The notes below the pieces were generated by a model. It was given only the letters and a program-made list of their open reading frames with translations. It did not search any database and was not told the DNA's origin. A program made the translations under genes and the position numbers. DNA of 64,000 bases from Bryum argenteum (Eukaryota; Streptophyta; Bryopsida; Bryales; Bryaceae): the NCBI GenBank assembly GCA_037043015.1, contig CM073321.1, positions 35,008,101 through 35,072,100 of the forward strand, read 5' to 3'. This document shows, in pieces, positions 1 to 64,000 of the stretch. Each line of letters opens with the position of its first letter. Position 1 is the first letter of the stretch.

Positions 1-1433
1 GAGAGCAGGTCGGATTCAGACTCTGAATCAGAGGCACATGATGATCTTGACCCATCTTCACCGCGCGCTTCTGCTCATGGCACAGCAGATCCGGACGACT
101 TCAATGCAATCGTTCCATTCGACGAAGCCGTTCCAGACATTGCCAGAGAACAGCCGGATCATACTGCCGCAGGTCTTCCTATCGACGAGGATGTCATTAT
201 TACAGAAATTTTCGGAAATGTGGTTAAAGGATTTCTGGACCGGATCCTCGACGAGGATCAGTTGGGTTCCGACAATCAGGCGGGGGAGGTCAGTTTGATG
301 GAAGAAGGTCATGATGGGCAGGCCGCTGGCCAAGATGGGCAGGCCGCTGACGGTTTGGTGGCCGGGGATGCTCCACGGGCGAACGAGGAGGAAGAGATGG
401 AGGTCGTTAATGATGACGATGTCACGATCTCTACAGTAGTTGAAAGACAACCTCCCGACCCCAAAGACATCATTGACTTGAGTGATGATGAATTCAACAT
501 CCACTCTTCCGATAGCGATGATGAGGAGGATGATCAAGTCCCGCCCGACATGAAAGCCATTGTTCATAAGGGGAAGACGATTAAGGTGGAGAAGGACTAC
601 TAGAAGAGGTCCGAGGAGAAGTATGCCAGGAAATTGGAGCGGCGGAAGGTTAAGGCGCAAAAAGAGAAGGAGCGGCTTGAGAAGCAGCAGAAGCTTGCTG
701 ATGCCGAGGAGGCCATCACAATTGCCAACGAGAAGGTCGCCCAGGTTGAGGCTGAGGCTGCGGCAAAGATCAGGGCTCTACAAGATGAGTCGAGGGAGAT
801 GTTCAAACATTTGGAGGCTCAAATGGCTGCCTTGGCTGCAGCGGCTTCCGCTTCTCAAAGCCAACCCTTTACGACTCCGCAAGCCGCAAGCGCATCTCTT
901 CTGTCGCCGTCCAAGAGCGCTCCACTGCCTCAGCCTCCAAGAGATGTTGTACCTGTCTATCGTCGACCCGACAATACGGCTGGCACACATTCTGAGGTTG
1001 CCACCCCTTCCGGTGTGAATCAGCTTGTCCTCGATGCTGTTGCTGAGGTTCAGCAACCTGAGGTTTATCGTCGACCCGACGATACGTCAGACATCAGTGG
1101 TGAGAGCGAGGCTGCTGCTACCGAAGCTAGCGAAGCAGTTGGTGTATCCGATGAGGTTCAAATCCCCATGGATCAAGTTCAGGTTGAACGGAATACCTTC
1201 CTGAAGCCCAACAATCTGAGGATTATCGTCGAGCCGACGATACAACTCACCTTCGTGCTGCGCCAATCAATGATGGCGATGTGGTCGAAGGTTTGAAGGA
1301 GCCGCAGTCACCATCCGTAGCGGATGTTGATCTTGTAGACTACGAGTTGGGAGCTGAGGACATCGCCTTCACCGGTCACGAAATCCACTGTCCTCCTGCC
1401 AAACATCCTCCCGCTGATAACGACCCCAACCAT
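1..1433 (+). pseudogene. Module copy 1, segment A: acidic/coiled-coil protein (partial, broken)
   Basis: The reading frame is open from base 1, so the gene starts left of the window. The N-terminal part is rich in Asp/Glu/Ser (acidic runs around 480-540). It is followed by a charged Lys/Glu/Arg/Gln coiled coil (about 604-820) and a Pro/Ser-rich part holding a repeated YRRPDDT-like peptide. An in-frame TAG lies at 601-603 and a one-base frameshift near 1188. After the shift the third peptide repeat (DYRRADDT) is again in frame with the sequence that follows. A GT donor candidate lies after 1433 in phase 0 and matches the phase-0 acceptor before segment B at 1937. B has no in-frame ATG upstream of its domain, so A and B are probably exons of one gene. 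No enzymatic domain was recognised. Confidence 0.55.
958..1242. repeat. Type-A palindromes, three copies inside segment A
   Basis: Three 19-bp inverted repeats lie at 958-976, 1066-1084 and 1224-1242. The half-sites are TATCGTCG and CGACGATA around a 3-bp centre; the first copy has one mismatch and the third has a GCC/ACC centre change. Each encodes YRR(P/A)DD/N in the protein. The dyad contains several CG sites. Copy 2 of the module has a different palindrome at the equivalent peptide (see 10494-10944). Confidence 0.75.
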
Positions 1434-1936
1434 GTACAGACATCTGACCATTATTATTTTGGGTGATTCCATCTTGCATGGAGTCTTCTATCCGGCACTC
1501 TAGGAAACTGATTCTAGTTCTGTTTTCTAATATGATATCATTTGTCTTGCTAGGATGTCAACACCGGTTCATGATGACTTGCGCTCGGACGGCCACCCCG
1601 TCTGTGGCGATTTCTTGTGTACCCTATTGTACAATAGTGTGAAAAGTAGTCATGAGTATATACAGACTTTGGGGATGTATCCATTTCAAACATATATATA
1701 AAGAGTGACGATTTGTTCAATGACTTGCGATGTGTCTAATTGTCATTGCTTGTCAATGTCTATGTTGCCCAGCTCCGGAACAATATTTGCGTGCATCATC
1801 CAATTACCTTGGAAGCTATCTCTAATGGGGGACCGCAGTTGATTAGGAGAGCTAATTGCTCCTATCCACTCTCGGCCTCCCCTATTTCATCATTTAATTA
1901 GGTAACCTCATTTCTTTGTTGTTGTGTATTGATCAG
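1434..1936 (+). other. Putative intron between segments A and B
   Basis: This stretch is AT-richer and lacks a convincing ORF. A GT donor follows 1433, and the polypyrimidine/AG acceptor (TTGATCAG) ends at 1936, both phase 0. A TATA-like string at 1693-1702 could instead be a promoter for B, but B has no suitable in-frame ATG, so the intron reading is preferred. Confidence 0.4.
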
Positions 1937-2788
1937 GTAGAATGCCTCGAGGGTAGGAGGGTGATCGTTTCGACACCGCCGCCTCCGTCGCGGAGGAAGT
2001 GGCTGAATATTGTCTTCGACTTGAACGGTATACTTTGTCATACAGCGTTTAGGACGACGGCTGTTGGACAAAGGTCGTACAAGTTGAAAGACAATGTTCT
2101 CTGCCACCGAATTCCAACTGTAGTCGGTCCCAAGGTTGTTTTCGCCCGTCCAAATCTTGGAGAATTCTTATGCCAGGTCTTCGCGATGGCAGATAATGTC
2201 TTAGTCTGGACCTCAATGCAAAAGCGGAATGCAGATGCCATCGTTGGCCATCTCTTCCGCGGTACGCAGGCTCCAGACGCCATCTTAAGCCAGGAACAAT
2301 GTTCGAAGATTGAGCTCTCTCCAGGGCGCTTCTTCCACGTTGGTCAGAAATTGATGTGTATGAAGGTCCTCTCGGAGACCTTGTTCACCAACCCCTATAG
2401 GGGCACATTATTTTCGTCTGACAATACCCTTCTCATTGATGACTCTCCAATAAAGAGCATCTGCAATGAGAATGGCAACGCTGTATTCCTTCGTACTTGG
2501 AATCTCCATGTTGGAGAGGACGACTTCCTTCTAGGAGAACTCTTACCATGGCTTCAAGGGTTAGACTCTAGGTGCCAAGCGGGTGAGCTACGGAGTTATG
2601 TTGAAGCCAATCGAATTGGTCCCTACCCGTCAAGTGTGGGTGACTTGGCTGTAGATGACCTCATTGCTAGGATGAGAGAATCCTCAAAGAATATGGGGAC
2701 GCGGTTCAATCTTCCTGGGTTGGGCATGGTCGTTGAGGGAGGAAGGGTTAGATCTAAGTCTCCGATGCGGGCATTGGATTTAGCTTAG
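1937..2788 (+). CDS. Module copy 1, segment B: FCP1/NIF-like HAD domain with DxN motif
   Basis: The exon encodes about 284 residues. The HAD domain starts with KWLNIVFDLNGILC (motif I). It continues through VLVWTSM (motif II, the Thr/Ser after a Trp) to TLLIDDSP (motif III), which is the layout of the FCP1/SCP/NIF (TIM50-like) branch of HAD phosphatases. Classic members have DxDx(T/V); here the second Asp is Asn. The nucleophile is kept but the general acid/base is lost, so CTD-type phosphatase activity is doubtful. The codon just before the GT donor (2786-2788) is TAG, probably a decayed CAG. The exon joins segment C in phase 0. Paralogues lie at 11721-12518 and 37818-38583. The domain call is firm; the function is inferred. 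Confidence 0.75.
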   Translation, partial: VECLEGRRVIVSTPPPPSRRKWLNIVFDLNGILCHTAFRTTAVGQRSYKLKDNVLCHRIPTVVGPKVVFARPNLGEFLCQVFAMADNVLVWTSMQKRNADAIVGHLFRGTQAPDAILSQEQCSKIELSPGRFFHVGQKLMCMKVLSETLFTNPYRGTLFSSDNTLLIDDSPIKSICNENGNAVFLRTWNLHVGEDDFLLGELLPWLQGLDSRCQAGELRSYVEANRIGPYPSSVGDLAVDDLIARMRESSKNMGTRFNLPGLGMVVEGGRVRSKSPMRALDLA

Positions 2789-2971
2789 GTAACAAACAAT
2801 TTACCATGGATACAATTTTGTGTAACATATGTATTTGTAGTTAATTCAACCGGTGCTCTGACTAAATATGAAATGTTACTGTTTTTTGTTGGATTTCTCT
2901 TGCTTTTGAGTCTGTCTAAATATGCTTAATGGTTTGTGTCGGAGTTTATTCTAAGCATTGTACAACAACAG

Positions 2972-3760
2972 GATGGATCTACTAGCATCCCCGAACCAAG
3001 GAGTCCTCGAATGTTGACTAGAGGTCTTCGCTCGAGATCAGATTCTGGAGGATGGAGTTGCGACTCACTTCCATATTCCAAACCATACTTGTTGCAATCT
3101 GCAGCCGACGCCATCTCTGCGGCTATAGACTATTCAAGGGCGGATATTGAGGATGGCATAGTGAATAGTCCTCCAAGTCGCGGACCAATCAGAACTCCCA
3201 TGTGTTTGCCGTCCCCGCTGAGGCACGTATCATCGAGTCGAGAGGATTGCTTTTCGCCGAATGCTTCAGCTGGCGAGGGGACCAACCGCAAACTTAACCT
3301 TACCTTCACGGAGACGCTCGAACCCCAACAGGTGAAAGAGATGCCCAAGGTTGCGGTTGTTGAGTCAACTATGCAAGCGGCCGTCAGCACTAGATCTCCG
3401 TATGCACGCAAGGAAAGTCTTCCTAGGACCCTTATAGTTGCCGAACCTGCTCACACTGAACCGCCTAAACCAACAAGTATTCCAGTTATGTATAGAAAGA
3501 AGCTCAATGACACAATGTCCCCGCTTCCTCCTCTAGGGACACGGTCACTTTCGGAGGGCAAGGTGGGAAGGGCTTTAGATAGCAACGGAAGGAAAAAATC
3601 AAAATACGAGACATTAGTATACGATAGTGCATGTTATAATGGGGCAACTGTCTGTTACTCCTCCTATCCTTCTCGCCGGGACGATATCATGAGAGGTATG
3701 GCCAAGCTGAAAGCAGACGAGGCTGCTAAGGCAAGGAAAGAAGGATTATCCAAGAAGTGA
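2972..3760 (+). CDS. Module copy 1, segment C: Pro/Ser/Arg-rich tail
   Basis: The acceptor ACAACAACAG ends at 2971, and the exon (phase 0) runs to a TGA at 3758-3760, about 262 residues. No catalytic domain is visible. Motifs shared with the copy-2 tail at 15025-15825 include a DIEDGIVNSPPSRGPIRTP-like block followed by a Cys-x-Pro-Ser element. A basic C-terminus of the pattern RRDD-(I/F)-R, then K-x-EAAKARK, is also shared. The conserved SPPSRGP block could be a docking or modification site for the neighbouring HAD domain; that is inference. Most likely this is the C-terminal exon of the A-B-C protein. Confidence 0.6.
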   Translation, partial: DGSTSIPEPRSPRMLTRGLRSRSDSGGWSCDSLPYSKPYLLQSAADAISAAIDYSRADIEDGIVNSPPSRGPIRTPMCLPSPLRHVSSSREDCFSPNASAGEGTNRKLNLTFTETLEPQQVKEMPKVAVVESTMQAAVSTRSPYARKESLPRTLIVAEPAHTEPPKPTSIPVMYRKKLNDTMSPLPPLGTRSLSEGKVGRALDSNGRKKSKYETLVYDSACYNGATVCYSSYPSRRDDIMRGMAKLKADEAAKARKEGLSKK

Positions 3761-4268
3761 GCTCTCCAAGAGAAGATTCTTGTCTATAATAAGTTTTAGC
3801 TTGGTATATAATTTTAGAAATAAGGATCATAAATAGACATTTCATATTCCATTGGCATGTATCCACCACATGGTGCCTATATATAGTATAGAATCATTCA
3901 TATGTATGTCATTTTCATCAATGTTGAGAATTCATAAATATATATATATATATATATATACAACAAGAATATTAAATAATCTTGTAATTTTTATTAAGAC
4001 TCCCCTTCATCATGGCTCATGGGTGCCATTCATTGCAAGTGTTAGATACTAACTGTTTATCTACATCTTTTATTGTATTGATGGTCTCCTCTTTATATAT
4101 TTCCTAAATTTACCTCACTTCATGTCCAATTAATTTTATAGTTATCGTTGGATTCAACAACTATTTTTATTCAACAACTATTTAATAATCTCAAAATGTG
4201 AATTTTGTCTCAATTTAACGAATATGGCCTTTTGATACTTATGTTGAGTGTTCTACGTGGTAATGCAG
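3761..4268. other. AT-rich spacer with short (TA)n
   Basis: The stretch is low in GC and contains a short (AT)n run at about 3937-3960. No coding signal was seen. The 3' end (GTAATGCAG, ending 4268) is a plausible splice acceptor for the exon at 4269. Confidence 0.5.
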
Positions 4269-4586
4269 GAACCGTTGATAGTTAATGATGTCCCTGAGGA
4301 CGAGGCTTCTGATGCCGACAGCGACTTATCGGCTATGAGAAAGGATGTCATGGCTATCGTAGAGTCTCGACGTTTAGTTATACCATTGTCGTCGGTTCCG
4401 GAAACTCCGCCTCTTGCCCTACCTGTCAGTCACACTTCACGTGATGACTTTGATCGGTTTGCACGAGCGATTAACATGCGAATTAAAAAGAATGAGGCCA
4501 AAGCTAGACGTATCGAAGAGAAAGCTTTAGCTAGACTTGCACCCAGACATTCTCCGCGACTTGCCGCGAAGAACAAATTTATATAG
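4269..4586 (+). CDS. Orphan tail-like exon (D)
   Basis: The exon is open from the acceptor at 4268 to TAG at 4584-4586, about 105 residues. Its C-terminal part (SRDDFDRFARAI, then KKNEAKARRIEEKALARL) resembles the basic ends of the C segments at 2972-3760 and 15025-15825. It is therefore probably another C-type terminal exon, either an alternative last exon of copy 1 or the relic of a further copy. It ends 141 bp before segment E of copy 2. No domain was recognised. Confidence 0.4.
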   Translation, partial: EPLIVNDVPEDEASDADSDLSAMRKDVMAIVESRRLVIPLSSVPETPPLALPVSHTSRDDFDRFARAINMRIKKNEAKARRIEEKALARLAPRHSPRLAAKNKFI

Positions 4587-4727
4587 TTCTATGCCTTCAT
4601 TACTTGATACTTATAACATTTTTCTATATTGTGAACGGCTTTATATTATGGATTAAAATTTTATTACTTATTTGTTTTATTCCTATTTGTTTATTCCGAT
4701 GTTGTATTTTGTTTTCTTATTCCTCAG

Positions 4728-7700
4728 ATGAGAATATCCGACTTAGGATCTCTTCAAGACGAAGAAGATGCCGTACTTCCTCAGAACTCTCCATCTGCTC
4801 CAGTTCCTCATGGAGATGATATTGTTCTTGAAGCACAAGACAACGTAGAAGACATGTCTTGTGCAATTCCGCGCGATAGTCCTATCCAATCCGAACCTCT
4901 TCCGGAAGCCATGGAAGAACCCGATAAACACGAGTCCCCTTCAGATGACGAACACTCTTCTCTGCTTGGAAGTGTCAATGTGGGCATCGTTCACATGCCG
5001 CCACATCTTCAAAACAAAGAGCCGGATTGGAGTGCCAACGAGATGCGAATGATTCACAAAAGTGATTCTATAGCAATCATAAACAGGTTCCGTTTCAAAC
5101 CTATTAAGAAGTCTCGTATGCTCATTCCATTGTGCCGTTTGGTGTGTTACCCAAAGGTTCGACCTATCTCCGAACAAGATGTCCGAAAACTCGAAAACGA
5201 GTTCAATAATGGTTACCAAGAAGGAGATCGGGTAACGTATGTATCTCCTTTCGATAGGAAAGGAAGAGAAAAAAAGGTTGATGCAGGAGATGGTGTGTGG
5301 GAGAATCCGCTTTAGAGAGATGCAAATGAAGAGTTCGAGAAGACTTTGATGTCGGATCCTGATCTTCATGATCTAAGTGGCAAATACTTCTATGTATATG
5401 AAGGTAACCACCGTTTAACAGCGTGGATGCGTCACATTGAGAGGTACCACCATCTGGATCCATCATGGTACATTTCAGTTGATTGCATCGTACTCGATGC
5501 TCGCGGATAAAGCAATCTCTTTCTTGACGCCATGAACGACATCAATTGGTAAGTACTTGAAACATTATTCTTATTCATTTCATTTGAATTCTCTGTAACC
5601 TGGACATATTCTCATCTTTGTTTCCGCTCAATAGGTCTACTGAACATGACTATGTCGAAGAAAGTATATGTGCGAAGCTACAACGGATGCGAAAGTTTGG
5701 TAAGTTGAAACTTGAAGATTTCAAGGATCTCATTACTCCGGAGGATTACCAAATTTGCCTAAAAGCTAAAGCAAGAAAGAAACATGGTATCCTGTCACAG
5801 TGGACGTCTTCGTCAAGTTCTTATATGCGGTAAGACTTCTTAATACGTACTAAACACTGCTATCTTGTACACGTTTCATTACAATTTCTTACTACTACCT
5901 CTGTGCCATGTAGAGGAGGTTAGCGAAAGCATCAGATAATGCCGAAGCTACTTATTACGCCTCTACCCCTAAAGAAAAGCAAACAGGGCCAGGAGTTTGG
6001 AGTGCCATGGATAACACCATCAAAGCGGAAATCAAATCTATCCGTGGCAAACAGTTCGACAAAATGGTTGCTGTGGCCAATAACCAACTTGGCAAAGTGT
6101 TCCCGAAAGAGGTAAATAATTTTGTCTACTTAGTTTGTAAGGAGACTCATTACTATTTTTGATGTATACTGAAATTAACTACTTCTATTTGTTCTATGTG
6201 CAGATCTATTCTCTTTACGGCCAAAACCTGAAGTCCGATGTGACAATCGAACGGTTGCACATAGTTGCCACCACTAATGTCCATTTCGATTTTAAGGGAA
6301 AGTGGCTCCAATGGTGGAATGCGCCAGATGATGTACGCCGATCTGTCCACTTCCCAGATGAAGGATAAAACATTGCTAGCATTTCTGCCTCGCGCTTCTC
6401 TTTGGGCTCAGGTATATAATACTTAACTTTTGTCATTATTGTACTCCCGTCATCGACTATGTACTTCATCCTAACGTAGTCTACTTTATTGCAGTTACAA
6501 CAATCTCTTGAAAGTGAAATAGAGGATGGCAAAATCCACATTCAGTGGTCGGATGCGGTACTAACGCCAACTGTGTACGTTCAGAAATGGAGATTGCTTT
6601 TATGGGAAAAGGCCTTCGGGAACTACCTCGCTCAAAATGCCATCCCGAAGTTCTTAAAAGGATCCGATATTCGTAAGATTAGTGGTGGCAAGGCTTCTAT
6701 TAAAAGGCTCTTATTCCGGTACGTATTCACTTAGTTTTTCATTTTCCTGGTCAATATGCAGAGTACTGAAATCAGTAGTGTATACTACATTCTTATAATA
6801 TGATTTCTTGACTCTAGGTACTTGAAACAAGAGCTTCTCAGCAAAGGAGCCTTCGCTTCGTGGTCCATTTCGGCTGAGCTCGAGGACGTAACGGTCTCAA
6901 ATGATCCATCCAGCATCTTCTCTGAAGCCCAACAGAGACGGTTCTCCATCTCACAGTTGCTGACCGGTGGTTGGTTCCTTGAGTGCAACGATAACTTTGT
7001 GCACAAGGAAGAGAGACATCTGCTTCGGAACCTCAGTTCAAACGCACCAGGCCATGCACCGATGGAGATCGATGATAATGACGACAAAGACGTCTCCATT
7101 TTACCAAGCCCGCCTGTCTCACTCTCGGAACCTTCTTCTCCGGTTGCACAGCCCAGAACCCGAGCAAACAGAAAGCGACGCAACGATGCTGCGGAGCCTG
7201 TAGTTGATCTTGAAGAAGAACCTGATGAAATCGCTCCGCTCCATGAAGACATTGCAGCTCCAGAAGAAGCTAATTTGACTCAGGCTTCAGATGGAGCGAC
7301 CAACAATGCACGTAGACGCGGTCGACAATTGACTCAGATTTCTGCAGGCGCTCTTACAAATGCGGGGTCCCCTCCTCAATCAGTCCCAGTCGATCACAAC
7401 TCCGGAAAGAAGTTCGCTTCACTCCCATTTCTTGAACCGAAGCATGTTGGAGAGTGCTTGTCTTCTGAGATTACTATTTCTCTCCCAATGTATTTGGAAA
7501 AAGGGGACATCGGAGCTGCTGTTCAAAAGGCAGCTCACGAAACAAAAGACTGGGACACGCAACTCATGGACATCATCAGCCACATCAGAAAGGTATTATG
7601 TCTTGAATCTTTTATTACATTATTTTCCTTCTGAAATTTAGATTAGAACACATCGCTTACAACGTGTCTAACTTTCTGTGATTTTCAAAGATTGGCAAGG

Positions 7701-8995
7701 ACAGGAAGTATCCATGTAAGGAGATGGGCACGAAACACCCGCATCCCGGCATTGATCTCATCTACGTAGACATTCCCGAAAATTTACCTGTGCCTAACGT
7801 TTTGCCTGTCAAAATCCCTTCATGGAACAAGCGAGAAAAAAACTACTTCGAGAATGTGTTCTTTTTTGTTTTCTACAACTTGACAGACGAGGGTGCGATA
7901 CTTGTTATGCATCCCAAGGACAGTCGCGTTGAGAAAGCTCTAGATGTCGAGTCAAAGGCTTTTGAATTCCGAATGGTGCAAGATTGGTGGGGATATGATC
8001 CCATGCCAATGGCCTCGACGAACCCCCATGTGAAAACGGTATGGTCTTCATTCTACATTCAAATCATCAGTCATGATTATTACAACGTTTTTTAAATCTC
8101 TCTCATGTATTGAACTTTGCCGACTCACAACTTCCACATTGAGGTCTTTGTTCGGAAGTCTTTTGCCACGAGATTCTCCATAAGACAGGTTGCGAAAGAG
8201 TACGCAGGTGTGCCCATTCTCCCCGACAAGGAGGACCATGTTTTCAATTTTGCGAGCAATGACTCCATTCGTAAGAAGGAAGATGGTACTCCGTGGCGTA
8301 GCTTGCGAGAGAAGGACCCCTCCTTCATCCAATGTTTTATTGATTCTCTCACAGACGAGCGGGGAATCGTCTTTGACTGGAGCCTTAGTACAAGTTAGTT
8401 GTTGCTAATACCAACTCTCATTCAACTTATTCAATATTGTAGTTTTGATGTTGGTTGTTGGTATGTAGGTGCTTTTGTGATTGCCTGCGCGCGATCGAAC
8501 CGTCATCTCATTGCTGTTGAAGCTGATGAAGAGATATTTGACGGACTTTTATCGGCATACGTGGATGGTACCGCTTTTGAGGAAGAAAGCAGCGATTCGG
8601 TTCCAGTTTATGACTACGACAGTGACACTTCTGAACCGCTTCAGAAGAAGCAACGCCCAACATTTTGTGCGTACTTATCTCTTACTTTCCCCTCTTCAAT
8701 TGTCACCTTCACTTGCTAATATTTTATTGGTATTGACTTTTTCTGTACTTTTAGGATCGCAGGTTCCAATCGACGCTTAATTGGCGACGGAAGTCTCTAT
8801 AGCAGTCCTTCACAAACCTTCACCCTGCCATCTTATGCGGAGCGCATAGCTCAGGAATTTGTCGCTGCCCCTTCTCCCGTCTTATCGGACAGTACTAGAC
8901 GTCAACGCTTTAGCTCCACAGTGCTTGCGTTTATAGACGATGAGGCTGATCAGTGTGACCAACACTTTAATGGTCGTTCACCATCAGCTTCGTAG
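4728..8995 (+). pseudogene. Module copy 2, segment E: ParB-like / DNA-methyltransferase-like fusion, 10 exons, decayed
   Basis: Exons can be placed at 4728-5548, 5635-5829, 5916-6111, 6204-6411, 6495-6718, 6818-7592, 7691-8038, 8123-8393, 8469-8670 and 8755-8995. The nine introns are 75-99 bp. Exon 1 has a ParB/sulfiredoxin-like segment, with IPLCRLVCYPKVR followed by YVYEGNHRLTAW near 5391-5440. Exons 7-9 look like an N4/N6 (PF01555-type) methyltransferase: a motif-IV-like DLIYVDIPEN (DPPY expected), a LTDEGAILV strand, then IVFDWSLSTSAF and NRHLIAVEAD (DxFxGxGT region expected). Both catalytic motifs are altered, so methylation activity is doubtful. Damage: TAG at 5313, TAA at 5508, a one-base shift near 6363, and CG in place of AG at the exon-8 acceptor (8121-8122). 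Between the ParB and MTase parts lies an acidic linker with KRKRR-type basic stretches. A related gene is at 20982-23400. Confidence 0.65.
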
Positions 8996-9837
8996 ATGTT
9001 CTTATTTTCCAGGTTTGGTTTCGACTACGTAGGGTCATGTACAAGTTTTATGACTTTGGTCATACATGTGGTTTTATTATATGTTTTTATATCTATAAAT
9101 GACGTTAACCTATTTATCATGAACGTTTAACGCTTTCTTAATTTATATCTAAATGTTTAAGTTTTAAACTCAATGCAAACTAAAAGTTTCGGAACGCTTC
9201 TTTATTTTCAATTGGAGTGATTGAATCTAGCCAATGTTGGTAGGGGCTCTAGTTCGTTATTTGTATAGCTCAGGATAGCTGCTTTACGACGCACTGCAAC
9301 GCTCAAACGAGCCCGAGGACAATCAAACTCGGACCACTACAATGCCACGTGAATGTCTTTCTGCCCTCCTACTACAAGGAGACACGGAAAGACGACTTGA
9401 AGTTATAAACTTCATATTATATATACCAAAGCATTTACATATAATTTTGATAAGTGTAATAGGAAATTGATGACGTCAGCCCTAATTATAATCTACAGTT
9501 TAAAATAATTAAAGTAAATTTATTGAATTGTATGGATTACATATGATGATGTCAACCCTAATTTAATTAACTTTTACTTAAACTTACAAATGTGGAATAT
9601 TTATGAAATATTGGAGGACCCCAATACCATGTAAAGGAATGCATAAAGGACCTATACTCACGGTTTTGGGTACTTTTATGCCTTAAAATAACCATTTTAA
9701 AATTTCAGCACCTCTCACACCATGGTAATAGGGCCATTAACTTTGAAAATTTTTATTTCTTACCGCTCAAACTTTACGGCTCACCGCTCACCGCTCACCG
9801 CTCACCGCTCACCGCTCACACCGGTGGTTTCCTCACT
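8996..9837. other. Spacer between E and A of copy 2, with (TCACCGC)n
   Basis: AT-rich, with no ORF of note. A 7-bp tandem repeat, CACCGCT, runs about six times at 9776-9817, just upstream of the ATG at 9838. It may belong to the promoter or 5' leader of segment A of copy 2. Confidence 0.5.
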
Positions 9838-11156
9838 ATGAGTCAACCATTGGATGGGGCATCTTGCGCCATGCCCTCATCTGCTTTTGCACCTGCAGTG
9901 GACACAACTCCTTAGAGTAGAGTCTTAAACGGACGGGGGAAACCACTCTATGCAATCGTGGCGCCCACCGACGTATACATCAATCTATATGACGACAATG
10001 GCAAAGATCCCACTCAGGAATTCTATGTCGTCAACGCCCAGCTCCCAAAGGCAACACCATCCAGCTCTCGACGTTGACACCTTCCAGCTACCGTCGTCAA
10101 AACCGGCGAGTTGACAATGTCGAGCTGCCAGCTCTTGATGCTGACACGCCGGTGAAAAAAGAGAAGGTTGATGTGGTATGCAACCCCTCTATTGACCTGA
10201 TGGAGAATGGAGCAGGAGTTGCGCCTCCTCCAGGTGCTCTGGGTGTGAAGGTTGAAGAACACTACTCGAAATATATGAAGGGGAGAGCCGAGGAGGCTAG
10301 ATTGGCAAAAGAGAAAGCCAGAAAGGTAGCAGAGGACGCAAGGAAGCTCGCGGAACGTGATGCTATGATCGAGTGGATGAGGACCGGTTTCGGACGCCAG
10401 CCGATGCCAGCCCACAATGCTGCAATTATTGCAAGTAAGGAGGCAACTCTTCCTTCGACCTCGGACGCCGTGAGTTTCGAGCCTGCTGCAGATTATCCCC
10501 GGCCCGGGGATAATACTGCCATGACTACCGCCGCTCTACCTAGCAGCAAGTTGGAACCCTTGCCGTTGTCGTTGGGCATAGCCTCCCTAGAATATCCCTG
10601 GCCCGACTCCCCGGCGCTACCAATAACCTCCGAGAGGGAACCTGAGCATATCGACGATGTCCTTGGTGGGAATGATGGATCTGGAGAGGCGTCAGTCCCA
10701 TGCCTTGTTGATTCTCAAGGTGTTGCCGATCAGCCCAATACGGCTGGAGATTATCCTCGGCCCGGGGATAATCCAGACTCTTCATTTCACGTGACCCCTC
10801 CCGCGGACAAACCTGCTGTGGGTCCAGATTCATCGATTGTAACACGCGTTCCTCTAATGGTTGAGTCTGCTCATCCACCCGATTCTGGTCTAGAACTCTC
10901 TTAGTACGACCAATTGGTGAATTATCCCCGACCCCGAGATAATGCGGAGCCAAGAATCGAAGAGGAGGACACTGTGGGATCTCAAGGTGTTGGAGAGGCG
11001 CGCGCGGAGGTCATTCCTAATCCCACTGCAGCTCCGGCATCTGATGAGCAAGAACTCGCAAGTCCTCCGGCGAAGACTCAGGTCGATGACGAGGGGTTGG
11101 CGGACTATTCGTTGAGCCCGACGGACGCAAATCAACCGCAAGAGCCACATGATAAC
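9838..11156 (+). pseudogene. Module copy 2, segment A: coiled-coil protein with DYPRPGDN repeats (broken)
   Basis: An ATG at 9838 opens MSQPLDGASCAMPSS. A TAG lies at 9913-9915 and a frameshift near 10060. From 10074 the frame continues through a Lys/Glu/Ala/Arg coiled coil (about 10260-10390) and a Pro-rich part carrying four DYPRPGDN-like repeats. Another in-frame TAG lies at 10902-10904, and the same frame continues beyond it. A strong GTAAGT donor follows 11156, so the exon probably splices on to segment B. The layout matches segment A of copy 1. No enzymatic domain was seen. Confidence 0.55.
10494..10944. repeat. Type-B palindromes in segment A of copy 2
   Basis: About 21-bp dyads with half-sites TTATCCCCGG and CCGGGGATAA occur near 10494 and 10750, with decayed relatives near 10592 and 10920. 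They encode YPRPGDN. They sit at the same peptide as the type-A palindrome of copy 1. Both halves have changed together: CGTCG/CGACG in copy 1, CCCCG/CGGGG here. Confidence 0.75.
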
Positions 11157-11720
11157 GTAAGTACCGTCACCCTCCCCACGACGTTTGCATAACTCGTCGT
11201 CGTCACAACCGTCATGATATTCTTTGTCTTGGACTGAACGCTCCCAATTTGCTTGGCTGAACTTCGCTTATCCGTCTATTTTCTCCTGCAAGAGATGGAC
11301 GTCCCTTACTTGTTATGATATTTTTAGAATTGTCAACGTTTGCGGTGCCGCGTCATGTATAATAGATTTTTGGTAGTGTTAGTTCTCAGCCTAGTGTTTT
11401 GGTCAAAGTTGACAAACACATCCCTTGTACATTATTGATGTAAATAAATTTATTTTTGATATCAATATTTTTGCCTTCAAATTGGAGTGTCATTTGATGT
11501 TCCTCAATGTCTTTTTCAGTTCACCTCTGTTGGATTTATTCTGCGCCCACAGGCCGTGAGATTGCATCAAAATCCGATCAATCTGGCCCCAATGCCACGG
11601 ATGCAATACATGCCGTCATTGTGGATTTGCTCAGATCGCATTGTCTCTGCTTTCAATCAGGTATCCACAACATTATTGTTTCCTTTGATTGCCAGCTAGA
11701 ATTAATTTCCCGATTTGAGT
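11157..11720 (+). other. Intron(s) and possible small exon between A and B of copy 2
   Basis: It starts with a GTAAGT donor at 11157. A pyrimidine-rich acceptor, TTTTTCAG, ends at 11519 and could open a small exon that reads to a CAG/GTATCC donor near 11660. The exact join to B at about 11720 is unresolved. Confidence 0.35.
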
Positions 11721-12518
11721 GTATCCTGCGGCCGAGGTCTGCTCGGGCAGACGGCGCCGCCTCGATGGTTAAATGTCTTCCTCGACATCAACGGGATCCT
11801 TTGTCAGTGTGTGCATCTGGCATCGCTGGGGAAGAATTCTCCCATGTGCTCTCCTGGGGACCTGCTCTACGTGCCGAACATCCTAGCGAAGGTACCTCCA
11901 AAAGCGGTCGTTTGCCGCTCGGGAGTGAGGGACTTCTTCGAGACCATGTCCGCCCATGTTTCGAGGGTTGTGATATGGAGTTCGATGAAGAAGTCTATTG
12001 TAGTGGCCGTCATTGACTACCTCTTCAGTGGACTTCCTAAGCCTTTCGCAATCCTCGGACAAGAGTCTTGTAGCTTGGTTGAGGTTAGCAGCGGTGTCTA
12101 TTTGTCGTACCCAACCAATGCGCAAAAGAGGATATTTTTGAAAACGATGTGCTCTGCGGTGTTCCCGCTTAGTGACGGAGCTGTTGTGATTAGGTTGGAT
12201 AACACCCTCTTCATTGACGACAGTCCTGAGAAGAGTACTTGCAACCAAACCGGAAACGCCATTTTCCTTGAGTCTTGGGTGAAATCTACCCGAGACGACA
12301 ATACTCTGTCCGCGGTACTTACTTTGTGGCTACTCTCTTTTCTCCCCAATTGCGGGCCTGAGAACCTTTGGTCCTATGTCGATAATCATAGGATTGGTAT
12401 TCCACCTGTCAATAAGAATAGCAATTTAGGCAGGTTTATTTTAGACGGTATGGTGCAATCGCATAGGACCTTAGGGCATGCTTACGACACTTCTTCCTTT
12501 CCTAAGTCATTGTCTTGA
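11721..12518 (+). CDS. Module copy 2, segment B: FCP1/NIF-like HAD domain with DxN motif
   Basis: This is an open frame of about 265 residues. The domain begins PRWLNVFLDINGILC (motif I with DxN), continues with VVIWSSM (motif II) and TLFIDDSPEKS (motif III), and ends with the NLWSYVDNHRIG block seen as LRSYVEANRIG in copy 1. It is colinear with B of copy 1 over its whole length, though strongly diverged. There is no in-frame ATG before the domain, so the start is likely supplied by an upstream exon. Stop TGA at 12516-12518. It has no nonsense codons inside the domain, unlike its neighbours. Phosphatase activity is doubtful because the second Asp of DxD is Asn. Confidence 0.75.
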   Translation, partial: VSCGRGLLGQTAPPRWLNVFLDINGILCQCVHLASLGKNSPMCSPGDLLYVPNILAKVPPKAVVCRSGVRDFFETMSAHVSRVVIWSSMKKSIVVAVIDYLFSGLPKPFAILGQESCSLVEVSSGVYLSYPTNAQKRIFLKTMCSAVFPLSDGAVVIRLDNTLFIDDSPEKSTCNQTGNAIFLESWVKSTRDDNTLSAVLTLWLLSFLPNCGPENLWSYVDNHRIGIPPVNKNSNLGRFILDGMVQSHRTLGHAYDTSSFPKSLS

Positions 12519-12796
12519 TGACAGTTAGGACTCTCTTTATTCCTTTTTGAGGCCGCAGTAGATAGATATGTAAATTGGTTGCTATTGTATGAATCAGGTT
12601 GGTTTAATAAAGAAGCTGATTATTGTATCATCCTTTATGTACCACATCAAGATGTGCTCAATTTTCATTCATCATTTGTGGATGCTTGTTCACTTAGGAT
12701 GTTGATGATTGTTTCTGCTGTATGACTCTTTCTTTGTTGTTAGTTAAGACGTCATTTTTTCCCGACCCGGGAATAATCTTTTGGTGTATCAACTTG
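12519..12796. other. 3' flank of segment B, copy 2
   Basis: AT-rich flank without an ORF. A decayed type-B-like dyad (TTCCCGACCCGGGAA) sits at about 12759-12773, just before the inserted repeat that starts at 12797. Confidence 0.4.
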
Positions 12797-14440
12797 TGTG
12801 AGCCTAATTCCCGGTCGCCGGGTTTTAAGCCACAAGTTTGGGCCGTGGGGGTGGAGTGCAATAACAATTAGCCTTCCAAGCAATGTCCTTTTGACTTCTA
12901 TCTTAGAAATTTCAGCGCATCTTTCAAATTCTTACCTAGATCTAACTTGTATTAACATCCCTTCTTCTTGATCCCCATACAACCCATTACCATATGAAGG
13001 ATAACAAGTCCTTAAACATGGAACTCTTAGTTGAACACAAATTAGGGTTGGTTGGAAATTTTCGGGCAGCGCTTCCGCGTTGATTACAATTTCCCGACTT
13101 TTTAACCTAAATATATGAATTCAGCCTAAATTTGGGCAGCGCTTCCGCACTACCCTTACACGTGGTGCATATTAACTACCCAAAACAATAATTCAGCAGG
13201 GCGTATTCATTCAACAAAACAACATCACGTCATTATGAAGCAACACAAATAAGGGACAAAACAATCAATTTTTTGGGCAAATAAATTGTCGTTTCTCAAG
13301 ATAAAGTTCACAGATTCTACCTTGTTCAATCCACACCATCTAGCAAAGAAGGATAATGCATGGAGAGTGAAGAATGGGGGAAGAGGGCTCCCTCCGTAAT
13401 ATCACCCTGTCCTCCCTCCGTATTATCATGGAGGAAGGGGACAGGGCATCATAGTCGTATCTTGCCTCGAATTCCCGACCGCGAGCTTGCCTTCAAACTC
13501 CAAGCTGATAGTCCGAGGCTGGGTTGAACTGTTGATCAATCAGCTCGTGAGCCGGCGCTACTGCTGATGCACTGTCGGTGATGCTGGGTTGGCCTCCGAG
13601 GTCGCTTCTGCTGGCCGTTCCAATGCCGACAACGATACCGATCGGCACTGTATCACCGTAAATGGAGGCTGCCCCGGTACCGAAGTCGGCTGCTTCCGAT
13701 TGTTATCGCTGTTACCGTGGCGGTGGTCGTCGTTGATCTTGCTCCCTGGCCGGCGTGATCTGCTCCGTCGCTGCCGCTTCCTTTCCGTGCTTCGGAGATG
13801 TTCCCTCGAACTCCGGCTGGTACCTCGCGATCGCCGTGACCGTTGTCGCTGTGCGGCGCGGTTGAATTGCTGGCACTCGTGCTAGTCTCTGCCGGTTGCA
13901 GCTCCGTCACAGCTCTGGCCCTTGCTGCCGATCGGTCTGCCACATCGCCGACGTTCTGCTGCCCTAATTGCTGACTCCGACCGCAGCTCTGATGCTAGCT
14001 CGTCCCCCTTGTCGTCGTCGCCTGCTCCAACGGTGGTCGCCGCTCGATCCGGCTGGTACTTGCGCCGATCGCCGTGTTGTTGGCGGTGGTGCCGGACCGG
14101 CTGCTGCCTTAGTCCACGGTTCTGCAACCCAAACCCTCGCACTCTTCCTCTACTGCCACACATCCACTTCTACAAAAACACCCACCAAAAACGTGACACT
14201 ACAGACAGTTCTAGATCTCAACCAGATCTATCGTCACACCCAATTCAGCACCAATCCCTAGATCCACACGCAAAATCATGAAAAAAAAACCAAGCAACAC
14301 CAAAAAACTAGCCTAGCGGCTCCCCTTCCGACTAACTCCCTCCCTGGCTGATCCAGGGAGGTTGAAGCAAAAAGCTTTATCCGTCCAATTGGGCGGATTT
14401 CATCCGTCCAATTGGACAGACTTCCATCCATAGCTTTTCC
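12797..14440 (+). repeat. GC-rich dispersed repeat R1, copy 1 (LTR-like ends possible)
   Basis: The segment starts TGTGAGCCTAATTCCCGG. It shares a CAAGTTTGGGCCGTGGG block, a GGGCAGCGCTTCCGC block, a CCCTCCGTATTATCATGGAGG block and a GC-rich part (13.45-14.2 kb) with an inverted copy at 39900-41949. A third, short copy of its first 100 bp lies at 54354-54460. The first bases are TG, so it could be a long LTR or solo-LTR fossil, but no pol-type protein was seen. The ORFs in its GC-rich part occur on both strands and look spurious. It interrupts copy 2 between segments B and C. Near its right end are two palindromes (14379-14398, 14403-14420). Confidence 0.6.
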
Positions 14441-15024
14441 TAAACAATTAGGCAAGATAAGGGCACCAAACCTCATACTAGGGGTTTTGTAGAAGGTAAG
14501 GGCAAAATGGGGCACCCCAACCCCTACTTAGAAATACGTAATCGCTAAACCACACTAAAAACTCGCCATTTAATATATTGGCGTTCAACAAAAATACCAA
14601 TTTGGTATAAATTAGAGCAAGGCCGGGCCGCTTGTACCAAAACCCCCTTCGAGACCACGGTTATTCCGTGAATCTACAAAATGAGCTAAAAAGCCTAATT
14701 AAACCCTGGAAACACGACAATTACGCGCTAACCCTTGCGGGAATGTATTCCCGCTAGAGTGAACCGTTTCGCGAGTTCACAACTTGTATGCATTCAGTCT
14801 TCTGTTCGCTCTATGTCTAATTTGATTTCGCTGGTTGTTTCCTTCTTAAGTTTCTGTATGATTTGTGCTTGTAAACTTGACGCCAGTTCTTCCCCCACTT
14901 GAGTTATCCCCGCTTCGTGGATAACTCTTGCATGTTCCTACGTCCATCTTTTCTTGACCCACGCCTTAGCATTTTGGTTTTGTTCTACATATGAAGGCGC
15001 CTTCCACCCTCGACGAGTTCAGTA
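14441..15024. other. 5' flank of segment C, copy 2, with a type-B-like palindrome
   Basis: No ORF. A dyad with arms GAGTTATCC and GGATAACTC lies at 14901-14927, a relative of the type-B palindrome. A further small inverted repeat, GCGGGAAT...ATTCCCGC, is near 14736. A possible acceptor, GAGTTCAG, ends at 15022. Confidence 0.4.
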
Positions 15025-15825
15025 ATGAGGATGATGTCTCCAACCGGACTTCCGTCCCCGAATGTTCTGTTTCACTCTCAGCAAGTGTTGCCGCCTCTCT
15101 CGCATCGAGACATTTTGATATGTTCACGGCTACAGACGATGGACTTTACAAGAGATAGTGTTGATGACAATATTGTCCGCAGCTCGCCGAGTCGTGGTCC
15201 TGTTCAGACTCCTGTTTGCTCTCCGTCTTACCTGAAGCGGCTTCGTACATCACCATCGCGGCGGCGCTCTATGTCGCCTGATGCTCTCAATTCAAAAACA
15301 CCTCAGAGGCAGCTCTACTCCAGTGTGGATGCTATGGACGTTCCTTTGCAAGATTCAATTGCATCTCCTTCCACCATTAATGTGGGTGGGACGTCCAAAA
15401 CATCACAACCCTTGTTCCAAGTCAACAATTATAAGAGTAGCAGGACAACAAGATCCCTCGGCGGTGTCCCACGACAACTTCGTTCAAAGGGGGATTTCTC
15501 GACTCTTGCAAAGCCACTAGCATCGCATCCCCCACCATCAAGGCGAGCTTCTTGCACACCGCGTCCGTATCCTGCGCATGGGGAATTGGCAGCTCCTTCA
15601 TCTTCTCGTCCTTCGCGTTCTCTTGACTCCCTTCGTAGGCGTGATGGAGAATGTTTTGACACCTGGATTGCGCGTCGGAGTGAGACTTTGGGTACTAATT
15701 GCTTGCCAAACTCCCGTCACAATGATCTTATTCGAGCGCTTATGAAGCAGCACGAGGCCAAAGCCAAGTTGTTGGAGAATTCAACCAAGCAGAATGGCTC
15801 TAAGTCTAAAGAGACTAAGCCTTAA
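15025..15825 (+). CDS. Module copy 2, segment C: Pro/Ser/Arg-rich tail
   Basis: This is an open frame of 266 residues ending in TAA. It is rich in Ser, Pro and Arg and has no recognised domain. The block DDNIVRSSPSRGPVQTP followed by VCSPSYLKRLR matches DGIVNSPPSRGPIRTP and MCLPSPLRH of the copy-1 tail. The C-terminus (HNDLIRALMKQHEAKAK) matches the basic ends at 3660-3760 and 4450-4530. An acceptor candidate lies two bases before the ATG. It is separated from segment B by the inserted repeat R1, which may have made the original join non-functional. Confidence 0.6.
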   Translation: MRMMSPTGLPSPNVLFHSQQVLPPLSHRDILICSRLQTMDFTRDSVDDNIVRSSPSRGPVQTPVCSPSYLKRLRTSPSRRRSMSPDALNSKTPQRQLYSSVDAMDVPLQDSIASPSTINVGGTSKTSQPLFQVNNYKSSRTTRSLGGVPRQLRSKGDFSTLAKPLASHPPPSRRASCTPRPYPAHGELAAPSSSRPSRSLDSLRRRDGECFDTWIARRSETLGTNCLPNSRHNDLIRALMKQHEAKAKLLENSTKQNGSKSKETKP

Positions 15826-17049
15826 TGTCCCTCCTTTGTCATCTTCCTACTTGGTTTTGATATCCTTCATTGGCAGGATATATTCAACATTAAGTGTTTC
15901 GCATTTTGGTGGAACCTAGTAAATCTAAGATATCACTGCTTAGCTACTTGTGCTTAGTTGTTAATTATCCCCTTTCTTGACTATACATTTATAGCTCTTA
16001 TGTGATTAGTATATTCCTCGTATATTCCTCGTATATTCTACATACCTTCTTCTAATTACTCAATATTTAGTATTATAAACGACACAACATTTAATGCCTC
16101 TACATTCATTCTCTTATTTCATCCTTTCACAATATATCAATGTCAAAATATACTGTACACTTGTACAAATGTACGTATTCTTCATATTCCAATGCAGCCT
16201 TTACCATGTCTTCCAACTATGATTAGACTTGAATCAATTGTGACTTCGCATGGAAATTAATGTGAACATGGTTCCTATGTGATTCTTTACTATGTTTTGT
16301 TCAATGTCTATTTTTAGAAATATTGAATTGCCAAATTGATCTCTACTTCCTTCTATTTATAGTAAGATTGCATTTTTTTAACCTATTGCTTTGTGATTGG
16401 ACCCTTCAACTCTTTCTTTTTGCTTGGCATGTGAATTTAAATTTCATATCTTTCAAATACTTCAACAACTTTTTCCTTCTCTCCCTTGCGTGTGTGTATC
16501 TCAACATGTCAATATGTCCATTTTGTCTCAAAATAACGAATATCCCCTTATACTAATTCCGTAGTTATTGTGCTATCTTAATTTAGAATAAAATAAGCGA
16601 AATTAAACGCCCATATGAGTATACATATATATGAATTAATAAATAAGTACGTATATATACATAGATACTAGTATAGAAGATAAATTCATAAAATTTTAAT
16701 TCAATTATATTAATTCTAAGACATAGTTGAATACAAATTAAGGGGGTAATTGTCTCCAAATTTACTCTAGTTCGTTTTGTCATGTGTTTTTTGTGTTTAA
16801 CAAAACATTACGTTATAATAATACATTAATGAAATAATATATTAGCTATATTGTTAGTAATTTAATGTTATATTCCTAGTATAGAAGTTATAACAATTGA
16901 GCATGATCAACATTTACATATCAATTGAGTGTTGATAATTAGGTTATATTTCATCATTATATAGGTTCAAAATAACTTAATTGACTCTCATTCTATTTAA
17001 AGTGACTCCTCGAAGACTATTAGAAAAATATTGTGTTGGTGTTTGTAAG
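15826..17049. other. AT-rich non-coding stretch
   Basis: Only short AT-driven ORFs are present. No gene, RNA or clear repeat was seen beyond a short TATATTCCTCG duplication near 16010-16040. Confidence 0.6.
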
Positions 17050-17260
17050 GTCGTTTGTAGCCAAAAATCTACTTCTATAACATAATACTGTTGGACGATC
17101 CTTTGGTATGTATGATGTATGTTTATGGTATGAATGATGTATGGCAATGGTATGTGTGATGTATGGCCATGGTATGTGTGATGCATGGCCATAGTATACA
17201 TGATGTTTCTCAAAGATATCTTCTATCTATCTACTCCCACTGTCTTATTTATATTGTCCA
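17050..17260. repeat. Left copy of a local duplication with 23-24 bp tandem repeat
   Basis: The string ATCTACTTCTATAACAT is followed by GATCCTTTGGTATG-like sequence and about five tandem units of the type TATGGYATGTGTGATG. A diverged second copy, with the same order of blocks, lies at 17975-18130. The solo LTR at 17673-17949 sits between the two. Confidence 0.6.
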
Positions 17261-17672
17261 ATAGGTTCTCTCAAGCCTTCCTACCCACTTATGTATCTAC
17301 CCAATAATATTATTAATATGTAGCCAATAATATTATTAATAAAATTTATGTTGTAAGAATATTAATATAATACTCATTATTTAATGATGATTTAATGTAA
17401 TAGGAACAATATAGTAGTTATAGTAATAGTACAATACAGGCTAAATGAAATTTGCGAGAAAGTAATTTTAATTATAGTACCGAGGTCCAAGGGTTTAGAA
17501 CAAAAATTGGTACCAATAGAACAAACAAGTGATATCATAGAGAGTGGTGGACGTGCTATTAGAATGATTCACCATCTTCAGGAATCGATCGATGTACTTG
17601 ATGTTCCCCATTGTAGGAGGCAACGTCTACACATATTCATTTTAGCAATGGTGACTATACTAGTATATATAT

Positions 17673-17949
17673 TGTCACGGACATACTTTAGAAACTTCTA
17701 GAAGATTGAGAAGCGTCTCGGAGCGTCTCGGAAGGCGCTTGAGAAGTCTCGGAAGTCGCTTGAGAAGTCTCGGAAGAAGCTTCCTATCTGGTAGTATATA
17801 TGGGAGTCGAGGCTGAAGAGTTCTTTAGTCTCGACAACACATCTCTTGAAGTTCTCACATTTCTTGGTGTTGTTCGTGATCTCGTTCTGTTAATCCAAGT
17901 TCTTGTTAGTTTCTCTCGAATATCCTTGTGTCTTTCTGTGTCCTTGACA
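17673..17949 (+). mobile_element. Solo LTR, Ty3/gypsy-type family (fossil)
   Basis: It begins TGTCACGG and ends CTTGACA, 277 bp, flanked on both sides by TATAT (a 5-bp target duplication, weakened by the AT-repeat context). It contains the block GAAGCGTCTCGGAGCGTCTC and related near-repeats, and shares its whole length with the 3' LTR at 49865-50126. No internal part is present. Confidence 0.75.
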
Positions 17950-17974
17950 TATATATATATATATATATATCTAC

Positions 17975-18130
17975 TTATATCTACTTCTATAACATTACAT
18001 TATTTGGAGATCCCTTAGTATGCGTGATATATGGTCATGGTATGTATGATGTATGGTCATGTTATGCATGATGTACCTCAATGATATTTTCTATATATAT
18101 ATAGAACAAAAATAGGATATTCATCCAGAG
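17975..18130. repeat. Right copy of the local duplication
   Basis: Diverged direct repeat of 17050-17260: the ATCTACTTCTATAACATTAC block, then GATCCCTTAGTATG and TATGGTCATGGTATG tandem units. After this, to about 18750, the sequence is AT-rich without features. Confidence 0.55.
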
Positions 18131-18779
18131 TTCTTTTTTACCCACTTAGGTACACATCTACCTATGTATGAACCTACCAACATACAAATCTACCAATCTA
18201 TTATATATTTGGATTTTGTATAAAAAATAATGTTAAAAAAGAAAAAATAACAAATAATAATTTTTTTTTAAAAAAAGCAACAAGAAAATAAACACGCATA
18301 GATAAAAATAATGAGCATGACAACATCTAAGAAATTAATAGAGAGGAGATATTTTTTAGCTTCCTTCTCTAGACAACGTTGACCTTATTGGTTTAGAGAA
18401 CATTAAGTAATGGGTAGTGAGACATGACCATTATCAAAGTTGAATTAGTGCTTGGATGTTGACAATTAAATAATGTTTGTTTTTTCTTGTTTGTATCCAA
18501 TTTTAATATATACCTACACACAACTTTTTAGTAATTAATTTATCCTATTTTTGCTAACACGTTGTATCTTATACTACACGTACTATTGTAAAGTGTTGTG
18601 GAGCCTAAATTTTTACCATACAACTAATATAGTGTTAGAATTGGCATTAACTGAACTAATCTTGTTTTCAAAAAAATAAACTAGAAAAATAGTTAGAAAT
18701 TAGTGTATCCAATTGTAATTATAGAATTTAGTGTGGTGTTATGATGTGCAATGAGAGTTTGTACACTAATGCAATAAAA

Positions 18780-20230
18780 TTTCTTATAGTTGGAAAAATA
18801 AGTTATTTGAAAATGATCGGGCACACACCCAAATACGAACGGGCAGAGACAGACAGACATGAAAGGGACAAGAAAAGGCTGTCCAGGGCAAGATTTGGCG
18901 GAGGAGTGTCTAAGGCGGCCTAGGTAGGCAGGGGCAGTGTGAAAGGCAGCTCGGGCAGGATTAGGGGCAGCCCGCCCAAATTCAAGCGGTGAATGGAGAG
19001 TGGGGGGTCTAGGATTTGGCCCCCATTCCATTCCTCGTCTTGCTCGCTTCTACGCCGCCGTTGTGCTGTTGTTGCTCATTTGTCGTGGTGTTTTTGCTCG
19101 TTTTTGCTCGCTTGTTTTTGTGACTATTGTTTTTGCTCGTTCTTTGCGGGACGCTCTCATTCTCGTCATTCTCGTTTTTTCTCTCCTGTTAGCGCCTCAA
19201 GGCTTTTAGCTCTGCTCCTCGACGCTATTAGCTTCCGAAGCTGTCTTTTGCGCCTCAAAGCTGTCTGCTCCTTGATTTTTGTGCTGCATCAAGAGGGTCG
19301 CACGTTTTCGACAGCGCTTTCGCGGCTAGGGCAACGCTCACAGAAGTTTCTGGACTTCTACAACCTCTACGATAAGTTATTTGCCACTGTTTGTAGCTTT
19401 TGTTTAGAATTTTCATATTCTGGTTGTTGCTTTTTTTGTCGATTTCTGTCAGTTTTTCAATCTTCGGTACTTAAATTTGACTAGCTGTAGGGATTCTTGG
19501 AATTTGGGTGACTGATTTAGAAAAGATGAGGAGGAGCTTTGAGTGTAGATGTCTGATTTAGAAAAAAGAGGAACCTCGCTTGCTGGAGCTGGTTGATCAA
19601 ATTTCAATACCCTAAATCTGAAGAGCAGCTCTGGAATTTGAATGTTGAAACAGTAAGGGTGGATTTTTTTGAGTTGTTTAGGGTTGATTTGGAGCAGTTC
19701 AGTAATCCGTTCAATTGCCAATTTGTGAGAGTCGTCAATGAAGTTGTACTCACTGATTTTAGATATTTAGGATGCGTACGTTCACTTCCATATCATCGAT
19801 TTCTTAATCAGTTGCAAATGAATGTGACTACTATGTGATTCTTTTTTTGCATACTTAAAGCTGCATTACTTGAATCATTCAATGAACAATTCTCTTGTTC
19901 TAAAAGAGAACATTGATGATTGCATCGAATTTTGTTTCTTGTAGATGTAAATGTATTTTGAAAATGCATCAATGTAATGTCTTTTTGAGGCTTCAGAATT
20001 GCGTTTGACCTTATTCTCACGATTTCAATGTGATTTCTTCCTAAGAAGCCCTCTGAGCTGTATAGTGATTTTCATATTTCTCTAATAACTCTATCGATAG
20101 TGAGTGAATGATATCACGAAACTGATCAAATTTGATTGCAATATTGTTTGCTTCAGGATTAGGACGAAGCTGAGGCTTGTTCAATTGTTTTCGGTATCCA
20201 CAGACTGGAAGGGAAGCAGACATAACAATG
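18780..20230 (+). promoter_or_regulatory. Probable 5' region of module copy 3
   Basis: A sharp rise in GC (18.8-19.4 kb, with repeated TTTTTGCTCG) is followed by AT-rich sequence. Near 20158 there is an acceptor-like TTCAG, followed by a short exon that ends ACAATGG before a GTGAGTAA donor at 20232. This could be the leader and start-codon exon of segment E of copy 3. There is no ORF of its own; the promoter call rests on position and composition. Confidence 0.3.
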
Positions 20231-20421
20231 GGTGAGTAATCACTACTTTAAACTCGTTCAATCTGACTATGTTGTAGCAGAATAGTTTGGCTTTGAATTT
20301 CTATATTCGTGTATTATTCAAATTTCAAGTTTTGTATATACTTAGCGTAGAAAACAGTTCAATTCGAGTCAACCGTAACCGAGTTGTATTGATGTTCCAA
20401 AGATTAAATAAAGTTCAGCAG

Positions 20422-20956
20422 TTCAACTCGACCGGAGTTGAATTAGAAACACATTTTATTACCTGCACATATCAACGCTAGTACAGTATACAATCAGATT
20501 CAACTTGGGCCGAGTTGAATTCTCCATTCAATTTTGTTTCCGTAGGTAAAAGTAAACCGAAACCACCGAGCGAATCGCAATGATGCCAAAACCTTCTCCT
20601 TCCTAGACGCCCGCAAGTTCAAAGACCAGAGAGAATTCAACTCGACCCGAGTTGAATCTCTAACCCAGAATCCTTTTAATAGTTAAAGTAGCATTCTAAC
20701 AAGCGATATATAATTCATACAATCTGGAACAGAATAAGAATACAATAAGTTAGGCTTGAACTATAAGAAAATTATGCTTGAAGAATTTAAATTAATTAGG
20801 CTTGAACAATTCAACTCGATTCGAGTTGAATCGAGAAAACACAAGATATGAACGGTGCTGCAATGGTTCCGCTGTGCTTTTGAGATACGAGAACAAGTCA
20901 GTCAAGTCAGCCCAAAAGAACAAGAGTGTAAATATTCAACTCGATTCGAGTTGAAT
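20422..20956. repeat. Type-C palindromes upstream of segment E, copy 3
   Basis: Five dyads of about 23 bp lie at 20422-20442, 20498-20520, 20635-20657, 20809-20831 and 20934-20956. The half-sites are ATTCAACTCGA and TCGAGTTGAAT around a 1-3 bp centre, and the last two copies are perfect. A decayed relative is near 20357. They lie just before the reading frame that starts at 20982, in the promoter or leader region. Confidence 0.85.
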
Positions 20957-20981
20957 ATCATGGCAGTAACTATAAACTAAG

Positions 20982-23400
20982 ATGGATACTAATTTGGCCT
21001 CCGCGTCCCATCAGCAGAAAACAATCCAGAGGAAAGGCTCTCAGCATTTTTCAAGTCCTATGTTCTTGAGGAGGACAATGAAGTCGCAGACGAAGAAATA
21101 TTTGGAGACATGTGGGTGCACACAGAGCCTTCCGATGACGAATGGTGGAGTATGCTCCTTACACCGCAGACGGACGAGCTGGCTGTCGTCACCAAGTACA
21201 AGGGAATAGAGTGCAACCTTCTTGTCAATTTGGAGGAGAACATCATCGATGTCGTCAACCACAACACGCACTGGATCTGCGTGACTTGCATCGTGGACGA
21301 CCCCACTCAAGACACGACTCCTGACCAAGACTACGGGTTTACTTACATGATCGATACTATGAAGATCGCATTCAACATTTGGGCTCATGTCGAGAGTATA
21401 AAAAATTCTCGGTACAATCCCTTGGCAAAAAATGTCGAGCAACACATTTGCGAGTTCCGATTCACAACCGAGCTTGGTAACTAGCAGCCCCCAAATGTTC
21501 TCGCCCCTCGTCTCCAATCATCGGTCACTGCCATGGTGAACTTCAAGGCAAAGCTGCAACGCAAGAAGATGCAAACGCAGCCCCTTCGTCTGACGCAGGA
21601 AGTAAGCATGCACAATGGCAGCCACGAGTTGATCCTATATCAGACTCCTGAGACGACGCGATCAAAGAGGCGCAAGACAGATCCGTCCCAAACTCAGCAG
21701 GGGCCGACACCAAAGAAGCTCAAATCAGTCACGACGAAGAAGTCGACCCTGGCCGAACCCATGGAGATTGATGACGCGATCCTAGCGCCAGCCTTGACAG
21801 ACGTCCCCATCGACAATATAGAGAAAGTTGTCCACTACAAAGAGTCCATGAATGTCTTCAAGAACTACTAGGCTCTTTGCCAGAACTCTTACATTTTCTG
21901 CTCAGATGCCACTTTCGAGATTCCAATTGAGGGTCTCTTTACTCCCCCCGCGGACCTGAACATCCGAAACCTTCAGCAGGCAAAGGTTAAGCACACGATG
22001 CATTTCCTGATTGAGATGTCCGATAAGGTGAAGAAGAACACCCTCTGCGTCTTCCCCAAGAATAAGCTCGTAAAACCCCAATCTTGGGAGTAGATACAGA
22101 ACGGAAAGTTCTACATGGCCAATGGACAACACTGTGTCGAGGCCTCCTACCAGTTGCAAAACAGGCTAGATGTAGATGTTAAGATAAGCCGCATCCAAAG
22201 CAAAGCTCATCGACTTCGACACGGGAATGAAGATGAAGGAGTTTGGAAAGTGGAAGGCAAATGATGGAAACATCTCCAGAGAGTTCTTCAAATGGATCGG
22301 CAACACAAGCTACCCCCGGCTGAAACGGTTAGCCGAGCATATGCTCAACAGACTCAACCCAAATTGCCCATACACATTCTCCAAAGTCACGTTGAAGCAC
22401 ATGAAGGGTGTGTTTGTAGATTGCTACAGCTCCTACGACTAGCTAGAGCGCTGTAAGAGGAAGACCATCGTGAAGCGCGTGATTCACAACATGCGCCCTG
22501 ACTTAATGCTATTCAGTACGAGTGGGGACTTCAGAAAGGAGAGCTGGAAGAAATTCAAAAGCAATTTCAAGATAACGCCAACTACACTGAAGGTTCTGAT
22601 CACAAATCCCGGGGAGACGTTCTTCGCGCACTCAAAATTCCTTAGCAACAAGAACAAGTCGATAGAACAACTCTCGCCGTATGCAGCAGAGTTCTTTAGA
22701 GTCTTTCTCGCCAACAAGGCGAAGTTTCAGGTTCCAAAGGGCAAGGCAAACTTGAGGGCCTACAACATGGAGGACAATGTGCTGGGGGAATGGCACGGTG
22801 ACTCTTGGATCGAATTATCTCCCAAGAGAATCAAGGTCGGTATAATGGACTTCCGTAATCTCCTCGGAGCACAGGAGGTATCAGCTTCATCAATCTTGTC
22901 ATGAGGCTCGTACTTCTACAACGTCCTCTAAGTCCTAAAGTCTATCACGGACTCGTTGGTTACTGTAATTCCCGTTTGAGTTTGGATCTGCGGAAGTAGG
23001 GATGCTGAGGCGAAGATTAAGAAATACCTCGATAATTGCGAGTTCGGAAAGAACTACAAGATTGAGTATGCGGAGTATATTCCGGCTCCATATGAGCGAC
23101 TCTTGGATCATACCCTCTTGACCAAGAAGGCCAAAGATCATGTCGAGATCCTCTTCTTGTTTCGAACCTCCCCAAGTTCTTCCCGGCCTTCGACACTCCA
23201 TAGTTCAACATCTCGGGGAGATACAACGAACTCGAGTATTGTATTTATAATACGGAATTGAGGATGGAGTTCTACCTAAAGCTGCTTGATGTCTTCTGCA
23301 AGGAAGGGGATGCGATCTTCAGTGTTTTTGGAGGCGGGAAGCTCTACTGTGCGGCCTGGGTGAGGACATCCATTATATTACAACTCGATTCGAATTGAAT
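20982..23400 (+). pseudogene. Module copy 3, segment E: ParB-like / DNA-methyltransferase-like fusion, decayed
   Basis: After a frame change near 21000 the frame reads to about 22200. It shows an acidic N-terminus, a KRRK-type basic linker, then a ParB-like segment: FEIPIEGLFTPPADLNIR followed by FYMANGQHCVEASY near 22113-22150, comparable to IPLCRLV and YEGNHRLTAW of copy 2. Another frame carries 22227-23200. Near its end RIKVGIMDFRNLLG matches the motif-IV position (DPPY expected), and around 23250-23350 the block KEGDAIFSVFGGGKLYCAA matches motif I (DxFxGxG). TAG codons at 21482, 21869, 22091, 22439 and near 23201, TGA at 22902 and 22977, TAA at 22930, and about three frame changes show decay. 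No introns are obvious, unlike copy 2. Confidence 0.6.
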
Positions 23401-23765
23401 ATTTTGACATGAATCTCCTACTTCCTAAGTTCTTTGTATTTCACTGGAGTCGAGTTTAATACGCACTTCAGTGTGCAGAGATCATTTCACTCTTGAACTC
23501 CATTCAACTCGACTCGAGTTGAATATATTATTAAATATGCTACAAAACCATGTTTTTATATTTAATTCCAGTCGAGTTGAACACGCACCATAAACTAGTT
23601 AGGTTCATTTTCCTCATGCGGTCTTAAATTTAACTCAACTTGAGTTGAATGTATTGATTGTTGGCGCTTAGTAGTTCATATTTGGTAATCGAGTCGAGTT
23701 GAATGCGCACATCGAAGTAGTATAGTACTGTTCTTACACGCAAACTCCGCTCTAACTCAAATCGA
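23378..23765. repeat. Type-C palindromes between E and A of copy 3
   Basis: Full or near-full dyads lie at 23378-23400, 23502-23524 (perfect) and 23627-23650. Half-sites (GTCGAGTT) occur near 23447, 23570 and 23690, and a short dyad near 23753. They fill the spacer directly upstream of segment A of copy 3. Confidence 0.8.
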
Positions 23766-23798
23766 GTTACACTTACAAGTTATTGATAATTTCATTTC

Positions 23799-24770
23799 TT
23801 GCTATGTCTACTCGTTGATGTATTCGCTGTTGAATACTCGATCAGCTCCAGCGACGAGCACGACAAAGTCTTCAAACTTTCAATGGAGGTCTTCAACTTG
23901 GATCGTCGAGATTTCGAAAGTGGGTACCCGATTGGTGAGGCTTCCGAGTCCAAGGAGAGACTGGAACCACCACCACCCCCCAAGAAGGCCGAGAAGGGCA
24001 AGGCAAAGAAGAAGGTCTGGGGAGAAGGGTTACTGCTTGATGTGAATGCTCCAAGACCCATAGTAATTGGGTCAAGTGACGACGATGACGATCCTCACCA
24101 AGAAGTTGAGGCCTACCGATCCCAATTTCCGATAACGCCCCAAACTGGACGAGGCTCATCTTTTCATCTTCCTCATACCCAAGAACATGGCTTCACCAAT
24201 AGCTCTCTTCCGGCTTTCACCCCTTCGCCTCAGAAGAAGCGAAGAGAGTCATCAAACGTTGACACTCTAATGGAAAGGCTCATTAGAATGCAAGGAAGGC
24301 GCATGTGCGACATAGGATCAAAATTGAAGCAACGCTTGCTCGAGAGCGCGAAGAACGCAAAATGTAGAGATTGGAGGATGAGCAACGATGGAACGTAATG
24401 ATGTCTCAGGCCTTCGAGAGAATACCTGGGATAGTAGTCCAAGCCATTTTGCACCTCAATGCAAAGCCGCTCCACACGCTCGAAGCAAGTCATAGTGAAA
24501 CCTCTGCTTCTGACCCACGGGGCCACTGAGTCTTCTGACAGCAGTGCAGCTCGATAGGCATCTCCTCGACGTTCCCTCTAAGGCATAACATTCGAGTCGA
24601 CTGCAGCTCCACCACCTGCGGGCAATATCAATCAAGAGGCTTAGAGAGATCAAGGCCCTGAAAGTCGCCCCATACCCTCGGACCCAGTCGATGTGGAAAT
24701 GAAGGCGGTCGATGATGAAGAGCACATAGTAACAGAGGATGAGACTCTCGATACGAACATTATCAAATCA
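23799..24770 (+). pseudogene. Module copy 3, segment A: acidic/coiled-coil protein (broken)
   Basis: The frame 23799-24398 encodes an acidic N-part (SSSDEHDKVF), a PPPPPKK/KAKKK basic stretch, an acidic DDDDD patch, then a basic coiled-coil-like end (TLMERLIRMQGRRM). A frame change near 24365 leads into QRWNVMMSQAFERIPG and a Ser/Thr-rich remainder with further stops. It ends near a GT after ATCAAATCAG at 24770. The order (acidic, Pro/Lys, coiled coil, Ser/Pro) matches segment A of copies 1 and 2, and it follows E as in copy 2. A GATCAG acceptor near 23846 may mark the true exon start. Confidence 0.5.
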
Positions 24771-24796
24771 GGTTGAACTCCATGATCTAGTCTTTC

Positions 24797-24819
24797 ATTT
24801 AACTCGACTCGAGTTGAAC
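24797..24819. repeat. Type-C palindrome after segment A of copy 3
   Basis: A 23-bp dyad with arms TTTAACTCGA/TCGAGTTGAA-like, the last of the type-C set. It lies in the presumed intron following segment A. Confidence 0.8.
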
Positions 24820-25027
24820 TGCTCCTACAATTAATGGCATATCGCCTGTAGAAGCCTTTGAGAGTTTTTGTTAGCCTAGTATATATATTCCTCTAGGACA
24901 GTTTTGTAAGATTGGACTTAGTATTCATTGTGTAAATACTTTTTGTAAATGACGCTCATTTTTGAACGCAGAGTTTGGAATACAATCATATTTTCTTACA
25001 CATTTTCTCCCTCTGATTTTTACGCAG

Positions 25028-25326
<299 letters not shown>

Positions 25327-25789
25327 CCAATCTCCAATAAGAGATTGGCGTGAATATAGCGTCTGTTCGTAATGTCTTTACCTCAATGGCCACAGGACAA
25401 AGAGGTAAAAGAACAAAACTACTCACCCCTTACGGGAATAGACACTAAACTACACATACAAAAGTGACTACACAAAGTAACCGAGACCAGACTAAACTAA
25501 AGTAACAAAGATAGAACTATTTAGGGTGCGAGTGTTTGGCAAATGGATGTTTTAATTGGGATTTGGATGGGTTCAAGGTCACCAAGCCGTGGAGTCCTAG
25601 GGTGGTTGAGGTGTAGGACGTTTGTAATCATGCTGGTCCAAGTTCGAACCTTGTCGGGCTCGTTTGAGCAGTTCGCATGGCTTGGGGCTGTCTGTGAGTA
25701 TATGGCAGGAGAAATATATCAACCACCCGGCCCCTACCCGAGAAGCTGAGACTGAAACAGTGCGCTGGTAACAACAGTGGTTTGTACCA

Positions 25790-28512
25790 CTACCCCCCCT
25801 TTTTTATTTGCCATGGTGGTTCGAGATTGGTGGGGAGGGTTTGGTGGTTTTCTAGTTTGCGTTTATATAGGAGGATTAATGCTGCGTGTTGTATGGCTAT
25901 CATGTTAATTGTTCTGAATGCGTTTATGATTTGTTTTTCGGTTAGTTTGAATGAAGTTCTCAATGAGGTCATTGATGGTGTGTGAGTAGTGCCTCTAGCA
26001 CTTGAAGTAATGACTATGAGGGGGTTGACTTTCCAGCCACGGGCAGCTATTGAGTCGAGTAATGGTTGGTATTTATTGGTTTTATTTGTCATGGTTTCTT
26101 GTGGAAATCTGTCGTTACAGTATGTGAATTCAATATATTGAATGGCAATGCTGTTGTTGGGGTGTTGTGGAGGTGTGCCTTGGTGTGGGAGGCCGATTAC
26201 ACAAAGTAAGTCAGGCCGAAATCTTGCATTGCAGTGACATCTACGTGTGTCGCAAGTGCAAGGGAGGAGCCAACTGGGTACCGTGTTATCTGGGGGTGCG
26301 CTGAGGTGCTTTCCGGCATTTATAAGTGTGTAACATCTAGACTTGGCGTTGGACATGATGGGTTGTTTAATGGTTTTAACTGCCTGATTGTGCCTGGTAA
26401 TTCTAAGTGCGTGGATGTTTGGGTGTCGGCATTTAAGTTAGACGTGTAGCCATGTGTCTACGTCTGTGGAGTTGCAGATAGGGCATGTTTTTGTTGGGAA
26501 TCGTATATGTCCAAAGATCAGTTGTTTTCGTGCGTTGCCCATGTATTGTCCTGTGCGGAATTTTAGTATGCTAGTTATTTGGGAGTCTGTAATTTTTGGG
26601 TTTTTCCAGAAGGCATTTGAAGATTTTGCATGTATATCGAGATTGGAGGTCCATTTTTTTATGTTAGGAAAGTTTTGTGCTAGAATTGTGAGGTTGTTTT
26701 CACGGTCGTATTTGGTAAGGTATGTAGCTAGGTTTCTAACTGGTCCCTTATCTGGTCTGTGGTGCGGTCCAGGCCATATATCTTTTTGGTAATAGAAAGG
26801 GGTAATGTGTGCAAATTCGTGGTTTTTTCGGGCAAATTTATAGTTTTTTTTGTTCCCTGCTTTTGCTAGCTTATCTGCTTTATCATTTCCGGATATGCTA
26901 ACATGAGCTCTTACTTTGTGGAATATGGTGGGTTGTGTACGTATTTTCAACATATTTGTAATGGCGATGAGAGTATTTTGATCGGGGTGGTTGTTTTGTA
27001 GAGTAGGATGTGTTAGGTGTGTTTGTAAAATGTACAAGCGGTTTATGCAATCTGTAAATATGTATGCGGGTTCGTCTATATACCTAGTTGTGAGGATTTT
27101 GAGTGTTTTGTATATGGCCATTTGTTCTGCTCTAAATATGGTTTGTAAGCCCGGCAGTCTTTTTGATAATTGTATTTCTGGTTTTGTTGGGTTATAAATG
27201 CCATAACCGGCGGTTTCTGGGAGCAATTAGCCCGTTGCTGTTTTTTGTGGTGGTATGAAGGATCCATGTGTATAATAGCTATATTCTGGAGAGAATTTGA
27301 TAGGAAGATGTGTGGTGTATTGTAGGAGTGGGGGTATGCTTGAGAGGTTGGGTGTATGTGTTGGGGGATATAGGAGTTTGGTCCAATTTTTGTTTTTGTT
27401 GACTTTGGTGTTTTCAGGTGTGGAAGGAATTTCTTGAAGGTGGAACTGGGTGATAGATAGATTTCTAAGAGTGGTTGTGAGATTATGTGTGTCTGCTGTG
27501 GTGGTGAGATGGTGTTGCTTGTGGTGGATGCAAAGAATTTGGATTGTGTTTGGTTCGGTGCGGGGTTTTTTGTGGTCAGTGGGGACGGTGGGTTGTTCGT
27601 ATGTTATTGTGTCAGCGGCTAAAACGTGTGTATCTGGAAACCAGTTGAGTATGGAGTTGGATTGTGGAACCATTGCTTGTCTGGCATGACCAAAATGGTT
27701 ATATCATTGGGGTTATGTAGTGCGGCTAACCTGGCCCAGTGAATACTTTGTTGTGCAATTTCGTCGTTGTGTGGATGGGCATAACCAATTCCTTGCCGTT
27801 TATAATGAAAGGCAGGGCCATTGGAGCCAAATATTTTGTCACGTGGGAATGTGGAGTAGTATTTGGTGATTTGTAAAGGGCATGTTGCTGGGGAGGAGAA
27901 ATACGTGTGTGTTATGCGGAATGATGTAATGAGAGTGTCTATAATGGTTGTGGGGAGCGTGTGGTGGTGTGATGTTTTGGGATTGCGTTTTGAGAGAGAG
28001 TGGTGGTATCGTTTATATAGTAGGATGATTTCTGTTTTAAAGGGTTGGGTTTGGGGGGTTAGACCGTGGTTAGTGTTAAGGTATGTGTGGTATTGTTTCC
28101 ATAGCCATTTGAGTCTTGATGTGGGGATGGTAGGGAGAAAGTGGACATTTTTATCGAATAAATGTGCTGTTTCATTTAGGATTTGTATTGTGGGGGAGTT
28201 TGTGAGGATGTCTTTGTCAGGGTTGTAGTCTTGTAGATGGATTTGCGTAAGGGGTATATTTGTTGGGGGTGGGATGAATCGGGTGTCTCTTGATTGTGGT
28301 GTTGTGAAGTTAGTATCGATGATGTGTTTATATAATGTGTGTTTTTGTTGTGTGTAGTATTTGGTTAGAAGGTTAAGGTTGTCTTGTATGACGGTTGGAT
28401 AGTTGAGTGGGAATACTTCTTTGGGGGATAACCAAGTGTGGTATGTGAGTTGATTGTTTATTTTCCAGTGGCATATGTATTTGTTTGTGGAGTGTGTGAT
28501 TTTGTATTTGTC
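25790..28512 (-). pseudogene. LINE ORF2, C-terminal part: unknown domain, RNase H, CCHC, PD-(D/E)xK-like nuclease
   Basis: From 28512 to about 27680 an open frame without ATG encodes a domain not recognised (FGSNGPAFHYK, GIGYAHPHNDE, HWARLAA, ITILVMPD). After a frame change near 27670 come RNase H motifs: YTHGS near 27280 (YTDGS expected), FRAEQMAIYKTL (catalytic Glu), YIFTDCINRL (Asp) and HVSISGNDKADKLAK (Asp). Then TCPICNS and a LKCRHPNIHALRITRHN segment, and finally RPDLLCVIGLP, YIEFTYCNDRF, KTNKYQPLLDSI and GWKVNPLIVI. The last set gives the Asp, Glu and Lys arrangement of REL-type endonucleases of R2/R4/Dualen elements. In-frame TAA codons lie at 27227-27229 and 26438-26440. The protein ends with TAG at 25790. 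Confidence 0.7.
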
Positions 28513-28523
28513 TTTTTTGGTGT

Positions 28524-31061
28524 CTATTTTGTGTGCGGATATGTGGTGTATGGGGAAGTCAATGGGGTTATTGATGATTTGTTTGGGCGGGGGATTGTTG
28601 CTGTAGGTGGTGGGAAGGTTAAATGTGTTGGAGGTGGAGGAGTAGGTGGAGATATTTCGTGGTCATGTGTTATGTATTCGTTGTATAGAAGATGGGATGG
28701 TGAGTTCGAGTTGCACGGTTGTGAACATTTGGGGGTGCATATTTTTTGGCAAAATAGTTGTTGAGCAAGATTGAGAGCGCTGCGTTCTAATTTAGTGGGA
28801 TTTTTATAGTATATTTTGAAATCTATAGGTGACATGAGGATGGTTCCATTTGGGAGTGTGAGGTGGCTTATTTTGGTTATTTTGAGAAGTAGTAGTTTAT
28901 GTAATAATTTGAGGGAGACTTTGGGATTTAGGTGGGGTAGGAAAATTGATGCCTGGGTCAGCCATCGCGTTTCTAATTCGGTGGCTTGGAGTTGGAAGTT
29001 GTCAAGTGTGCATTTGAGGTGTAGTCCACCAGCTTCTTTAAGTAGGAAGATTGTTCTTGTGATTGGGGAATGTATGCAATCGTTGTATTTTATTCGGGGG
29101 ATTTCTTGGGATCCACCATATTTTGCTAAAATGTGTTGAATGAGACCTTGGTAGATTGGGCCAAGTTTACCTTTGTCATTTAGTGCATTTGTAAGTTGGT
29201 CTCCAATGCATTTGAGGTAAGCATTTTTAAGGGAGAAAGCTTCAAGGCCAAAGTCTTCATGTGGTAATTGTGCAATAACATTTGCCGTACATTTAGGTAG
29301 CCCACATATTGTTTTTTGGATGCTGGTGATTTTCTTATCTAGTTTTTTGATCATTGGTAGTGAGTAGGGTACTGCATAGAAGCTATATGCAACGCCTGCG
29401 CGTATGACTGTATCCACCATATTGATTTTTTGTTTCATTGTGGCAGGGCAGTTAGAGAGTTTTTGACATTGTTCAGTAAGTTTTTTGGTGGTTATGTGTG
29501 TTTGGAGTTTCCACTTGAGAGTTGGTACCATTTGAATACCGAGGTAGGGGTAGGCTTCATTTTGGTGTAGTGTTGGTAATGGTTCATTTTTGTAATTGAC
29601 GTTTTGTGTTTGAAGAAGGGTTTTGAAGGTGGTGGGTGTGAGTTTGGATTTGTTTGGGCAGCCGGTAACTACACATTTTTGTGTACCTACTTCGAGTCCA
29701 GTCCAGTCACTGAATTTTTCAATTTTATTGATTTGTGTTTGTAGCGCTTATAGGGTACCAGTGAGAGCAACTAGGTCATCAGCATATGCAGCAGAGTTAA
29801 TTATTGATTTTGATGTACCAAATTTGTAACCATGGTTTCCTAGTTGTAGCCATCTCAAAAGGGGTTCTAGGAATATGATAAAGAGATATGGGCTTAGTGT
29901 GTCGCCTTGGATGGTGCCCCGTTGGATTGGTATTGGTTTCGTTTTTCCAAAGTGCTCTCCAGTGTATATGGTGGTGGAATGTGAGTAAATGTTTCCAATT
30001 AGTGCAACAGCATCTATTGGGTAGCCCAGGTCAGCCATTATTGCCAGTAGTCTAGCATGGTCTAAGGATCCAAATGCATTTTTGAAGTCGATGTACATTA
30101 TGTAAATGTCTTGGTTTGTGATTTTGGCATCTTCAAGTGTGGCCGTAAGAAGTTGGATTTGTCTAGAGGTACTTCTTTCAGCTCGAAAGCCTTCTTGGCT
30201 GTCATGAAGGATTTGGTGGCGTTCGCCGTATGCTGATAGAATGAATGTAAGGGTACTAGTAAAGAGTTTGTATATCGTATTAGCCAGGGCAATGGGTCTA
30301 TGGTTGGGGAGAAGTGAGGGGTCACCTTTCTTGTAGAGAAGTATAGTAAGGCTGGTTTTCCAAGATGCAGGCATTTGTTTTTGTTTATAGCAGTGGGAGA
30401 AGAAGAGGTGTAGAAGGGTGTGGAATGAGTCACGCATATTTTTGAGAATGGAGTTAGGGATTTTATCTGGGCCGGGAGCTTTGTTTTGTGAGAGATTTTT
30501 TAAGCAGATGTCAAAAGTTTCCCGATTGTAGTATGTGTGTAGTGGAGTTTCTGGGGTACCTCTCTTTTCAAGGATAAATCCATCTAAATCATGCCATGGA
30601 TATTGGCGGACTGCACATGTGCAGTTTTGGGGATGTTCTGGTTGATAATAGCATGTTGCGATGGTTGGGCGGTTGGTGATGGACTGCTGGAAGAAGATTT
30701 CTTGGGCTATGTCGTTTGGGCTAGTCAAGATTTCATTGTTGTGAGTGGTGATGCAGTCTAGTGGTGGAGTTTCTAGGTTTTTGAAGACATGGTTGTTTAT
30801 TTTCTTGGGGCTAGTGTTATAAAGTTGTCTATATTTTGTTATGGCCTTCTTGATGGATTGGCGGGTGTATTTCGTGGTAATGGCCCTTGCTTTTTTGTTT
30901 GCGGTTTTGGCTAAATCTGCTAGTGTGTTTAACCAATCTTTTTTAGTGTCATCTGTGTCCGGGGGGGGTGGTATGCTTGCATGTGTGTGTTGTTGTGTTT
31001 CTTGTATTATTGGGTGTGTTCTCCAAGTGTCGTTGTTGTTGGCTATGTAGATTTTTTGCAA
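28524..31061 (-). pseudogene. LINE ORF2, reverse transcriptase part
   Basis: The frame runs 31061 to 28524 and is interrupted once by TAA (29748-29750, probably from CAA). RT landmarks are NKAPGPDKIPNSILK (about 30480-30440), HRPIALANTIYKLFT, GFRAERSTSRQIQ, IDFKNAFGSLDHARL, IQGDTLSPYLF and YADD at 29775-29786. This is a full set of LINE fingers/palm motifs. The thumb and connecting region follow to 28524, where the frame changes. It acts in target-primed reverse transcription in intact relatives. Confidence 0.85.
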
Positions 31062-33374
31062 ATTAAGTGGTATGTAAAGAGGTGTCTCTTCCAGTCTTTT
31101 TGTGATTTTCTTGGTAGAAATCCACCTTGATGGTTAGTTTTTGGTGTGAGAGTGGGGATACGGGGGGCGGTACAAGTTTTTAGCATTGTTTCTGTGGTGC
31201 AGTTTATGAGGAGGTCTAATTGTGTACATGCAGTGGTCCATTCAGTGCGAGTGAGTTGTTCTTGTTTTAAAATAGTCGTAAGGTCGTTAATAGAGAGTGC
31301 GTTTTGTTCAGAGAATGCAGTATTAAATGAGTCTAAGTTGGCTTGGGGGATGGGGTTTAGAATACGAGGGGTTGTTTCGGTTGATATTGGTGGAGGGTGG
31401 GCTATTAGTGTTTGTTGAGGTATGTGAAGATTTATTGGTGAGTGGTCTGAGTTAAGGTTTTTTGTGTGGTTGGGAGTGGAGGTGAAAAGATGGTGATTGG
31501 TGGAATTTATGTAGTAACCGTCAATAAGGCTCGATTCTGTATAGTTGTATCCGCCTTGTCTGGAGAATGGGCTGTTTGTAGGAATGTAGTTTAGATTGAG
31601 ACTATCGGTGAAGGTGCGGCATTGAATGTCTTCGTCTTGTGGTGGTGTTGTGGTATGTTTGTTTTGTCTGCCTATGAGTGCGATGTCCCTGTTAAAATCA
31701 CCACAGAGAATATGGGTGTAATTTGGATGTGTTTGTACTCGGGTGGTAATTGTTTGCTGAATGGAGGGGATTAGTCCTATATCTTCGGGATGGGACGGCA
31801 TGTAGAGATGGATAAGAATCCATGGTATGAGTGGTTCGTTCGCAATATGTATGATTTGTAAATATGGTGAGATGTTTGCTGGTGTTGGGATCTTGGTGAC
31901 ATTGCCTGGGGAAGCATATTTGTAGTGGATTAGGGTGAGAAGGCCGCCTCTAGTGGGTGTGTATCTTAATCTTTGTTGTATACATCTAGGGAGGGCGTGT
32001 GTATTGTTGAAGATGAGTTTATATTGTGGAAGCATGCGTTGTATGTGTTTTGTGGATTTATTTGCAGTGAGTTTTGTTTCTTGTATGGTAATGATAGCGG
32101 AAAGGTTATCCGCGAGCTGGTGGATGTTGAGAAGTGCAGTATTGAGTGAAGCTGCATTCCAGGTAGTCATAAGTGTGCTTTGGTATGTAGTAATTTGGGG
32201 TTGGGGTTGAAGAGGGGGAGTGGGCGGAAGTGGTGGTGGGTGTGAGTACTCGGGTATGTGTGTTTTACATTTTAAGGCTTCGATTAGTAGTTCTTTTGGT
32301 ATGTATGGGAATTCAACCATTAATGTTTGTAGGTTTGCATTGTTGTTTATGTTTGTGATATAATTATATAATTCATTGTGTATCGTGCGAGAGGGTATAA
32401 TATTGTGTTGGTGTGTTTCTAAAAATTTAGTGTAGGGGTGAGGATTATTTAAGTGACGGGAGGGGATGTTTGGTAAACGGGAAAGTTTTTTAAGTAATGA
32501 TGTAGTCCATTCAGGAGTTGGGTTTGATAATATATGTTGTTCACACATTGTTAGTAGAGGACCAATGGTGGTAATTAGTGCGTATAGAAAATTTGGCGGT
32601 GGGTATTGGGGGTGGTTAAATATGTAACGTGTTAGACATGGGTATTTGTTTGTACTTGTTGGGTGGTCGGGGTGTGTGGTTTGGATTGTGGAGGAAAATA
32701 TTTTTGCAAGGGGTTTGTATTCTAGATATAATATGATTGTGCTAGGAATGAAGTATGTGTTGCTGTGTCGTCTATGTTTGGCGGGATGGGTGTGTAGGAT
32801 ATTTGGCATGGGGCTTGGGTTTGGTTCGACGTCATCGCATAGTAGGAGGAACAAATAGTTTGGGATGAATTTGCCTTTGGGAATTTTGGATTTTGGTCTG
32901 GCAAGATGTGATATGGTGTTTGTTTTAGGATTGGGCATTTTAGGATTTTTAGGTTTTGATTGTGTTTGGGTATAGGTTGTATGTGTTTGAGAGGGGGACC
33001 AATTTGTTTTGTGTATCTTACGATTTTCCATTTGTTTGGTGTATTTATCTTGTTTTGTTGGATTGGTTTTTGTTGTATTATTTATGAGATGGGGTGTGTT
33101 TTGGTGTATTAATTTTTTGGCGAGGCCGGGAAGCCGAGCTCCATTTGGTTTGTGGGGGAGATAGGTTTGATTTTGGTGTAATGTGTAGATTTGTGTTCTT
33201 GTTGTTTTGTTTAATGTGTTATCCCCAAGTAGCCCAAGTATAAACTTGAGATTCCTTAGTAGCCATAGTATGAGCTTGGGGCTCCCAAGAAGTTCAAGTA
33301 CAAACATATTTGTATTTATGATTGGGTATGTATTTTTATGTGTATGTGTATGTATATGTGTATGCATATGCGTA

Positions 33375-33420
<46 letters not shown>

Positions 33421-33715
33421 AATGTGTATTTGAATTTTTATTTTTATTTTTATTTGTATTTGTATTTGTATTTGTAATCGTATGCATATGCGTATACATA
33501 TGTGTATTTGTAGGATAATATTTAGTATATAAATATACTAGAAAGTATACGTATTCAAAAACCATACATATGGAGGTATACCGTGCATAATCTACTATAA
33601 ATACTACAAAATACTTATATGTGTGTACTATACTGTATACCCTATATCTACCAAGGGTAATGTAGAATCTACTTTTACCATATAAGTTTATAAGTACTTC
33701 CCTTTCATCTTCCAT
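31043..33715 (-). CDS. LINE ORF2, N-terminal part with 2A-like motif and APE endonuclease
   Basis: ATG at 33715-33713 overlaps the TGA of ORF1 by one base (TGATG). The first 170 residues include a (TH)n stretch encoded by a GTATGT microsatellite (about 33340-33430). At 32810-32833 the protein reads LLLCDDVEPNPSP, close to the 2A ribosome-skipping consensus D(V/I)ExNPGP but with Ser in place of the Gly. The APE endonuclease follows: TTWNAASLNT, IQETKL (catalytic Glu), GGLLTLIH, ILCGDFNRDI (Asp/Asn), SLIDGYY and LNSDHSPI (Asp/His). The frame ends near 31043, where the RT frame overlaps, implying a one-base shift. Confidence 0.8.
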
Positions 33716-35355
33716 CAATCCACATTTTTTGAGCTTTCAATCAAAAGTGGAGATTTGGTCTTCATGATTTGTTGAATGGTTGAGAGAGTCATTTGAAGGG
33801 TCTCTTGAATAGAATTAATTTGTTGTCTCATCTCATCATTCTTCTCTTTCATCATTTCCTTAGTCTCCTTTCGCATCTTCTTGTTGCTCTCCTCCACCAC
33901 TTCTTCCATGAGACTAACAATTTCCTTCTTAGTAAGAGGTTTGCTCTCAAGCATCTTGAATGTCTCAATGGTGTTTACCATTGCAACATTCACATCTTCG
34001 AAGCTAAAACTCTTGACTTGCTCGAAGGTTGGAGGCTCCACACCTTCCAAGCTCCTCCTATGTGGAGCAAACTCCACAAAAAACCCTCCAATTTGGAGGG
34101 TTTTTTTCACAAATTGTCTATAGACAATTGGATTGGAACAATGCACATTGGCACTACCATTGTGCCTTGTTCCATCCTCTTTGTGAAACCAAATAGACAA
34201 CACATTTTTGGAGCCCATTACTTTCAAGATTGCTTCCTTTGTCTCCTCTACTTTCATGAGGATTGGAAGGTGAGAGAGTGTCAAAGACAAGGCATCCTTC
34301 TTAGCTTTCGACTCCTCCGTCATCTTCTCTCCTCTAATGGCCTTCTTTGCTTCCACAATCTCACTCCCTAGGGTGATTTGAAATTCTTGGATCTTCAAAG
34401 CTTGTGTTGGTGTTGTTGCTACCAAAAAGGCAAAGCTCTCCTCTTTACCTTTTTGGACTCCCATGATCTCCAAGGTATGGCCCCTCTTGAAGCTACTCCA
34501 AAGCACCTCCTTGAAAACTTGTGCTTCCATCAATCCCTTCAAAGAGTCACTCTTAATTTTGACACTTAAGTTAGTAATGGTGGATATGTTGTGAAAACTT
34601 TTGCAAACTTTTCCAATCGTATGCACCTCATCATTAACAAGAATGAAGGGTCTAAGACCTTTCAACAAAGCAATTGCATCCACTTCCGGTTTTAACAAGT
34701 GTAATTTAATGATGCCGGCCCAAACACCTTTCCTACCACCTTGCTTGACACTTAAGCAAACTATGTTGATGGGGTCTATAAGGTTCTCTCCTAATGATAT
34801 GTCCATGGCTTTAAGCCTCAACAACACCAATTCTTTGACTTGATCATGCAACAATTGAATTCTGGGTTGTTCAAAATGAATTGCAACATGGAAATCAAAA
34901 GCCAAATCCGTTTCCTTGTTGATGTTGATATCTTGGAGGAGTTGGGTAACATTGTAATGTTGCCCTTCACCTCCACTCCATGTGCTAGGATACAACGCTT
35001 GAGGGATTCTTGGATAAGCCATTCTTGCTCCTCTAGTCTCTTTTGCCTCTTTTTCCAAGAAGCCTCTAGTAATCATATCTTTGATGGGCTCCTCCCATGC
35101 AAGTTCCTCCAATCCCTCCTCCTTGGCAAGAGTCTCCAAGACATGAAATCCCATCCAAAATCTAAATCCCTTCACCTCCGGGTTAGTGGAATGCAATTTA
35201 TAGCTTAGATCATTGGTTGTTCTTTTTTTCTTAGCCTTGTTGGTTTTCTCATTTGTGAGTCTTTTTAAACTTTCAACGGGTGTCTCAATATCCATTTCAT
35301 CCACAAAGACAAGGTTCTTTTTGACACTAGAGTGATCCATGATAGAGAAAGACAT
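33715..35355 (-). CDS. LINE ORF1 protein
   Basis: An uninterrupted frame of 546 residues from the ATG at 35355 (MSFSIMDHSS) to the TGA at 33717-33715. The frame stays open upstream to about 35739, but this sequence is A/T-rich and repetitive and looks untranslated. The protein has a Lys-rich N-terminus, a central part without a CCHC knuckle, and a strongly predicted C-terminal coiled coil (EEVVEESNKKMRKETKEMM and onward). ORF1 proteins of LINEs bind RNA and form multimers; by position and coiled coil this is the equivalent. The family was not recognised further. Confidence 0.75.
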   Translation of the reverse strand: MSFSIMDHSSVKKNLVFVDEMDIETPVESLKRLTNEKTNKAKKKRTTNDLSYKLHSTNPEVKGFRFWMGFHVLETLAKEEGLEELAWEEPIKDMITRGFLEKEAKETRGARMAYPRIPQALYPSTWSGGEGQHYNVTQLLQDININKETDLAFDFHVAIHFEQPRIQLLHDQVKELVLLRLKAMDISLGENLIDPINIVCLSVKQGGRKGVWAGIIKLHLLKPEVDAIALLKGLRPFILVNDEVHTIGKVCKSFHNISTITNLSVKIKSDSLKGLMEAQVFKEVLWSSFKRGHTLEIMGVQKGKEESFAFLVATTPTQALKIQEFQITLGSEIVEAKKAIRGEKMTEESKAKKDALSLTLSHLPILMKVEETKEAILKVMGSKNVLSIWFHKEDGTRHNGSANVHCSNPIVYRQFVKKTLQIGGFFVEFAPHRRSLEGVEPPTFEQVKSFSFEDVNVAMVNTIETFKMLESKPLTKKEIVSLMEEVVEESNKKMRKETKEMMKEKNDEMRQQINSIQETLQMTLSTIQQIMKTKSPLLIESSKNVD

Positions 35356-35739
35356 GATAACAATGCAAATCTGTGCAAACAATACAAAATAATGCAAACA
35401 ATAAAGACAATGCAAAACAATGCAAAGCAAATAAAGAATCACAAACAAATAAAATTTTACAAAATAGGGACAAAACCTTTTTTGGGTTAAGAGACGTACC
35501 TGTTCAAGTACTTGTATCAAGTATGGTGCAGAGAAATGTAATAGAAGTGGGTAGGGTTTACGATACGTACCTGTCTTTGACCTACCTTTAACGGTTGCCT
35601 TGCGTTCCGCTGCGTTTGGCGAGGGATGCTCTCCTTTCGAGGCTGCGCGGTCTTTTTTCCCTACTCCGTTGGTGAGGTTAATGTCAAGTCGTTGGTAGAG
35701 CTGCTTGAGGATGTTGGAGATGTTGCTGCGTTCGGGCAA

Positions 35740-37600
35740 GGTTGAGGATATGCAGCTGTTTAGGCGAGTGCCCTAATGCAGGCGACACTACACACGGTTT
35801 GTTTTGGCGATGTTTAGGGCCACACGAGATTGTTGGCTTTGCCGGTGACTCTTTAGATTGCTAACACAGCCTTGTTATTGGATTCCGCACAGGTACTTGA
35901 GTCGTTGGACAGGGGTAATCTCTGCTCTTGTTGGATCGCAACACCGTTGTCCGCTCTTGCCGTTGTTTGTTGTTGTCGAGAACGTCGGAACTGTCGTTGC
36001 TGTCTGGACGGTTGCAACTACGAAGTTGTCGGTAGTGCTCCTCGTTGTGCTTTTGTCGGCAATGTTGTCGTTTTGCCTCTCCACCGCTCTGCAGCCGACT
36101 TCGGTGTTGTAGCCTTGGAGCAACGATACTGCTAACTCCTGCTGTGGGGACTGTTGGTGCTGCAGCCACGATGCTGCTCACTCCTGTTGTAGGGACCGGT
36201 GGTGTTGCAGCCTTGCAGCTGTCGAAGCGCCGTCGCTGCTTCTTGAAATTTCAGATGAAAACCGCTAGCATGTAGAGCCTGTCACGATGCAAGTCCACAA
36301 GCGAAGCTGATTGTCGATCCAGGGGTGGATATTCTTTCGGAGGAGGCGACTACGCTGTTGAAGCTTGTTGCGGTCAAACTTCTTGCGTGCTCCTTCTTGT
36401 TGCCAGATGTGCTGATTGCCGTCACGTAGAGTTGAGGTGATTTCCTGATCCTCTCTTCTAATTCATTTTGTCGATATTTTGCTGCTACCGCCGAGCTTGC
36501 TTTTCCCAATGCTTTGTGCATACAATTTGCACTGTTGCTTGTATATGTTGTGATGATTCTTCCAATATTGACGTTGAGCACAAGTTGAGGTTGTCGTTGG
36601 CAAGGTCAATGCTTCAGAATTTGGTGCTAGTGTTTCCGTTGGTGAAGTGTCCTTACGACGTAGCTTGCGCGAGTTGTTTGCTGAAATGGTTCCACCAAGC
36701 GTAGAAAACGCTTGTTCTGCTACAGAGTTTGGTGTTGTTGCTGCCGTTGGTGAAGTGTCCTTATGACGAAGCTTGCGCGAGAATTGTTTGCTGAAATGGT
36801 TCCACCAAGCGTGGAAAACGCTTGATCTCCTTAAGAATTTGGCGCTGCTGTTACCGTTGGTGAAGTGTCCTTACGGCGTAGCTTGCGCGAGGGTTGTTTG
36901 CTAAAATGTACTCCTGCAGAGCTTTTTCCTGCATGCACTTGTTGTTTCCTGCGTACACTTGCCAAGTAGGAAAAGATAACTGAGAAGCAACTGAAAAGGA
37001 GTGTAACTAACAGATTGCAGGAGGCGAGTTTGTTGAAGTTTGTGTGTAGGAGAGCGATTTCCCTTGTTAGAGTTGCTGCTTGCGTGTTGCGCTTCTTTTG
37101 GTATCAGCTGCTAAAGAAATGAGTGCACAGTTGCTGCCGCCGCTTGGCGTAGGTTTGTGAAGGAGATTACTAGAAGTTGCTACGGAGATCTAAGTTTGAG
37201 ATGTGTAGTGAAGGTAGATAGGTGTGGTGTTGTGTGGAAGGGGAGTTGGGAGAGAGTTGAGAGTGTGCTAAGGGTTCCTCACGTAAATAGCCAGCTTCTA
37301 ACGGCTGTGTTAGAGTTGCCCGAAAATTGTAGATCTGAGATCCAACAAAGGTCCCGCTTTCAGATTACCCTCGCGGATCTACTATTTCACGTTCAAACTG
37401 TACAACACTACTTTAGAAGCTCGCTTTTCAGCCCAGCAACACCTAATCCTAGCACACACCACCATAGCCACAAGTTGACAAGCAAAGGGGCTGTTCGTTA
37501 GAGCCAGCTCCTTTTGACGACAATGCATGTCTCCTGCGGCTAACTCCCAAGCTCCCCTCACCACCTAATGCGGAGCTCAGTTCTGAACAGTCATCTCTCC
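35740..37600 (-). repeat. Tandem-repeat-bearing 5' region of the LINE or 5' flank of segment B, copy 3
   Basis: Three direct units of 108-110 bp start at 36636, 36744 and 36854, each opening CCGTTGGTGAAGTGTCC and containing AGCTTGCGCGAG and ACCAAGCGT. Two units of about 50 bp (TGCTGCAGCC type) lie at 36125-36225. Read on the minus strand these precede ORF1, as promoter monomers do in some LINEs. ORFs here are short and on both strands. A splice donor, GCCG/GTAAGC, at 37644 (+ strand) suggests that sequence right of about 37600 already belongs to module copy 3. Confidence 0.45.
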
Positions 37601-37817
37601 CCTACGAGATTTACAAATAGCTGAAACTCAATCAGAGACGCCGGTAAGCTCTTCCCGTACCAAAATCTCATTTTCATTCAATCCTTTCTTTATGAGTTCG
37701 GTGTGATCGCATTGTTTGGATTTGAGATTTCTTAGTGTTATAGCAATGGTCAGTCTCGAAATGTGGCAGTGTAGTATTTAACTGTCCACATTTTTCTGCC
37801 CTCCTTTTGAACAGGGG

Positions 37818-38583
37818 ATGAGTCATTCGCACAGTCCGGTAGTTGCAGCCGTGGAGGATGTCCCTTCTTCTATTCCTTCAAAGGTGCCATACAAGTGGCT
37901 CAATGTCATCCTAGACTTGAACGGTATTCTCTGTGTTTGCAAGGCGAAGAGATTTATGCCAAAGGACCAAGTTAACGACATGGTCGAGAGTGCACATTCC
38001 TCTGTCCTATTCGCTCCGATTGGTCCCAAGGCCGTTTTCGTTCGGCCCTCCTGCCTTGATTTCCTTCGTGAGTTGAGTGAAGTTGCATACGTCTCCGTAT
38101 GGAGTTTGATGGTTCATGCGACTACGAGGTCCATATATGACTACTTGTTCCAGGGCGTGCCATCCCCGTGCCTTAATTGGAAGCAGAACTTATGTGAGGT
38201 TGTCAAGGTTTGTGGACCGCGGAATAAGTTGTCCAACTTCAAGATGAAGGGGACTAATAAGAATCTCTTCCTCAAACCACTGTCTAGATATGCTTTTCAA
38301 TGCTCTACACTCAAAGTTTAATGAGCATGACACGATCATCATCAACGATAGCCGTGAGAAGCACGTCGTAAATGAACGAGAGAATGTCGTACTGCCAATC
38401 TTGTGGTCAGAGCAGAATGTATCTAACAGATTCTTGCTGGGCAAGCTCCTCCCTTGGATTCAACGGCTACATCAAAGCCGCGGTCAGGGCTTGATGTCTT
38501 TCAGTAAGGAAGACAACATTGGGCGTAGGATGCTCTCTCAAGAGCTGATACTTCAGAATACGAAGAGCTTAGTAGCGTTGTAG
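37818..38583 (+). pseudogene. Module copy 3, segment B: FCP1/NIF-like HAD domain with DxN motif (one frameshift)
   Basis: The acceptor TTTTGAACAG ends at 37814 and ATG is at 37818. The domain opens YKWLNVILDLNGILC (motif I, DxN), then VSVWSLM (motif II). The frame changes between about 38290 and 38320, and continues with TIIINDSREKH, a degraded motif III where the usual DD is ND, and LLPWIQRLHQSRGQGLMSF, which matches LLPWLQGLDSRCQ of copy 1. It ends with TAG at 38581-38583. It lies on the far side of the LINE from E and A of copy 3, in the same orientation. Confidence 0.7.
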
Positions 38584-38949
38584 AGGCTTCTAGGAAGCTA
38601 GTGCTTGATTTGGCTAGTTAACCATAATTGGTCTCACTAGACATGATTCAAATTTGCCATGTATATTGTGTAAATTATAATAAATTGAGGATGCACTTCC
38701 GGTACAAATATGTAATAAGTGAAGCAGTTCATCTATAAATTTATCTGTGGTTGTTAACTTCTCTTTTCATGGACTTAGGCGACTGTTGTAGCAGTCGTGC
38801 CCATACCCGTCATCTTTGAGTCCCCAGCTCTTTGAGTATCACCTCATAAGGCATCCACGCCGAAAATATCTCGTGGTGCGACAAGACATTCTCTCTCTAC
38901 GCCTTGTCCATTAAAAGTTCTGGAGCCGACAACAGAACTTAGAGACTCC

Positions 38950-39213
38950 ATGACAGAATTAATGGGGCCACCTAAACCTTTTGTTGCCCATGCTGTTGAT
39001 ACTTTGCGTTTGCCTTTCCGTACAAAGCGCTCGCCATTACACGAGGGTCACCGAGAGACTCAATCACACGATGGATTTCAGCCCAGAGTTACTTGTCCTC
39101 CAATTCGTGATGCATGGGAGCAACGGATTTTGAAGCTTCAAAGACGGGAAAAATCAAGTTCTCGTTCGTCACCATACACAGGCTACAGTCATGGACCAGA
39201 AGTGTGGCACTAG
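38950..39213 (+). CDS. Module copy 3, segment C: short tail remnant
   Basis: An open frame of 87 residues ending in TAG. It contains PPIRDAWEQRILKLQRREKS, which matches the SRRDDIMRGMAKLKADEA end of the copy-1 tail and RHNDLIRALMKQHEAKAK of copy 2. The SPPSRGP block was not found; it is shorter than the other tails, probably truncated or lacking an upstream exon. Its position after segment B fits the A-B-C order. Confidence 0.45.
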   Translation: MTELMGPPKPFVAHAVDTLRLPFRTKRSPLHEGHRETQSHDGFQPRVTCPPIRDAWEQRILKLQRREKSSSRSSPYTGYSHGPEVWH

Positions 39214-39899
39214 CAGAAATTCGAAGCCGTTTGCACTTGTAATACGGCAACAATCTAGATATGATTTAGAGGACATCAGCGTAGTTCTTCATGAATAGCC
39301 CACATTCAATACGATACTGTATGGTTCTATTGGTATAGAAATATTGTATTAACCATCGTACATTTAAATCATTCATATGTAAACAAAGCTCACATTTATA
39401 TCTGGATGAGCATATTTCCTATGACGGGGTCCATTGGTGTATACAATGTCTATAAATAAAAATACATCCATGTATATCCCATTCTGGTATACAATTATTC
39501 ATCCATCTATATCTACTATATACCATTTTTAACGGCCTATTTGGCTTTTTATTATCTCTTTTGGGACTCAATAATACTCTCATTATTGCCGGATGTGAAC
39601 CGTCGAAACGGTTCACGCTTGTACGAAATATTATCTACAAGCATTAGTCTAATATTTTTATGTTCAAAATCCCCAATGGGGACAATTAGGCTAATTCCTT
39701 CGGTTTCCAAAAATTCTATGATAATTGGAGGGGTCTTGCCTAAATGGCTCGGTAGTCTTTAGTCTAAACTAAATTAGCAATATTAAATTGTGTCAAAGTA
39801 GTATGACATGTTTTTGATTATGTTTTATGAATTTATCATCATTCATAATTACCTAGAATCATCCTAATGAATAAGCATAATCAAAGTAATTAGTTAAAT
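39214..39899. other. Non-coding stretch with a perfect small dyad
   Basis: No ORF of note. A dyad with arms GTGAACCGT and ACGGTTCAC around CGAA lies at 39595-39616. The rest is AT-rich. Confidence 0.5.
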
Positions 39900-41949
39900 G
39901 CTGCGGATGAAATGCTGGATGAACAAAGTTTCATCCGGTAAAACCGGATGAAAATCTACCACATCCAAGTGCACAACTAGGGAGAGGAAGGAGAGTTAAG
40001 GTTCTAGTTTTTTGGGGGATTATGTGTTTTGGTGGGTAACGAGAAGTGTGTGCGTGGGAAGAGCTAAGGGATTTTTTGAGTAACATTTTGAAGGATTGGG
40101 TTTTGTGTGTGGTTTTTGTGTGTGATTGTTGTTTAGCAGGAAGAAGTGAGGGTACAAGGGAGCTTCCAGCCGCTCGAAGCGACGGCGATAACGAGAAGAA
40201 ATGGGCAGAAGACCACCGACCAACCTTGGCACCGATCTGAGCAGCTCGACGGCTGGAGTCCAATCTCGGCACTGGAGCGACCACTACGGCATCGAAGCGA
40301 CCATCCAACCTCCAACAACGGCTGAGCGGCGAGCAGGGGTCTCTCGCGATCAGGTGGCCTGGGCGCAGTTAAAGCCTGCGACTGCTGCGGCGTTCGTAAA
40401 GTGCGGTGGAACTGCAGCCGATCCGGCAACAGCACCGTTGGAATTGGCAACGATCACCCAGTTGTCGTGGAGGGAGTGCGGCCGTCACCAAGAAAGGCTG
40501 TGAGCAGCACCGACCATCGCGTTACCTTGAAGCAGGACGGGAGCTCGGAGGTGGAACGTCGGCGACCACAAGGGAGCCGGCCATCGAGCCAGTCACACAA
40601 AGCTTCGGCAACAGTGATCTAGCACGGACGACGGCGGCAAGCACGTGATATAGCACCAACGGCCGAGGAGCAGCGTCGGCTCCGGTTCGACAACGGGATC
40701 GCAGGGCGACGGCGGATTGCTGATAGTGAGCGACAACAAGCGCGGTGGAGCAGCTACGAGGTTGCCAGCCACCGGTACTTGGCACCACAGCACCACGAGG
40801 ATCCCATCGCGATTCAACAATCCCTCGGCGAAGCAGATCCGGAGCTTGGAGGTCGAGGCGGCGGTGATCCGAAGCAGGCCGATCGGAGGCGATCAACCAG
40901 CACGAAGAACGGCCAGCGATCCGAAGCTGAGCACGAGCTCAACCCCGCGGAGCAGCAACAGCGTCGGCGTCGGTGCCGGCAGCGACGCGGTCGCCATCAG
41001 CTACGGAGGACCAGCATCAGCGAAATTTCAAGCCCAGCATTAGCGACTGAGGGACGGGGAAGAGCGGACGGCGGCGTGCCAGCACCATTGCCCTCATCGG
41101 TCAGCAGCATCGTCCTGACCCTGGCGGAGCAGCAGCACAGCGAAGAACCAGCACCGCAGGAGCGCGATCGGCCGACGGTAGCAAGGACGACGAACCTGGC
41201 TTCGAGCTGCACGTGATCGGACAGCGCTAGGAGCAACGCGTCGGAGCAGGCAGCCGATCCGGCTATCGCTGACAACGTGAAGGCGGCGGTTCGACTCCGA
41301 TGAGGTCGGTGCTGGGCAGGCGACGGCGACGGCAGCACGCTCGAGCTCTGAGGGCCGCCAAGGTTCAATAGCCAAGTGCCGATCACCACCCTCACCGACG
41401 CCATGTTCCCTCCGTGATAATATGGAGGGTACACAGGGTGACATTAGAGAGGGAGCCATTTCCTCCCCTCCCTTGCTTTTAATTGTTCGTGATTGTTTGG
41501 TCACCTTGAGTTTGTTGATTGTAGTAGATTAAATTGTGAACTTCCATATAAAAAATGACAAAAGTGATTGCCAAAAAAAATTGATTGTTGTGTTTTGTTT
41601 TTGATTTATGTTACTTTATGAATGTGTGATAGTTGTTTTATTGAATGAATGCGCCTTGCTGGAATGCTGTCTTAAGTAGCTAGTGTACACCGCGTGTGAG
41701 GATAGTGCGGAAGCGCTGTTCAAATTTTATGCTGAATTCATAGATTTAGATTAAAAATTGGAAATTTGGGGCCAAGCGCGATAGCGCTGCCCAATTCACT
41801 CCAAACTTTATGGTCCAACTTGGAATGGTTACAATGATTGTCTAGAAGCTGGTTATGTTGTCCATTGCTTGGAAGGATTGTATTGGTTGCATTACCCCCC
41901 ACGGCCCGACTTGTGAGCTAGGACCTTGCCATCGGGATTTAGCCTCACA
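39900..41949 (-). repeat. GC-rich dispersed repeat R1, copy 2 (inverted relative to copy 1)
   Basis: Read on the minus strand it starts TGTGAGGCTAAATCCCGATG at 41949 and runs colinear with 12797-14440: the CCGTGGGG block (41900), GCGGAAGCGC (41710), the CCTCCGTGATAATATGGAGG block (41408-41430), the GC-rich part 40.1-41.3 kb, and a CAAAAAACTAG block near 40000. Close to its left end lies a perfect dyad (39929-39953; arms TTTCATCCGGT/ACCGGATGAAA). The long ORFs in the GC-rich part occur in several frames of both strands, as expected for stop-poor GC-rich DNA, and are not called as genes. LTR-like termini (TG...CA) are possible. Confidence 0.6.
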
Positions 41950-42039
41950 CCGGATACTCTCAAAATAATGAATATGGTGTTATTACGTTGATACCTTTGT
42001 CATCACCATCCGTATGGGCGCAACACCATGTTTAACAAC

Positions 42040-42600
42040 TAGCGTGAGACTAGGTTTTCCAGCGTATATGTGAGAAGGAGGTACAAGCAGACTCTTCCAA
42101 TAGTCTCATTCATAATGTGGTCACGGCAACATGTGTGTTGGAGAAGGAATCCCCATTGATGTTCTTGAACGTGATGGCGCATCTTCTTGTACACCTTATG
42201 GAAGAACTCTATGTATGGGGAACGGTCCATTGTAGATGGATGTAACATCAAGAGATACATAAAGACACTCAATGATAACGTCCAGACATATGCACATCCC
42301 AAAGGTAGCATAGCAAAAGGGTACCGGCTGGACGAAACTCTTGAACTTTGTATAGATTATATGAATTATCATAGAGCAACAACTTTTTGTGTATCGGATG
42401 CTAAGGAGGATGCTAACATTTATGATGAGATTCTGGGGCGCAATAAAAAAACAAAGCGCCAAATGTCTGATGAGGAACGGGGCTACGCACATGCATTCGT
42501 CATTGACTACGCATTGTGCTTGAAACCATGTGTGAGCCCAAAAACCACCATCGAGTGGCCTTTGGTCACAAGGAGAAAATAAAAAACAAAATTACATGAA
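42040..42600 (+). mobile_element. CACTA (En/Spm) transposase remnant, DUF4218 part
   Basis: The frame 42187-42582 contains NIKRYIKTLNDNVQTYAHP, KGSIAKGYRLDETLELC and ERGYAHAFVIDYAL. These match the conserved DUF4218 region of TNP2-type CACTA transposases (ERYLGTLK...RPEGSIAEGY...). In the preceding 120 bases another frame reads FLNVMAHLLVHLMEE, also typical of that family, so there is one frame change around 42215-42240. No CACTA ends or subterminal repeats were found nearby. A plain DNA transposon fragment. Confidence 0.7.
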
Positions 42601-45600
42601 AAGAAGAAGAAGAGACCAGAGGAGAGAAGGAGAAGACGAGGCGCAAAGAAAAGAAGAAGGAAACCGCCCGGCCGGATCACCTTGAAAGTGACCCGTGGTT
42701 TCTGTTTTCCATTCTTTTGTCCTAACTCCGGTTGGGGCGTGCCATAGCTTTTTGAAAAGCCAAGTCAGTTTTGCATCTACCCCTAAAATCTCAAAGTCAT
42801 TGGACCAATATCCTACGACTGATTGCAGAATGACTGGGGCTTACTTTTCTACTGCCGGCGAAGAAAGGCCTTACTACACCCTCAACTTTGGAGGGGTGTT
42901 CCTCCCTCTCTATAACTCTGAATTAGACCTGCCATATTACGATGGAAAGATCTACTTACAAGCTACACACCAAAGAAGTCTTAGCTAACCTGGAGAAAAA
43001 TGGAGTGACTAATGAGGAAAAGACTGAGAGACACAAGGAAACGACACCACCCACACTTGGGGGTTCAAGCAATCAACACCAACATGGAAGATGAAATCAA
43101 GGAAGGAGAGAAGGAGGCCCACGGCCTCCCTCTCCTAACTACTAGGCATAACAAGGAGGAGAAGAAGAAAAGCGATGAAATTGAAGGGAGCGATTTATAT
43201 AAGAAGGCACAAGATTGGTTTCCCTTGAAAGAAGCTTGGAAACAAGCTCTTGAGTACAAAATATGGAGCCGCCAAAGTGGCGGCTCACCCTAGCCCTAAT
43301 TAAGGCTCAAAGCCCCAACTAAAGTCTTCTTGGATGAATGTTGTCACTACTTCACGCACTCCATCCTTCAAGCATCCACTCTATCACCGGCTCCATCAAT
43401 GCAAGTAGCTCACACATACCACCCAAAATTAAGTGAATAAAACCAAGACAATCAATCATAAACCCTAACATGGATTTCAAAGGTTAGAGGTGAAAGGCCG
43501 ATGGTAAAATGTCCGACTTTTATTTAAGCAACTAGCCTATTTCTACTTTTTGGGTTCACTAGGGGGGATCTTCCCTCCTCTAATCCTTCTCCATCATTCA
43601 TTGGATTCACTAGGGGGGATATTCCTTTATCTAGTCCTTCTCCACTTATCCTAACCTAAAGCTTAATTTCGCGCCAAACTATGTACCAAAGGCCTTCCAA
43701 CAACTAACTTTTAACATACATATTATATTCATAATTAAATTATCCTAATTCCATCAATTTACTTCCAAATGACATGATTTGCTAAATTTTCATTAATAAA
43801 AACCACATTAAATAATACTTTAACAAGAGCGCGTCTACACGCTCTCACACCATGGCGATAGTGAGTACCTCTACTTGTACTTAAGTATGTCAAGCCATTC
43901 TTTAGTTGGCACCTTTTGATGACCATTAAGATGTCTACGAAGATGTCCAATAAAAAATCGCCTTTAACATCCAAGAGAAATCAGAAATGTCTTGAAGACG
44001 TAAATATAGATGTTGTAGGGTCGTCAGTTAGGACGGTAGGATGTTTTTAAAGACAAAGAAAAGGACAGTTGAGCAGCTAACACATGTCTTGTGTGTGTTA
44101 AGCATGGAACTAAATACCCTAACAAGGACCCTGACATTTACAAGAAGTTGGTTGCCTTAGGGTGACAAAAAACAGAGATAGCAAGAGGTCTTCAATTGGG
44201 TAGAAAGGCTACACCCTTTCGTCAAATAATATTATTAAAGCCCCCCTTTTTTGAACTTGCAGATACGTATATGCAAAAGCCGAATCACAAATGAAGTTGC
44301 GCCAAAAACATTAAAAGATTAGACTCACATCTAGATATCCATCCTAGCCCAATTAATAGAACTGCTCAATTATTGTATCAACCATACTTTGGAGACTTTG
44401 AAGTTAGTGATCATTCTCCTTTCATCAAGGTATTGTAAAGCCAAATGGTCAATCTTGAGGGTCCACAATGTAAAGTGAGCCTAAGACAAGTAGAATAAAG
44501 GTACGCTTATTTCAAGTTCCTATAATGTCTTAGTAGTGAATACAAGTGATGAAAATATTTTGACTGTCCTGATATCTAAGTTTGATTTATTCATCATAAT
44601 ATGGGCAAGGGATATCAAATATTTGCACGTCATTCACAAATAATGGGTTAAATAGTACTATGAGTAACTGGTTCTTTAGAATGTTTGTAAATGGTTATTG
44701 TTGTCGACTTATAATATTTACCTTCATATGGTAGTCACTCAATTTTTTGCCAAAACTATAATATGTTATATATCAGCCTTTAAATTGACAAGCAACTTTT
44801 TCCCTCACTTGTTACTAGGCTATATGCACGAACCCCTTTCCTTTAATTGTATTAGAAGGCGTCATTACTTAACCCGCCAAAATTTTCAAATGCCTCCCCC
44901 AAATCATTTTAACCAATTTCATAATGTTATGGGGCCCGTAAACTAATTGCAAGGATAATCTATTAGCATATATATACTCTGATATTGTATATGGAGAAGT
45001 TATAATTTATTAAAGACTCTACTGATCTTAGAAGAAACTAAAATTTGTTCTTGAATGTGATGTTAGAATATATGGTGAAGTTTTGCTGCAAAGATAGTAT
45101 CTTATCTAAATGCTAGAAATTAATTGACATGATTAAATTCTAAGATTGTAGATATTGAAGTGTTTGATGCATTAAAGAGGCCAAGACTCTGTAAATCAAT
45201 ACACATTTTATCAATTATTTTAAATAGTTAGGCTCAAAATGACTTGCTAAGATATACACCATATAATAAAATATATACCATGTCATGCCTACCAAGAGGA
45301 GGAGAAAGTGTCACCCCATCATCCCTCCCATTCATTATTTCCAATCTAGAGTTTTAGACCTCTCATGTCTATTTTTTATGAACTGAAAGATCATGAAATG
45401 AAAATTAAGGGACCAATGATCCCAAATTACTAGCATGTGCCTACTCCTTGTTGATTTAAACTGATACATTAAAAACTACATGGCTCTTTTACCCCTCCCC
45501 CATCCAATGTTCATCCTCATCTCATCCTCCTAAGAGCTGCCACGAACACCCTTAAATTACATAGGAAACGTATAAATACTACTCTCCCTCTCTATTTCCC

Positions 45601-46230
45601 CATACATCTTGAACTTCCCCATGGCTCAAATAGTAGCCTTGCAATGATAAAAACTGCCAAATATTTTACAAAGTAATTAATATAGTCCAAAACTAGATCC
45701 CTAGCACTCAAATTATACCTTATCTTCAATATATCTTCGAGTAGATCGAGGTTTCTATCACCAATACAAGACTGTAATTGGAATCCATTCATAAAAATAA
45801 ATTCAAAATCTAACGATGGTTGAAGGAGATCTATCTCTTCAAAAATCATCCACTTTTTCACTTTTTTCATCGTAGAAATATCATTGCAAAGCCAATACTA
45901 AAATTATCTGGATTAAAATACTTCCAACTACAAAGATTGTGGGATGCATCTAAAGATCACACTTGTGTAAAACAAATCATGCAAAAACATTTTTGATGTC
46001 ACATAATAGGCTTGCAATGGTAAAACATGCCAAATGTTTAAAAACCCAAAAAACAAATACTCCCTTCACTAAAATGCATGCCATTTTTTCATACTTAATT
46101 GTATGCGTCTGCAATTTTTACCACGTGAACTAGACTTAATTTGGAACCCAACCCAAGTGATTTTGTTAAAAACAGAGTCCAAATGAAAAAGTTATGGCTC
46201 TTCAAAGTTCATGTCTTTCGTTCAAAATGT
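42601..46230. other. Long stretch without recognisable genes
   Basis: 42.7-43.3 kb has two short open frames (42695-42988; 43012-43293, Lys/Glu-rich) without recognisable domains. 43.3-46.2 kb is AT-rich with only short frames. A duplicated TTCACTAGGGGGGAT string is seen near 43556 and 43606. Nothing else can be supported. Confidence 0.5.
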
Positions 46231-46460
46231 TCATGGGCGACCGGCGGTCCACAGGGCAACCGACGGTCCTTGCCCATCAGGTAGACCGCCGGTCGCCCTT
46301 TGAGCTACGTTCGCCCATCAGCTGGATTTGCGGTCGTCCCACTGACCAACGTTCGCCCATCGGCTGTATCGGCGGTCGCCCAGGGGCAAACGTCGGTCGC
46401 TCAGGGGCGACCGACGATCGCCTCGACTCGCGGTGGACAAGGCGACCGCCGGTCCAGTCC
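46231..46460. repeat. GC-rich degenerate repeat cluster (GCGACCGNCGGTC)
   Basis: About eight imperfect units of the string GGCGACCGGCGGTCC or its reverse, interspersed with TTCGCCCATC, within 230 bp. The units occur in both orientations, giving many near-palindromes. The island is far richer in GC than its surroundings. Open frames across it on both strands are by-products. Confidence 0.65.
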
Positions 46461-46889
46461 TAAGTGGCAGAGTTGGGCATCGTATAACTGAGTTGTACAA
46501 GCCACGTGGCAGCCACATAGGATTTAACGTGGACAGGGTAAATCAAGGGTAACTTTTGTGTAAAAAAAGATTCTGTAGATTCTATCAGACATTCTGAGGC
46601 TCAATGTCTGTTTGACATGTCATGTCTGTCTGACGTTCGACAGTGTCTCATAAGACAACCCTCGTGCTAAAGGACGCCGATGGGAAGAAAAAAAAGCATT
46701 TTGAGTACAGTGAAGACGTCATTGATTTTCTAGAACTTTGATGTACGCACCCGAACTGAAGGATTTGCTATGCTTTGCACATTGGCTAAAGGCACAAGTG
46801 CTGCAAGAAGAGGCGGCTGGTGATTGGTGTGACGAGGACGTCGAACAATACTTCTGACGTCGAAAGCGAGTTGCAACCACTCATCGGCA

Positions 46890-49800
46890 ATTGCATGCAT
46901 TCGGGATGCATTTGCAAGTGCAAATAGTGGAAGGGGGCCTTATTACTCGAGACTCATATATAGTTTCCACTTATACACAACAATTACGTAGAGAGATCCG
47001 CAGTGGAGGACCTATAGAACGTACAGCTGAGCATGTTGGATATATACAGGAGATACTGGAGCTGGATTACCGTAACCACTGCACGACGGTTTTGCTATAT
47101 AAATGGGTAAGAGTATTAGCGGATGTGCGAGTACTCAGTATTATGTACTCAGTTTTCAACAGCAAGCATACCGGAGCAATACAAGGATTTCCAAGACGTA
47201 TTTCAAAAGAAAAACGCTCACATGCTACCAGAGCATCGGCCATACAATTGCGCCATTGATTTACATTAAGGAGTACAACCACTGTTTGGCCCCAATCTAC
47301 AATCCGTTGCAAACAGAGTAAGCGGAGTTGCGGAAGTACATCGACGAGAATCTGACCAAGAATTTCATTCATCATTCTAAGTGGCCGGCCGGAGCACCAA
47401 TCTTATTTTTGAGGAAGAAGGATGGATCGTTGCAAATGTGCGTTGATAATCGAGGCCTCAAGAAGGTGACTAAGAAGAATCGTTATCCGTTACCGTTGAT
47501 CTTCAGACTATTAGAACAACTTGGACATGCAAGGATCTTCACAAAAATTGATCTAAGAGGTGCTTAGAATCTTGTGCGTATCAAGGAAGGAGACGAATGG
47601 AATACAACTTTCCGTGCAAGGTATGGCCATTTTGAGTACAATGTCATGCCTTTTGGCCTTACCAATGCTTTTGCCGTCTTCGAACACATGATGAATGACA
47701 TCTTTCGAGAGCACCTTGACGACTTCATAGTCATCTATTTAGATGACATTCTTATATTTTCAAAAAACAAGGAGGAACATGAGAAACACGTTCGTTTGGT
47801 CCTGGAGAAACTACGTAAACGAGGGCTCTACGCCAAAGTGAAGAAATGCCTATTCCACTAGACTGAGATGGAATTTTTGGGATTTATTGCGACGATAGAA
47901 GGATTAAAGATGGATGCTAAGAAGGTGGAGGCAATCGTGTCTTGGGAAGTTCCAAAGACAATTTGTGACGTACAATGCTTCCTCGGCTTTGCTAACTTCT
48001 ATCGGATCTTCATAAAAACTTACTCCCTCACTCGGTTGACATGTAAGAACAAGATCGAATGGGAACTTCAAGCGGAAAAAGCATTTCAAGATCTTAAGGC
48101 TGCATTTACTATGGCTCCAATCTTGGTACATCCTGACATTGAAAAACCCTTCTATTTAGAGACCGATGCTTCAGATTTTGCTTTGAGAGCGGTGCTTTCA
48201 TAGATAGGCGCAGACGGGAAGCTCCATCCAGTTGCATTCTATTCCCGCAAGTTTTTTCTTGCCGAGATCAACTATGAGATCCATAATAAAGAACTCCTTG
48301 CAATAGTGGATTCTTTTCAAGAGTGGCGTCATTTCTTTGAAGAAGTTGCAGATCCAGTGACCGTGAACAGGGATCACAAGATTTTGGAATACTTCATGAC
48401 GTCTCGAGTTCTGAATCATCGTCAAGCTCGATGGAATATGTTGCTTTCTAGATTTGACTTTGTTATTACTTATCGACCTAGAAAGCAGCAAGGATCATCC
48501 AATGCATTATCCAAGAGATGATATCTTGCGCCAAAGGTTGGAGCTGCAGTTTTCGACCAACAGTGTGCAACATTGTTGAAGCCAGAACAATTTAGAATTT
48601 GCGCTGCTTCTATGCCAATTGATGCCGATTTTCTCAACCAAGTACGTGTTGCGACTCTTGAAGATGCTGTGGCCGTTGATATCAAGCAACGCGTCGACAA
48701 TGACAAATTCAAGGTGGAAAAAAATCTCTTATATTTTGAAGAGCGGTTGTACATTCCGAAGGGGCCAACACGGCTCCGAGTTCTTCAATCTCGTCATGAT
48801 TTTCCAGCTGCGGGACATTTCGGGTTCAATAAGACTTTGGAACTTATCTCCCGAGATTTTTGGTGGCCTCAAATGTGGAAGGAAAGGAGTTCGTCATTTC
48901 TTGTGACATTTGTTCGAGATCCGAGAATTCTCGGCATCGCCCTTATGGAATTCTACAGCCATTGCCTATTCCGCGTCGACCAAGGTTTTTGGTTTCTATG
49001 GACATTATTACAGACCTCTCGTCATCAGATTCATTTGATACTATTTTTATTGTTGTGGATCGGCTTACAAAGATGGCACATTTTCTCCTTTGCAAGAAGG
49101 CGTCTTCTAGTGAAGATACTGCAAGGCTCTTTCTTGATAACATATATCGTTATCATCGCCTATCAAATGATATTGTTTCGGATCGAGGAACTCAGTTCGT
49201 ATCCAAGTTTTGGAGATCTCTCTTTGAAGCATTAAAGGTGGATATCAAGCTTTCTTCGGTTTTCCGTCCCCAGACTGACGGCCAAACGGAGCGGGTGAAT
49301 CAAGTTTTGGAGCGGTACCTACGATGCAACATCAACTATCAATAAGAAAATTGGAACGCATATCTACCACTTGCCGAGTTTGCTTACAGCAACACTCTTC
49401 ATGCGTCAACTCAACAAACGCCATTCTTTTCCAACTATGAATATCATCCAAAGCTTGATTTGTTGAAGACATCAACAAACATCAATCCGGCAGCTAAGGG
49501 ATTTACGAAGCAACTATCAGAGATTCAAGCCACGTTGAAACTTCAATTGCAAGCTGAATTGAAACTTGAATTGTAAGACTCCACCTTGTATTAGATTCAC
49601 AGCACAAAAGGGGAAATTTGGACTATTTGTACATTGCAGCAGCTACGACATCAATGAAAGAACGTGGGAGGATGCCGAAAATCTTGCAAACGCGCCAGAA
49701 AAGGTACAGGAATTTCATCAACGATACCTTGATAAGCCTAAGCCATCCCAACGATAGCTTCTCTCTGATGCTTGCCTACCCAAGAAAAATAAATGGGGGG

Positions 49801-50126
49801 AGAATACACCACCTTGATTCACAATATTGCTTCTCGGAGACCTCGAAGTTAGAAGGGGAGGTGATGTCACGGATATATATTAGAAACTTCTAGAAGATTG
49901 AGAAGCGTCTCCAAGCGTCTCGGAAGTCACTTAAGAAGTCTCGGAAGAAGCTTCCTATCTCATAGTATATATAGGAGTTAAGACTGAAGGGTTCTTGTGT
50001 CTCGACAATACATTTGTTGGAGTTTTAACTCACCTTTCATGGTATTGTTTGTGTCCTTGTTCTGTTAATCTAAGTTCTTGTTAGTTTCTGTTCTTAATAT
50101 CCTTGTGTCGTTTCGTGTCCTTAACA
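46890..50126 (+). mobile_element. Broken Ty3/gypsy-type element with 3' LTR (fossil)
   Basis: Recognisable pol parts appear in the usual order on the + strand: reverse transcriptase (about 47.3-47.9 kb, with the YLDD box region), RNase H (about 48.1-48.5 kb) and integrase (about 48.75-49.35 kb), then a short C-terminal part to 49.75 kb. A purine-rich tract (AGAAGGGGAGGTGA) leads directly into the 3' LTR at 49865. No 5' LTR, and no clear gag, was seen. The coding part is heavily damaged (around ten breaks). Its LTR is the same family as the solo LTR at 17673. Confidence 0.85.
49865..50126 (+). mobile_element. 3' LTR of the Ty3/gypsy fossil
   Basis: It begins TGTCACGGAT, contains GAAGCGTCTCCAAGCGTCTC and a TATATATAGGAG TATA-like box, and ends CTTAACA. 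About 262 bp, colinear with the solo LTR at 17673-17949 with roughly one difference in five bases, so the two copies are not recent sisters. Confidence 0.8.
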
Positions 50127-50129
50127 CAT

Positions 50130-53100
50130 TGTTAACCGAATATTCTACGAACATTTACTTAGGCTAAGTTTGGATAGTCGACACCTAGTTGATAAGGGAT
50201 TTGGTTGATATCTGGTTATTATCCGGTAAAGAGTTTGAGAGATAGGTGAGTTTATACATACCCGACCTAGGCAGTGGACTAGTAAGCCGACACTGCAGGT
50301 CGACTGACTAGATCAACCCGACGAGATTGAGCAAATCATGTCTGACACGGTGTCAGACGGGGGCCTAAATGTACTCCCCTTCTCGAGTAGAGGGGTGTAG
50401 CTCTTCATACTATATTATGTTCTTCTCTTTTCTCTCACGCAGCCGCCTCTTGTTTTGTGTTTGTAACTGTAGTCGACTTTGTCTTGTTCGTGGTGCCTAA
50501 GGTTGATTTCAGTTCTTGCATTGATAGGAGGTTAGGAGTAGATAATATCTTCGAAAGTCGACTCGACCTGCCGCTACTGTCGAGTCCAGTCTATTACCAA
50601 AATCAGGTAAGAGTGGTTCTTCGAAAACACCCCTTAACATTTGAGGACCATGCTAAAGTCCTACACCAGTTTGTTTGTCTCACAATCTACCTTGTAATCT
50701 GGTTCCTAGTTCCGTCGTGCCCGCCCACGCTAGCAACGCGCGACAGTCTTGCAAGCAGTTGATCTACACGCCTCACACCCAGCGGTAGCACGACTACTCG
50801 CCAGGCGCATGCGGTCCTAGCCGACCATCATCGCCTACCGATGTTCACAAACATTGTTGTTCTAAACGACAAGATGAAATTCAAGCTAGCTTTCAAACCC
50901 TAACCGTCTACACGGTCGTAGTGTCCCTCGAGGCAAAGAGAACCGAGTATCTGCAAACAGACACCTTTCGTGGAAGAGGTTGCGCACTGCCAAAGGAACA
51001 AATAGCAAACCTCCACACAGAAATAGTTAAAATCAGCCTTTAAACTCCCATCCCGCATCACCCGTCGAGTTTAATCTCAGATCAACATTCTGATCTGTGA
51101 TCCAGATCGAGATCCAGATCTACAGATTCAGATCTAGATTTAGAAATCGACACGTGCCCGGACTATTTCGGGTAGGCACACGCGAGCAAGCGGCGCCACT
51201 GACCCTCTGGAAATCACAGCTGAAAAACTCAGAAACCCGCAGACTTTACGCAAATTGCGCAATCTGCAACCGTCAATAAGTTCTCCACCAATCATTATAG
51301 TCCGACCCAACAATCCCTCGATGGTCAGCGCGGTACACACCACCACCATGGCGCATTCAACCAACCCTACGGCCGTCGACCTGCCACGTCCAACTTCCTC
51401 ACCGTTGCCAACATCACCGTCTAGGCCTCATAGCCGCGGCGGAGATCCGACATCTCGGCCGCAGTCTCCTAGTGGTCCATTTCTCCGAGAGACAATCTTC
51501 CAACACCGACCTTCGAGCGCACATGCCGAGTACGCACCTTGGGACACATCTGCTGGTACATCGTATTACCAAGAGGCCAAAATTGCACGCCTTCAAACCT
51601 AGCACGCATACGTTGCGGCCAGGTTAGCACGACTCATGGCTACTGGCCCAAAAGCCCATCCAGATACATCGGGAACTACGGAATAGCCCTTGACTAGTCG
51701 ACAACTGATCGACCCCCATCCGTCAACAGCAAACGGTTTCCCCTGATAACCGGATAGAAAGGGATATAGTCACCAACCCCGGCTTAGCCGATCAGATCGA
51801 GGAGGCATACAACCCCGGGCGATCGTCACACCCGCCGGACATACATAATCTTGAGAATTGACCTCTTACTCCAACAGTTCCTTTCAGCTCTTGCACACCA
51901 ATGATGTTGCCTCGCGCCTCATCAATCCTCCACGGATGAGCCCTACACTTACCTCAACCAACGAGTATTCCCAGCGCAAATTCGACCTCGACACCCCCAA
52001 GGACAATTCCTCCAGGAGCGCCGCGATACGGCCCGACACCACCAACGACCGCCCCGCCAATGCCTTCCTAGTCGGTATTGACAGGTGTCCCTAACCGGCC
52101 GGCCCCACATATACGTCAGCTCCCCTTATCAGTGCACGCTCATGTTTTGTGTGTGGGTCTTACCGACACACAATAGACAATTTTCCAAATTACGCGTCGG
52201 GTCTACCTTCGTGGCCAACCGCTGCAGCCGCTTCTCGATCACTAGCCGACCCCCTCGATTGCAGCACTGCTAGGAATCCGGTCAACATGCCTTCCTATTT
52301 TGAAGATAAATGCCCAATGACCCATGTTCATAGATTTACAAATGCCCTTACTTTAAATGGCAAAAGTGACCCGACAATTATAGTAGCACTGTTTGGAAAC
52401 TCCTTAGTCGTTGCTAGTAATTATAATGGGTTTACGACCCAAAGAAACACCTACCCAACCCAGGGCCTTGAAGCTTTACTCCATGCCTTCAAACATCGAT
52501 ACCAGGAGATCGACAATGACGACCAGGCGTACCTTTGGTTCGGATCCCTTAAACAAGAATCCAAGAAGTTGGTGGATGATTACTATGAACGTATGATGAA
52601 GCTTGCTAGTCAATTTGAAAACATGCCAAGTGATGATTTCCTACTGAGCAATTTTGAAGTTGGTTTATTGAAGTACATTCAGGTGGCTACAGTTGGCTTA
52701 CAAAGATTGACCCTCGCCGAGGCCAAAAATTTAGCAAAACTGGCCAAAAGTGAACTACCTCGAGAATCATATCCAAACCCGACCCCGACCCGAGTCGACA
52801 CAAAGCGACCTATATGCACACTCTGCAAAAAACTAGGACACATCGACCGCGATTGTTTTTTCAACCCGACTAGCGAATACGGCAAACGGAGAGTCACTCG
52901 ATCAACACCAGCTACTGTGGCATCCACCACGCCAGCACCAACATCAACAGGATCGAATTATCGACCGCGAAGAAGTTATCCTTGCGCTCTCTGCAAATTT
53001 CTTAAACATTCGACTTACCTCTGTCTGTTGTTGCGAGACCCCAAGGTCACACGACTCGTGACACAACTCCACAGCGAATGCACAGCTGCCACGTCGACCG

Positions 53101-54340
53101 TCGTGATCGAGGAGTACAAACCGAATAACATCGGTGTCAACACTATGGCCGTCATCACCCGCAGCCAAGCTACAATGACATCGACTCCCGAGGCTCACTC
53201 AACGGAGGGACCCAACTAGACAGCCGAGGAAATGCTCCGGAACGACATGATGCGGCAAGTTTGGGTCCTCCAAAACAAGCTCGAACCCCATGCGACTCAA
53301 ACGAACGAGGAGACATCTCTACCCTCTGCCTGGGATGCAACTATCCTCCTACAGCAACCTCCTTCTTCTCGTCGGTCAAGAACACCAAGCTCCGAGGACG
53401 ACACCCCCATTCCAGCAACCCTACTCCAACAGGTCGACAACTCCAAAATTCAAGTCTCCCTGCGAGATTTACTGCGCATCTCCCCGACCCCGCAGTCGGC
53501 ACTCAAATCCCACCTGGTTCCAAATGGTGTTCATACACCACCCCATCTACCCACCTTCTACAATGACAATGACATCACCATCGCCGCCATCTCTATTGTC
53601 CACAGGCACATGCTCGTGATATCAGTTGCAGTCAGCAAGAACATCATTGACAATGTCCTCATCGACAGCGGGTTGAGAGTCAATGTGATCACCGAAGACG
53701 AATGCTGCCGCCTAGGTTTATCAAAACCATCTCCTAAACCATTCAATCAGAAAATGGCAAATGGCACCCTAGCGAAACCCAAGGGGTTTATCAGAGATGT
53801 GAAGATTCACATCCATAGTATCCGCTATACGGTTACCATAATTGTCTTGGACTGTTCAACAGTCAAATCCAACTATCGACTCTTACTCGGTGGACCCTGG
53901 CTCCAACATGCCAAAGTCATCCACGACTAGGGCAACAATAAAGTTCAGATTATGGGCAATGGCACTATAAAAACGGTGAAAATTAATCGCCAATTAGGTA
54001 TGGAGGCAGTTACACCTCATGCCCTCATCAGCTACAACTTCATCGGCCGCACCGAAAAACCCTAAACCGGCGAGGAAAAGGAGATTTTGTTTGCCTTCAA
54101 CCCAACATTACACACCCTGGACACTATCACCTGCAATGCAGTAACAGCCACCAACCAGGACCCGACATGCTCGCTCAAATCCCCGTTTGAGAGCAACTAC
54201 GACAAGATGCACACCATCTGTCGCGGCCCTAATTACTCCCAACTCTTTTTCTCTTAGTAAGTAGGTAGCAAAATCACGGCTTTCTTTGTTGGGAGCAACC
54301 GGCCTCAACTTAGCAAACACTGCACATGTCAAGTACACAC
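50130..54340 (+). mobile_element. Second LTR-element fossil: gag and protease parts, possible 5' LTR
   Basis: A capsid-type gag frame lies at 52149-53219 with two CCHC-like knuckles (CTLCKKLGHIDRDC and a degenerate second one). A retropepsin-like region follows to about 53930, with an active-site-type DSG. Downstream pol was not seen. A possible 5' LTR is 50130-50639, which begins TGTTAA and ends TTAACA; this is tentative because no second copy is in the window. The element is broken. It abuts the Ty3/gypsy fossil on its left and the R1-like fragment on its right. Confidence 0.65.
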
Positions 54341-54353
54341 AATGTTAGCACCG

Positions 54354-54460
54354 TGTGAGCCCTAATTCCGATTGCCCGGTTTTGAGGTTACAATGTTGGG
54401 GCGCGGTGGTAGGTTGCTAACTAATACTATCTTTCCAAGCAATGGATTTATCACACATAC
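54354..54460 (+). repeat. R1-like fragment, copy 3
   Basis: TGTGAGCCCTAATTCC, the GCCCGGTTTTGAGG block, GGGGCGCGGTGGTAGG and CTTTCCAAGCAATGG are colinear with the first 100 bp of R1 at 12797. After that the similarity is lost. From 54461 to 55008 the sequence is AT-rich without genes. Confidence 0.6.
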
Positions 54461-55008
54461 TCATAACTAATTACAAAGCATAAGTACACAAAGCCACACA
54501 CATGAAATCACCAAACATCACAACTAACACCACATGCAAACAACCAAGTATAAAATTCAAGAACCCCATATTCGTTATATTTGGAACATTTTTATCTCCC
54601 AAATTAAAACAAGACAACGGATGAAGCAGAAATCAACATTTAGAGGGGTTTCACCGTAGGCATATGTACTCTGAATTTACTAATTTCCATTATATTTGGA
54701 GATGATATGAGACCTCTTGAATCTTAGAAAATATGTTTATCTTAAAAAAAGTTCCCAACCATACATATATTTGATACAATATATGTCAAGATTAACATAC
54801 CAACAAAAGATAATTTTCTTTCAATTGATAATAATGATGGAGTCAACTTAAACAATCTTCTTATACAAAATTAATATATTGAATATGGATAGTAAATTGT
54901 ACAAATATATAATACTCTATATACTAAATATCAAAGTAATATATATGTGAATACCAAGTTTAAGTACTAACAGACCTACTTTCATACTAAATACTATATA
55001 CTAGAAGA

Positions 55009-57724
55009 CTACTCTTGAGAAGATGAAGCGAGCTCCCGTAAAGAAGCCTTGATGATTTCGACCTGCTTCTTGAGTATTGTAATAATAGCGTCTATACCTT
55101 CACTGCTTTCCTCGTCAGAATGCATAATTCTTGATCTCCAAGCAGTGAAAATAGCATCTGTAGGTTGCGACGATACATCTACACCTTTCTCAACAGTCCA
55201 TCGAAGCTTTCTATTTGTATCCCAATCTGTGTAATACTTCAGAATTTCTTTGGAGTGTGACATTGGACGGAAGAACTGGATGTCGACCGTATTGGGTAGG
55301 TCTGGGTTTGAATATGGATCAGACATTGCTCGCCCGAGCCAGAAAGGTCGGCCATCGGTGCCGCATGGACGTAGTGCAACAAAATAGCCCTTACAAAGGT
55401 CACGTCCAACTCGAAATGAAAGAGCAGGACGATCACGTCTCTGGCCAACAAAATGCTCATTGTCATCGTACTCTTCGCCCACATTCCCTTCTAAAGTAAA
55501 CTCATCTTCCATAGCATGTGCAAGTCAAGTTGACTGCCAAAAACCATGTTGTAACTGTAATGGTTCCTCCAAACTTGATGGGATCCCATGTTGCGACGAC
55601 GCAAGTACATCCATGGGTATACAAAGAGCATCTTTAACGCCGCTCCAGTATTATGAGAGAGGCTCGTACAATCTCCGCGATTCAATTGACTCACGTGACA
55701 ATCGTTCCCAATGATCAACAAAGCCTGAAATCCCTTTCACCACCTCAGGCAAATGGCGCATCTCGTTTGGACGCATAGCATCCGGTTCACCATGTGGCCA
55801 TAAAGATCTGCCTTCAGAATCCTCCTTCCACAATTTAATACCAGCATTATCACCTCTAGGAAGCCATTCCTCGTCGTGAAAAAAAATCTTGTACTTCATG
55901 ACGGGGCATCTACTTGGATCCATGTAAAACTTGAATTGATGCGCCTTTGTATGCCCCACCAGTGTTTCATCGCCGTTTAACATTCACTCTTCAATGAATT
56001 TCTTGAAGTCCGGAACCTCTTGAACAAAGTGTGGAATAACTGGAAGTTTCTCTATGCTCATAAAAGATTTCATGAGAAGAGGGATGGTAGGATAAACCTC
56101 CTTTTGCAAGACCATGCTCCAACGCCCAAATAACGTATCTATGTCATCATGAGTGTGACCGACAAGGATCCATACACACCTCTGAACCTCGTAAAAGAGC
56201 AGTATACAGTGGATGCGATGGGGGCTCTGTAAAGAGCTGTCTAGATGAGGATTTAGGTGCAGCTTTCAGATCCCGCAGAAGTTTTGCAAACGAGCCAACC
56301 GTATAATTGGCATCATGTGAGTAAACATCTAGTCCATAATGAGCGTATCGCTCGTCTACATGACCATGAGCAAGACTTCCCATAACTGCAAGAGGTAACT
56401 TCATGAGTCCGTCTAAGTTCTTCACCTTATAAGACAAGGCAGATGATGTTGTCTTAGAGTGGTCCATCTTGTCATACACAATGTTCAAAACATCTTGAGG
56501 CGACTCCTTAGACCTAAAGCGGTTGAGGTAGTATAAGTCTCTGTGTGCATATGCGGAATCTAAATGCACATTCAACTTCCTCGACCATATAAGAGATGAT
56601 TGTGTCCCACGAAGAGTGAGCTTCATCAGTGATTGTAACTCATCACACTTGGAACAACGCGCAAAATTGTCCCCCGATCTTTTGGCATAGTATTCAGGAT
56701 AGCTGAGGCAGCGAATCTTACTAAGGTTTGAAGTTGACACCGACGGAAGCCCACACTCTTCAAGGTGATGAATAACAAGAGGAATTTGGTCCTTCCACTT
56801 AAAACTTGAAGGAAGTACCTTGACAACGACCTTCTCCCCTGATGGAAGGCTCCGGGACTTGTGAGGCATGTGATCGGCATTTCTATCAAGTATTGCCCTT
56901 AAGACGGCAGAAGCAACAATCGTATGCCTCCTAGGCTTTTGCAAGCCCGTGTTCTCGTGGAACTGGGCCCCATAACCATCAGCTACATTCTGGATGTTGC
57001 GATAAATTGTACCGTTGCTCACGCCCATGATTTTTATCCACGCAATTGAACAAACATTGATACCCTCTAAAGTGACTACATTTCCCCTTTGAGCATTTCT
57101 GTGGAACTGCCTATCGACATCGAGTTTGACGTGATTCTTGAACTGCACAGTTGTCTTGTCGTAAATGCGACACCTGAAAACCTTAATCTTCTCCCTTGGA
57201 TATAGTTGAACACAGTTGTGCCTACAGCAGGTATTACATGCGACCGCATTGATTGACTCCGCTGTCATTAAAAACTGGGCTTTGCGCAAAACTCGAGTAG
57301 ACTCATTCCTTGAGGAATTATCATACGATCGAGTTTGAGATGACCCCTGCCACCGACTACGTTTCCAAACCCGTCTGTTGTAAACATCTTGCTGGCTTTG
57401 GTCAAAAAGAGTAACACCGTCTAGGAGGACTTGTTGGATGGGCCAGGACTTGAAGGAGTATATCCAGTCGTCAGGATCCTCGACCGCAACAAACAAAGTT
57501 AAAACTTGCACTACAACTCGGGAATCACCGAGTAGGCCATTACAATCAGGTATAGCGCCAGACCGTAGGTTTCGAAGTAAACCCTCAGCGATTCTAAGTC
57601 CTTCGGAATCAACCATTGCAACAGTCCTCCCTGTCCGGAGCCGTGGAGGAACAAATTGGGCAGCAAGTAAACCAGGATTCAAAGGTGCATCGACGAAAGT
57701 GTCATCGTCTAAAGAGAAATCCAT
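55009..57724 (-). pseudogene. DUF7869-type transposase-like protein (decayed)
   Basis: The ATG at 57724 opens MDFSLDDDTFVDAPL. The first frame (525 residues) contains NFARCSKCDELQSL (CxxC), HLDSAYAHRDLYYLNRFR and NIVYDKMDHSKT. After a frame change near 56190, the second frame carries VGHTHDDIDTLFGRWS (56160 region) and a C-terminal part (55009-55512) with KGYFVALRP and RPFWLGRA. The combination CxxC, then D-x-MD-xxKT, then GHTHxDID-xxF is the signature of DUF7869 proteins, a widespread family thought to include RNase-H-like transposases (from memory). In-frame stops: TGA near 55982, TAA near 55651 and TGA near 55527. Its promoter side carries the palindrome array at 57815-58254. Mobility is inferred. 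Confidence 0.65.
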
Positions 57725-57814
57725 CCTCTAATATATCTTCACAAGGTTAAAATCTATTTGAACACAAACATGGTCACAACTTCAATGCTAAACTGACTAA
57801 GAGAATACATTCTA

Positions 57815-58254
57815 CAGTTTAGCTCGAATCGAGCTAAACTGCATTATGTATTTGATCAATCAGTTTAGCTCGGCTCGAGCTAAACTGTCTTACGGACAGC
57901 GCCTTGCAGTAAGGCTGGACTTGAGCACAAGTGGAAGTACAATTCCGCGCTTTGGATTAGCTTAGCACCAGCTAAACAGATTCACCAGATACATACTACA
58001 GTTTAGCTCGAGTCGAGCTAAACTGTCCGACCGAACACATACTGCAGTTTAGCTCGAGTCGAGCTAAACTGCAGAAACATACATTCTATACATTTTAGCT
58101 CGACTCGAGCTAAACTATAGAAACATACTTTGCATACAGTTTAGCTCGACTCGAGCTAAACTGTAGAAACCTACATTGCATACAGTTTAGCTCGAGTCGA
58201 ACTAAACTGCAAAAAATGTATCGCATACAGTTTAGCTCAAGTCGAGCTAAACTG
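57815..58254. repeat. Type-D palindrome array, 46-bp period
   Basis: 27-bp dyads with arms CAGTTTAGCTCGA and TCGAGCTAAACTG occur at 57815, 57861, 57999, 58045, 58091, 58137, 58183 and 58228. Decayed copies occupy the expected positions near 57907 and 57953. The start-to-start distance is 45-46 bp throughout. Spacers are about 19 bp and partly conserved (AGAAACATACATT-like) in the right half. The array begins about 90 bp upstream of the minus-strand gene start at 57724. Confidence 0.9.
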
Positions 58255-58925
58255 CATGACAAGATACAAGACTGGTCCCGGGAATTCCGGCCGTTTTTAC
58301 GGGATTCAATTAGAATTCAACATTCTATTACAACCAGCGCTCTCCCATTCTATCGTCACACGCAGGAATCAAAATATACTCCTGTACCAACGTAATCGTC
58401 AAATCAAAAGAATGTGTCAATAACAACGACTCCGAATGCACAAAGGTTAAATACATGCCATTAGAATACAACCACTGAATAGAAATTATCAACTACTACT
58501 ACTCAGGATGAGGAGAAAACTATGAAGAATAATGAAATAATCAATTCGAGAAGCTATGCAAAGCAAATTGAACGACAAACAATCATGCATAAATGCTATC
58601 GAGAAACACGTGCGCGAAGGTAGAGGTCGAGTTGAACGAAGCGCGGAGAACTCAAGTACGTCAACGGAGTTCAACACACTGAGAGATTGAGAAGAAAAGA
58701 AGCATATTGTCCGGGATTTTGAAGGTCATTGCGTAGCGCAATGCCGTTTTCGCGCTATCCCAAAATTAGGAAATGGGAGGGAATTGACGTTTGGATAATT
58801 GAAAATTGGCGGGAACTGAAGTCTCGACAGATGAAAATGGCGCGCAAACTGAAGTGTCAACAGTTAATAATGGGCTAGAACAAAAGGACCGACTTTTGAA
58901 AATTGGCGGGATTGGGGTTATAGGA
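58255..58925. other. Upstream flank of the DUF7869-type gene
   Basis: No gene. A small dyad, CATTGCG/CGCAATG, lies at 58727-58743, and repeated GGCGGGAA-type strings (AATTGGCGGGAACTGAAG, AATTGGCGGGATT) occur at 58.80-58.92 kb. These might mark the element's end. Confidence 0.4.
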
Positions 58926-58957
58926 TTTAGGGTTTAGGGTTTAGGGTTTAGGGTTTA
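58926..58957 (+). repeat. Short interstitial telomere-type repeat / telo-box
   Basis: Four exact TTTAGGG units followed by TTTAAGA. TTTAGGG is the common plant and green-algal telomere unit. At only four units it may equally be a promoter telo-box (AAACCCTAA on the minus strand) or a repair scar. Confidence 0.8.
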
Positions 58958-61900
58958 AGATTTTTGATTACAGGTGTGTGATAATTGTTATTGGTCAAAA
59001 AAATGTTAATCTTTATACACCTAATGTGAGGTATACTATGTTAGCAAACACTCATTGAAAAAATAAAATTTTAGTTTAATTATTGGAAGCAATACAATGG
59101 ATACAACTTCTAATTTCATATTTTTGTGAATCGAGTATCTTTAACCTCAAACCTTACTTTCTAAATAAAGTTTCTACACAATAAATTCGATGCAATATTT
59201 ACCTTAACGTAAAGTCTTATTAAGTATTAAGCTATTATCTTATGTATAAGTTTCATAATACTAATTTTTTTGTGTGAATGCACTTGTTAACAATTCATAA
59301 TTGAATGTTGATTATTATACACTTCAAATTAATTCTATCATTTGCTATTTCTCGTTAAAAATTGTACGAGTAAACATAATTTTTATTAAATTTTATTTGC
59401 TTATCCGTAATATATATGATAATTATATGTAATATAATATAATATATAATACTTATTACATATTATATTATTTACTATTTATCTATAAATGAAAAATATA
59501 TCTTTCAAATTGTGAATTCATACAATGTAAATATAATCTTAGTATATTATTTAGAGTATCAAATTGCTTGAGCTATAAAAAGTAGTGATAAAATAAAATA
59601 TTTTAACTTTAAATTTTAAAAGAAATCTTCAAAGTAATGTACGATTAAAAATTTATACAATTTGATAAGTAAATTTGTAAACCCTGTTAAATACACTTTT
59701 GAATATTTAATAAAAGAAATTTGGATGTACATAAAATTTTATATTTAAATTTAATGTCAATGTATACATGCTCAATGGTATATATGTAATTTAATTTTTT
59801 TGTAACATAAAGCTTACCAAAATAAGATTACTTTTGAACGTTTTAATTTGATTTGTAGATGTTTAACCTTACAATTGGATTTCTTATTGAAATGTTCAAA
59901 ATCAATTGCAAATATGGACAGTTTTTTGTTTCAAATATGCATTTATCAAATACAATCAATACATTCATTGATCTTTAATGTTGAAATTCTATTTTGCAAA
60001 TTTTAGTAAGCTTTAAATTACCTATTACCTATCGTCTCCCAATGCATTTCAATGTCTTTAAGCATAGTGTATAGTGTAAGAACTATTATAAGCTTTGATC
60101 CTCCAAACGCGAGCGGTATCTAGTGGTTTGTATTAATTTTTAGTACAAACCATTTTATACGATGTCAAACAAAACAAATGATTGTAGAGTGCAAAAGACC
60201 TGAATGTTTTTATATCGAAGGAACAAATTTTGTGTTTGAAATGAACTGTTTTTTTGTAGATGTTGTCTGTATACACCGTCATTTACATCTGTACAGGTGA
60301 TTGTAAACATTATTAGCAGAGTAAAGTCACGTGTTAATATTGATTATGTACTTTTAATGTACATTAATTTTGCGTTCATTCAAAAATATGAGCACTGTGA
60401 CTGTTAGAAAACAAACAACAACAAGATTTGTTGAGCCATTTACAAATTCTTCCTTTCAGCTCATATTTTCCGTGATTCACATTACTGAGATTCACAAATA
60501 TGAGTATTGAAATTATTATTACTTTTGAACAAACTTTGAGAGTGATGAACTTCAATGACGTATTTATGTTTTAAACGTGATTGTTCCTTAATAATTTATT
60601 CTACTACCTTATAAATATATTTAAACGCGTACTAAAGAACAAAAATGGTTTTAAATGAACATGCAATAATAATAAATGTACAGAAATGATCGTTGTACAA
60701 TGTAAATAACAATGTGAGCAACAATGTAAACTAATACATGCTTTCATATTTTTAGAATGTAATCATAGTCATTATATTATCTAAAATATGTCTTTTTTAA
60801 TTATGTAGCTTGTAAAATTCTACACAATAGGCAATATTTATAGCTTATAGTTTAAGAATTTTATTGAAACTTTCTATGCAATAGCATGTTGTTTTATTAT
60901 AGTTTTACAGCACATAATATCATTAACCTATATTAGACATCAAAAAAATCCAAATTTGCATCTGTGCGAACTTTCACTGTTATACTTAATTATATTTATG
61001 AATCTCTTATCCTCAAATTTTAAATTTTGAAATAATATTCGAATTAATAATTTAGTTATTAACTTTTGTTGTCAAATACTCTATTTATAGATGTATCAAA
61101 AATTTTAAAAATATCATATTTGTTAATTATCTATATACAAACTAATATATTCAACAATAACTGTATGCAATATCAACTTATTCCCAGATAACAAGTGTAT
61201 TCCATATGTATTAATAATATATTCCTTACCTTCTCTCAAATAATCTATTTTGAAATAGTGTATTTAATAATTTTTTATATCTAAATAACATATATATAAA
61301 ATACTATATTTAATGGATTCCCTAATTATTAGTCTTTTAATGTCAATAAAAATATTAATTGAATTTTCCAAATAATCTATTTATTGACCTACTATTTTCA
61401 AATACAATATTCATAAGATCATGTATTTCTTGGCGTATCAGTTCACTAAATTAAATATATATATTTATTTATATTAATATATTTAGTAAATAGCCTTTTC
61501 AATAAATTTATTTCTATGTGTATTCAATAATTTGTTTATTAGCAGTTATCTTTGAAATACTATATTTATAAGATATTGTATCTTGTGTTGATCAATGTAT
61601 TATATGTATATTTATTTATTTATTTACATTAACATATTTATGAAAATTCTATAAAATATCCACAAATTCACAAATTGAATGTGTATGAAATAATCTCTTC
61701 ATTAATACTCATATTATCCAAAAAAAATATTCATTAAAGATATTGCTTACTAACGACTAATACCAAAATAACTTATGTACCAAAAACTTAGATTTTTTTA
61801 AAAATTTATATATTATTTTTTATTTTTTTGACATATAAAAGAGGTATTATGATAGATAGTAATCATTTTGATTTCTAATTTTAAAAAAAATCACATCAAT

Positions 61901-62552
61901 TTTTTATTAGCAACTCTTGCCTTTCGATACAAATCGCATATATCTTTTCATTCTTTACCCCAACGTGACTAGAGTACAAGAAGAATATTCAAGTTTTTAA
62001 TAACTTAGCGTATGTACTTATGGTTATATTTATTTATACTTACAAACTATTATTTGTACTTGTAAATACCCATCATCTGAACATAGTACATACTTTAGAA
62101 GTAGAAGAAATTAATATGTATAAGACAATTCGTGGTACAAATATAGTATATTTGTTTTACTCTGATGATCAAAAAAATTACACATCAAAGTAAAGAGCCT
62201 CATATAGAATTATTTTTACTCTTCAATGGTTTTTCATGCATGAATACTGTAGGGGATAAAAACTAAACATGACAGATCTTTTATTACAAAAGATAGGGAT
62301 CAATGTACTCTCTAAATTACTCGTTTAAAACTAAGAATTTAGAGTACTTTAGAGTACTAAATTTAGTCACAATTTAGTCACAAAGTTCCATTAAAAACCT
62401 AGACAATTACTTAGTCAAAATTTGGACAAAACTTGGACATAAATATAGTCAGAACGTAGTCAAAACTTAGCCAAGAATTATTTTAAAAAATTGTAAAAAT
62501 ACTTAAAACGTAACAAACTTTTACTAATAATCAGTAAGGTAAAAACGTTTGC
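58958..62552. other. AT-rich gene desert
   Basis: About 3.6 kb of very AT-rich sequence without an open frame worth noting on either strand. No conserved domain, RNA or tandem array was seen. Confidence 0.7.
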
Positions 62553-62656
62553 CATGCCCATGATCATGTGCATGGGCATAGTCATGTACATGGCCATGTA
62601 TGTATGTATGTATGACCATGTGCATGACCATGCCCATGCACATGATCATGGGCATG
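62553..62656. repeat. Perfect 26-bp inverted repeat (CATG-rich hairpin)
   Basis: Arms 62553-62578 and 62631-62656 are exact reverse complements (each built from CATGCCCATGATCATGTGC and neighbours). The intervening 52 bp is itself a weaker continuation of the stem, with a loop of TATG repeats. It sits at the border between the AT-rich desert and a GC-rich stretch. Confidence 0.8.
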
Positions 62657-63404
62657 AAAAAGTTTTTTGTGATGGGATCTTGACGTCCCACCACCGCCGC
62701 CTTTACCACGCAGGTCCCATCCCCCCCACTTACCTGCCATTGCCAGGCGCATTTCCTGCATTCTCTCTCCTTTCTCCTGCGCCTTGACATTCCTGCTTTT
62801 GCTGCATTTTGCTTACCTCAGAATTAGCGCTGGTCCCTCGCATGTTGTGTTTTTGAGCTGTGTTGTCATTTTGCGCGCTTTACGAGATCAGGGTTTTTGT
62901 TGTTTTTGTCGTTTTTGTCGAGGAGGAGGTTCGGGTAGTTGATTTCGTGCCATTTCGCTCGAGGCGCTACGAAGAGCGGCGAGGACGAGTTCTTAAGCGG
63001 AGAGCACGTTCACTACGAGGAGGTTCGAGAGTTTGATTTGGCGCCATCTGCTCGAGGCGCTGCGAAGAGCGGCGAGGACAACTTCAGTGCGGAGAGCACG
63101 AGTTTACTGCTGTGAGCGGCAGTTCTTAGGGTTCTGCGCGCGGCGGTGCGTAGACTGCAGCGGCGGTAGAAATTTGCAGCGGTGAGCTTCTGCGGCCGTC
63201 GCCGGTGGGCTTCTTTGCAGCGGTGAGCTTCTGCGAGCGCCATTTTCTTGGCCGTCGCAGGTGGAAAATTGCAGCGGTGAGCTTCTGCGAGCAACGGTGC
63301 TGGAGCTTCTGCTGCTGCCATCGTCGCGCTCGCTTGCTGTGGCCATCGCCTGTGCGGCTGCGAGTCTGAAGTCGGTACTACTCTAAGGTTCGTCATTATC
63401 TGCC
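62657..63404. repeat. GC-rich stretch with tandem duplications
   Basis: Two direct units of 94 bp start at 62923 and 63017 (GAGGAGGTTCG..., CTCGAGGCGCT, AAGAGCGGCGAGGAC). Downstream, GCAGCGGTGAGCTTCTGCG recurs three times between 63175 and 63292. Frames open on the minus strand are low-complexity and not called as genes. It could be the promoter or leader of a gene or element, but nothing shows which. Confidence 0.55.
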
Positions 63405-64000
63405 TGTTGTGAGCATGGAGAAAGAGAAAGCAATATATAACTGGTATTGAAAGATCTTCATTGAACCTGTATATGGTTCACATATATATACCCCAGTTAG
63501 GGTAGTAATTTTAGATACTTTTACTTTAGACTTTTACTTAACTTGAACTAACCGGGGAGTAAGATCTAAGTAAGAGGTTCTAGAAGGTTCCGAGGTCGCT
63601 CATCACAACACTCCTCCTCGACTGAGGAACACTTCACAACACTCCTCCTCGAACGATGATCTTCCTCGTTAAAAAACACTTCACGATGTTTTGAAGTGAA
63701 AAGAGTAAAGTCATCGTTCGCTATTAATATACACTAACTTAACAGCTGCTGAGCTTGATTTTGACCGCCATCATAATGTTGATAACATTGCTTCATAGAA
63801 CGCGTTGTGAAACGCTAGAAGTTCTCCTTCCACCAGCTTGTCTATGTCTTCCTTATCCTCCTCGCAAAGGCAATAGGGGTCCTCTTCAATCTTGTTCTAG
63901 CCAATCTTGGATGCTGAAATCAGGATCATGGTGTCCGCCATGTTGAAATTCTTCTGTAACTTCTTGATAGACGACTCCAAGTTTGCTCTCATCTGCATAA
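63405..64000 (-). mobile_element. Partial LTR element, probably Ty1/copia type, with 3' LTR 63405-63610 (fossil)
   Basis: Read on the minus strand, a purine-rich GAGGAGGAG leads into TGTTGTGATGAGCG, and the LTR ends TCACAACA at 63405 (206 bp, TG...CA). A TATATATA box lies inside it. The internal part continues past the right edge of the window, so coding content cannot be judged. The family is assigned by LTR style only. Confidence 0.55.

Follow-up and report, generated by a model that had tools for sequence, protein, structure and literature searches.

Sequence evidence that an E-A-B-C gene block of the moss Bryum argenteum belongs to a large family of TIR DNA transposons with group-specific palindromes

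The transposase of VANDAL elements is of the MULE type. Lanisha is reportedly a cut-and-paste superfamily, proposed by Maumus, McDaniel and Carey in Repbase Reports in 2020, and its members are said to be large DNA transposons that are abundant on the sex chromosomes of Ceratodon. In the VANDAL/VANC system, element-specific motifs are located in introns and upstream regions and evolve by tandem repetition, as described in the parts of PMC5735166 used here. This study analyzed a 64,000-nucleotide stretch of Bryum argenteum DNA (contig CM073321.1, positions 35,008,101 to 35,072,100; hereafter the window), in which an initial annotation had described three strongly diverged, colinear copies of one gene module: a ParB-like/MTase-like protein (E), an acidic coiled-coil segment (A), an FCP1/NIF-like HAD protein with a DxN motif (B), and a Ser/Pro-rich tail (C). 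All of the named segments were located on the plus strand at or near the places assigned to them (Table 1).

The three copies fared differently. Copy 3 alone was confirmed as one unit, split by a LINE: L073, an independent copy, is colinear with positions 19453-25207, 37604-39594, and 41952-41984 and contains neither of the two inserts, and an ORF of the LINE insert (29748-31133) matched RVT_1 (E 2e-21). Copy 2 dissolved as a unit. Its E (4233-9830) belongs to a separate E2-type transposon nested in A2, with a DNA identity of 85-88% to E2_C2 and E2_C4 that stops at 9805-9830, and the A-B-C downstream of it comes from another transposon, which is interrupted within A. The E-A order of copy 2 is a coincidence of nested insertion; II_C2, an intact relative of the group II element of the window, has its own E. 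In copy 1, an E2-type element located outside the window (locus L032) adjoins A1 from the left and cuts it. The E2-type transposon is present in high copy number (one E2 exon yielded at least 150 matches, on contigs C1-C11), and E2_C2 has inverted repeats of its own; one E3 exon likewise yielded at least 150 matches genome-wide. In part, the insert in the group II element corresponds, in inverse orientation, to the region near 41.7 kb (inverted arms). The group-specific palindromes and a fourth element, beginning at 54562, are additions to the initial annotation.

Table 1. Transposon parts and inserts located in the window
Feature	Position	Strand	Evidence or remark
A1, probable 3' part of the E-A gene, group I element	1..1433	+	ORFs
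Group I palindromes TATCGTCGANCCGACGATA in A1	958 (1 mismatch), 1066, 1224		
B1, NIF/FCP1-like HAD, motifs DLNG and IDDSP	1961..2785	+	PF03031 E 9.9e-13; at least 141 matches genome-wide
C1, Ser/Pro-rich ORF	2990..3757	+	ORF; at least 151 matches genome-wide
Right TIR of group I element	4205..4231	+	5/28 mismatches to group II TIR
Right part of separate E2-type transposon: E gene of copy 2 (in-frame stops) and right end	4233..9833	+	
Right end of E2-type transposon, GCTCACC-rich	about 9779-9833		
Group II element, right half	9840..12800	+	71-87% identity to II_C2/C4/C6/C7
A2 (truncated), group II	9840-11160	+	Palindromes at 10491 and 10749
B2, group II	11754-12515	+	PF03031 E 1.5e-9
Insert of another repeat in group II element	12801..14779	.	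Colinearity gap against four group II units
Group II element, continuation	14780..16549	+	C2 at 14995-15822
Right TIR of group II element	16523-16549 (C1:35024623-35024649)		0 mismatches
Group IV element, first stretch	19453..25207	+	Colinear with L073
Group IV palindromes ATTCAACTCGANTCGAGTTGAAT	20421-24819		0-5 mismatches
E3 and A3, group IV	about 20990-23360 (E3), about 23790-24400 (A3)	+	
LINE-bearing insert within group IV element	25208..37603	-	Absent from L073
Group IV element, continuation: B3 (from 37818) and C3	37604..39594	+	B3 PF03031 E 2.3e-5; L073 colinearity
Second insert of group IV element	39595..41951	.	Absent from L073
Right TIR of group IV element	41955..41981	+	7/28 mismatches to group II TIR; L073 7769-7801 matches
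Fourth element, group III, left part, running off the window	54562..64000	.	Homology to III_C7
Left TIR of group III element	54562-54586 (C1:35062662+)		
DUF7869 gene of group III element	about 55009-57727	-	
Group III palindrome array	57816-58254		Followed by spacer

The initial annotation had suspected a functional or mobile unit and had named shared ends and target duplications as signs of mobility, and both were found. Genome-wide, TIR matches with up to three mismatches numbered 169 for group II and 320 for group III, compared with 0 for a backwards-pattern control. Exact 4-bp target duplications flanked 16 of 19 TIR pairs, compared with 6 of 342 mispaired ends; no target duplication was found for II_C6, in which only one exact core is present and an E-N match is absent. 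The full layout was read end to end in II_C2 (20,158 bp, target duplication ATCT) and III_C7 (20,607 bp, target duplication CACC), both of which carry TIRs at both ends: a TIR, a DUF7869 gene on the minus strand, a palindrome array, a long spacer, a second array, E-A on the plus strand, B, C, and a TIR. Judged by these features, E-A-B-C belongs to a large family of approximately 20-kb TIR DNA transposons. The block is mobile but constitutes only half of the element, because the divergent DUF7869 gene and the arrays lie to its left. Recent tandem duplication was considered and rejected; the groups are diverged and each has its own TIR.

The claim of an order conserved over strong divergence held. 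In group III, the gene order was far beyond chance. B was located on the same strand 2.6-3.2 kb downstream in 22 of 57 E hits and no other E-B arrangement occurred within 6 kb, against a shuffled mean of 0.16. At 52 of the 59 exact right TIRs, B was immediately inward of the TIR and on the strand of the element, and at none was it on the wrong strand or outside. A first order test, which combined group III and IV E with group I-III B, whereas the group III test used matched groups, gave a weak result: among the matches listed, it yielded 8 same-strand pairs versus 4 others within 12 kb and 5 versus 3 within 6 kb, and shuffling gave a mean of 1.8 and a maximum of 7. Sequence comparison indicates that E, A, B, and C are under coding constraint. 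The dN/dS values for III_C7 versus III_C8 were 0.10 for E-N, 0.10 for E-C, 0.16 for A, and 0.14 for B, and those for II_C2 versus II_C7 were 0.32, 0.35, 0.40, and 0.16, respectively, with 0.27 for C. In the closest pair, II_C2/II_C4, dN/dS reached 0.65 in A and 0.87 in C, and stops are present in several copies.

The left gene encodes a divergent DUF7869 protein, a putative DDE-type transposase. The window ORF scored below the cut-off against DUF7869 (E 0.00089); its homologue P0012, annotated on the Ceratodon V chromosome, scored 129.7 bits, and other DUF7869 homologues of the left gene also scored over the cut-off. Residues D350, D419, D505, D545, and D547 were invariant in 33 DUF7869 homologues, namely those with a GHT[HF] motif among 40 long ones, and C355-x2-C358 and H415-x4-H420 were kept in the homologues. 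A literature search for DUF7869 found no paper. The identification of B as a NIF/FCP1-type HAD protein with DxN stood: B1, B2, and B3 scored 48.5, 38.2, and 24.6 bits against PF03031, all over the Pfam cut-off of 21.8, and all 11 distinct copies read had D-[LI]-N as motif I. An IDDSP-like motif was present in 10 of the 11 (IDNSP in II_C6 and IDDSL in III_C1) and absent from the frame of copy 3. The catalytic motif of NIF/FCP1 HAD proteins is DxD. Catalysis by B is doubtful because D-[LI]-N replaces this motif; its sequence makes B a NIF variant with DxN, and it may be an unrelated passenger.

Each element group has its own 19-27-bp palindrome, which occurs in arrays, in introns, in 5' regions, and between genes. 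The group III palindrome has 2,885 exact copies genome-wide, whereas the reversed control has 0. Among the 12 sequences read, the cores were confined to their own group, with the window itself holding several groups; at one group IV locus a single site nearly matched the core of group III, as the two cores are alike. With approximately 11-12 kb of flank also read, 26 of 26 cores in II_C2 and 18 of 18 in III_C7 were located between the TIRs. The many copies of a private palindrome in each family suggest self-marking or self-protection of the element through an encoded protein.

We lean toward the interpretation that E-A-B-C is the cargo half of the element and that an encoded protein, most likely E-A, reads the family palindrome and counters host silencing. 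The DUF7869 protein would act as a DDE-type transposase, and dimers of one element-encoded protein, most likely E-A, would occupy the symmetric palindromes throughout the element. B, an FCP1/NIF-like HAD protein that lacks the second catalytic Asp, would act with the palindrome-binding protein, as would C. The chromatin of the own family would thereby be kept transcribable, a sequence-specific counter to host silencing like that of VANC for VANDAL. It is also conceivable, but unlikely, that the transposase itself binds the palindromes, for synapsis or for control of the left gene, and that E-A-B-C consists of passengers or host-interference genes. Transposases of many TIR elements bind near the element ends, and in both II_C2 and III_C7 the left gene has one array at its 5' end. 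Nevertheless, the nearest exact core in these two elements is more than 2.4 kb from a TIR, and cores also occur in the gap between E and A and between A and B.

E and A probably form a single gene, of which A is the 3' part. The filing of E as a ParB or MTase protein was rejected, because no ParB or MTase profile scored over the cut-off. PF01555 matched none of 17 members as single proteins, and the spliced E of groups II and III had no match; for the spliced E2 C-terminus, PF01555 was the sole hit, with an E value of 0.02 and 15.3 bits (cut-off 26.7). Sub-threshold ParB or MTase hits were limited to E of the copy 2 type (E2). For the E members, no Pfam match over the cut-off was found, and the profile searches assigned no fold to E of groups II-IV. 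Comparing E2 by hhalign to the E proteins of groups II, III, and IV yielded E 0.21 and a probability of 0.3%, the single alignment setting the GNHR motif of E2 on GQH; E2 C-terminus versus A3 yielded E 0.25. A tblastn search of E against phages returned one hit without annotation (E 3) and against plasmids none, and PADLOC returned one weak match, to a single E homologue (E 0.0094). The lack of a ParB or MTase match at curated cut-offs, with PF02195 searched genome-wide and PF01555 on single proteins, refutes the protein names and not the unit.

These searches also bear on a ParB/parS-like system, in which an E with a ParB fold would load on the palindromes, spread, and mark or protect the element. 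The palindromic sites are clustered, E of groups II, III, and IV and their homologues share the motif [IM][ILV][DN]GQH[SC], and the E2 type has GNHR; the one match listed for the E2 exon, a PHROG 'ParB-like partition protein' (E 0.047), falls on this motif. However, a PF02195 (ParB) search of the genome yielded one sub-threshold match (E 1.49) and none over the cut-off, none of eight E N-terminal members matched a ParB family, and an integrated element has no need for partition. We consider such a system quite unlikely.

Variation and conservation within the arrays were informative regarding a structural by-product, that is, hairpin-forming repeats expanded by slippage with no binder. The arrays vary in number and length among copies, and the gap between E and A contains four cores in III_C8 and two in III_C7, as this explanation would allow. 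However, the arms are better kept than the 19-bp spacers: in the III_C8 array, 20 cores with a free centre base were 98% pairwise identical, a value raised by the choice of sites (up to four mismatches), whereas seven 19-bp spacers were 67% identical; three 65-bp spacers were 83% identical. The same motif also occurs outside the arrays and persists in elements whose synonymous sites are saturated, with arms identical in III_C7, III_C1, and III_C10 despite such saturation in E, and the group II palindrome falls within the open frame of A. A by-product is thus highly unlikely. It counts against the reading of the palindrome by E-A that II_C2 and II_C7, like III_C7 and III_C8, have their palindrome in common despite strongly differing E genes, so that E and the motif differ together only between groups. 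We give hardly any credence to the initial reading as written, one E-A-B-C module in three colinear copies, which fits copy 3 and intact elements at other loci but is contradicted by the element end between E and A of copy 2 (about 9833), whose E derives from another transposon, and by copy 1, in which no E lies beside A1.

The anti-silencing interpretation can be extended to a self/non-self code, which we regard as possible without favoring it. Palindrome and reader (E-A) would both be private to a lineage; the reader and its HAD partner would act in trans on every copy of that lineage and on none of any other, and palindrome turnover would divide lineages into families that are blind to one another. 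Such a code would amount to a second, independently evolved, palindromic anti-silencing system of the VANC type, or to ParB/parS-like spreading in eukaryotic chromatin. If this holds, plant transposons evolved anti-silencing with family-private DNA codes on more than one occasion, and the change of such codes can be studied in this genome, where at least four natural motif groups differ by graded degrees. A role would be given to a DxN HAD protein and to the E family, which matched no Pfam family over the cut-off in these searches, and part of a 44-Mb contig that carries the majority of the copies listed would be explained.

Several described systems share single traits with the moss elements. 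B resembles NIF/FCP1/SCP phosphatases in scoring over the PF03031 cut-off and in its IDDSP-like motif, and differs by D-[LI]-N at motif I. Several DNA-transposon lineages of fungi carry a putative anti-methylation-silencing gene of the TET/JBP type, according to the parts of PMC12730594 used here; the moss elements have no TET/JBP match and carry E-A, a NIF-like HAD protein, a Ser/Pro-rich protein, and palindromes instead. For its clade, the same source mostly reports CA..TG termini, whereas the moss elements start with AAGG or AACC. By its description in the sections consulted of PMC3627910, the Sola2 type is similar in its TIRs, 4-bp target duplications, and possible extra genes; its duplications are AT-rich, whereas those of the moss also include CTAG, CTGG, and CACC. 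Lanisha, known by description alone, may have a point in common with the moss elements in the DUF7869 homologue P0012, which is annotated on the Ceratodon V chromosome. Lanisha is described with C(2)C and H(3-4)H between the second D and the last E; C355-x2-C358 and H415-x4-H420 of the DUF7869 homologues may correspond to these motifs.

The moss family differs from VANDAL in its motif, a long palindrome with a free centre, in its TIRs and 4-bp target duplications, and in the left gene of groups II and III, which is of the DUF7869 kind and not a VANDAL-type transposase. Pfam searches of the E members, none of which matched a family over the cut-off, pointed to no VANC homologue, and no result connects any of the moss element proteins with VANC. 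A co-encoded protein reads the motif in VANDAL/VANC, according to the same parts of PMC5735166, whereas in the moss element the reader is proposed. The anti-silencing system VANDAL/VANC of Arabidopsis appears to be the best analogy: as those parts describe it, a multi-gene DNA transposon whose short, family-differing motifs accumulate by tandem repetition, a description that the moss elements resemble.

Three observations, namely terminal inverted repeats (TIRs), target duplications and a common gene order, make it nearly certain that the E-A-B-C segments are carried by transposons, which fall into at least four groups (I-IV). Locus comparison revealed that group II similarity to the window breaks off at 16549-16550 in three copies and at 16574 in a fourth, and the group II TIR (TTGTCTCAAAATAACGAATATCCCCTT) is sited where this similarity stops; its left partner was found 20 kb leftward in the genomic copy II_C2. 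The group III terminus is CCTGCATATTTCCCAATATAACGAATATGGGGTT, with left partners in the copy III_C7 and at window position 54562. Allowing up to three mismatches, we identified 169 group II and 320 group III TIR matches in the genome, and the same patterns read backwards gave none. We then analyzed the flanks of 19 end pairs, comprising nine of group II and 10 of the approximately 20 group III pairs that could be paired by eye among the matches listed. An exact 4-bp duplication was present in 16 of the 19 true pairs versus 6 of 342 mispaired ends; the other three were one pair with a single mismatch, the copy II_C6 and one group III pair. The copies read from end to end measured 20,158 bp (II_C2, duplication ATCT) and 20,607 bp (III_C7, duplication CACC). 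The mobility proposed in the initial annotation is therefore borne out by shared ends and target duplications.

From left to right, the elements comprise a TIR, a DUF7869-type gene on the minus strand (a putative transposase), a palindrome array, a 6-7 kb spacer in which no clear gene was seen, a second array, E, A, B, C and the other TIR. The window ORF of the left gene matched DUF7869 under the cut-off (E 0.00089), and its homologue P0012 matched at 129.7 bits; the named homologues come from two mosses, Physcomitrium patens and Ceratodon purpureus, lying on the V chromosome in the latter, which makes a moss the probable host. The order of E followed by B, also claimed initially, held for group III: among E matches 94-150 of the 150 listed, 22 of 57 were followed on the same strand by one of the 150 listed B matches at a distance of 2.57-3.16 kb, and none had a listed B in any other arrangement within 6 kb (shuffled-B control: mean 0.16, maximum 2). 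The B of the remaining 35 may lie beyond the best 150 listed. An earlier test pooling several groups gave a weak result. Furthermore, 59 right TIRs with an exact match were listed; B lay 1.2-2.9 kb inward on the element's strand at 52 of them, and at none was B on the wrong strand, or outside within 4.5 kb.

The FCP1/NIF-like assignment of B was confirmed in all three copies (PF03031 above the cut-off each time). Genome searches, in which only the best candidates were scored, yielded at least 141 matches for B of copy 1, 153 for B of copy 2 and 151 for C of copy 1, and single-exon queries yielded at least 150 each for E of copies 2 and 3. E and A could be joined in frame across a GT-AG intron in II_C2 (e.g. 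18493-18626) and III_C7 (20315-20491), so A is probably the 3' end of E rather than a gene of its own; each copy offers five in-frame introns, every one spanning at least one palindrome. The reading of E as a ParB/methyltransferase protein was motif-based. Pfam searches with E of groups II and III and homologues returned neither domain above the cut-off, and a PF02195 search of the whole genome returned nothing above it; two sub-threshold matches favour this reading, both confined to the gene formerly assigned to copy 2, namely a partition protein of PHROG described as ParB-like (E 0.047, aligned at GNHR) and, at the C-terminus of the spliced gene, the C-terminal end of the N6_N4_Mtase profile (E 0.02). 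Three of the 24 homologues of the C-terminal E segment outside this genome lie on contigs equal in size (81,492, 224,779 and 302,068) to those with listed DUF7869 homologues, suggesting that the gene pair occurs in other genomes too.

Composition of the window and palindrome cores of the element groups
Feature	Window position	Observation	Palindrome core
Group I element (copy 1)	right TIR 4205-4231	A1-B1-C1, then right TIR	TATCGTCGANCCGACGATA
E2-type element, right part	4233-9833	other half and inverted repeats seen in the genomic copy E2_C2 and at L032, the locus left of the window	
Group II element (A-B-C of copy 2)	from inside A2 to TIR 16549		TTATCCCCGGSCCGGGGATAA
Group IV element (copy 3)		colinear with independent copy L073, which is without both inserts	TTCAACTCGANTCGAGTTGAA
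LINE	26000-35800	RVT_1 on minus strand; strongly skewed composition (GC skew up to 0.5)	
Gypsy-like retrotransposon remains	48522-53930	integrase zinc-binding above cut-off, gag under cut-off	
Group III element, left part	from 54562		TTTAGCTCGANTCGAGCTAAA
Direct repeat, ~240 bp	17673-17914 and 49865-50089	32 kb apart, 85-89% alike in pieces; possibly solo LTR-like pieces	

Copy 2 did not survive as one module. Relatives of its E exon are numerous, with 85-91% identity, and are spread over contigs C1-C11, unlike those of B; this first raised the suspicion that E and B belong to different units. This E sits in a separate transposon, the E2 type. Copy 3 stood as one module, except that L073 reveals two inserts rather than the LINE alone. 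Nested insertion would explain the junctions between the elements. We take the E2 type to be MULE-like from its sequence features; Pfam returned a SWIM match alone, under the cut-off (E 0.44). Its GNHR-bearing gene, with the weak methylase signal, adjoins a large gene of MULE-like appearance, and tandem arrays of 116-bp units (E2_C2) or 400-bp units with a palindrome of about 50 bp (L032, four palindromes spaced 400 bp) were observed. One genome carries two transposon types of similar plan. Another E2-type element adjoins A1 directly on the left, beyond the window edge (L032); in two of two cases (window 9833; left of position 1) the E2 type borders directly on A of a different transposon, which may reflect a preference for this gene.

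Across 12 sequences, exact palindrome cores were restricted to their own group, save in the window, which contains several groups; II_C6 had one exact core only, and one site in a group IV locus nearly matched the core of group III. All cores lay between the TIRs in II_C2 (26/26) and III_C7 (18/18), and the group III 23-mer occurred in 2,885 exact genome copies versus 0 for the reversed control. Palindromes of any kind numbered 19-52 per unit in eight group II and III units versus 3-10 in block shuffles (four sequences, three shuffles each); two E2-type units had 10 and 15, and shuffles of the latter had 3-6. In the array of the copy III_C8, pairwise identity was 98% for 20 cores, a figure dependent on their having been picked at four mismatches or fewer, 67% for seven 19-bp spacers and 83% for three 65-bp spacers; the support from array conservation is weaker because of this choice and the similarity of the 65-bp spacers. 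The centre base is free, and the symmetry is compatible with a dimeric binding protein. The A frames of groups I and II also contain the palindrome, which encodes protein repeats there (YRRPDD and YPRPGDN, the second of them in group II), so the DNA site may double as coding sequence.

Nei-Gojobori dN/dS (own script) was 0.10-0.16 across E, A and B for III_C7 versus III_C8, 0.16-0.40 across E, A, B and C for II_C2 versus II_C7, and 0.29-0.45 for the parts found in both II_C2 and II_C6. In the closest pair, II_C2 and II_C4, with few differences, E and B stood at 0.10-0.29, with A reaching 0.65 and C 0.87. Stops were present in several copies. In both III_C7/III_C8 and II_C2/II_C7, dS was 0.09-0.10 for B versus 0.67-1.17 for E. 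This excess similarity of B at synonymous sites, approximately 7 to 12 times above E (these pairs; L009-L020), suggests exchange or conversion between elements.

Contig C1 (44 Mb), on which the window spans 35008101-35072100, represents 17% of the genome (258.8 Mb in 25 contigs) yet holds 114 of the 150 listed group III B matches and 41 of the 59 listed right TIRs that match exactly; it carries the bulk of listed copies, many broken. Because the left-gene homologue of C. purpureus is V-linked, we guess that C1 is a sex chromosome, perhaps a moss U or V.

Among the titles and abstract openings listed, no such element is described, and DUF7869 was not mentioned in the literature searched. The elements may be Lanisha (PMC12730594) or relatives; the transposon would then be less new, and the novelty of the palindrome system apparently unaffected. 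E-A is a putative palindrome reader, a guess by elimination, and CTD marks of RNA polymerase II are a possible target of B, which may instead, given its DxN motif, be a binding scaffold. By analogy, we lean slightly toward an anti-silencing or self-marking role for the system. The transposon-encoded VANC recognises and binds short motifs that are specific to its family and recur in introns and upstream regions, and it brings about the loss of methylation at these places (PMC5735166). VANC is the closest working analogy: its anatomy resembles that of the elements described here, whereas homology and the palindromic form of the motif set the two apart.
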